Assembly (NCBI GenBank): GCA_017645905.1
Contig: JAGCNO010000159.1
Coordinates: 1-36,143, forward strand
Length of the DNA: 36,143 nucleotides
Direction: 5' to 3'
Source of the DNA: Prevotella sp.
GTDB taxonomy: Bacteria; Bacteroidota; Bacteroidia; Bacteroidales; Bacteroidaceae
The position numbers and the translations under genes were made by a program. The notes under the pieces were generated by a model. That model worked only from the letters and a program-made list of their open reading frames with translations. It was not told the DNA's origin and searched no databases. Shown in pieces: positions 1 to 36,143 of the stretch. Each line of letters opens with the position of its first letter. The stretch's first letter is position 1.

Positions 1-1
1 C

Positions 2-703
2 CTCATCGCCCCACGCACCTGTTCTATCTGCGGCCGGCGGCTGTCTGTGGGCGAGAGTGTGCTCTGTGCCGTGTGCCACCTGCACCTGCCGCTGACGCGC
101 TTCTGGCTGTCGCCTTACGACAACCAGATGGCCCGGCTCTTCTGGGGACAGATACCACTTGCTGGAGGAGAGGCAGGCCAGCGGCCTAACAGTATGGAAC
201 GGGCAGCAGCACTCTTCTACTATGAACCCCATGCCCAGCCGAGCAAAATTATCTACGACCTGAAGTATCATAGCCACCGCAACGTGGCCGAGGGCATGGG
301 ACGCATAGCGGCACAGACCATGAAGGACAGCGGATTCTTCGACGGCATAGATCTTATCGTGCCCATTCCGTTGACACGTGGCAGGCAATGGAGCCGCGGC
401 TATAACCAAAGTCGTGAAATAGCCCGGGGTGTGAGCCGGGTGACGGGCATCCCTGTGGACGACGGTCTCGTCAAGCGCACCGCCTTTGCCGGAAGCCAGA
501 CGCACCGCCATGCCTGGGACAGGGCTCAAAACGTGGAAAAGGTGTTCCGTCTTGTGGCTCCGCAGAAAGCCGAGCACCGTCACATCCTCATCATCGACGA
601 CGTGGTGACGACGGGCGCCACCGTCGCTTCCTGTGCCCGCCAGCTGTGCCAGGCCGACGACGTGCGCATCAGCATCCTCTCGCTGTGCTTCACAAAGAGT
701 TAA
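2..703 (+). CDS. comF: ComF family phosphoribosyltransferase-like protein, 5' truncated by the window edge
   Basis: The reading frame is open to the left edge, so the true start lies outside the window. The first visible residues contain CSIC and, 16 residues later, CAVC, the paired cysteines of the small zinc-binding module at the N-terminus of ComF proteins. The C-terminal half carries the type I phosphoribosyltransferase signature: hydrophobic strand ILII, then DDVVTTGAT near 595-633, which would bind the ribose-phosphate of PRPP. The family is linked to natural DNA uptake in some bacteria, but its biochemical role is poorly defined and housekeeping copies are common in Bacteroidales. An internal GTG at 47 could serve as a start but would remove half of the zinc module, so it is unlikely. 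The family call is firm; the cellular role is not. Confidence 0.85.
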   Translation, partial: LIAPRTCSICGRRLSVGESVLCAVCHLHLPLTRFWLSPYDNQMARLFWGQIPLAGGEAGQRPNSMERAAALFYYEPHAQPSKIIYDLKYHSHRNVAEGMGRIAAQTMKDSGFFDGIDLIVPIPLTRGRQWSRGYNQSREIARGVSRVTGIPVDDGLVKRTAFAGSQTHRHAWDRAQNVEKVFRLVAPQKAEHRHILIIDDVVTTGATVASCARQLCQADDVRISILSLCFTKS

Positions 704-744
704 AAAAAGGAGGAATTTCTTTTGCCCATGTCAGAAATAAATGT

Positions 745-752
745 TACCTTTG
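745..752 (+). promoter_or_regulatory. Bacteroidetes-type promoter, -7 box TACCTTTG
   Basis: TACCTTTG matches the Bacteroidetes -7 consensus TAnnTTTG. A TTTG lies about 20 nt upstream (near 721), where the -33 element is expected. The start codon at 782 is 29 nt beyond the box, giving a leader of roughly 20-25 nt. It separates transcription of the dehydrogenase gene from comF. Confidence 0.7.
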
Positions 753-781
753 CACACAAATAACCCGCAAAACCGAATACT

Positions 782-2368
782 ATGAAACTGAATGATTTAC
801 TGTCCGGCCAATTCAATGCCGCAGAATGGGAGGCCAAAGGCTACGAGCTTCCTAAGTTTGACATCCAAGCCCTTCGTGAAAAGACCGCCAAGGAACCTAC
901 GTGGGTACACTTCGGCGGAGGAAACATCTTCCGCGCCTTCCCAGCCGCAATTCTCAACGACGCGCTGAACACCGGCCAGTATGACCGGGGTGTCATCGTT
1001 GCCGAGACCTTCGACTTCGAGGTCATCGACAAGGCCTACGCTCCTTACAACAATCTTTCGCTGTGTGTCAACCTTTGCTCAGACGGGACTATCGAGAAGA
1101 AGGTCATCGCCTCGGTGACGGAAGCCCTGAAGGCCGACCCGCAGTTTCCTGACTGGCAGCGCCTCGAGGAGATTTTCCGTAACCCGAGCCTCCAGATGAT
1201 TTCCTTCACCATCACCGAGAAGGGCTACACTTGGAACGAGGCCGACCTCAGCCGAGGTTTGGAGCCCGTCTTTGCCATGGGTAAGGTCTGCCGTCTGCTC
1301 TTAGAGCGCTTCCTGGCTGGCGAGCTGCCCCTCACCGTGCAGTCGATGGACAACTGCTCGCACAACGGCGACCGAGTGAAGACCGGCGTGTTTGCCTATG
1401 CCGAGCGCTGGGTGAAGGAAGAACTGGTGCCCGCCGAGTTCCTAACTTACCTGAAGGACGAGACGAAGGTGACCTTCCCCTGGTCGATGATCGACAAGAT
1501 TACGCCCCGTCCTCACGAGAAGGTGAAGGAGCTGCTGGCTAAGGACGGCTTTGAGGATAACAATTACATCGAGACCGAGAAGCACACCTTTACTGCGCCC
1601 TTCGTCAATGCCGAGGAAGTGCAGTACCTTGTCATAGAGGACAGCTACACCAACGGCCGTCCGCCGCTCAATCTGGGCGGTGCGCTCTATACCACCCGTG
1701 AGACCGTCGATAAGGTGGAGACGATGAAGGTGACCACCTGCCTCAACCCCTTGCACACCGCTATGTCTATCTACGGCTGCATGCTCGGCTATACCCTCAT
1801 CTCTGCCGAGATGGCCGACGAAGACCTTCGCCCCTTCGTTCAGAAGCTGGGCTACATTGAGGCAATGCCCGTGGTTACCGACCCCGGCGTGCTCAATCCC
1901 TACGAGTTCATTGGAGCGGTCATCAACCGCCGTCTGCCCAATCCTTTCATGCCCGATGCCCCGCAGCGCATCGCCATGGACACTTCACAGAAGCTGCCCA
2001 TCCGCTTTGGCGAGACCATCAAGAAATACATTGCCCGCGGTCTGGATATGTCCAACCTTGTGCTCATCCCCCTTACGCTGGCCGGTTATGCCCGTTACCT
2101 GAAGGGCATCAAGGACGACGGCACACCCTTCGAGCCCTCGCCCGACCCCATGCTGGCCGAGCTGCAGGCCATCGTCGCTCCCCTTGAGGTGGGCAAGGCC
2201 GACCAGGACTACTCCTGCCTGAAGAAACTCTATAGCCGCAAGGATGTCTTCGGCCTCGACCTTTATGAGGCTGGCCTGGGCGAGCAGATAGAGGGCATGG
2301 TCAAGGAGCTCTACGCCGGTAACGGTGCCGTCCGAGCCACGCTCCACAAGTACGTCTCGGCAAGGTAA
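782..2368 (+). CDS. Mannitol dehydrogenase-family NAD(P)-dependent oxidoreductase (polyol or hexuronate reductase)
   Basis: A 528-residue long-chain polyol dehydrogenase-family protein. These enzymes reversibly oxidise polyols or reduce fructuronate/tagaturonate in the cytoplasm. The N-terminal dinucleotide-binding loop is visible as VHFGGGNIFRAF (about residues 42-53). The central family motif appears as MDNCSHNGD (about 189-197), and the segment FPWSMIDKITP (about 231-241) precedes the C-terminal catalytic domain. The Bacteroidetes copies are slightly longer than the proteobacterial enzymes, as here. The substrate (mannitol, fructuronate, altronate or other) cannot be decided from sequence, and no uronate or mannitol genes lie beside it. 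It has its own promoter box at 745-752. Its stop codon directly abuts the stop of the convergent gene, with no spacer and no hairpin between them. Confidence 0.88.
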   Translation: MKLNDLLSGQFNAAEWEAKGYELPKFDIQALREKTAKEPTWVHFGGGNIFRAFPAAILNDALNTGQYDRGVIVAETFDFEVIDKAYAPYNNLSLCVNLCSDGTIEKKVIASVTEALKADPQFPDWQRLEEIFRNPSLQMISFTITEKGYTWNEADLSRGLEPVFAMGKVCRLLLERFLAGELPLTVQSMDNCSHNGDRVKTGVFAYAERWVKEELVPAEFLTYLKDETKVTFPWSMIDKITPRPHEKVKELLAKDGFEDNNYIETEKHTFTAPFVNAEEVQYLVIEDSYTNGRPPLNLGGALYTTRETVDKVETMKVTTCLNPLHTAMSIYGCMLGYTLISAEMADEDLRPFVQKLGYIEAMPVVTDPGVLNPYEFIGAVINRRLPNPFMPDAPQRIAMDTSQKLPIRFGETIKKYIARGLDMSNLVLIPLTLAGYARYLKGIKDDGTPFEPSPDPMLAELQAIVAPLEVGKADQDYSCLKKLYSRKDVFGLDLYEAGLGEQIEGMVKELYAGNGAVRATLHKYVSAR

Positions 2369-2779
2369 TTAATTCAGCACCAGCAAGTCGTAGCGTATTT
2401 TATCATCAGCCACAGGGATGCCTGTTGCGGATGCTGGATGTTTGCGAGAGGGGCTAACCGCCCCTTTCGCTTTTTTTACGGGCGTTTCAGTCCTTGGGCT
2501 GACCAGCTCTTCGGGACGCGGCAGGGTGTCCTCTTTCAACTCGTGAACCTTTATATATACGGTGTCGACGAGGGCCGTCAGCGGGCTCTCCTCGAGAGCT
2601 TCGGTTCTCGGGGTCAGATAGCCCAGCACGAAGCCGACGACGGCAGCAGCTGGAAGGAAATATTTTAATTTACCGTTTGACGATTTACTATTTGACCATT
2701 TTGGAACTTCCAGTTTCGCGTTCTCCTCGTCGCGAAGCTGGCGAGCTGTGCGGGCAATGTCTTGTTCAGTGATTCTCAT
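2369..2779 (-). CDS. Small single-pass membrane protein, candidate anti-sigma factor
   Basis: A 136-residue protein with a charged cytoplasmic N-terminus (about residues 1-38), one membrane segment (FLPAAAVVGFVLGYL, about 41-56) and a Pro/Lys-rich C-terminal tail of about 75 residues that would lie in the periplasm. Its start overlaps the end of the sigma factor gene by 14 nt, so translation is probably coupled. The topology and position are typical of anti-sigma factors, but no zinc anti-sigma motif (HxxxCxxC) is present, so the role is inferred from context only. Residues about 26-36 (NSKSSNGKLK) are encoded by a low-complexity word (2663-2704) of the AATTTACGATTT type that recurs elsewhere in the window, just before the membrane segment. 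Confidence 0.65.
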   Translation of the reverse strand: MRITEQDIARTARQLRDEENAKLEVPKWSNSKSSNGKLKYFLPAAAVVGFVLGYLTPRTEALEESPLTALVDTVYIKVHELKEDTLPRPEELVSPRTETPVKKAKGAVSPSRKHPASATGIPVADDKIRYDLLVLN

Positions 2780-3326
2780 ATTGTTTCAGTTGTTGTTTGA
2801 TAATGTTCATGGCTTTGTGCAGTCGCGACTTCACGGTGCCCTCGGGCAGCTCGGTGATTTGCGCTATCTGCGGTACGGTGAGTTCCTCCTCGTAGTGGAG
2901 TGAGAAGAGCATGGCGTAGACCTCAGGGAGTCTTCTCAGCACGTCGCGGAGGGCATCGTGGAAGATGGCGTCATCGATGTCAATCTCGATATCACGAGCG
3001 TATATACTCTCTTCTTCTTGCGAGAGGAGTAGGGGATGTGGCTTTCTTTTATGGTTCTTGCAGAGGTTGTAGGCGATGGTGTAGAGCCATGCTCGGAAGC
3101 TGCTCCCCTCGCGGTAAGTCTCGCGGGCGGCATAGAGGCGCAGGAAGGCGTCGTGCATGAAGTCTGCAGCCAGGTCGCTGTCCTCGCCTAAGCGCCTGGC
3201 GAAGAAGCCCTGCAACCGCCGGGCATGACGGTTGTAGAGCTCCTCGAAGGCACGGTCGTTGCCGTGAGCGGCCCGCTGCATCAGCTGTTCGTCTGTATAG
3301 ACAGACAGTCTCAAGGGTATCAGCAT
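2766..3326 (-). CDS. RNA polymerase ECF-type sigma factor (sigma-70 family)
   Basis: A 186-residue protein with the two-domain layout of extracytoplasmic-function sigma factors. Region 2 covers about residues 20-90: DRAFEELYNRHARRL, then DLAADFMHDAFLRLY and FRAWLYTIAYNLCKNHKRK, the segment that melts and recognises the -10 region. Region 4 covers about 125-180: LRRLPEVYAMLFSLHYEEELTVPQIAQITELPEGTVKSRLHKA, a helix-turn-helix for the -35 region. It begins 3 nt after the stop of the secreted protein gene and overlaps the membrane protein gene by 14 nt, so the three form an operon. No TonB receptor/FecR pair follows, so it is not a SusC/D-type trans-envelope cassette. Its target regulon cannot be read from this window. 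Confidence 0.93.
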   Translation of the reverse strand: MLIPLRLSVYTDEQLMQRAAHGNDRAFEELYNRHARRLQGFFARRLGEDSDLAADFMHDAFLRLYAARETYREGSSFRAWLYTIAYNLCKNHKRKPHPLLLSQEEESIYARDIEIDIDDAIFHDALRDVLRRLPEVYAMLFSLHYEEELTVPQIAQITELPEGTVKSRLHKAMNIIKQQLKQYENH

Positions 3327-3329
3327 GGC

Positions 3330-4484
3330 TTACTTCTCGATCAGCAGGTTCATGTATTGCTGTTTCTGCTCCTCGTCCATCTTTGCGTTCTCGATGGCAG
3401 CCATCAGCCGCTTCATCAGCCAGTCGTAGCGACGCTGGTCGTGCTTGGCGTAGTAGGGCAGGAGGTCGGCCAGCAGCACGGCGTAGTTGGCGGAGAGCCG
3501 CTGTCCTGACGTCCACTCCGGACGGAACGACACGAGCAGATACTCCAGCATGTAGCGCTCCTCCACGTTGCGGCGCTTCACGGCCATGTTGTCGTAAGGC
3601 TTTGCAGAATACTTCAGCAGCAGGCCCTCGTTGTAGAGGTTGTTCTTCCAATGGTCGGTGACCGATGTGGGCGTGGTAGTTGAGAAATAGACTCGGTTGC
3701 CAAAGCGGTCGATGATGGTCTGTATCAGGGCCTGCTCGTATGCGTCGTACGACTCATAGCTGCCGCTCTCCCATTCCGGGAACTCAACGCCCAGCTTCTT
3801 CCCAAGCCACTGGCGGTATTCCTTCACGGCCAGGAAGGGTATACAGACGATGGTCTTGTCGCGGTGCTGCTGCATTCCCTCCTGTATGAGCCACTTGGGG
3901 ATGATGGCCGCGTCGCCGCTGCTGAGGTAGATGCCGCCCTCGTCCATGCCCTGCAGTTCGTTGTAGCTATAGCGCAAGACGGTCTCGGAGTAGAAGCCGC
4001 TGTCGAAATAACGCTTTGCCATCTGGCTCATGCGCTCCTGGTCGGCTTTCATGGCCAGATAGCACACCCACTCGTTATAGTCCTGATAGTGCATCTCGTC
4101 GGGCAGCATGGCCAGGGCCTTCTCGGCGTGGTTGTCGTCGTCGTTATCTCTGCCGTAGCCCAACTTGGTGGCCATGTGGGCACAATAGTGATAGGTGTAG
4201 GTGTCGGGTATGGCTTGGCTCATCTCGATGATGGCTTGTCGTGCTATGCTGTCGGAGCTGGTACCCCACCAGCCCATGTAGCGGGCAGCGTAGTAATAGT
4301 TCTCCCAGGCCGTCTCGTTCGTGGGGTCTTTCTGTGTCTCGGCTTTCCAGGCTTCCTTCTGCTCCGTGTACCACACGAAGTCCTTCTCCGACACGATGGG
4401 GCTCTCCACCCTTACTGCTTTCACTTGCGCCATGATGCCGAGGCTCTGCACGGCCAGCGCTACAATCAAGATTACTCTTTTCAT
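3330..4484 (-). CDS. Secreted helical-repeat-like protein encoded with an ECF sigma factor
   Basis: A 384-residue protein. The ATG at 4484 was chosen because it begins a clean signal peptide (MKRVILIVALAVQSLGIMAQ); the open frame extends 56 codons further upstream without signal-like sequence. The mature part starts with a segment reading KDPTNETAWENYYYAARYMGWWG, resembling TPR-like helices, followed by a helical region and a segment containing YLSSGDAAIIPKWLIQEG then DKTIVCIPFLAVKEYRQW. That last stretch vaguely resembles the C-terminal part of DUF2723-type proteins, but I would not assign it on that basis. It is transcribed first in a cluster with the sigma factor (3-nt gap) and membrane protein, so it may be a periplasmic signal input or an auto-regulated product. 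Function unknown. Confidence 0.75.
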   Translation of the reverse strand: MKRVILIVALAVQSLGIMAQVKAVRVESPIVSEKDFVWYTEQKEAWKAETQKDPTNETAWENYYYAARYMGWWGTSSDSIARQAIIEMSQAIPDTYTYHYCAHMATKLGYGRDNDDDNHAEKALAMLPDEMHYQDYNEWVCYLAMKADQERMSQMAKRYFDSGFYSETVLRYSYNELQGMDEGGIYLSSGDAAIIPKWLIQEGMQQHRDKTIVCIPFLAVKEYRQWLGKKLGVEFPEWESGSYESYDAYEQALIQTIIDRFGNRVYFSTTTPTSVTDHWKNNLYNEGLLLKYSAKPYDNMAVKRRNVEERYMLEYLLVSFRPEWTSGQRLSANYAVLLADLLPYYAKHDQRRYDWLMKRLMAAIENAKMDEEQKQQYMNLLIEK

Positions 4485-4597
4485 TTCTTTTCTGTCTTTA
4501 AAAAAGTTGAACAATTTCTGTCTCTCTGTCATTGCATACACAGAAAAACGGAAATCGTTCATGAAAAATAATAATTCATGATAATTGTAAGACCGAT

Positions 4598-4771
4598 GCG
4601 AATGTCCCTTTTCTTTAACATGAATGACCATGAATGACCACGATTTTCTCATTAATTATATTATTGGATAATTAGTGGTCATTCATGGTAATTCATGTGG
4701 AAATAAAAGTCCATGAATAATGAAAGTTAGATTCCATATGGAGCAAACCTCTGGTCTGAAGGGACATTTGC
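4598..4771. repeat. Nested inverted-repeat element, MITE-like
   Basis: Outer arms of 13 nt at 4598-4610 (GCGAATGTCCCTT) and 4759-4771 (AAGGGACATTTGC) are inverted copies with one mismatch. Inside them, 23-nt arms at 4619-4641 and 4675-4697 are inverted copies with one mismatch. The left inner arm is itself built from a tandem 10-nt word (ATGAATGACC twice). The centre is AT-rich and non-coding. No clear target-site duplication is visible. It could be a miniature transposable element, a cruciform-forming structure or an RNA hairpin. Confidence 0.5.
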
Positions 4772-4785
4772 GAGGAGGCTACGGA

Positions 4786-4868
4786 GAAAGAACGGCTTAT
4801 TCGTTTTGAAAGAACGGCTTATTCGAATCGAAAGAACGGCTCTTTCACATCGAAAGAACGGCTCTTTC
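4786..4868 (+). repeat. 22-nt palindromic array A (4 units)
   Basis: Units at 4786-4802, 4808-4824, 4830-4846 and 4852-4868, exactly 22 nt apart. Units 1-2 read GAAAGAACGGCTTATTC; units 3-4 read GAAAGAACGGCTCTTTC, a perfect 6-bp stem (GAAAGA/TCTTTC) around a 5-nt centre. Spacers are GTTTT, GAATC and ACATC. The array ends 8 nt from the stop codon of the minus-strand gene 4877-5380, so it would lie in that gene's 3' untranslated region and 300 nt upstream of the gene starting at 4484. Confidence 0.9.
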
Positions 4869-4876
4869 TCAGCCCT

Positions 4877-5380
4877 TCAATATTCTACTAATACCTCCTT
4901 CAGCCGTTCCTTACGTTTTTTCTTGGGGCTCTTCTTCCACTTTTTAGGGATGAGGTATTTCAGGAGTCCGAAAAGGTTGCCGTTCGTCGACTGAATGGAA
5001 GCCATCTGAAGCTCCGTCTTCGACGGGCGCATGTGGCTCTGCAAATCCTTGAAATCGTCTACGAGCGGCGTCTTTCCAAAGACCACCACCTCTTTGACGC
5101 TCAGCAGCTTGGAGAGCAGGAACACGGTGTCTCTCACCTCATCCAGGTTGATGAGCCGGCTCTCGTAATTGACGTGCGAGAAGAGGAGGCTGCGGCAGCT
5201 GTCTGGGATGGTGATGATGCCGAGCGAGTCTGCCTCGATAGCGAAGCCATTGCCCGCAGCATTGGCACCGCCGACAGGTTCGAGCGTCTCAAAGTCGATG
5301 ACGGAAAGCCGTCGCTGGCCCAGACAGCCCATACTGCACATAAGCGCTAAAATAAGCAGATGGCTCCTAAAGTTCTTCAT
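4877..5380 (-). CDS. Small secreted protein with carboxypeptidase-regulatory-like (beta-sandwich) domain
   Basis: A 167-residue protein. The ATG at 5380 gives a signal peptide (MKNFRSHLLILALMCSMGCLGQ) and lies 8 nt from a promoter box, so it is preferred over an ATG 13 codons upstream. Residues about 20-95 (VIDFETLEPVGGANA, then a G..TIPD turn and FSHVNYESRLINL) follow the pattern of CarboxypepD_reg-like domains, which in Bacteroidetes often sit at the N-terminus of TonB receptors; here the domain stands alone. The C-terminal 30 residues are very Lys-rich (IPKKWKKSPKKKRKERLKE). The Cys in MCSMGC might act as a lipobox but the spacing is poor. Function unknown. A 22-nt array starts immediately after its stop. 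Confidence 0.7.
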   Translation of the reverse strand: MKNFRSHLLILALMCSMGCLGQRRLSVIDFETLEPVGGANAAGNGFAIEADSLGIITIPDSCRSLLFSHVNYESRLINLDEVRDTVFLLSKLLSVKEVVVFGKTPLVDDFKDLQSHMRPSKTELQMASIQSTNGNLFGLLKYLIPKKWKKSPKKKRKERLKEVLVEY

Positions 5381-5388
5381 CGTGATTG

Positions 5389-5396
5389 CAAAGATA
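5389..5396 (-). promoter_or_regulatory. -7 box TATCTTTG, 8 nt from the start codon
   Basis: On the minus strand TATCTTTG matches TAnnTTTG exactly. Only 8 nt separate it from the ATG at 5380. With the usual distance from box to transcription start, the leader would be only a few nucleotides. Confidence 0.6.
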
Positions 5397-5525
5397 GGCA
5401 TCACTTCCTGCACGCACAAATTATTTTGTTGTATTTAGCCATTCTCAATAGCCATTAACTTAAAAAGGACGAGGCTTGTGTGAACAACTAATAAACGGGG
5501 CACTTTCTACTTAATAAACTATAAA

Positions 5526-5542
5526 AACTAAAACATTTAGTT
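5526..5542. promoter_or_regulatory. Palindromic operator 1 for the BlaI-type repressor
   Basis: AACTAAAACATTTAGTT: 7-bp perfect inverted arms around ACA. It is 17 nt long, lies upstream of the repressor start, and has the same arm sequence as operator 2. The centre-to-centre distance to operator 2 is 23 bp, about two helical turns. Confidence 0.75.
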
Positions 5543-5548
5543 GGTAGG

Positions 5549-5565
5549 AACTAAAAGTTTTAGTT
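5549..5565. promoter_or_regulatory. Palindromic operator 2 for the BlaI-type repressor
   Basis: AACTAAAAGTTTTAGTT: 8-bp perfect inverted arms around one G. It overlaps a probable -7 box (TTACTTTG, 5563-5570), so binding would block transcription of the repressor-peptidase pair. BlaI/MecI repressors are known to bind paired palindromes in their own promoters; the assignment to this protein is inferred from position. Confidence 0.75.
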
Positions 5566-5633
5566 ACTTTGCCGACGGATACTGATACTGACCAATTGCA
5601 AATCGTAAATTGTAAATCGAAAAAACGCAAATC

Positions 5634-6023
5634 ATGAATAGGCTGACCACGAAAGAACGGGAGATTATGGAGTTGTACTGGCAGCACGGTCCTTTGTTTG
5701 TGAAGGAGCTGCTGGAGTATTACGACGAGCCGCGACCCCACTTCAACACGCTGTCCACGACGGTGCGCATCCTGGAGAAGAAGGGGTTCCTCGACCATAA
5801 GCAGTACGGCACGTCCTACCAGTACTACCCCCTCGTCAGCGAGAAGGAGTACGGGCGCTCGAGCCTGGGCGGCATCATCCGCGACTACTTCAACGACTCC
5901 TACCTGAGCGCTGTCTCTGCCTTCGTGAAGGAAGAGAAGATTTCCGTGGACGAACTGAAAGAACTGATAGAAAAGATTGAAAACGGAAATAGCCAAATTG
6001 TAAATAGTCAAATTGCCCAATGA
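5634..6023 (+). CDS. BlaI/MecI/CopY-family transcriptional repressor
   Basis: A 129-residue winged-helix protein of the penicillinase-repressor family. Residues 1-75 contain the DNA-binding domain (LTTKEREIMELYWQHGP, VKELLEYY, then HFNTLSTTVRILEKKGFLDH as recognition helix and wing); about 80-118 form the dimerisation helices. In this family the repressor is inactivated by proteolysis by its partner M56 peptidase, here the next gene, whose ATG overlaps the stop as ATGA. Two matching palindromes at 5526-5565 are its likely operators. The last residues (NGNSQIVNSQIAQ) are encoded by a copy of the AAATTGTAAATAG word found elsewhere in the window, so the natural C-terminus has been extended or replaced by repeat sequence. 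Confidence 0.92.
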   Translation: MNRLTTKEREIMELYWQHGPLFVKELLEYYDEPRPHFNTLSTTVRILEKKGFLDHKQYGTSYQYYPLVSEKEYGRSSLGGIIRDYFNDSYLSAVSAFVKEEKISVDELKELIEKIENGNSQIVNSQIAQ

Positions 6024-7639
6024 GTACGTTTCTGACATACGACCTGAAGGTGGCCGTTCTGGTAGCAGTGTTCTACATGTTCTACCGTCTGCTGCTAAGC
6101 CGCGAGACCTTCCACCGCGTGAACCGCGTGGTACTGCTTACCACGGCCGTGGCGTCGTTCGTATTGCCGCTGATGGTCATCACCATCCACAAGACGGTGG
6201 TGGTGAGCGGAAGCGCAGGGACCATCGGGCTCGGCGGACTGTCCGCTGTGGTGGAGGAGGCACCGACGCCACTCTGGCAAATGCTCGCCGTGGGGCTGTT
6301 CTTCGCCGGCATGACCATAACGCTGGGGCACACGCTGCTGAGCGTGCTCCGCGTGTGGCTGCTCATCCGTCGCTGCGAGCGCCATCCGCTGGCTGACGGC
6401 ACCGTCGTCTGCGTCGCCGACCGCGACCTGTCGCCCTTCAGCTGGATGCACTTCATCGTACTCTCACGAAACGACTACGAGACTGGCGAGGTCTCCATCC
6501 TCGCCCATGAACGGGGACATATCAGCCAGCGCCACTCGCTCGACCTGCTCCTCGTTGATACCCTCACCGCCCTGCAATGGTTCAACCCCGCGATGTGGAT
6601 GCTGCGCCAGGACCTGCGCGCCATCCACGAGTACGAGGCCGATGCGGCGGTGCTCTCTCAAGGCATCAATATGCGTCAGTATCAGTATCTGCTTATCCAA
6701 AAAGCCGTCAGCCGCTGCGGGTACTCGGTGGCAAACGGCATCAGTCACAGTACCCTCAAAAACCGCATAAACATGATGCTCAATAAGAAATCAAACCGCA
6801 GGAGCATGCTCAAGCTCCTCGCTCTGCTGCCCATCGTGGGCACCGTACTGGCCCTGCAGGCCGAGACCGTGAACGACTACGTCTACAGCGAGCCGCAAAA
6901 GAAGATTGTGAAGAAAGGCCGCAAGGCTGGACAAATCAAGGTGGGCGCCAACACCATCGAGGTGAAGACCGACTCGGCCGTCTACACCGGAGAGAACGTC
7001 ATGATGAACATCGACAAAGATGACGTTGCAGACGGCGAGCTGATAGTCATCGATACGATTGATGCCAAGGCCAACCCGCTCATTATCATCGACGGGCAGC
7101 GCGCCACGGTGGAACAGATGGATGCCCTCGACTCGAAGACCATCGGCCACGTTACCGTGCTGAAAGACAAGGCCGCCATTGAGCAGTTTGGCGAAGGCGG
7201 CAAGAACGGCGTCATCATCATCACCACGAAAAAGGAGCCAGTGTTGTTCCTCGGCAAGGCTAAGGTGGACAGTACCGGCATACAGTTTAAGGAGGCCGTG
7301 ATGGAAAGCCCGTCGGAGTACGAGGATGTCTTCGACGTGGTGGAGAAGATGCCTGAGTTCCCAGGCGGCGTCGAGGGAATGATGAAGTTCCTGACGGAGA
7401 ACGTGCGCTATCCCGAGCCCGCCCATAAGGCTGGCACCGAGGGCCGCGTGCTGGTGCAGTTCATCGTAGAGACCGACGGTACCGTCAGCAACGCCAAGGT
7501 GGTGAAGAAGGTGAGCGACGACCTCGACGGCGAGGCCATCCGCGTGGTCGGCTCCATGCCGAAGTGGAAACCCGGCACACAGAACGACCGGCCCGTGCGC
7601 GTTAAGTACACACTCCCCATCTCCTTCCGCCTGAAATAG
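6020..7639 (+). CDS. BlaR1-type M56 metallopeptidase fused to a plug-like segment and TonB C-terminal domain
   Basis: A 539-residue inner-membrane protein. Membrane helices are at about residues 9-26, 36-57 and 88-116. The M56 zinc site is HERGH at 163-167, with EYEAD at 204-208 supplying the third ligand. A further hydrophobic segment (about 265-280) is followed by a periplasmic region. About 353-405 (IIIDGQ...VTVLKDKAAIEQFGEGGKNGVIIITTK) resembles the start of TonB-receptor plug domains. About 445-539 is a TonB C-terminal domain (PEFPGGVEGMMKFLTENVRYP...GRVLVQFIVETDGTV...). There is no penicillin-binding sensor domain as in BlaR1. The likely role is to sense an envelope signal, cleave the BlaI-type repressor and possibly couple to outer-membrane receptors. 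It is translationally coupled to the repressor by ATGA. Confidence 0.9.
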   Translation: MSTFLTYDLKVAVLVAVFYMFYRLLLSRETFHRVNRVVLLTTAVASFVLPLMVITIHKTVVVSGSAGTIGLGGLSAVVEEAPTPLWQMLAVGLFFAGMTITLGHTLLSVLRVWLLIRRCERHPLADGTVVCVADRDLSPFSWMHFIVLSRNDYETGEVSILAHERGHISQRHSLDLLLVDTLTALQWFNPAMWMLRQDLRAIHEYEADAAVLSQGINMRQYQYLLIQKAVSRCGYSVANGISHSTLKNRINMMLNKKSNRRSMLKLLALLPIVGTVLALQAETVNDYVYSEPQKKIVKKGRKAGQIKVGANTIEVKTDSAVYTGENVMMNIDKDDVADGELIVIDTIDAKANPLIIIDGQRATVEQMDALDSKTIGHVTVLKDKAAIEQFGEGGKNGVIIITTKKEPVLFLGKAKVDSTGIQFKEAVMESPSEYEDVFDVVEKMPEFPGGVEGMMKFLTENVRYPEPAHKAGTEGRVLVQFIVETDGTVSNAKVVKKVSDDLDGEAIRVVGSMPKWKPGTQNDRPVRVKYTLPISFRLK

Positions 7640-7677
7640 CGAACAACGATAGTATCGCTCAGACTTTACGCTCAAAC

Positions 7678-7740
7678 TTTTTCAGCTTGTTGGAAGGCTG
7701 AAAAAAAGAGGGCACGGGGTGCATCATTGCGTCCCGTGCC
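7678..7740. terminator. Two adjacent hairpins between convergent genes
   Basis: Hairpin 1: TTTTTCAGC (7678-7686) pairs with GCTGAAAAA (7697-7705). Hairpin 2: GGCACGGG (7711-7718) pairs with CCCGTGCC (7733-7740). Read on the minus strand, hairpin 2 is followed by CTCTTTTTTT, a good intrinsic terminator for the gene 7767-8834. On the plus strand hairpin 2 is followed by TTCTT, so it may work both ways. Confidence 0.75.
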
Positions 7741-7766
7741 TTCTTACTGAGGGTTATGTGGAAATG

Positions 7767-8834
7767 TTATTTCTCCTGCATGAACGGCAGGTCTTCGGCC
7801 ATCTGGAGGATGGACTCGGCCAGGAGGGCGTTGCTGTCGCGCTGCCCGTTGATGGTGTTGTAAATGAAGATGAGCCCGTCGAGGCCGCGGCCCTGCTTGA
7901 GGGCATGGACAAGACAGAGGTTCTGCAGGGCAACATTGTCGGCCATAATATCTAGGTCGGTGATGGCCAGCTGTGAGAGGGCGAGCTGGTAGGCGTCCTC
8001 GGCGTTCTGCTCGACGAAGGCCTGGATGTCGCCCAGGGTCTGCAGACCGAAATCCTCGAGGATGGGCAGGAAGGGCATCATCGAAGTGTGGAAGAGCTCT
8101 GCCTGATTGACCGATGCGATGCGTTGGTTGAGCCGTTCGAAGGGTCTGATTTCGAGGAAGCTGCGGAAGGAGTCGGTGCTGAGGGGCACCTCGTCGAGGC
8201 GGCCGCTCTTCACCATGGCCTGCACCTGACGGCGATATTCGGTCATGGTGGTGCGCAGACGGCTGAACTCGTCGTCGGCCAGTTCGAGCATGCCGGCCAG
8301 ACGGCTGAACTGCCGGCGGAAATCGGGCGGTAGCTTCACGGCACCCTTGTAGCCGATGTCGTGCTCTATGGCAGACCAAACGTGCTGCAGGGCGGTGCGC
8401 ATCTGGATTTCGAACTTGACGGCGGCCATCTCCTTATTATCTGTACGAAGGCTGCAAATGTAGTGCAACGAGAGGTAGCCGAAGCTGTTAAGCTGGTGCA
8501 CCTTGCGCTTGTCAACGGAGTTCTTCCAGTCAACATCAAAGAGCTGCTTCACGATGACGGCTACCTTGTCCACGTCGTCGGTGTAGTAGGTGATGATGCG
8601 CAGTCCGACGAGGTCGGTGATGTCGTTCACCGTCTTGTATTTGTCGCCCTTGAGGTCAAGCTTGCCCTTCAGCGACGATTCGGCCTTGACGCGGTGCTCT
8701 ATGGAGCTAATTTCCACGTGTTGCTCACGTAGAGCCTTGACAAGCATGGTGTATGCCTGCTGTTCTATCTGCTCCAGCATGGGCCGTTGCTGCCTGAACT
8801 CTTCCAATAGCAGTTCGGTGTGCGGGTTTATCAT
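7767..8834 (-). CDS. RelA/SpoT-domain (p)ppGpp synthetase-like protein
   Basis: A 355-residue cytoplasmic protein with a stand-alone RelA/SpoT nucleotidyltransferase domain, without the N-terminal hydrolase domain or the C-terminal TGS/ACT domains of long Rel. Family motifs are HRVKAESSLKGKL (47-59), DLVGLRI with the metal-binding Asp (74-80), FGYLSLHYICSL (118-129), FEIQMRT (141-147) and HVWSAIEHD (151-159). These match small alarmone synthetases, which make (p)ppGpp from ATP and GTP/GDP. An additional 130-150 residue helical C-terminal region follows, longer than in the classic RelP/RelQ proteins. It lies 26 nt downstream of a STAS-domain gene and is probably co-transcribed with it. Whether it synthesises alarmones or a related product cannot be decided from sequence. 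Confidence 0.88.
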   Translation of the reverse strand: MINPHTELLLEEFRQQRPMLEQIEQQAYTMLVKALREQHVEISSIEHRVKAESSLKGKLDLKGDKYKTVNDITDLVGLRIITYYTDDVDKVAVIVKQLFDVDWKNSVDKRKVHQLNSFGYLSLHYICSLRTDNKEMAAVKFEIQMRTALQHVWSAIEHDIGYKGAVKLPPDFRRQFSRLAGMLELADDEFSRLRTTMTEYRRQVQAMVKSGRLDEVPLSTDSFRSFLEIRPFERLNQRIASVNQAELFHTSMMPFLPILEDFGLQTLGDIQAFVEQNAEDAYQLALSQLAITDLDIMADNVALQNLCLVHALKQGRGLDGLIFIYNTINGQRDSNALLAESILQMAEDLPFMQEK

Positions 8835-8860
8835 ATTGGGTGATTTGGTGGTTTGGGGAG

Positions 8861-9163
8861 TCAGGTGAAGTTGAAGAGGTTCGTGAAGCCTGTCAGGGCG
8901 AATACCTGGCGCAGGTCGTCGTTGATGCCGGTGATGGTCACCTGGCTTCCCTGTGGCTTGGCAGCCTTAAGCACGCCGAGCAGCAGACGGAGTCCACTTG
9001 ATGAGATGTAGTCGAGGGCGTTGCAGTCGAAGATGATGTCGCGGCCGTTAGCCTCGTACAGCGGGGCAAGGGCCTTTCCTGTCTCGGCGGCAGCAGCGGT
9101 GTCGAGGCGGCCTTCAAATACGGCCACCATCACTTTGTCGTTTTCTTGGATAGTCGTTTTCAT
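8861..9163 (-). CDS. STAS-domain protein (anti-sigma factor antagonist-like)
   Basis: A 100-residue single-domain protein matching SpoIIAA/RsbV-type antagonists: beta strands VMVAVFEGRLD, then DIIFDCNALDYISSSGLRLLL. The conserved phosphorylatable serine is in ISSSG (about Ser55). In other bacteria such proteins switch between free and kinase-phosphorylated forms to release a sigma factor or other partner. No cognate RsbW-like kinase or PP2C phosphatase is present in the window. It lies 26 nt upstream of the RelA/SpoT-domain gene and 121 nt downstream of pepD, from which it is separated by a low-complexity word. Confidence 0.9.
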   Translation of the reverse strand: MKTTIQENDKVMVAVFEGRLDTAAAAETGKALAPLYEANGRDIIFDCNALDYISSSGLRLLLGVLKAAKPQGSQVTITGINDDLRQVFALTGFTNLFNFT

Positions 9164-9169
9164 TTTTTT

Positions 9170-9270
9170 GGGGAGGGTGAGTGGTGAGGGGTAAGGGGTG
9201 GGAGGATAGTTTTTTGGGATGGTGAGGGAACCTCTAACTCCATCACCTCTCCGCCCTCACCCCCAAAGAT
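9170..9270. repeat. Low-complexity GTGAGGGG-type words between pepD and the STAS gene
   Basis: The spacer contains repeated GGTGAGGGG-like words near 9175-9210 and an opposing run of CCCTCACC near 9257-9264, which can pair with GGTGAGGG near 9219-9226. The same word type occurs in frame inside the 23178-26138 kinase gene. It could form a hairpin between the two genes. Confidence 0.5.
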
Positions 9271-9284
9271 TTGGTGGTTTCGGG

Positions 9285-10736
9285 TTAGATGCGTTTGAGT
9301 ACGAGCAGGAGATGATCCCAGACCATCTGAACGGTGGGGATGTGGAGACACTCGTCGGGGCTGTGCACGCCGCGCAGGGTGGGCCCGAAGGAAATCATGT
9401 CGAGCTGGGGATAGCGCTCGCTGAAGAGTCCGCACTCCAGTCCGGCGTGGATGCCGCGCACGATGGGCTCTTTGCCGAAGAGCTCTTTGTAGCAGGCCAC
9501 GACGGTGTCGCGCAGGTGGCTCTCGGCGCGCATCTTCCAGGCGGGATAGCCGTCGCTGTGCTTCACCTCGGCCCCGGCCAGCTGGAAGGTGGCGGAGATG
9601 GTGGCGCACATGTTGTCGAGGTTTGACATGACGTTGGAACGCTGCGATGCCAGGGCCGTGATTTCGTTCTCAGCCGTGTGTACCGAGGCGATGTTCGACG
9701 AGGTCTCGACAAGTCCGCCGAGGTCAGGGTCCTGGCAGATGGCGTAGATACCGTTGTCCACAGCCTGAAGCGCCCATACGAAGTTGCGTGCCGTAGAGGT
9801 GTCGATGACAGGCTCGGCGTCAGTGCTCTCCATGAACCATCCCATGTTCGGGTCGGTGACGTGGAACTCGTCCTCCACCTGCGAGGCAAAGATGTTCCAG
9901 TCGGCTTTCACGTTCTCCTTCACGTCGTTGGGCACGCCGATGACGAACATACCGTCGCGGGGAATGGCGTTGTGGAGTTTGCCGGAGTGGAACTGGGCAA
10001 GGCGCACACCTTCGTAGCGGTTCATGGTCTGGAAGAGGAAGCGGCCGAGGATCTTGATGGCGTTGGCGCGCTTCTTGTTGATGTCGTCGCCGGAATGTCC
10101 GCCGGTGAGGCCCTTCAGCTGAGCCTTCAGGAAGAAGAGCTTTGACGGGCTGGTCTCCCTACTGATAGCGAACTTTGCGGTAGTGGTACGTCCTCCGGCA
10201 CAGGATACGAACATCTCGCCCTCGTCCTCGGAGTCGAGGTTGATGAGGTATTCGCCGGTCATGAAACCGCTCTTCATGCCCTCGGCACCGGTGAGTCCCG
10301 TCTCCTCGTCGCGGGTGAAGACACATTCCAGCGGGCCGTGCTCGATGTCGTTGGCCTCGAGGATGGCCAGTTCTATGGCGCAGCCTATGCCGTCGTCGGC
10401 ACCGAGCGTGGTACCCTTGGCGCGCAGCCACTCGCCGTCGACGTAGGTCTGAATGGCGTCATGGTCAAAGTCGAACTCCACGTCGACCAGCTTGTCGCAG
10501 ACCATGTCCATGTGGCTCTGCAGGATGACCGTCTTGCGGTTCTCATATCCTGGTGTGGCACCCTTGCGGATAAGCACGTTGCCGGTCTCGTCGACGATGG
10601 TCTCCAGGCCGTGACTCTCACCCCACTGGCGGAGGTACTCTATCATTTTCTCCTCGCGCTTCGACGGGCGGGGAATGGTGTTGATTCTTGCAAACTGCTC
10701 GAATACTGACTTAGGTTTTAGTTCGTTGCTATTCAT
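9285..10736 (-). CDS. pepD: Aminoacyl-histidine dipeptidase (M20C family)
   Basis: A 483-residue cytoplasmic metallopeptidase of the PepD/carnosinase-like M20C type, which hydrolyses Xaa-His and other dipeptides. Zinc-site residues are visible: SHMDMV (His75, Asp77), TTLGADDGIGCA (bridging Asp about 114) followed by TRDEETGLTGAEGM (catalytic Glu-Glu about 144-145), and NLDSEDEGEMFVSCAGG (Asp about 174). The lid domain follows (GGHSGDDINKKRANAIK), and the C-terminus returns to the catalytic domain (VRGIHAGLECGLFSERYPQLDMISFGPTLRGVHSPDE), with the last conserved His in GVHSP. Length is normal for the family. A three-unit 22-nt array lies 60 nt upstream. Confidence 0.95.
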   Translation of the reverse strand: MNSNELKPKSVFEQFARINTIPRPSKREEKMIEYLRQWGESHGLETIVDETGNVLIRKGATPGYENRKTVILQSHMDMVCDKLVDVEFDFDHDAIQTYVDGEWLRAKGTTLGADDGIGCAIELAILEANDIEHGPLECVFTRDEETGLTGAEGMKSGFMTGEYLINLDSEDEGEMFVSCAGGRTTTAKFAISRETSPSKLFFLKAQLKGLTGGHSGDDINKKRANAIKILGRFLFQTMNRYEGVRLAQFHSGKLHNAIPRDGMFVIGVPNDVKENVKADWNIFASQVEDEFHVTDPNMGWFMESTDAEPVIDTSTARNFVWALQAVDNGIYAICQDPDLGGLVETSSNIASVHTAENEITALASQRSNVMSNLDNMCATISATFQLAGAEVKHSDGYPAWKMRAESHLRDTVVACYKELFGKEPIVRGIHAGLECGLFSERYPQLDMISFGPTLRGVHSPDECLHIPTVQMVWDHLLLVLKRI

Positions 10737-10798
10737 TTTCTTTTTAGATTTATAGAATTAGTAAGGGTTTACAAATAACATCAAATTTGGGGGTCGGA

Positions 10799-10859
10799 GA
10801 AAGAACGGCTTTTTCTCATAGAAAGAACGGCTTTTTCCCATAGAAAGAACGGCTCAAAC
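10799..10859 (+). repeat. 22-nt palindromic array B (3 units)
   Basis: Units at 10799-10815, 10821-10837 and 10843-10859, exactly 22 nt apart. The first two read GAAAGAACGGCTTTTTC; the third ends in a different right half (GAAAGAACGGCTCAAAC). Spacers are TCATA and CCATA. The array begins 63 nt upstream of pepD and ends 3 nt from the stop codon of the gene 10863-11489. Confidence 0.9.
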
Positions 10860-10862
10860 TTT

Positions 10863-11489
10863 TTACTTCCCTCGTTTGTCTACGTATTTGTATTCGCTAC
10901 CGTAGCGGTTTCGGGGAAATACGAAGACGTTGTCCTGTATACCGCCCGGACGGAAATTGCTGATGCTGATGTGTGCCCAGATAAAGGCCACCTTAATCTT
11001 GACGTGGATAGGGTAGAGCGTCTTGGGGTCGAGCGTCACCTTTGCCTCTTTGATGGTGCCCTTTGCCCCTTTGTGCTGTTTCAGCGTTAGCATGATGTTG
11101 TTGTCCTCGCGCTTCATGCTGTAGTCGAAGTCTTCGACGTCAAACTTGAACTTCCCGGAGTACTTGTCCTTCTTGTCCGAGTTGGCGTTGTGAATCTCTA
11201 TCGTCTTCTTCTTGCGGTATACCATGTAGGCCGTGACACCGTCGTTCCAGGTGTCCACACGCTCGTCGGTGAAACGTTGCTTCTTCCCCTTGTACGTTAT
11301 GGTGCCGCTGGTCTTGTAAATGCTGATGATGTTCACATCGTAGTGCAGGGAGCATCCTTGCGTGCCAAACACCATCTCGTAGACCTTGTCGAAGACGCGG
11401 CGGGCCTCAGCGGAATTCGTGTTTTTCTTTGCCGCACCGGCGGGCAACAGGCAAAGCACGGAGAGCAGTATGATGATAATACGTCTCAT
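10863..11489 (-). CDS. LolA-like secreted protein
   Basis: A 208-residue protein. The ATG at 11489 begins a signal peptide (MRRIIIILLSVLCLLPAGAA); a TTG four codons upstream would place the start inside the promoter region. The mature part has the pattern of LolA-like outer-membrane lipoprotein carrier domains: an N-terminal helix (ARRVFDKVYEMVF), then successive beta strands (LHYDVNIISIYKTSGTITYKGKKQRF, GVTAYMVYRKKKTIEIHN) and a late LDPKTLYPIHVKIKV segment. It would act in the periplasm on lipoproteins or lipids; the ligand is unknown. It has its own promoter box 9 nt upstream of the start and is followed at once by a 22-nt array. Confidence 0.72.
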   Translation of the reverse strand: MRRIIIILLSVLCLLPAGAAKKNTNSAEARRVFDKVYEMVFGTQGCSLHYDVNIISIYKTSGTITYKGKKQRFTDERVDTWNDGVTAYMVYRKKKTIEIHNANSDKKDKYSGKFKFDVEDFDYSMKREDNNIMLTLKQHKGAKGTIKEAKVTLDPKTLYPIHVKIKVAFIWAHISISNFRPGGIQDNVFVFPRNRYGSEYKYVDKRGK

Positions 11490-11498
11490 TTCGGGCGG

Positions 11499-11506
11499 CA
11501 AAGGTA
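11499..11506 (-). promoter_or_regulatory. -7 box TACCTTTG, 9 nt from the start codon
   Basis: Minus-strand TACCTTTG fits TAnnTTTG. It lies 9 nt from the ATG at 11489, implying a nearly leaderless transcript for the LolA-like gene and separate transcription from the M64 gene upstream. Confidence 0.6.
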
Positions 11507-11552
11507 CACATTTTATGTGAACTGACCAAAAATGAGGGGTATTTTTTAGAGT

Positions 11553-12989
11553 TTAGTGGCTGGTGTAGAAATCGGTGATGTCGATGATGGCCTTGGCGCA
11601 TACGGGGCAGAAGAGCTCTACCTCGTTGATTTTCATGCGACACTCCTGGGCCGGGCGGTAGACGCCCTTGGTCTGATAGCCACCGCCCTCGAAAACGCCG
11701 ACGCGCTGTGAGGCAGCGTTCAGCCGGCGGCGGTCATCGTCATTGCGCAGTTGGCGGTAGTTGGGCACAGAGGGGTCAAGTGGGGTAGGGATGGCCGTGC
11801 CCTTTGGCACCATGTCGCCCCATTTCTTCTGGAAGTCGTGTAGCGTCGTGAGGTTCGGCTCCCAAGGCTCGGTGTCGGCGGGGTACATCGACTCAGAGGC
11901 ATCACCGTAGTCATACTCGTCGCCCAGTCCGGCATAGCCGTGGCCGAACTCATGCACCAGCACCTGGCGGAACGTGGGGTGGTCGGAGGTGGAGACGTTC
12001 ACCTGGTTGTAGATGCCGCCACCGCCGTAGGTGTCGCTGTTTACCAGCACGATGATGTGCTCGAAGGGCACCCCGGCCAGCAAGTCGTAGATGCGGTGGA
12101 TGTCCTGCGACATGAGGTAGCGGTCAGAATAGAATGTGTCGTAATGGGTTGCTGCCGCCGTGCTGCGCCAACGGCCCAGATGGGGCACACTGGGGCCTGC
12201 CTCCTTCGAGGCGCTGGCCACAGCCACCACGTTGAAGCGGCTCTTCAGGCTCGTGAAAGGCTCATGGGCGAAGATGGCGTCCACTACATGGTTGCAGTCG
12301 TGGTAGAACTTGCCCATCTGCTGCTCTGTGTAACCCTCGGCCACAATGGCCAGGTCGATGCAGCCCGTGATGTCAACATCGGCATCGGGGTCGGCCTCCG
12401 TGGGGATGAAGTTGCGCGAGGTGGCGACGGGCAAACCGTTGTCCGCGTGTGTTGCTGCCCCGCCTTTCCAAACGTAGAAGTGGGGGATGCCAGTTTTGCC
12501 CATCGGCCGTATGAGAATGTCCGTCGGGTCTACGGTGTGGGTCATAGTGGAAGAGACCTTGCCGTGGAAGTCGAAGAGCGTCACAGTCACGTCGACGGGC
12601 TTTCGGGGGAAGGGCACATTGTAGCTTGTCTCGAAGGCCTTGTCCACCTGTCGCGCCTCTTCTGTGGCCTTCCATTCCTGGAAGAGCGTGGAGAAAGAGT
12701 GGGTGAAGAGTTTTTCTCCTGTCTCATGATCACGCAACACAATCTGTCCATTACCGCGAAGGAAGGTCTCGGCAAGACGAGACTTGCGTCCTGCCCATCG
12801 TGGCGAGCTGTAGGCCTGCTCAAAGAAGATGTGCTCGCTGGTGGCGTTGCCGGCAAAAACATAGTCCAGCCGCAGGGTGCTGTCGGCGAACCATTTATCA
12901 AACTGCTGGCCCCGTGCACCAGAAACAGTGCAGAGGGCTAGCAGCATAGAGAAAAGAAGTCTTGTTGATTTCATGGCCAGAAAGGTCAT
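11553..12989 (-). CDS. M64-family (IgA peptidase-like) secreted metallopeptidase
   Basis: A 478-residue protein with a signal peptide (MKSTRLLFSMLLALCTVSGARGQ). An N-terminal beta-sandwich domain (about residues 35-170) is followed by the M64 catalytic domain. The zinc motif is HEFGHGYAGLGDEY (about 345-358), an HExxHxxGxxDE arrangement. The C-terminus has the family's cysteine pattern (QECRMK and FCPVCAKAI). Family members include Clostridium IgA-cleaving proteases, but gut Bacteroidales copies usually have unknown substrates. The ATG at 12989 overlaps the MalQ stop as ATGA and would be coupled; the ATG at 12974 gives a cleaner signal peptide, so either may be used. Confidence 0.9.
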   Translation of the reverse strand: MTFLAMKSTRLLFSMLLALCTVSGARGQQFDKWFADSTLRLDYVFAGNATSEHIFFEQAYSSPRWAGRKSRLAETFLRGNGQIVLRDHETGEKLFTHSFSTLFQEWKATEEARQVDKAFETSYNVPFPRKPVDVTVTLFDFHGKVSSTMTHTVDPTDILIRPMGKTGIPHFYVWKGGAATHADNGLPVATSRNFIPTEADPDADVDITGCIDLAIVAEGYTEQQMGKFYHDCNHVVDAIFAHEPFTSLKSRFNVVAVASASKEAGPSVPHLGRWRSTAAATHYDTFYSDRYLMSQDIHRIYDLLAGVPFEHIIVLVNSDTYGGGGIYNQVNVSTSDHPTFRQVLVHEFGHGYAGLGDEYDYGDASESMYPADTEPWEPNLTTLHDFQKKWGDMVPKGTAIPTPLDPSVPNYRQLRNDDDRRRLNAASQRVGVFEGGGYQTKGVYRPAQECRMKINEVELFCPVCAKAIIDITDFYTSH

Positions 12990-15628
12990 CGTCCGCTCTG
13001 CTGGATGAGGTGGGTTATCTCGGCGTTGAACTTGTCGGCGTGCATGAGGCTCTCAATGGTGAGGTGCATGCGGTAGCGCCAGTAGTGTCGCGGGTTGGCG
13101 GGAATGTTGATTCGCTCCTTGTCGGCGTCGGGAAGCCGCAGCCGCTCGTTGGTGCTCAGCCAGTCTTGCAGGGACAGCAGGCAGAGCATGGAGGGCGACA
13201 TGAGGTGAGCATTGACTATCTCCTCGGCCACGTCGGCGGGCAGCGGGTGAGGTGCTGGGCCTTCGTGGTGGAGCATCTGCCCGAAGTACTGCTGAGTGAC
13301 CTGATAGTCCTCGTCCCACCACTGGCGCAGCGTAGCCATGTCGTGTGTTGAGATGGTGCATACGGAGCGGTAGGGATTCTTCGGTAGCTGTCCGAAGGTG
13401 ACCGTCGGGTCTTTCGGCATGGACTGTATTTCGAGCGAGAGGATACGCAGCTCGTCCATCACCCAAGGCACGCAGTCGGGCACCATGCCGAGGTCTTCGG
13501 CACAGACGAGCATACGTGTGGCCTGCGTCAGCAGCGGCAGTTTCTTCATTGCCTCGCAATACCAGTACTGGTTGTTGCGGCGATAGAAGTAGTCGTTGTA
13601 GAGGCGGTTGAAGGCATCCTTGTCCTTGTCCCACAGAGCCTCGTAGACAAAGTCGTTCTGCACACCGATACGCGGATGGAACTTGTTCGGGTCCTTTCGG
13701 TCACGGACGAAGAGCACGTCGCTGATGAGGGCGTAGAGTCCGTCGCGCAGGTAGTCCTCGTTCTTTCCCTTGAAGTAGGCCTCAATCTTGCGCTGGGTGT
13801 CGAACTCGGGCTTCATCTGCCAGATGTCGTCGTGGCAGAGGTCGAGGAAGTGCTCCTTGACGTATGCTGTGCGCTCGCCGAAGATGCGCTGCAGCGTCCA
13901 GTTGGCAATAAAGGGACGCGTCATGTGGCCCTCGTTGAAGGGCAGACCGTAGGCCTCAATCTCCTCGGGACTCATGGCGAGGGCTGGCGAGAACTGGCCG
14001 AGCAGTCCGTGGACGGCGTCGATGGGAATCTCCCAGATGCGGAAGAAGCCCAGCACGTGGTCGATGCGGTAGGCATCGAAATACTCTGACATCTTGCGGA
14101 AGCGGCGCACCCACCACGAGCAGCCGTCGGCAAGCATGGCATCCCAGTTGTAGGTCGGGAAGCCCCAGTTCTGTCCGTTCACGGAGAAGGCATCGGGCGG
14201 CGCACCGGCCTGGCCGTTGAGGTTGAAGTAGCGCGGCTCTACCCAGGCCTCCACGCCGTCGCGGGAGATGCCGATGGGGATGTCGCCCTTCAGAATGACG
14301 TGCTGCTCACGGGCATGCTCATGGGCGGCACGCATCTGCTGGTCGAGGTTGTATTGCACGAAATACCAGAACTCCAGTTCCTGGACGTTTGCCGTCGGGT
14401 TGTCTACGCAGGGTGCGTCGGCGGGCCACTGTGAGAAGTCGGCGGTGCCGTAATGGTCGCGGTTCACGCTGAACAGAGCGTAGGGCACGAGCCAGTCTTT
14501 GTTGTTCTCGAAGAACGTCTTGTAGGTAGCGCGGCGCTTCACGTTGGCCCACTCCTGCTTGAAGATGAGGCGCAGGTAGTCGCGCTTGGCACGGTTCACG
14601 CGCTCGTAGTCTATCTGTGGCAGCGAGTTCAGTTCTATGCGCAGCTGCTCGAACTCCTTAGCCTGGGCTTCGTCCTTCAGGGGCGGCAGCTGACGCAGGT
14701 CGGTGTACTGCGGGTGCAGGGCGTAGATGCTGATGGAGTTGTAGGGGTAGGAGTCCTGCCACGTGTGGGTCATGGTGCTGTCGTTGATGGGCAGTATCTG
14801 CAGGGCACGCTGTCCGGTCTTGGCACACCAGTCGACCATCATCTTCAGGTCGCCGAAGTCGCCGACGCCGAAGCTGCCTTCCGTACGCAGAGAGAAGACA
14901 GGAATGACCGTTCCGGCACCTTTCCAAGCGGGGACATTGAGCCATACCGGCGAGAGCTCGTAGCTGATGGCCTCGCCCTTCTGCAGGGCGGGAAGCAGCA
15001 GCTTGCGGTTGAGGCCTTCCTCCCAGATCACTTCGCCGTTGTCCCTAAGGGCCAGGAACTTCAGCTCCACCTCGTCGGGCAGACGTCCGCCGTCGAGGCA
15101 TACCACCCATTCATTGGGCTTTTGCTCGCTCATGTGGATGGTCTTCTGTACGTCCCAGTTGCCGAGGTATGTCGGTGTTCCCGACACGGCCAGTTGCTCG
15201 TCGGAGCGAAGCTGCGGGGCACGAACCTTCAGGATGATTTGGGAGTTGAAGCTCGCGGGTTGCGGCTTTGCGGCCATCTGCCTTCGTGTCACGCAGTCTG
15301 TGAAGGCCGAGGAGTAGAGATAGGCGTCTTCGGGTATCTCCGTCCAGTGGTCGTACATGGTGTAGCGCAGCACGTTGGGCTGCAGGTCGATGACGTGAGG
15401 TTCCACAAGCCATTCCGTGCGCACCACGTTGTCGCCGCGCTGCACGCTGTAGTAATAAGTCAGGGGTGTGACCGTTTGTGGTGCGGTTAGATTGTAGTCG
15501 AAGGTCCACTCATGCCCGTCGTGGGTCGACATAGTATGCCGCTCGACAGCGCCGTCGTGACCGATAATGTTGAGCACCAGCTGTTCGCCGTAGGTGGTCA
15601 AATACTCAATATTAAAGAGGATTTTCAT
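12986..15628 (-). CDS. malQ: 4-alpha-glucanotransferase with N-terminal starch-binding domains (GH77)
   Basis: An 880-residue amylomaltase that transfers alpha-1,4-glucan segments during maltodextrin or glycogen metabolism. The first about 240 residues form two CBM20-like starch-binding domains (MKILFNIEYLTTYGEQL; then a second starting around LKVRAPQLRSDEQLAVSG, with GTPTYLGNWD typical of CBM20). The GH77 catalytic part shows the nucleophile Asp in YRIDHVLGFFRIW (about 523), the acid/base Glu in CAEDLGMVPD (about 708) and the transition-state Asp in STHDMATLRQWW (about 758). This long form is typical of Bacteroidetes and plants (DPE2-like). It is preceded by a promoter box, a LacI-type palindrome and a 22-nt array, and is probably co-transcribed with the M64 gene. 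Confidence 0.95.
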   Translation of the reverse strand: MKILFNIEYLTTYGEQLVLNIIGHDGAVERHTMSTHDGHEWTFDYNLTAPQTVTPLTYYYSVQRGDNVVRTEWLVEPHVIDLQPNVLRYTMYDHWTEIPEDAYLYSSAFTDCVTRRQMAAKPQPASFNSQIILKVRAPQLRSDEQLAVSGTPTYLGNWDVQKTIHMSEQKPNEWVVCLDGGRLPDEVELKFLALRDNGEVIWEEGLNRKLLLPALQKGEAISYELSPVWLNVPAWKGAGTVIPVFSLRTEGSFGVGDFGDLKMMVDWCAKTGQRALQILPINDSTMTHTWQDSYPYNSISIYALHPQYTDLRQLPPLKDEAQAKEFEQLRIELNSLPQIDYERVNRAKRDYLRLIFKQEWANVKRRATYKTFFENNKDWLVPYALFSVNRDHYGTADFSQWPADAPCVDNPTANVQELEFWYFVQYNLDQQMRAAHEHAREQHVILKGDIPIGISRDGVEAWVEPRYFNLNGQAGAPPDAFSVNGQNWGFPTYNWDAMLADGCSWWVRRFRKMSEYFDAYRIDHVLGFFRIWEIPIDAVHGLLGQFSPALAMSPEEIEAYGLPFNEGHMTRPFIANWTLQRIFGERTAYVKEHFLDLCHDDIWQMKPEFDTQRKIEAYFKGKNEDYLRDGLYALISDVLFVRDRKDPNKFHPRIGVQNDFVYEALWDKDKDAFNRLYNDYFYRRNNQYWYCEAMKKLPLLTQATRMLVCAEDLGMVPDCVPWVMDELRILSLEIQSMPKDPTVTFGQLPKNPYRSVCTISTHDMATLRQWWDEDYQVTQQYFGQMLHHEGPAPHPLPADVAEEIVNAHLMSPSMLCLLSLQDWLSTNERLRLPDADKERINIPANPRHYWRYRMHLTIESLMHADKFNAEITHLIQQSGR

Positions 15629-15661
15629 AGGGCAAAAAGGTTTTCATTGGTAAATATGGCT

Positions 15662-15669
15662 CAAAGTTA
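15662..15669 (-). promoter_or_regulatory. -7 box TAACTTTG upstream of malQ
   Basis: Minus-strand TAACTTTG fits TAnnTTTG and lies 33 nt from the ATG, giving a leader of roughly 25-30 nt. Confidence 0.65.
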
Positions 15670-15725
15670 CGACTTTTCCACCTAATACCACTTTTATATA
15701 TTATACAAAAAACGGGTAGCAGGGT

Positions 15726-15737
15726 GCAAACGTTTGC
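15726..15737. promoter_or_regulatory. LacI-family-type operator upstream of malQ
   Basis: GCAAACGTTTGC is a perfect 12-bp palindrome with the central CG typical of LacI-family operators. Including three flanking bases on each side, 8 of the 9 base pairs are symmetrical. It lies about 57 nt upstream of the malQ -7 box, consistent with control by a maltose-type LacI-family regulator encoded elsewhere. No such regulator is in the window. Confidence 0.6.
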
Positions 15738-15775
15738 GCCCATCTGGACAAGGGGTCAGGGTGGGCAAAAAGTTT

Positions 15776-15876
15776 AAGCCGTTCAAACCTATAGAAAGAA
15801 CGGCTTTTTCTCATAGAAAGAACGGCTTTTTCTCATAGAAAGAACGGCTTTTTCTCTTGGAAAGAACGGTTCTTTG
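15776..15876 (+). repeat. 22-nt palindromic array C (4 units) with leading inverted half-unit
   Basis: Units at 15794-15810, 15816-15832, 15838-15854 and 15860-15876, exactly 22 nt apart; three read GAAAGAACGGCTTTTTC and the last GAAAGAACGGTTCTTTG. Spacers are TCATA, TCATA and TCTTG. An inverted half-unit AAGCCGTTC at 15776-15784 pairs perfectly (9 bp) with GAACGGCTT at 15798-15806. On the minus-strand RNA this hairpin is followed by AAACUUUUU, a terminator-like end for ilvN transcripts. Confidence 0.9.
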
Positions 15877-15912
15877 TCTGAGGGCCGTAGAATGACTGTT
15901 TTCAGGAGACAG

Positions 15913-16524
15913 CTAAGGCTGGTCGTTGTGGCGGCTTCCCTCGCGCTGCTCCAGGAACTCGCTGACCTGCTCCTGCGTGCTGCGGGTGACGGCGATGCGG
16001 CCGGAACGGGTGTACTGCAACACGCAGTGGAACTCGTCGAGTGTTCGGTAGAGCGAGAGGATGTCCTCGGTCTTACCGCTCTTCATGGCGATGATGTAGG
16101 TGGGGTTCACCTCCGTTATCTGAGCGTCGTGCTTTCTGATGGCGCGACTGATCTCAGGATTCTGGAGCACCACGTCGGTGGCCAGCTTGTAGAGGCCGGT
16201 CTCGCGGATGAAGAGCTGGTCATCGGTGAACCACGTGGCCTTTATCACGTCGATTTTCTTCTCTATCTGCCGCGTGATCTTTGTTATCTGGTCCTCGTCG
16301 CTCCAGGCGGTGATGGTGTATTTATGTACGTGGGGTATGCTCGACGCGCTCACGTTGAGACTCTCAATGTTCACCTGTCGGCGGGTGAACACGGCTGTAA
16401 TCTGGTTCAGGATACCCGCGATGTTCTCGGAGTAGACGAGAAGGGTGTAGAGCTTGGACCCACCCCCTGCTCCTCCAGAGGGGAGGGGAGTCTGGTTACT
16501 GTTGCTAATGGTCTTATCCATCAT
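15913..16524 (-). CDS. ilvN: Acetolactate synthase regulatory (small) subunit
   Basis: A 203-residue protein that binds and activates IlvB and gives valine feedback control in branched-chain amino acid synthesis. The ACT domain starts at about residue 25 (LYTLLVYSENIAGILNQITAVFTRRQVNIESLNVS) and the C-terminal domain covers about 105-185. The N-terminus is unusual: residues about 7-24 (SNSNQTPLPSGGAGGGSK) are encoded by a repeat word of the CCACCCCCTGC type, whereas IlvN proteins normally begin within a few residues of the ACT domain. It lies 58 nt after ilvB. An inverted copy of the same word ends ilvB, so the ilvN start codon lies in the loop between two complementary repeats. Confidence 0.93.
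   Translation of the reverse strand: MMDKTISNSNQTPLPSGGAGGGSKLYTLLVYSENIAGILNQITAVFTRRQVNIESLNVSASSIPHVHKYTITAWSDEDQITKITRQIEKKIDVIKATWFTDDQLFIRETGLYKLATDVVLQNPEISRAIRKHDAQITEVNPTYIIAMKSGKTEDILSLYRTLDEFHCVLQYTRSGRIAVTRSTQEQVSEFLEQREGSRHNDQP
16459..16498. repeat. CCACCCCCTGC-type word inside ilvN
   Basis: G/C-rich word (CCACCCCCTGCTCCTCCAGA then GGGGAGGGGAG) inserted in frame near the 5' end of ilvN. It is nearly complementary to the copy at 16559-16598. Confidence 0.7.
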
Positions 16525-16558
16525 TATTATCGTTTTTTTGACTTTATTGGACTATCTG

Positions 16559-16598
16559 GTTCCCACTCCCTCTGGGAGGGGGTTAGGGGGTGGGTTCC
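16559..16598. repeat. CCACCCCCT-type word supplying the ilvB stop codon
   Basis: Inverted relative to the copy in ilvN. On the minus strand CCACCCCCTAA encodes the last residues (..PTP) and the TAA stop of ilvB, so the repeat has replaced or created the natural C-terminus. Confidence 0.7.
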
Positions 16599-18337
16599 AG
16601 CATCATATCATCGACATTCATTCCCGGCGGTGTCATCGGCAGCACGTCGTCGTCCTCCAGGATGGCGCACTCCAGGATGTAGGGACCTTTCGTTGAGAGC
16701 ATCTTCGCTACAGCAGCAGCGAGGCGGCTGCGGTCGGTGACAGCCTGGTAGGGAATGTTATAGCCCTGGGCTATCAGTTCGTAGCAGGGGTTCATCATGC
16801 GGGTGAATGACTTGCGGCGGTTCCAGAACATGTCCTGCCATTGGCGCACGTTGCCGAGGTAGTTGTTGTTCATCAGAATCATCTTCACCGGCGCCTGCTG
16901 CTCCATGATGGTGCCCAGTTCCTGGATGTTCATCTGGAATCCGCCGTCGCCCATAAAGCAGACGACGGTGCGGCCCTCACTATTTACTATTTTCTCTTCA
17001 CTATTCACTAAGACACCGAAGGTGGCTCCGATGGCGGCGGGCATGCCGTAGCCCATGGTGCCCAGTCCGCCGCTGGTGCAGATGCTGCGGCGCTTCGGGT
17101 ATTTGAAGTATCGTGTGGCGAAGAGCTGGTTCTGCCCCACGTCGGTGACGAGCACGGCGTCGCCCTGGGTGGCCTCGGCAACGGCGTTCACCACCTCGCC
17201 CATGAGCAGCGGCCCCTCCTTGGGGTGGATGGCCGGCTCGATGACCTTCTCGCGCTCCTTGGCGTCGAGGGGCAGGAACGAGGAGCGCCATTCATGGTGG
17301 TCGCCCTTGTTGAGCAGTGCCGTGATGGCGGGCAGCGACTCCTTGCAGTCAGCCACGACGGCCACGTCGGTCTTCACGTTCTTGTCAATCTCGCTCTTGT
17401 CGATGTCTAAGTGGATGATCTTCGCCTGGCGGGCATAGGTCTTCGTGTTGCCTGTCACGCGGTCGCTGAAGCGCATTCCGATGGCGATGAGCACGTCGCA
17501 CTCCTGCTCCTTCAGGTTCACGGCGTAGTTGCCGTGCATGCCCAGCATGCCGACGTTCAGCGGATGGGTCGACGGCAGAGCAGAGAGTCCCAGCATGGTG
17601 CGGCCGGCGGGGATGTCGGCCTTTTCAAGGAAGGCCAGCAGCTCGTCCTGAGCATTGCCCAACTCTACGCCCTGGCCTACGAGTGCCAGCGGCTTCTTCG
17701 CGTTGTTAATCAGCTCGGCGGCCTGACGCACGGCATCGTGGTCGAGTGGGGGATAGGCCACGTAGCTGCGTACAAAATCCTCTTTCTGCGGCACGAAGTC
17801 CACCTTCTCCGTCTGAGCGTTCTTCGGGAAGTCGAGCACCACGGGCCCCGGACGGCCGGAACGGGCAATGTAGAACGCACGGCTAACGGCCCAGGCGATG
17901 TCCTCGGCGTGGCGTATCTGGTAGCTCCACTTCGAGATGGGCTGTGCCAGACCCACGAGGTCTACCTCCTGGAAGGCATCCGTGCCGAGTGCGCTGATGG
18001 GCACCTGTCCGGCAATGACGACGATGGGCGTACTGTCGAGCATGGCGTCGGCCACGCCCGTGAGTGTGTTGGTGGCTCCGGGGCCGCTGGTGACGATGGC
18101 CACACCGACATTGCCACTCACACGGGCAAAGCCCTCGGCGGCATGGGTGGCGGCCTGCTCGTGGCGCACAAGGATGTGGTCGAAGGCCTTCTTCTCACCT
18201 CGGGTGTAGTCGTAGAGGGCATCGTAGACGGGCATGATGCTGCCACCGGGATAGCCGAAGATGGTCTTCACGCCCTCGGCCTTCAGCGCGAGCATCAAGG
18301 CCTCGCTGCCGGTAACGGTCAGTGGTTGTCTTTCCAT
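16583..18337 (-). CDS. ilvB: Acetolactate synthase catalytic (large) subunit
   Basis: A 584-residue thiamine-diphosphate enzyme condensing two pyruvates to acetolactate (or pyruvate and 2-ketobutyrate to acetohydroxybutyrate), the first common step of valine, leucine and isoleucine synthesis. Visible features are the ThDP-activating Glu60 in VRHEQAATHAAEG, SGPGATN, and the ThDP/Mg motif GDGGFQMN (463-470) running to NNNYLGNVRQWQ. Residues about 444-455 (VNSEEKIVNSEG) interrupt the usual link just before TVVCFMGDGGFQMN. They are encoded by a low-complexity word (CACTATTTACTATTTTC type, 16977-17010) and are absent from typical IlvB proteins. The C-terminus is also formed by a repeat. The upstream region carries AATTTACGATTT words rather than a clear promoter box. 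Confidence 0.96.
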   Translation of the reverse strand: MERQPLTVTGSEALMLALKAEGVKTIFGYPGGSIMPVYDALYDYTRGEKKAFDHILVRHEQAATHAAEGFARVSGNVGVAIVTSGPGATNTLTGVADAMLDSTPIVVIAGQVPISALGTDAFQEVDLVGLAQPISKWSYQIRHAEDIAWAVSRAFYIARSGRPGPVVLDFPKNAQTEKVDFVPQKEDFVRSYVAYPPLDHDAVRQAAELINNAKKPLALVGQGVELGNAQDELLAFLEKADIPAGRTMLGLSALPSTHPLNVGMLGMHGNYAVNLKEQECDVLIAIGMRFSDRVTGNTKTYARQAKIIHLDIDKSEIDKNVKTDVAVVADCKESLPAITALLNKGDHHEWRSSFLPLDAKEREKVIEPAIHPKEGPLLMGEVVNAVAEATQGDAVLVTDVGQNQLFATRYFKYPKRRSICTSGGLGTMGYGMPAAIGATFGVLVNSEEKIVNSEGRTVVCFMGDGGFQMNIQELGTIMEQQAPVKMILMNNNYLGNVRQWQDMFWNRRKSFTRMMNPCYELIAQGYNIPYQAVTDRSRLAAAVAKMLSTKGPYILECAILEDDDVLPMTPPGMNVDDMMLEPTP

Positions 18338-18470
18338 ATTTACAATTTGACGATTTACGATTTACAATTTATTTTACAAATTGGACATTTTTTGACGAAT
18401 TTTCGATTTTAGATTTGTCACTATAGCGGCAGCAAATTCTTCACTCTTCACTTTTCACTCTTCGCCCTTC
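18338..18470. repeat. Word-rich spacer between lptD and ilvB
   Basis: 18338-18389 consists of AATTTGACGATTTACGA-type words immediately upstream of the ilvB ATG. 18440-18470 consists of TTCACTCTTCACTTTTCAC-type words ending exactly at the lptD stop codon. No clear hairpin terminator or TAnnTTTG box is visible. Confidence 0.6.
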
Positions 18471-21400
18471 TTAATACCACTGTATGGCGTTGGAGTAGCT
18501 GCTCTGCTTGTCGTACTTCAGGGCATCGGTGAGGGTGGCGGCGTTGCATCGGAAGGTGAAGTTGTAGCTGGTGTAGGGCGAGAGCACGAGCGAGCACGCC
18601 ATGTTGAAGCAGTGCAGGTCTCGGGAGAGTGATGCCGTGGTCATTGAGATTTTCTTCTGCTCGAAGTCATAGCCCGACGAGAACGAGATGTTCCATCCCT
18701 CTGAGAGCACGATGTTTCCGCTGATGTTCAGGTTCTGGGTAATCTTGTAGGGATAGCGCATGGTGTCGTAGTTAAAGCGCTTCACGTTGGTGTCTTCTCG
18801 CATGCTCACACCGTAGCCGAAGCTTAGCGACCACGGCAGCTTGTACTTCATGTATCCGTCCTCGTCGGTCTCGGCCATGCCGCTGCTTTCTGCGCCGTGC
18901 TTACCTGCCTCCATGTCCTTGTCGATGTTGGTGTCCACGCCGGTGTCCCATTCGTCGTCTTCTTCCGCGTTTTGCTTGTTTTTGTCCTTGTCCTTCTTCT
19001 TCACCTTCTCACCCTTCAGCCACTTGAAGAGGTTGGCCACCTTCTCGTTGTTGATGGTGTACGACAGGTTTTGCGACATGCCCTGGAAGCGTCCCAGCTT
19101 TCCCTGTTGCCAGTAGGTGGTATGCTCGCTCAGTCGCGGCGTGGCTCCCACAGAGTCGGCCTCGTAGACGTAACTGGCGAAGACGGCGCTGAGGTTGAAC
19201 GTATAGCTCTTCGTCAGCTTCAGTCGCAGTCGGGTACTCACATCGCTCATGGGACGTATCTTCGCAGCCAGGTTATAGCTGAAGCCAAAGCCCAGCTCGT
19301 CAATGAGGCTGACTTTCTTCAGCCCTGTGCTGTCGCTTTCGCTTTTGATTTTCATCTCCACGTTGTTCGAGAAGTCGAAAGATACAGACCCCGTCTTGCC
19401 CTTGCTCACACCGCCGTAGAGCAGTCCGTCGTAGGGGCTGTACTCCACGAGCGTAACGTTGCCCTCAGCGTCGGTCTTCTGATAGGTCTTGTAGAAGCCG
19501 TAGCGACTGGCGCTGAAGTCGGGCGAGTAGCTGAAGCTTATCTGCGGTGTGAAGACGTGGCGTATGGTATTGATCTTATCGCCGAAGATTTTCCGTGACG
19601 GCGTGTAGAAGCCGTAGAGCTTCGTCGTTGCCGACAGCGACAGGCTCCAGTTGTAGACGTTGTAGAATCCGTTTACGGTGTCACGCACCACCATTCCCCG
19701 CTTCTCGTCCCACGACTGCATGATGCGGTTCAGGTAGGTGCGGTCGGTGAAGTTGAACGATGGCGTCACGTTGATATAGTCCATGATGACGAAGCTGCCG
19801 CTGATGGGTATGTTGTGCTGCATGCCGTTACGCCAGTCGCGGTTCAGTCTCGACTTCATCAGCTTGTCCTCCTTCGTGTTGATGGAGTTGCTGAAGCGTC
19901 CCGTGTACGACATGGAGATCTTCTCGTACCATCGCTCCTTACCCACCATCTTCTTGCGCTTGAAGGGGTAGAAGCGGGAGATGTTGATATTCAGGTCGGG
20001 CAGCGTCAGCGCTATCGTCGAGTCGCGCATGTTCTGGTTCAGGTTCATCGACGAGCTCAGGCTCATGCCGATGCTCGAGAAGTTCGTGCTGTAGCTCACC
20101 GACGACGTTCGTGTCGACTGCGTCATGGCCTGGGGGTTGTACATCGACGTGAGGTTGTTCCTCTCGTAGCTCGACGTGGCGAAGTTCACGCTCGCCGAGA
20201 AGGTCGAGAAGGGGTTTGCCTTCGGGTCCTGCCGGTGGCTCCACTGTATCTTGAAGCTCGTCTGCTTTGCGTAGTCAGGCAGGTTCTTCTCTCCCGTCAC
20301 GGTGTTCTGGTAGCTGCCCTGGAACGAGCCGCTGAATCGGTAGCGCTTGCGGTAGTTCGACGCCGCGCTTATGCCCCACGACCCTTTGGTATAGATTTCT
20401 CCTATCAGCTTCAGGTCCATCTTGTCCGAGATGGCGAAATAGTAGCCGCCGTCGCGCAGGTAGAAGCCACGCGACATCTCGTCGCCGTAGGTAGGCATGA
20501 TGAATCCGCTGGAGTAGCTCTTCGTGAAGGGGAAGAAGCCGTAGGGCACGGCCAGCGGCACCGGCACGTCGCACACCACGAGGTAGGCGGGGCCGAAAAT
20601 GACATCCTTGCCGGGGCGCACCTTGGCCCGCGACAGGGCGATGTAGAAGTCAGGATGGGCGGCGTCGCACGTCGTGTACTTGCCGTGCTGCAGGAACAGC
20701 TCGCCCTCCTTGTTGCGCTTCGACAGCTCACTCGTCAGGTAGCCGTCCTCCTGCTCCGTGTACACCTGCTGGATGAAGCCCTTCTTCGTCTTGAAGTTGA
20801 AGGCCATGGTGTCGCTCTCGTACGTATCGTTGCCCATCTGGAACACCGGCGTGCCGAACATCTTGCCCAGGCTGTCGACGGCACCCGTAGCGTGAACCAG
20901 CGACGAGTCGAGACACATGTAAATCTTCTCGCTCTGAAGGTCCATGTTCTGGTATTTCACGTGCGAGGAACCGAAGAGGTGGGCCATTCCCGTGCCTGCC
21001 TCATAAATGAGCGAGTCGTTGGCCGAGAACTCCACGGGCGAGTCGATGCCGTTCTTCTTCTGGCGGTTCAGGCTGTCTAAGCGCAGCGAGTCGTCAATCA
21101 CCTTATTATACTTGTAGATGGCCAGCTCCAGCGAGTCCATCGTCGTCGTGTCGCGCTTCAGGGCAGCGGCAGCCTTGCCTTGTGGCCGGTCGTCATCGCC
21201 CATTGCAGATTGTAAATTGTCAAATTGTAAATGGTCCAGGCTGTCCCTCGTCGTAATATATCTTGCCTGTCTGATACCTTCCAAAATGCGCTCTATGGAG
21301 TCCCTCGTCGTTCTGCTGGAGGGAATTTGCAATCCCTGCCCTATACTGTCGATAACGCTGTCGGGCAGGGCAGCGCCGACAGCCAACGGCTCATTGGGCA

Positions 21401-21632
21401 GGGCACTGATTACCCTGCCTATGGAGTCGACAGCCGTCGACACCTCAGGACGCGAAAGCAGCTCCGGCAGGTCGGCATCCTTCATCAGGCCTTCGAGGTT
21501 TGAGGTTTGACTTTCGACCTTTGACCTTTGACCTTCGGCCTCCGTCCGGCTTTTCGTCAGACCGAGCGGGCTGCAGGCCCACACCAGGACCATGCCCGTC
21601 AGGAGCAGCAAAAGAGAAGTTTTTTGCTTCAC
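18471..21632 (-). CDS. lptD: Bacteroidetes-type LPS assembly outer-membrane protein LptD
   Basis: A 1053-residue protein that would insert lipopolysaccharide into the outer membrane. An N-terminal export signal (KQKTSLLLLLTGMVLVWAC, ending in a possible lipobox Cys) is followed by a linker, then an OstA/LptA-like beta-jellyroll (about residues 210-330) and the conserved YTTCDAAHPDFYI segment. The C-terminal two thirds form a large barrel with alternating aromatic strands ending in the terminal aromatic pair QWY. The start is GTG at 21632, with a TAATTTTG box only 5 nt upstream. Two linker segments are encoded by low-complexity words: EGQRSKVESQTSNLEG (21494-21540) and LDHLQFDNLQSA (21204-21235). 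Neighbouring genes give no further LPS context. Confidence 0.9.
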   Translation of the reverse strand: MKQKTSLLLLLTGMVLVWACSPLGLTKSRTEAEGQRSKVESQTSNLEGLMKDADLPELLSRPEVSTAVDSIGRVISALPNEPLAVGAALPDSVIDSIGQGLQIPSSRTTRDSIERILEGIRQARYITTRDSLDHLQFDNLQSAMGDDDRPQGKAAAALKRDTTTMDSLELAIYKYNKVIDDSLRLDSLNRQKKNGIDSPVEFSANDSLIYEAGTGMAHLFGSSHVKYQNMDLQSEKIYMCLDSSLVHATGAVDSLGKMFGTPVFQMGNDTYESDTMAFNFKTKKGFIQQVYTEQEDGYLTSELSKRNKEGELFLQHGKYTTCDAAHPDFYIALSRAKVRPGKDVIFGPAYLVVCDVPVPLAVPYGFFPFTKSYSSGFIMPTYGDEMSRGFYLRDGGYYFAISDKMDLKLIGEIYTKGSWGISAASNYRKRYRFSGSFQGSYQNTVTGEKNLPDYAKQTSFKIQWSHRQDPKANPFSTFSASVNFATSSYERNNLTSMYNPQAMTQSTRTSSVSYSTNFSSIGMSLSSSMNLNQNMRDSTIALTLPDLNINISRFYPFKRKKMVGKERWYEKISMSYTGRFSNSINTKEDKLMKSRLNRDWRNGMQHNIPISGSFVIMDYINVTPSFNFTDRTYLNRIMQSWDEKRGMVVRDTVNGFYNVYNWSLSLSATTKLYGFYTPSRKIFGDKINTIRHVFTPQISFSYSPDFSASRYGFYKTYQKTDAEGNVTLVEYSPYDGLLYGGVSKGKTGSVSFDFSNNVEMKIKSESDSTGLKKVSLIDELGFGFSYNLAAKIRPMSDVSTRLRLKLTKSYTFNLSAVFASYVYEADSVGATPRLSEHTTYWQQGKLGRFQGMSQNLSYTINNEKVANLFKWLKGEKVKKKDKDKNKQNAEEDDEWDTGVDTNIDKDMEAGKHGAESSGMAETDEDGYMKYKLPWSLSFGYGVSMREDTNVKRFNYDTMRYPYKITQNLNISGNIVLSEGWNISFSSGYDFEQKKISMTTASLSRDLHCFNMACSLVLSPYTSYNFTFRCNAATLTDALKYDKQSSYSNAIQWY

Positions 21633-21637
21633 GGCTG

Positions 21638-21645
21638 CAAAATTA
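21638..21645 (-). promoter_or_regulatory. -7 box TAATTTTG, 5 nt from the lptD GTG start
   Basis: Minus-strand TAATTTTG fits TAnnTTTG. With 5 nt to the GTG, transcription would begin at or next to the start codon, suggesting a leaderless lptD mRNA. Confidence 0.55.
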
Positions 21646-21869
21646 CACCAAAAAAATGGAATAACGCCAACTTTACCATTGTTTAACTTGATTTACACTA
21701 TAAAAGCCAAAGAAAAGCAAGGCCATGCCCTCCTTCCTTTTGGCTTTTGATGCCGTTATTCGTGCACATACCGTTGGCGTTTTGCCGTCCTCGTACGACT
21801 TATTGGCTATGAAAATGTCAAGAAAAATGACAATCTGAAGCACACTCGTCAGAGGCTCTTCCTGCTTCG

Positions 21870-21903
21870 AAACTTGCACAAACCGATCGTTTTGTGCAGG
21901 TTT
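21870..21903 (+). terminator. Terminator-like hairpin with no obvious upstream gene
   Basis: AAACTTGCACAAA pairs with TTTGTGCAGGTTT (12 of 13) around CCGATCGT, followed by a run of T. It could end a small plus-strand RNA transcribed from about 21650-21860, or be a DNA-binding palindrome; the half-site TTGCACAAA recurs at 21919-21927. Confidence 0.35.
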
Positions 21904-22133
21904 TTTACTTCCTGAACCTTGCACAAAATAAGGAATCTGTGCAGAAATAACAGCAAAAATGTCAGTTTTTAACAATCGTTCACTTCTCAAACGGCGAAAA
22001 TGCCCCGAACTGCTTGCCTGCCGGAAGCGCATATCTATACACCGTGTGCCACAAAAAATACCTGTTTGACGGCATTTTTATGCAATTCGTGTCCGTTTTG
22101 ACTGTCAGTCATCCGGTATGTCTTCCAGAGTTT

Positions 22134-22212
22134 AAGCCGTTCAAACCCATAGAAAGATACGTTCTTTCTCCTGGAAAGATACGTTCTTTCTCCCAGAAAG
22201 GTACGTTTTTTC
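22134..22212 (+). repeat. 22-nt palindromic array D (3 units), variant core
   Basis: Units at 22152-22168, 22174-22190 and 22196-22212, exactly 22 nt apart. The first two read GAAAGATACGTTCTTTC; the third is GAAAGGTACGTTTTTTC. Spacers are TCCTG and TCCCA. The 6-bp arms GAAAGA/TCTTTC are kept while the centre is TACGT instead of ACGGC. An inverted half-unit AAGCCGTTC precedes it at 22134-22142, as in array C, but still has the old core. The array is about 120 nt beyond the stop of the kinase gene 22333-23193. Confidence 0.85.
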
Positions 22213-22332
22213 TCCCAACGTCCCCTAACCAATGTCTGCGTGGCACAATACTCGCGTGTACGAAACTCCCAAAGCTCCTACCTAAGAAAAACGAAGCTAT
22301 GGCGCTGGGGTTGTAAAATATTTTCTTGCGGT

Positions 22333-23193
22333 CTATACTTTCTTGGCGGGGATGGTGAAGGTGAAAGTGGTTCCCTGCCCGGGCTGTGAGGTGAAGGTGA
22401 GCTTTCCGCCGTGCTTGTTCTCAATGATGTCGCGGGTGATGGCCATGCCGAGGCCGGTTCCCTCGCCGACGGGCTTGGTGGTGAAAAAGTTCTCGTAGAG
22501 GCGCTCCTTCACCTCGGGTGTCATGCCTATGCCGTTGTCGGCAATAGTGACAGTAATAAAGGTCTGAGGTCTAAGGTCTGAGGTCTGAAGTCCTTGTTCT
22601 GAGGTCAGGAAGACCTTGACGTCGACGTGTGGCTGGTAGTCGGGTGGGGCGGTCTGCTGTTTCTGCCAGACGGCGTAGCAGGCGTTGTTCATAAGGTTGA
22701 GGACGGCGCGGCTGAGGTCCTGGGGTATGACCATGAGGGGTGGCAGCTGCTCCTGGTAGTCCTCGCTGATGCTGATGTTGAAGCCCTTGTAGTTGGCGCG
22801 CATGGCGTGGTAGGAGAGCCAGACGTACTCCTTGACGAGGTGTGCGACGTCGGTGGGCAGGAACTCGTTGTCCTTGCCGCGTGAGACGAGGAGTATGCCG
22901 TGGATGATGCTGATGGCACGCTCGCCGTGCTCCACGATGCGGGACATGTTGTCCTTGAGGTCGGAGACGATGTCGTCGAGCTCTTCGCGGTCGGCGGCGG
23001 GCAGGGCGTCCTCGTTGTCGGCGACGATGTCGGTGAGGTCGGAGAGTAGCTTCGACGACATCTTGCTGAAGTTGATGACGAAGTTCAGCGGGTTTTGTAT
23101 TTCGTGTGCGATGCCGGCGCTGAGCATGCCCAGCGAGGCGAGCTTCTCCTGCTGGCGGAGGCGCTGCTGAAGGGATTCTACTTGCTTTTCCAT
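22333..23193 (-). CDS. Soluble histidine kinase with intact His box
   Basis: A 286-residue cytoplasmic kinase with no membrane segment or sensor domain. A short coiled coil (MEKQVESLQQRLRQQEKLAS) leads into the HisKA box AGIAHEIQNPLNFV with His30. The catalytic ATP-binding domain shows the N box (NLMNNACYA, Asn170), G1 (DNGIGM, 219-224), F box (FFTTKP) and G2 (GTGLGM, 245-250). Residues about 197-212 (TSEQGLQTSDLRPQTF) sit in the loop before ITVTIADNG and are encoded by a GAGGTCTGAGGTCTAAGG-type word (22561-22600). It overlaps the end of the propeller sensor gene by 16 nt and carries the phospho-accepting His that the sensor lacks. No response regulator lies nearby. Confidence 0.9.
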   Translation of the reverse strand: MEKQVESLQQRLRQQEKLASLGMLSAGIAHEIQNPLNFVINFSKMSSKLLSDLTDIVADNEDALPAADREELDDIVSDLKDNMSRIVEHGERAISIIHGILLVSRGKDNEFLPTDVAHLVKEYVWLSYHAMRANYKGFNISISEDYQEQLPPLMVIPQDLSRAVLNLMNNACYAVWQKQQTAPPDYQPHVDVKVFLTSEQGLQTSDLRPQTFITVTIADNGIGMTPEVKERLYENFFTTKPVGEGTGLGMAITRDIIENKHGGKLTFTSQPGQGTTFTFTIPAKKV

Positions 23194-26138
23194 GTCGGGG
23201 AGCTTATTGGTAGTGTGATTGTAAATTCGGTGTATTCTCCTTTTACGGAGTGTACGGTGACGTCGCCGCCGTGATTCTGAACGATTTCCCGGCTGATGTA
23301 GAGTCCTACGCCGGATGCCTCGCCTGTGGTCTTGGTGGTGAAGAAGGGGTCGAAGATACGGTCTATGATGGCGCTCTCTATTCCCGTTCCGTTGTCGTGG
23401 ACGATGATGACGGCAGTCCCCTCGGTGGTCTTCAGTTCCAGCCTTACCTCTGGTTGATAAGGGGTGAGCGGTGAGGGGTGAGGGTTGAGAGGTTTGAGGT
23501 CTGAGATCATTCTTTGGTCTTTCTTGACGACTGCATAGACGGCGTTGCGCAGCATGCTCATGACGGTCATGCTCAGCAGCTCGGCGTTTCCCTTGATGCG
23601 GACGTCGGCGGCGGGCAGGGTGAAGTGTGTGCTGATGTTGTGGGCGGAAATCTCCTTCTCGTAGTATTTATGGAGCATCTGCTCGTTCTGGCGCAGCATG
23701 TCGGTGAGGCTCATGTCATGCTGTCCGCCGGTGCGGTCCTTGAGCATCTCTTCCATAGCCTTGAGGACGCGCGAGGTGTTGGCGCCATGCTCTCCGACCT
23801 TCTGCAGGTTGCCCTTCAGCATGCCGAGCACCTCGATGGTGTCGTCGTAGTTGTCGGGGCTGATGTGCTCCTTCTCGTCCTCAATGTTGGCGATGACATC
23901 TTTGACGAGGTTTTCTGAGAGCTTTGCGAAGTTGTTGATGTAGTTCAGGGGGTTGAGTATTCGGTCTATGAGTCCCTGTGTGAGCTTACCCACGGTGGCC
24001 ATCTTCTCCTGTCGCACCAGCTCGTGCTGTGCCTCGACGAGGTCGGCCGTACGCTCCTGCACTACGGTCTCCAAGTGGTGCTTGTCTTTCTCTAACCGGT
24101 AGAGCCTGAAGCGCATGAGGGCGTAGCCGATGGCCGCGATAACGAGGACGTAGAGCAGCTGCATGTACCAACGCCGGTACAGGGGTGGCATGATGCTGAA
24201 GTCGATGCCCACGATGTCTGACAACCGCCCGTAGGCGTCGCGTGCCTGCACCTCGAAGTGGAAGTCGCCGTAGGTGAGGTTGCTGTACTCCTCGAAGGTC
24301 AGGTCCTCCCAGGCGCTCCAGTTTCCGCCGTTCAGGCGTGTGCGGTATTGTGTGGCGAGCAGCAGCGATGGGCAGTCGATGGAGTAGTCGAAGACGATGT
24401 GGTGCTCGTTGCTGGCCAGTTCGGGCAGCTTGTCGGGCATCGGGCCGTAGCCTCCCCAGATGATGCTGTCGCCGTGAAGCCTTACGGAGCGCACCAGGAG
24501 CCGGGGCTTGACGGTGAAGGTGGGGTCTTCATAGTTGTCGTTTGCGATGAAGAGGCCTTTGTCGCCGCCCATCCACAAGTGGCTGTCGCGGCGCATCATG
24601 GCCCGTACGGAGTAGTCCATGAGGGGATAGACCATCTGTGACAGGTGCTCCTCGAGGGTGCTGTCCTTCATGGCATAGAGACTGTGCCCCTTGTTGTCGG
24701 TGAGCCACAGCAGTCCCTCGTCGTCGGCATAGGAGAAGAGCGGGTAGGGGAAGGGCTTCTTGTCGTTGGCCGCCACCGACATCACACGCCCCTTGTAGCT
24801 GACGAGGGAGCGAATCTCGTCGAGTGAGGAGTGAGGAGTGAGGGGTGAGGGGTGAGGAGTGAGGAGTGATGAGTGAGGTGCAGTCCAGATACTACCGTAG
24901 AGGTTTTGCAGCCAGAGCGTTCCTTCGTCGTCGGTCACCATGCTCACGACCTTCTCTGTGTCCCAAAGCGTCCGGCGTTGGAGGGCATTTACACTCCCTG
25001 CCGGCCCGTTGGTGTTCAGGTATACGCCGTCCATCTCTCCACTGAGGAAGGCGCCGTTGTCGAGGGGCATCACTGAGAGTGAGCCTGTCACGGTGAGACG
25101 GTTCACTCTGTGGTCTGGCAGTATGGCGTAGATTCCGTCGATGCTGGCGGCCAGCAGACGGTCTCTCTGTCGTTTCAGCTGCCAGCAGGCGAGTGATATT
25201 TCCATTACCGGCACGAAGTGTTTTCCCTGCAGGCGGTAGAGCCCGCTCTGTGTGCCTACGTAGATGTCGTTGCCGAGCGTTTCCATGCAGCGCACCTCTC
25301 CTCGCAGTCCTTCGTTGTGGGTGAAGCGTGAGTAGATGGATGGGAAGGCTATGGCGAAGATGCCGTTGTCGGTGGCTCCCCAGAGCAGTCCGTGACCGTT
25401 GTAAGCCAGTCGCACCACGTTGTCGGAACAGAGGCCATTGGCCTGACTGATGCGGCAGAACTCAGTGCCGTCGCTGGTGGCGAGAATGACTCCCTCGCCG
25501 TTGGTGGCGATGGCCTTTACGCCGCCTTCCAGCGTGACCTCCTGATTGATGTATGCCTCGAGGCTGGTGTCCCTGCCTTGACGTTCGGACAACGGTTTCT
25601 TGATGGTGAGCGTCAGTGTGCTGTCGGTGACGATGTATTCGCTTCCGTCGCTGACGAGAGCGTGGACCTCGTTGTCCGCTTCCCAAAATTGCAGCACCTC
25701 GCCGTTCACGCTCAAGGGGATCAAAGTGCTGGAGGGGGGGTGCAATCCCCGACCGATGGCCTTCAGGCAGAGGATGCCGTCGTCGGTGTTGGCGAGGCGA
25801 CCGATGTAGTTGTATCCTCCGGTCCAGAGTGTTCCCTTGGAGTCGCGGAAGAGCGACGTCACACGGGTGATGCCTGGTGTGTGGATGATGCGCCACGTTG
25901 CCTGGTCGTAGTAGAGCAGTCCCTCGAAGTTGGCGACGTAGACGATGCCGTTATCGTCGGTGACGATGTCGAAGTTCTGGTTGTGGGCCTTGTACTCTGT
26001 GGAGGGGAAGTTTTGGAAGAAGGGTATGCCTTGGGCGTGGAGATTGAGGATAGAAGATTGAAGATTGAAGATTGCTGCGCACAGCAAGAACTGGCGCAGG
26101 AGTGTATTCTGGCATATATCCTTCAACAGGCGAATCAT
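23178..26138 (-). CDS. Propeller/Y_Y_Y sensor kinase lacking the phospho-acceptor His
   Basis: A 986-residue inner-membrane protein from the ATG at 26138, chosen over an upstream in-frame ATG because it begins a signal-peptide-like segment and lies 5 nt after the preceding stop. The periplasmic part has regulator-propeller repeats (GTLWTGGYNYIGRL, GLLWGATDNGIFAI, DIYVGTQSGLYRL, LWMGGDKGLFIA) and a Y_Y_Y domain (QYRTRLNGGNWSAWEDL). A membrane helix is at about 656-675, followed by a coiled coil. The dimerisation box reads TQGLIDRILNPLNYINN, with Asp725 where His is expected (AHE replaced by IDR). The ATP-binding boxes look complete: MLRNAVYAV, HDNGTGIE, FDPFFTTK and GEASGVGLYI. Low-complexity words encode FNLQSSILNLHA in the signal region, TPHPSPLTPHSS in the propeller and SDLKPLNPHPSPLTP in the catalytic domain. 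Confidence 0.88.
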   Translation of the reverse strand: MIRLLKDICQNTLLRQFLLCAAIFNLQSSILNLHAQGIPFFQNFPSTEYKAHNQNFDIVTDDNGIVYVANFEGLLYYDQATWRIIHTPGITRVTSLFRDSKGTLWTGGYNYIGRLANTDDGILCLKAIGRGLHPPSSTLIPLSVNGEVLQFWEADNEVHALVSDGSEYIVTDSTLTLTIKKPLSERQGRDTSLEAYINQEVTLEGGVKAIATNGEGVILATSDGTEFCRISQANGLCSDNVVRLAYNGHGLLWGATDNGIFAIAFPSIYSRFTHNEGLRGEVRCMETLGNDIYVGTQSGLYRLQGKHFVPVMEISLACWQLKRQRDRLLAASIDGIYAILPDHRVNRLTVTGSLSVMPLDNGAFLSGEMDGVYLNTNGPAGSVNALQRRTLWDTEKVVSMVTDDEGTLWLQNLYGSIWTAPHSSLLTPHPSPLTPHSSLDEIRSLVSYKGRVMSVAANDKKPFPYPLFSYADDEGLLWLTDNKGHSLYAMKDSTLEEHLSQMVYPLMDYSVRAMMRRDSHLWMGGDKGLFIANDNYEDPTFTVKPRLLVRSVRLHGDSIIWGGYGPMPDKLPELASNEHHIVFDYSIDCPSLLLATQYRTRLNGGNWSAWEDLTFEEYSNLTYGDFHFEVQARDAYGRLSDIVGIDFSIMPPLYRRWYMQLLYVLVIAAIGYALMRFRLYRLEKDKHHLETVVQERTADLVEAQHELVRQEKMATVGKLTQGLIDRILNPLNYINNFAKLSENLVKDVIANIEDEKEHISPDNYDDTIEVLGMLKGNLQKVGEHGANTSRVLKAMEEMLKDRTGGQHDMSLTDMLRQNEQMLHKYYEKEISAHNISTHFTLPAADVRIKGNAELLSMTVMSMLRNAVYAVVKKDQRMISDLKPLNPHPSPLTPYQPEVRLELKTTEGTAVIIVHDNGTGIESAIIDRIFDPFFTTKTTGEASGVGLYISREIVQNHGGDVTVHSVKGEYTEFTITLPISSPTWKSK

Positions 26139-26143
26139 ATTTT

Positions 26144-27715
26144 TCACTCTTTTATTTTCACGTATGGAATATCCTTGCCCACATAGTAGTCCCACTCCTC
26201 TTGGGTAAGGTTACGTTTCAGCTTGTCGTGTATCTTCTCGGCCATGATGAACGGGTCGATGAGCGTCTCGGAGAGGTTTCCGTTGATGTCGCCGGTCCAG
26301 ATGTACTTCATGGTTTCGTCGAAGGTAAAGCTGATGATCCACTGCCTGGTGTCTAAGACGGTGATGGGTACAATCTTCTGCTGTGTGAAAGGCCAGAAGC
26401 GCACGGTACCGTCATAGCTGGTGGAGTAGAGGCGGTTGCCGTCGAACTTCACTCTCGTCACTCGGCTGCCGTGGCCTACGAGCCGGTTTACGTTACCTTT
26501 GTCGTCGACAATGAGGATGACGCCGTCCTGGGTACCGAAGGCCTCGTAGCCGTTCCTCCAGTTGTAGGTGTACGACGCTATGGGCTGAACGTTGAAGGGC
26601 AGCTTCTTCTGTACTACCTTTGTCGCCCCGTTGTCGGCGGTGTAGGCATTTCCCTGCTTGTCGAATAGCAGCAGCTGGCGGTCGTCCTCGCCTGCCACAG
26701 TGGTGGTGAATGGCAGTGACAGGCGTCTCATCTGGCTCATGGTTGCCGTCTGCAGCAGGTGTACGCTCTGCTGTGCCACCACGAGCAGCTCGCCGTCTGA
26801 ATGGATGAACAGCCGGAAGGGCTTCACGGCCCCTTCTATTATAGTGGTATGCAGGTTGCCATGTTTGCCATACACAAGGTGGCCGGTATGGCTCACGGCG
26901 TAGATTGTCCCATTGTCGTCTATCACCATGTCGCGGAAGTCGTACTGGCTGTTGCTGAAAATGGTCTCGGTGTGCAGCTTGCCGTTTTCGGTCTTGGTGT
27001 GGATGGCTATCTCGCCGTAGGTGCTAACGGTAGCGAAGGAGTGCGATTTCGGTATTCCCCACATCTTCATTACGGCACCTTTTCCCACGTTCCATTTTCT
27101 CATGCTGGTGCTGGTCATGGAAAGGGCCTGGTAGATGAGGGGGTTATAGACATCGCCGCCATACTGGTGGGTGAACTTGTAGGAGGCGTATGCCAGGAGG
27201 TCGGCCAGTTCTGTGTTTCCCGTTGTCTCCTGGGTGGCAGCCTGAGAACCCAGGTTCCTGGCCAAGGCGATGTAGCTCAGTGTATCAGTCATGCGCTTCG
27301 ACTGCTCTGCCTGGGCACGCTGCTGCTCGGCGATGGTGCGCTGCCGCTGTGCCACGTCCGATGCCTCCACGGCCTTACGCTCTGCGGCGATGGCGTTCTG
27401 CCGCTGCTCCTCGGCCACGTGTCGCTGTTGCTCAGCGTTCTGGCGTTCCTCCTCGGCCACCTTGCGCTGCTGTATGGCTTCCTCTCGCTGGCGGTCGCTC
27501 ACAAGTCGCTCCTGGTCGGCAATCTCCTCCATCTGGGCGTTGACGCTCTGCATCACCTCCGACCGGCTCACCTTCTCGGAAAGTTCTTCAAGCTGGGACC
27601 TCAACTCCTCGTTGCGGTCGGCTTCTCGCTGGTAGAGTATGCCGAGGGCCACGGTGCCCGCCGTACTGAGCACCAGTGCCGCTGCTAAAGCTATTGCCAC
27701 GCTTGTCTTTTTCAT
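26144..27715 (-). CDS. Membrane-anchored coiled-coil/WD40-like propeller protein
   Basis: A 523-residue protein, first gene of the kinase operon. An N-terminal membrane anchor (about residues 5-27) is followed by a long Gln/Glu/Arg-rich coiled coil (about 31-145, with repeated EEERQNAEQQRHVAEEQRQNA). Next comes a helical segment, SYIALARNLGSQA...LADLLAYASYKF, of the kind that precedes WD40 domains in some large bacterial signalling proteins. The C-terminal about 330 residues form a beta-propeller, with the clearest WD40-like repeat at VGHGSRVTRVKFDGNRLYSTSYDGTVRFW. The domain probably faces the periplasm. It ends 5 nt before the sensor kinase start, so it is presumably a co-sensor or scaffold for it. 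No catalytic motif was seen, and I do not recognise a named family. Confidence 0.82.
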   Translation of the reverse strand: MKKTSVAIALAAALVLSTAGTVALGILYQREADRNEELRSQLEELSEKVSRSEVMQSVNAQMEEIADQERLVSDRQREEAIQQRKVAEEERQNAEQQRHVAEEQRQNAIAAERKAVEASDVAQRQRTIAEQQRAQAEQSKRMTDTLSYIALARNLGSQAATQETTGNTELADLLAYASYKFTHQYGGDVYNPLIYQALSMTSTSMRKWNVGKGAVMKMWGIPKSHSFATVSTYGEIAIHTKTENGKLHTETIFSNSQYDFRDMVIDDNGTIYAVSHTGHLVYGKHGNLHTTIIEGAVKPFRLFIHSDGELLVVAQQSVHLLQTATMSQMRRLSLPFTTTVAGEDDRQLLLFDKQGNAYTADNGATKVVQKKLPFNVQPIASYTYNWRNGYEAFGTQDGVILIVDDKGNVNRLVGHGSRVTRVKFDGNRLYSTSYDGTVRFWPFTQQKIVPITVLDTRQWIISFTFDETMKYIWTGDINGNLSETLIDPFIMAEKIHDKLKRNLTQEEWDYYVGKDIPYVKIKE

Positions 27716-27725
27716 AATATGCGTG

Positions 27726-27733
27726 CAAAGTTA
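27726..27733 (-). promoter_or_regulatory. -7 box TAACTTTG of the kinase operon
   Basis: Minus-strand TAACTTTG fits TAnnTTTG and is 10 nt from the ATG at 27715. It would drive the three-gene signalling operon with a very short leader. Confidence 0.65.
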
Positions 27734-27817
27734 CGAAGAAAATGTGAAACACCAAAGGGAAGCCGTTATTTTTTCAAAAAAACGCTTCTTTGGTTTTGCT
27801 TTTATGCAGATAATGCG

Positions 27818-27825
27818 TATCTTTG
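27818..27825 (+). promoter_or_regulatory. -7 box TATCTTTG of the metallophosphoesterase gene
   Basis: TATCTTTG fits TAnnTTTG and is 8 nt from the ATG at 27834. It is divergent from the kinase-operon box, 84 nt away. Confidence 0.65.
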
Positions 27826-27833
27826 CACAAATT

Positions 27834-28919
27834 ATGTGGATGATTATCTTCTTTCTGCTGCCCTTGCTGGGCCTTGCCTATTGCGGTTGGCATGTATGGG
27901 CGCTGTTGCCGCTGCCTCGCTTGTGGCGGGCGATTATTGTGGGCCTGTGCATTGGGTCGTTCCTGCTGATGTTCCTAAACCTTAGTCGGCAGACAGACCG
28001 CATGCCGCTGTGGGTGGCCCGGTTGTGCTACGACGTGGGCAACTCCAGTCTCTTTGTCATGCTCTACTTGGTCATCATCTTTCTGGTGCTCGATCTGGGA
28101 CGGCTTGTAAGGCTGGTGCCTGGAGCGTGGCTGCACCATAATTTCTATACCTCGGTCATCTTGATAGTCGGACTGTTCTTCATCTTCCTGCTGGGCAACA
28201 TGAACTACCGCCACAAGGTGCGAGAGGAGCTGCAGGTGACCACCACGAAGTCCTTCTCTCGGCCCCTGCGTCTCGTCATGGCCAGCGATTTGCATCTGGG
28301 CTACCATAATCCTCGCCGTGAGCTGGCCCGCTGGGTGGACATGATTAACGCCGAGCAGCCCGACGTGGTGCTCATCGCCGGCGATATCATCGACATGAGC
28401 ATGCGGCCGCTCGTGGAGGAGCGCATGGCCGAGGAGTTCCACCGTCTGCAGGCTCCTGTCTATGCCTGCTTAGGCAATCACGAGTATTTCTCTGGCGGGC
28501 AGCGAGCCATGCAGTTCTACCAGGATGCAGGCATCCACCTGCTGCGCGACAGCTGTGCCGAGGTGGGCAGCCTGCTCATCATCGGTCGTGACGACCGCAT
28601 GAACCCTCACCGCAAGCCGTTAGAGGGAATCCTTCCTGCCGATCATGCTTCTCACTTCACCATCGTCCTCGACCACCAGCCCTACCACTTGGAGGAGGCC
28701 GAGCAGTCAGGTATCGATTTCCAGCTGAGCGGCCATACCCACCGAGGGCAGGTGTGGCCCATTTCGTGGATTACCGACCACGTCTACGAGTGCTCACACG
28801 GTTCCTGGCAGCGTGGGCAGACCCGTTACTACGTCTCTTCGGGCATAGGCATTTGGGGCGGAAAGTTCCGCATCGGCACACAGTCGGAGTACGTCGTGCT
28901 GCAAATTACACATATTTGA
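27834..28919 (+). CDS. Membrane-anchored calcineurin-like metallophosphoesterase
   Basis: A 361-residue protein with about four N-terminal membrane helices (from IIFFLLPLLGLAYCGW through SVILIVGLFFIFLLGN, ending near residue 122), then a YkuE-like phosphoesterase domain. Metal-binding motifs are visible: SDLHLG (about 150), AGDIID, LGNHEY (about 216), and SGHTHRGQ (about 300). The open frame extends upstream, but the ATG at 27834 (or 27840) follows the promoter box directly and starts the first membrane helix, so the longer version is rejected. Members hydrolyse phosphodiesters such as UDP-diacylglucosamine or other lipid-linked substrates; the substrate here is unknown. Confidence 0.9.
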   Translation: MWMIIFFLLPLLGLAYCGWHVWALLPLPRLWRAIIVGLCIGSFLLMFLNLSRQTDRMPLWVARLCYDVGNSSLFVMLYLVIIFLVLDLGRLVRLVPGAWLHHNFYTSVILIVGLFFIFLLGNMNYRHKVREELQVTTTKSFSRPLRLVMASDLHLGYHNPRRELARWVDMINAEQPDVVLIAGDIIDMSMRPLVEERMAEEFHRLQAPVYACLGNHEYFSGGQRAMQFYQDAGIHLLRDSCAEVGSLLIIGRDDRMNPHRKPLEGILPADHASHFTIVLDHQPYHLEEAEQSGIDFQLSGHTHRGQVWPISWITDHVYECSHGSWQRGQTRYYVSSGIGIWGGKFRIGTQSEYVVLQITHI

Positions 28920-28963
28920 TAATATATGAAACATACGATGTAGGCGGGTCGCTTTTTCCGCCG

Positions 28964-28971
28964 TATCTTTG
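28964..28971 (+). promoter_or_regulatory. -7 box TATCTTTG upstream of the carboxylesterase gene
   Basis: TATCTTTG fits TAnnTTTG and is 30 nt from the ATG at 29002. It probably drives the esterase and GH8 genes together (15-nt gap between them). Confidence 0.65.
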
Positions 28972-29001
28972 CGGCAAAATGTCTTTTAACCCCCAATAAT
29001 T

Positions 29002-30513
29002 ATGAAAAAGAGTCTTTTGCTTCTGCCGTTTATGGCATTGTTGTTCAGCTGTTCTTCCAAAGATAAGAACAACGACAATCCCGTGCTCACCATTGAGGGT
29101 GGCCAGATTTCAGGTGTTAAGGTAGACTATACCGATAACGCAGGCAAGTCTACCACGTATTATGCCTACAAGGGCATCCCCTATGCCGCTGCTCCCATCG
29201 GCGACCTGCGGTGGAAGGAGCCGCAGCCCGTGAAGCCCTGGGAGGGCGTCCGTCTGTGCGACAAGTTCGGTCATCCCGGTTATCAGGCTGTTCACTATCC
29301 TGGTTTCTACGCCTCGGAGTGGGGCTATGGCGACGAGGCTCCCTACAGTGAGGACTGCCTCTACCTGAACGTGTGGACAAAGGCTCCCGGACAGGTAGAC
29401 AAGAAACTGCCCGTGGCCCTGTGGATACACGGCGGAGGCTACCGTGAGGGCTGGGGCTCAGAGCCTGAGTTCGACGGTCGGGAGTGGGCGCTCAAGGACG
29501 TGGTGCTCGTCAGCATCAACTACCGTCTGGGCATCTTCGGCTTCATGACCTATCCTGAGCTGTCGGCCGAGAGCCCGAACCATGTGAGCGGCAACTATGG
29601 CATACTGGACCAGATACAGTCCTTGAAGTGGATAAAGGAGAACATCGCACAGTTTGGCGGTGATCCCGACAACGTGACCATTTTCGGCCAGAGCGCCGGA
29701 GCCGGCAGCGTGCGTACCCTCTGTGAGAGCCCGCTGGCCCGTGGCCTGTTCCATAAGGCCGTCATCATGAGCGGCGGCGGCCTGAACGTTCCCGCCAAGG
29801 AGGGTGAGGAGGCCAAGCCTGCCACACCGATGAACAAATTCTTCACCTACAACCCCACGCTGGTAGAGAGCGAGGCCGAGACGAAGAAGGTGATGGACTG
29901 GGCAGGGCTGACCGATCTGGAGAAGCTGCGCCATGCCTCCACGGAGATTATGTACACCGTGGGACAGCTCTATAACATGGTGAACAAGACCGACCTCTTC
30001 CTCATGCAGCGACCCATCATCGACGGCTATGTGTGCACAAGGAATTTCGACGATGCCGCCCGTGCCGGTATCATTGCCGACATCCCCTACATGATTGGCT
30101 ACACGCTGAACGACATGGGCTCCATGGGGCCTGGCATTGCCGAGTTCTGTAAGGTTCGTCAGGAGAAGGGCGGAAAGGCCTGGGCCTACGAGTTTGCACG
30201 TCCGCTGCCCGACGACGGCAAGCATCCCGAGATTACCGACCGCCTGAAGGGCGCCTTCCACTCGTCTGACCTCTGGTTCGTGTTCAAGAGCCTGGAGCAC
30301 TGCTGGCGTCCCTGGACGCAGGGCGACTGGGACCTCGCTGAGAAGATGCTCACCGCCTGGACAAACTTCGCCAAGTATAGCGACCCCAACGGCGAGGACG
30401 GCACAAGCCTGGGCTGGACGCCTTGCACGGCCGAGAATCCGCAGTTCATGCTCTTCAAGCTCGATGACAAAGATGCCGAGGCCAGCGAGATGGGAGAGCC
30501 TATCCTGCCCTAA
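29002..30513 (+). CDS. Type-B carboxylesterase lipoprotein
   Basis: A 503-residue alpha/beta-hydrolase. The N-terminus is a lipoprotein signal (MKKSLLLLPFMALLFSCSS; Cys of LLFSC) followed by an Asp/Asn-rich linker, so it is probably anchored to the outer membrane. Carboxylesterase signatures include YKGIPYAAAPIGDLRWKEPQ, EDCLYLNVW, the oxyanion loop IHGGGYREGWG and the nucleophile in FGQSAGAGSV (Ser about 230). The His is likely in FHSSDLWFVF. It lies 15 nt upstream of a GH8 xylan enzyme, so it may deacylate hemicellulose oligomers, but the family is broad and the substrate is inferred from context only. Confidence 0.9.
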   Translation: MKKSLLLLPFMALLFSCSSKDKNNDNPVLTIEGGQISGVKVDYTDNAGKSTTYYAYKGIPYAAAPIGDLRWKEPQPVKPWEGVRLCDKFGHPGYQAVHYPGFYASEWGYGDEAPYSEDCLYLNVWTKAPGQVDKKLPVALWIHGGGYREGWGSEPEFDGREWALKDVVLVSINYRLGIFGFMTYPELSAESPNHVSGNYGILDQIQSLKWIKENIAQFGGDPDNVTIFGQSAGAGSVRTLCESPLARGLFHKAVIMSGGGLNVPAKEGEEAKPATPMNKFFTYNPTLVESEAETKKVMDWAGLTDLEKLRHASTEIMYTVGQLYNMVNKTDLFLMQRPIIDGYVCTRNFDDAARAGIIADIPYMIGYTLNDMGSMGPGIAEFCKVRQEKGGKAWAYEFARPLPDDGKHPEITDRLKGAFHSSDLWFVFKSLEHCWRPWTQGDWDLAEKMLTAWTNFAKYSDPNGEDGTSLGWTPCTAENPQFMLFKLDDKDAEASEMGEPILP

Positions 30514-30528
30514 ATACCTATCATTATT

Positions 30529-31884
30529 ATGAAAAGAATCATTTCAACCATTCTGTTTGTGACTTTCGCTGTCGTTGTCTCAGCACAGGAGCCTTGGACG
30601 AAAGGCGGTTTTGAGACAGGAAAGTACCGTAATCTCTTCGTGGAGATGGGCTATAAGCAGGCCGACGTGGACGCCAAGCTGAAGGAAGTGTTCAACGACG
30701 TGTTCCGCGGCCCCAACAAGGTCTACTTCGAGGTAGGCGACACCCTGGGCTATGTCTCCGACATCAAGAACCACGACGCCCGCACCGAGGGCATGTCGTA
30801 TGGCCTGATGATTGCCGTGCAGTTCGGCGAGAAGGACATCTTCGACCGTCTGTGGCGCTGGAGCAAGAAGTACATGCAGCACCAGGACGGACCGCGCAAG
30901 GGCTATTTCGCCTGGAGCTGCAGGACCGACGGCACACGCAATGCCGAGGGTGCCGCCAGCGACGGCGAACTGTACTTCATCACCGCCCTCCTCTTTGCCT
31001 CGAACCGCTGGGGCAACGACACCGGCATCGACTACAAGGCCGAGGCACAGCACATCCTCGACTGCATACAGCCCAAGGAGTACACTCCGGAGCCCCGTCC
31101 GGGCTTTGGTGGCTTTGGCGGATTCGGCGGACAGCAGCAGAACGGCCCTCAGAAGATGTATCTCATCGACCCTGAGACCAAGCTCATCACCTTCACCCCC
31201 GACGGCTTCGGCCAGCGGTTTACCGACCCCAGCTACCATATCCCTGTCTTCTACGAGGTGTGGGCACGCTGGGCCGACGACGGACGTGCTGACCTCTGGA
31301 ACGAGTGTGCCCAGAAGAGCCGGGCGTTCCTGCACAAGTGTATCAACGACACCACGGGCCTGAATCCCGACCAGTGCCAGTATGACGGTTCGCTGATGCA
31401 GATGCCACGGTTTCCCGGTATGCCCGACAGGCCGCAGGGAGCGCCGCGCAGAAACGGGAACAACAATTTCCGCTACGACTCCTGGCGTGTGCCGATGAAC
31501 ATCGCCTTAGACTACGAGTGGAGCTGTGCCGACCGGGAGTGGCAGCAGCAATACGGCGAGAAGTTCCAGAACTTCCTTTACAGTCAGGGCATCAACGACT
31601 TTGTGGACCAGTATCGTGTGGACGGTACACTACCCGAGGGTAACGAAATCCTGCCCGCTGGCGGTTTCCGCAAGCTGCGCCACAGCATCGGCCTTGTCGC
31701 CACGTCGGCAGCAGCGTCGGTGATGTGTCGTCATGATAAAAAGAAAGAGTTCGTGGACGCTCTCTGGAACGCCAAGCACGAACCCTTTGACGACGGTTAT
31801 TTCGATGCTTATTACGACGGTCTGCTCCGCCTCTTCGCTTTCATGCACCTGAGCGGCAATTACCGGGTTATCTTCCCACAATAA
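30529..31884 (+). CDS. GH8 reducing-end xylose-releasing exo-oligoxylanase-like enzyme
   Basis: A 451-residue secreted enzyme (signal peptide MKRIISTILFVTFAVVVSAQ) of glycoside hydrolase family 8, resembling Rex enzymes (EC 3.2.1.156) that remove xylose from the reducing end of xylooligosaccharides. Likely catalytic residues are the acid Glu87 in HDARTEGMSYG, Asp145 in AASDGELYF and Asp317 in FRYDSWRVPMN. Two low-complexity loops are inserted in the fold: PGFGGFGGFGGQQQNGPQ (about 191-208) and a Pro/Arg/Asn-rich stretch (about 293-313). It is presumably in an operon with the carboxylesterase lipoprotein. Confidence 0.92.
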   Translation: MKRIISTILFVTFAVVVSAQEPWTKGGFETGKYRNLFVEMGYKQADVDAKLKEVFNDVFRGPNKVYFEVGDTLGYVSDIKNHDARTEGMSYGLMIAVQFGEKDIFDRLWRWSKKYMQHQDGPRKGYFAWSCRTDGTRNAEGAASDGELYFITALLFASNRWGNDTGIDYKAEAQHILDCIQPKEYTPEPRPGFGGFGGFGGQQQNGPQKMYLIDPETKLITFTPDGFGQRFTDPSYHIPVFYEVWARWADDGRADLWNECAQKSRAFLHKCINDTTGLNPDQCQYDGSLMQMPRFPGMPDRPQGAPRRNGNNNFRYDSWRVPMNIALDYEWSCADREWQQQYGEKFQNFLYSQGINDFVDQYRVDGTLPEGNEILPAGGFRKLRHSIGLVATSAAASVMCRHDKKKEFVDALWNAKHEPFDDGYFDAYYDGLLRLFAFMHLSGNYRVIFPQ

Positions 31885-31926
31885 TTTATTATAGTTGTCT
31901 GCCTGAAGCTGATTCCTTATACTACA

Positions 31927-31961
31927 CCCCCTGCCATTTCCCTCATGGGAGAGGCAGGGGG
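31927..31961. terminator. G/C-rich hairpin between convergent genes (CCACCCCCT-type word)
   Basis: CCCCCTGCC (31927-31935) pairs with GGCAGGGGG (31953-31961), and the inner TCCC/GGGA pair extends the stem. On the plus strand it is followed by TTAGTTGTTATTT, so it probably ends the GH8 transcript. It is of the same word type as the ilvB/ilvN repeats. Confidence 0.6.
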
Positions 31962-31968
31962 TTAGTTG

Positions 31969-34900
31969 TTATTTGCTGGCCATGATGGTGATGATGGCTG
32001 AGATGTCGGCTACGTCGACGGCTCCGTCTTCATTGACATCGGCGTATTCGAACAAGACATCTGTGCTTCCGGCCATGAAGCTGATGACGGCTGAGACATC
32101 GGCCACGTCGACGGCTCCGTCGCGGTTCACGTCGCCCTTGAGCATGATTACGGAAGGCTTGGTGTAGCTCGACGAGACGTTTGTCTTGGCGATGGTTGGG
32201 ATGTTCATGGTGAGTACCTCGTCGGCGCCGTCGGGATAGCGTCCGGCGGTCTCGTCGCCCTTCATGGGGCCGTAGGTGAGGCGGTCGGTCCACGACTCGT
32301 CGGCAGCGGTGAGCAGCAGTTCGTCGCCCTCGGCAGCCAGCTTGAAGGAGGCGTGCAGCTGCGTCAGCGGTTCACGCTGGTCGCACCAGACGATGAGGTA
32401 GCCGTGAGGCGGGATGATGGTGCCTGGGGCTTCGGGCAGCAGCGGCGCTACGTCCCAATACTCTTCGGGTGTGAAGAGCGGCGCCTCGATTTCGTATTTC
32501 TTAGGCTTGTCGGGATTGTCGGAGAGGTACATGCCCTCCACGTTGACAGGCTTGTCGGTGGTGTTGTAAAGTTCCACCCAGTCGCTGCGCTTGAAGTATT
32601 CGTTGACGAAGATGTCGTTAGAGGCGCTCACCTCGTTGATGCGTACGGGCGTAGGCTGGGCATAGAGCATTGACCATTCTTCCTCGTCCATTTCCTTGAA
32701 GGTGGCGACGAGGGTCACGCTGCTGCCTTCGGGCAGACTGACGACGGGGTCGGTGGAGATAATCTCCGTGCCTTTCTTCCATCCGGCGAAGGTGTAGCCG
32801 TAGGGAGCCTTGGCCTCCAGCTCGACGGGAGCAAAGAGGTGGCCGTTGAACATCGACCACTGTCCGTTGGTCTTCGAGACATTTCCGGTGGGCACGGCGA
32901 CACCGTTGATGAAGAGCTTTGCCCCCTCGACATCGGTGTTCAGCTTGACGGCCTGTGCGCTTTCGCGGAGCTTCGCATAGGAGAAGCCCTTGAGGTGTCC
33001 GGCCATCTTCTGCGAGCGGCCCTGCAGCTTGTTCTTGATGGTTGAGGCGGCGCGGTCGGGGTCATGGCCATCGTTGATGCCCTGCTGCTTCATCAGCTGG
33101 CACATGGGCTTGACGTTGTTCAGCAGTTCGTCGACAATCTTCCCGGCCCGTGTAGGCTCGAAGACGGTTCCTCCGATGATGCAGAACGTGTCGATGAACT
33201 TGCGGCGGAATTCGTCGTGACCCAGGAGGTTGAGGAGAAGCCGCACGATGTCGCGGTTGCGGTTAGCCTCGCCGTCGACGGTCGCAGCATCCTTGAACTG
33301 CAGGAAGTAGGCGAAGGGGTCGTCGTTCTCCTTGTTGAAGCCGCGCAGGGCGAAAGCATAGTCGAGGTCGAACGACACGAAGCGGTAGCGGCCGTCGTGC
33401 TGGCTACGGTATGCCTTGATGTTGTTGTTTGGCCAGTCGTCGTTGTCGAGGAACATGGTGACAGCCATGTAGTTAGTGAACTCGTCGATGTCGAGCAGCG
33501 TCTTCAGCTCCTTGTAGGCCTCTTCGCTCTCCTCGGTGCCGTTGCTCACCGTTTCGCTCAGCTCGATGATGCGGTTGAGGGCATCGGCGGTGCCGTTCTT
33601 CATCTCCTCGTTCTCGAAGGCATCGAGCTCTTCGTCGTCATAGCCCCAGTTGGCGTAGGCAAACTTGTCGTTGTTAGGCTCACGGAGGTTGAGCACACCG
33701 CGCAGCTCGCCATTGACATACTCAATGACAGGCACATAGGACTGCACGTCGACATCGATGCCCGACCGCTGGATGATGGTCTCTAAGGCAGGGTCCAAGA
33801 AGCGAGCGTTGTGGCTCCAGATGTCGTTGCCGCCGTTACGAACAAGGAGTGTCTTGCTGCGAATGTAAGGCTTCTGGGGGAAGAAGGGGTAGTCGAGGTG
33901 GTTTGTTCCGTCGAACACCTTGTTGCTCTTCAGCTTGAACGAGCGGAAGCGCTGCGAGCGTGTCCAACCGCCCGAGACGGCGATGTTCACGTCCTGGTTG
34001 AAGAGCATCTCGCCCTCAGGCGTGAGGTAGCTGAAGTTCACGGGGCGGTCCCACGGCTGGTTATAGTTGCGGGGCATGTCCTGTCCGTTGCCGGTCTTGC
34101 CGTTGGTGCCGTCGCCGTCGCAGTCGAAGCCAATCTTTGGGTCGGTGAAGTGCTTCTTATCGCCCACGATGCTGATGACGGGCAGGGTGTACGTGTTGCT
34201 GGTCTTGATATAGCTGCGGGTGACGGGCACGCTGGGCAGGAATCCGTCCTGATAGAGACGAACGCAGAGGTTGGTGGTCTTCGAGAAGGTGAACTTTCCG
34301 TCCTTGCTCTGCTGGCTTGCCTCGACAGCCTGTCCGTCGCCAGTAAAGAGCTCCCATGAGACATCGTCGAAGTAGAACTCGTTGTCCTGCCGGTCGATGT
34401 TCAGGTTGAAGGCGATGGTCTGCATGTCCTGCACGGTTTCCTGTCCTCCCCACCATCCGCCGCCTTGCTTGCCGACATGCTGGTCGGTAATGGTGCCCTC
34501 GTAGGTTATTTCTTGCCATTCTGTCGTGACGTTGTAGTTGCCATCAAGTATGCTGCTATATATATAATTATGTGGTGTGGTGTGTGTCTGTGCTGCGATG
34601 CGGGCTGCCTTGTCTGCCCTTACCCACATGTGGAAGCGGTATTTCTCGCCGGAACGCCAGATGTGGTCCGGGGTGTAGACAAAGAACTGTGCATCCCAGT
34701 CTTCCGCTGCACTGGCTGAGGCATGTATGCGTATTCCCCTCGAACCGTCGAGGCCCACGCCGTCGACGATGCGCTGGGCGTCGCCGTTGCCGCCTGCATC
34801 GCGGCTGACGAGGCAGGTGGCATCGTCGCCCTCGCAATTGCCGTTGATGATATATTCCGTCCAGGGATTCTCAGGGTCGGCGTCCGGCTTGGGTGCTGTG

Positions 34901-35475
34901 GGCACGCTGCCGTCGGTGGTGTACATCAGAGTGGCTCCCTCGGGAATGTTAACGTTCACCGTCACCGTGTTTTTGAAGAGACAGCTGCCCTGGCTCACCA
35001 CGGGGGCGTCCAGTCGCTTGCTGGCGAAGACGGCGGTGGCGTTGGTAGCGCCGGGCGTGGGGTTGGCGGTCCATCCCCATTCGCCCGTGCCGTCCTCCAT
35101 GCGGGCCCAGGCCGTGCGGCTCTTGGCTTCGGGATAGACCTCGCTGGCTATCAGCTGGCCGAATGAATTGCTCAGGAAGATGGTATCGCCATCGCAGTCC
35201 AGCTTGAACGGTGCCTGGTCTGTCCTGATCTCGTCAGAGCCCAGCCAGATGACCTTGAAGCCCTTGGCGGGGATGGTGCCGATGCTGGAAGGAATCTTCC
35301 ACATCTTCAGGTTCTCGGCATCGTTGCTGAGGTACATGCCGCCGAGGCTGACGGCGCCGTCGCTGGGGTTGTAGATTTCCACCCAGCTGTCAAAGTTGAT
35401 AGCCGGACTCATCACCTCGCCCACATTGGCGGCCATGAGTTCATTGAAAATGAGTGCAGCTGTTGCAAGTGTCAT
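31969..35475 (-). CDS. CotH-kinase-family protein with lamin-tail, carbohydrate-binding-like and dockerin-like domains
   Basis: A large (1168-residue) protein. Domains in order: lamin-tail domain (LIFNELMAANVGE...DSWVEIYNPSDGAVSLGGMYLS); chitobiase-C-terminal-like segment (NIPEGATLMYTTDGSVPTAP); CBM4-like beta-sandwich (about 230-400); CotH kinase-like domain (about 430-860, with FLDPALETIIQRS, NLREPNNDKFAYAN, MFLDNDDWPNNNIK and SFDLDYAF near 700); an InlB-B-type repeat (YGYTFAGWKKGTEIIST); a second lamin-tail domain (about 955-1100); and a C-terminal dockerin-like pair (GDVNRDGAVDVADVSAVI and ADVNEDGAVDVADISAII). The start is odd: an in-frame stop three codons upstream leaves only MTLATAALIF, too short and uncharged for a normal signal peptide. 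Substrate unknown; CotH proteins can phosphorylate protein Ser residues. Confidence 0.88.
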   Translation of the reverse strand: MTLATAALIFNELMAANVGEVMSPAINFDSWVEIYNPSDGAVSLGGMYLSNDAENLKMWKIPSSIGTIPAKGFKVIWLGSDEIRTDQAPFKLDCDGDTIFLSNSFGQLIASEVYPEAKSRTAWARMEDGTGEWGWTANPTPGATNATAVFASKRLDAPVVSQGSCLFKNTVTVNVNIPEGATLMYTTDGSVPTAPKPDADPENPWTEYIINGNCEGDDATCLVSRDAGGNGDAQRIVDGVGLDGSRGIRIHASASAAEDWDAQFFVYTPDHIWRSGEKYRFHMWVRADKAARIAAQTHTTPHNYIYSSILDGNYNVTTEWQEITYEGTITDQHVGKQGGGWWGGQETVQDMQTIAFNLNIDRQDNEFYFDDVSWELFTGDGQAVEASQQSKDGKFTFSKTTNLCVRLYQDGFLPSVPVTRSYIKTSNTYTLPVISIVGDKKHFTDPKIGFDCDGDGTNGKTGNGQDMPRNYNQPWDRPVNFSYLTPEGEMLFNQDVNIAVSGGWTRSQRFRSFKLKSNKVFDGTNHLDYPFFPQKPYIRSKTLLVRNGGNDIWSHNARFLDPALETIIQRSGIDVDVQSYVPVIEYVNGELRGVLNLREPNNDKFAYANWGYDDEELDAFENEEMKNGTADALNRIIELSETVSNGTEESEEAYKELKTLLDIDEFTNYMAVTMFLDNDDWPNNNIKAYRSQHDGRYRFVSFDLDYAFALRGFNKENDDPFAYFLQFKDAATVDGEANRNRDIVRLLLNLLGHDEFRRKFIDTFCIIGGTVFEPTRAGKIVDELLNNVKPMCQLMKQQGINDGHDPDRAASTIKNKLQGRSQKMAGHLKGFSYAKLRESAQAVKLNTDVEGAKLFINGVAVPTGNVSKTNGQWSMFNGHLFAPVELEAKAPYGYTFAGWKKGTEIISTDPVVSLPEGSSVTLVATFKEMDEEEWSMLYAQPTPVRINEVSASNDIFVNEYFKRSDWVELYNTTDKPVNVEGMYLSDNPDKPKKYEIEAPLFTPEEYWDVAPLLPEAPGTIIPPHGYLIVWCDQREPLTQLHASFKLAAEGDELLLTAADESWTDRLTYGPMKGDETAGRYPDGADEVLTMNIPTIAKTNVSSSYTKPSVIMLKGDVNRDGAVDVADVSAVISFMAGSTDVLFEYADVNEDGAVDVADISAIITIMASK

Positions 35476-35521
35476 AGTAATTTATAATTGGACAATTTAC
35501 GATTTACTGATTTGTTTCGGA

Positions 35522-35604
35522 GAAAGAACGGCTTTTTCCCATCGAAAGAACGGCTTATTCCCATTGAAAGAACGGCTTATTCTCATCGAAAGAACGGCTT
35601 ATTC
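35522..35604 (+). repeat. 22-nt palindromic array E (4 units)
   Basis: Units at 35522-35538, 35544-35560, 35566-35582 and 35588-35604, exactly 22 nt apart: GAAAGAACGGCTTTTTC once and GAAAGAACGGCTTATTC three times. Spacers are CCATC, CCATT and TCATC. It begins 46 nt from the CotH start codon, and unlike arrays A-D it lies between divergent genes. Confidence 0.9.
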
Positions 35605-35780
35605 TCCAGAGCCGTTTTGCTCCCTTCGGTCTCCTGAACCGTTTTTGCGGGTGCAAAAGTACTTATTTCTATTATAATAGAGGTATATAGAAGGCTTAAA
35701 AAGTTTAGCCAAACGCTAAAATGTGACAAATGAATAAAAAAAAGATACATAATAATGCACATACGTGTTATTATTATTTG

Positions 35781-35788
35781 TAATTTTG
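35781..35788 (+). promoter_or_regulatory. -7 box TAATTTTG upstream of the esterase gene
   Basis: TAATTTTG fits TAnnTTTG and lies 55 nt from the ATG at 35844. Confidence 0.55.
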
Positions 35789-35843
35789 TGCACTGATTCT
35801 GCGCTGACGCTAAATGAGAAATGAGAAATTAAATATTTGAGCC

Positions 35844-36143
35844 ATGAAACGATTATTTTTTATGTCCGTGCTGATGGCTGGTTCGTCGCTGGCCATGGCG
35901 CAAGTTACATTTCACTACAAGAACGACTCAGCCAAGCAGGTGCTGGTCGACGTACAGTTTGCCGGTCGTCAGGAGATGACCCGTGGTGCCGATGGCACAT
36001 GGACTGCCACCGTAGGCGTTAAGGGTGACGCCCAGAAACAGCCGGCCCCCGACATGTATCCCTTTTGCTTCATCGTCGACGGCGTCAGCGTGATGCACCC
36101 CCAGAACCCGATTTAGGTCCCCAACGAGGGCTTCAAGAACAGC
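35844..36143 (+). pseudogene. Esterase with N-terminal CBM48-like domain, interrupted by TAG, 3' truncated
   Basis: Signal peptide MKRLFFMSVLMAGSSLAMAQ, then a CBM48/E-set-like domain (VTFHYKNDSAKQVLVDVQFAG...GADGTWTATVG...DMYPFCFIVDGVSVMHPQNP) of the type found before feruloyl/acetyl-xylan esterase domains in Prevotellaceae. The frame is broken by TAG at 36114-36116, yet beyond it the same frame continues as VPNEGFKNS, which fits the expected family sequence (NPxxFPNEGFKNS). The gene was therefore probably intact until recently, or the base is a sequencing error. The rest lies outside the window. It is consistent with a hemicellulose-degradation cluster alongside the GH8 enzyme and carboxylesterase. 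Confidence 0.7.

Follow-up and report, generated by a model that had tools for sequence, protein, structure and literature searches.

In plasmid iterons and partition centromeres, binding sites follow one another in arrays with a phase of one or two turns of the helix, confined to one locus per replicon; the arrays described here, in contrast, occupy many loci with a regular pitch. Among chromosomal repeats, REP/BIME elements are, like these arrays, intergenic, palindromic, species-specific, present in more than 100 copies and clustered at regular spacing, and BIME-2 elements bind DNA gyrase, with a suggested role in chromosome organisation (excerpts of PMC2817692). The present arrays differ from REP/BIME by their 22-nt step and even chromosomal pitch, as well as by the lack of a GTAG-type head and of compensatory pairing, and in two array-bearing genomes no RAYT gene was found. 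Within the Bacteroidales, the BrickBuilt MITE of Porphyromonas gingivalis also consists of dispersed intergenic tandem repeats; its 23-nt unit is repeated 1 to 22.8 times between a leader and a tail with inverted ends, in 19 copies (excerpts of PMC4596501). The arrays reported here have neither leader nor tail, number about 300 by density and mostly contain 4-5 units. The same excerpts note an earlier mention, without locations, of 22-nt tandem repeats in P. gingivalis W83, which may be related to our arrays. Two further systems offer functional likenesses only. The 13-bp matS sites of Escherichia coli, recognised by MatP, occur 23 times within an 800-kb domain (excerpts of PMC3330122) and provide an analogy as dispersed sites of a chromosome-organising protein, such a protein being predicted for our arrays; matS sites are nevertheless single and restricted to one domain, whereas the arrays were found across all sampled stretches. 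The uptake signals of Haemophilus influenzae are likewise short, species-specific, genome-wide repeats, but are presented in the excerpts of PMC7811141 as single sites about 1 kb apart and not as arrays.

The window analysed here is a 36,143-nt stretch of a Prevotella genome (G000; 3.40 Mb, 181 contigs, 87.5% complete), in which an earlier note had described five intergenic arrays comprising 18 palindromic units, all with an exact 22-nt step and one shared orientation. Direct inspection of the window recovered the five arrays where they had been placed (Table 1), and all 15 steps measured exactly 22 nt, a period also returned by Tandem Repeats Finder for 5/5 arrays. The number of units had to be raised to 20, since the arrays starting at 15794 and 22152 each possess one additional in-register upstream GTTTAAGCCGTTCAAAC unit, at 15772 and 22130-22146, respectively. 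The shared orientation did not survive this inspection, as for the units of the array at 22152 it is the minus strand that lies closer to the consensus (2 mismatches). Independent gene calls agreed in placing the five arrays outside genes, with array 1 located 8 nt from the stop of a minus-strand gene (4877-5332) and array 2 only 3 nt from that of a minus-strand LolA-like gene (10863-11489). The 17-nt pattern (up to 3 mismatches) had 22 matches in the window, including 2 outside arrays and 3 on the opposite strand of an already counted unit, against 0.75 expected in shuffled sequences (shuffle maximum 4). A Pfam scan of 10 proteins encoded next to or near the arrays assigned 7 to families (peptidase M20, LolA-like, 4-alpha-glucanotransferase, acetolactate synthase small subunit, LptD, histidine kinase, and CotH/dockerin) and 3 to none. 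The earlier remark that no named family was recognised for the unit was also borne out: Rfam yielded 0 matches at gathering score in the window, and neither a family name nor a published description was found in the open-licence literature, including the available excerpts of PMC5771137 and PMC8040213.

Table 1. Positions of the arrays, of repeats found beside them and of Y1 matches (arrays 1 to 5 in window coordinates).
Feature	Position	Strand	Description
Array 1	4786..4868	+	4 units, 22-nt step, GAAAGAACGGC + TTATTC or TCTTTC
Array 2	10799..10859	+	3 units
Array 3	15772..15876	+	5 units; first = 15772-15788, GTTTAAGCCGTTCAAAC
Array 4	22130..22212	-	4 units of sub-family GAAAGATACGTTCTTTC, matching best on the minus strand
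Array 5	35522..35604	+	4 units, between divergent genes
AATTCTC(N0-2)GAGAATT beside arrays	L056 ~3290-3380; L059 ~15715-15805; L060
GCGCTCGGCGACGAAGG repeat at array flanks	L049:8877-8930; L041; L058; other G000 flanks
G060 second-family arrays	G060:C1 5.5, 23.4, 68.7, 95.5, 109.0 kb		L228, L229, L101, L231, L103
G016 Y1 (IS200-like) matches	L139:10881-11222; L207:1501-1842; G016:C1:669038-669235

Other repeats were encountered in the same regions. A second palindrome, AATTCTC(N0-2)GAGAATT, is present 10 times within 624 kb of G000 and directly adjoins several arrays, and a longer dispersed repeat containing GCGCTCGGCGACGAAGG, with 8 copies in the same 624 kb, abuts some of them. Heptamer tandem repeats (GAGTGAG, AGGTCTG and AGATTGA, at window positions 24822-24878, 22560-22618 and 26041-26074, respectively) form a second repeat class that is common in the related genome G062 too. 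Finally, the intergenic window region ~18337-18463 had many short matches in 4/4 MAGs searched and represents either a further dispersed repeat or a motif common to promoters or leaders.

A search for pairs of neighbouring units (up to 3 mismatches) returned 727 occurrences across G000, 379 forward and 348 reverse, with 0 for the backwards control. Mapping was performed on a 624-kb sample of this genome (the window plus contig stretches L041-L060 and L177-L196), any run of at least 2 units being counted as an array, and revealed 58 arrays with 238 units. Both the pair search and this map bear out the earlier suggestion of a system dispersed beyond the window. Most arrays have 4 units (35/58) or 5 units (13/58), and units share a single orientation in 50 arrays and are mixed in 8. 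Two pairs of arrays lying 87 and 109 nt apart proved to be single long arrays with one 21-nt step, and their merging, which brought the total to 56, preceded the final spacing test. Extrapolated from the density in 624 kb, the genome would contain about 300 arrays. When distances between neighbouring units were collected without imposing any period, 148 of 22 nt were obtained in G000 vs 1 of 21 nt, 13 of 22 nt and 1 of 23 nt in G010, and only 22, 44 and 66 nt in G060. Spacers are weakly conserved in G000, with 70 distinct sequences among 180. Dyads alternate every 11 nt, as they would for any dyad with a 22-nt repeat, and this pattern carries no evidential weight.

The letters of the G000 unit have a narrow distribution. 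At least four other MAGs contain the pair, with at least 101, 20, 9 and 3 pair matches, respectively, and it was found in none of the 35 other congeners or 24 same-order genomes sampled. A phage origin was rejected on the basis of 0 exact matches in viral contigs, a search limited to the G000 pair pattern. The design of the arrays is more widely shared. Scanning samples from 15 genomes of the group for periods of 16-29 nt revealed 22-nt arrays in 10 of them (58 in G000, 23 in G062, 9 in G016, 7 each in G028 and G060, 4 in G010, 3 in G024, and 1 each in G022, G031 and G032); none was seen in the other five, represented by samples of only 10-20 kb each. Periods 19 and 23, the latter being that of BrickBuilt, were represented by 0 arrays in all 15 genomes and period 20 by 2. 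Period 21 was also high, with 31 arrays in G000 and 27 in G062, exceeding period 22 in G062 and G022; the examples inspected were simple heptamer-like repeats. Twenty samples from outgroups of the same order (272 kb) contained 1 array at period 22 and 2 at period 23. Outgroup arrays include a 22-nt array with a GTTTGAC...GTCAAAC dyad in G058 (L175:890-950) and 23-nt arrays of TCACAATCTTGTCAATTTTTATC in G053 (L170:8231-8298 and 9647-9751), a hint that phased arrays extend past the genus.

Each relative has its own version of the unit. In G010, AAAASATNATSTTTT was found at 146 pair places (control 0), while TGCGTCA in G016 gave 88 + 105 occurrences (control 1 + 1) and ATTACCCA-NNN-TGGGTAAT in G024 gave 19 + 17 (control 0). 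G062 has the units TTCCCACSGTGGGAA and CAAAAGCTATGGTTTTG, and G060 has GAAAGAACGGYTCTTTC and AGTATCT. In the second family of G060 (AGTATCT/AGATACT), an array is always built from six units, three pointing each way, and its five places in 120 kb are interleaved with five of the first family. A third 22-nt array, with about 7 copies of GTCCGTGCATGGTGCCGAGCGT, is located in G060 at C1 51823-51981 (L230). An artefact of a single MAG was judged unlikely, because the same design is present in G016 (1 contig) and G010 (3 contigs), both 99% complete. The units of relatives are dyad-symmetric, with cores of about 15-21 nt, each core and its spacer summing to 22 nt; because of this sum, the centre-to-centre distance looks constrained and not merely inherited through tandem duplication.

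The even spacing of the arrays along the chromosome is new in this analysis. In the 624-kb sample of G000, 34 gaps on 12 contigs averaged 9.35 kb (CV 0.36), the shortest being 4.18 kb. With arrays assigned at random to intergenic regions no shorter than 120 nt (10,000 simulations), the CV was 0.79 with equal weights and 0.75 with length weights, and the observed value was reached by 0/10,000 simulations under either scheme; gaps below 4 kb, of which there were 0, were expected 10.3 and 9.5 times, respectively. Across 260 kb of G016, 27 arrays were found (3 for the reversed-core control), and their 20 gaps (mean 7.8 kb, CV 0.37, minimum 4.2 kb) were matched in evenness by 0/5,000 uniform placements. 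The palindromic sites are thus dispersed at non-random places. Blocks of 100 kb in G016, 100 kb in G010 and 120 kb in G060 (one family) were also scored separately at score thresholds of 12, 16 and 20. Evenness was supported in G016 (P = 0.013, 0.006 and 0.0007) and in G010 (P = 0.056, 0.002 and 0.006), where at thresholds 16 and 20 the 9 arrays had a mean distance of 10.4 kb and a CV of 0.37, with one gap of 1.76 kb. The evidence for G060 is mixed, with P = 0.37, 0.15 and 0.038 in the block and, among the matches listed, a CV of 0.36 vs 0.69 (P = 0.007) for 13 gaps drawn from 41 arrays, counting only contigs that carried 3 arrays or more. Among the matches listed for G010 and G016, the CV was not low, and short gaps numbered 0 vs 2.6 expected (P = 0.06) and 1 vs 5.7 (P = 0.008), respectively. 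Even spacing is therefore observed in three genomes.

Based on gene calls from our own codon-usage gene caller, the 58 arrays of G000 are distributed between tandem (29), divergent (14) and convergent (7) genes, 5 overlapping a gene call and 3 lying at sample edges, and the background, made up of intergenic regions 100 nt or longer, comprised 122 tandem, 50 divergent and 27 convergent cases. Relative to the direction of tandem genes, 16 arrays are opposite and 13 the same, so orientation is free, and both gene context and strand match the background. These observations bear on the proposal that each unit acts in transcripts as an RNA hairpin involved in 3'-end protection, termination or attenuation. 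The near-palindromic unit would suit this role, as would the position of 27/29 tandem-gene arrays closer to the upstream stop, a position expected with promoter avoidance. Folding evidence is mixed: a minor perfect G000 unit and the units of G010, G024 and G062 fold better than shuffles, as palindromes must, but the two commonest G000 units do not. Pairing between unit halves in G000 (0.546) is near the shuffled level (0.526, with 34/500 shuffles reaching 0.546), and changes were compensated in 38 cases vs one-sided in 241; half-pairing also fell within the shuffled range in the small samples of G010, G060, G024 and G062. Because the share of arrays between divergent genes (14/50 classifiable) equals the background, no strand is preferred and compensatory changes do not protect base pairing, the RNA reading is unsupported. 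Together with the Rfam result, these counts led us to set aside an RNA element, which we regard as very improbable. Among the roles envisaged in the earlier note, an array of proteins bound along a single face of the DNA, binding being our prediction, fits best, and attenuation and 3'-end processing are unsupported.

Comparison with G062, the closest relative found (JAFVFY; best matches 86-89% identical), revealed a rapid turnover. Both flanks of five G000 arrays were identified in G062 and four were aligned, the array at window position 35522 being left out; 0/4 of these orthologous gaps, including that of array 2, contain an array, with no clean insertion signature or target duplication. G062 itself has sparser arrays of several families. 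Between window positions 1.8 and 21.2 kb, gene order relative to G062 is interrupted every few kb (both genomes are MAGs), and an array lies in 2 of the 5 breakpoint intervals. Array places are thus unconserved while the pitch is similar among species, a combination compatible both with selection acting on pitch and with a mobile element subject to local exclusion.

Such an element is the main rival explanation, although we consider it rather unlikely. Target immunity is known from Mu, Tn3 and Tn7, and a selfish dispersed element whose copying enzyme is repelled by nearby copies would produce even spacing without any host function, the 22-bp step being the footprint of this enzyme. The rapid turnover of places and sequences is consistent with this reading, and a minimum-distance rule alone could account for the spacing in G016 (P = 0.30), but G000 is more even than this rule predicts (P = 0.017). 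Furthermore, stretches of 18 nt or more are common to 47/116 array flanks and the flank of another array, mostly other dispersed repeats, yet no common leader or tail was found among them. Neither do inverted-repeat ends or a leader and tail surround G000 arrays in general, where information content falls to about 0 beyond 2-3 nt of the edge; on this ground a BrickBuilt-type MITE was ruled out. The four aligned gaps without clean insertion or target duplication, and the absence of any transposase among the 10 proteins scanned in the window, also speak against a selfish element.

A related proposal assigns the arrays to palindromic repeats of the REP/BIME type, mobilised by a Y1 (RAYT) transposase, which their intergenic, palindromic, species-specific and clustered nature would suit. 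RAYT-like genes are present in G000, one encoded protein matching NCBIfam NF047646 with 45 bits (cut-off 80), and PF01797 (E <= 0.001) was detected in G010, G016 and G062, with one match below cut-off in G000. In G016, each of the 3 Y1 matches has a 22-nt array no more than ~650 nt away. In nine genomes, a 22-nt array was found within ~1.5 kb of 6/16 RAYT-like loci, a number near a rough chance estimate of 3. What makes this proposal improbable is that no Y1 match (E <= 0.001) was obtained in array-bearing G024 (99% complete) and G060, and that the RAYT-like protein of G000 finds no counterpart in G010, G024 and G060; it was rejected because both PF01797 and protein searches found no Y1 gene in G024 and G060. 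Pairing, required for hairpin recognition, is moreover unprotected, and left flanks in G000 show only a GA preference at -2 and -1 and no GTAG-type head such as those listed for REP elements in the excerpts of PMC2817692. The earlier idea of a selfish palindromic repeat thus survives as a local-exclusion element, its REP/RAYT and BrickBuilt versions having failed. The Y1 match at L139:10881-11222 has inverted repeats of the CCCCACGTTGGC type on its flanks, and the RAYT-like genes of G062 and G061 adjoin 22-nt arrays at L213:2214-2276 (GTTTCCACGGTGGAAAC-like) and L217:2307-2357 (CTTTTACCACCCAAAAG), whose units are otherwise rare in the samples.

The arrays might also serve as a species-specific DNA-uptake signal, predicted to be spread so that most long fragments from kin carry one copy, each species having its own dialect. 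Species-specific letters, intergenic places, independence from gene orientation and even pitch are compatible with such a signal. To our knowledge, however, uptake signals are single short motifs and never 22-bp arrays. The array pitch is also about ten times wider than the average spacing of ~1,000 bp in H. influenzae (excerpts of PMC7811141), and we give this explanation little credence.

Altogether, these data suggest an undescribed set of putative protein-binding sites. The reading we favour, tentatively and with somewhat less than even confidence, is that of helically phased binding arrays for a putative fast-evolving protein, most likely organising the chromosome. The arrays are clusters of mostly 3-6 dyad-symmetric sites, 22 bp from centre to centre or about two helical turns, where several dimers of one sequence-specific protein could line up along the same face of the DNA; a dimer reading the two unit halves is the simplest reading of dyad sites. 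We infer protein binding, a dedicated protein and an organising role; binding is likely, and chromosome organisation, the best-supported role, may follow from clusters recurring between genes about every 8-10 kb as evenly distributed anchor or domain sites, similar to matS/MatP but chromosome-wide and in arrays. The main site sequence differs from species to species, so that site and protein seem to evolve in step, with the 22-bp ruler and the chromosomal pitch retained. We put forward with more reserve, as possible though doubtful, a system that would organise the chromosome across the whole genus in Prevotella-like Bacteroidales, in which a dedicated DNA-binding protein, evolving rapidly along with its site, would assemble on 22-bp-phased arrays every 8-10 kb throughout the chromosome and thereby set a regular pitch of loops or supercoil domains, with letters turning over among species and geometry (22 bp locally, ~9 kb globally) retained. 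Against the favoured reading of binding arrays stand the empty orthologous gaps (4/4) and the sparser, heterogeneous arrays of G062, the five relatives with no 22-nt array in 10-20 kb, the lack of evenness at some settings (G010 at threshold 12, G060, and the CVs of G010 and G016 among the matches listed), and the ability of a mobile element with local exclusion to space itself evenly.

If selfish and subject to local exclusion, the arrays would represent a dense and very even bacterial case. Under either reading, one protein per array family is a direct prediction. If the even pitch reflects function, the comparison of species would show which features of a binding array (step, number, pitch) persist when letters are free to vary, and a map of chromosome domains could be read from the sequence in a major group of gut bacteria.
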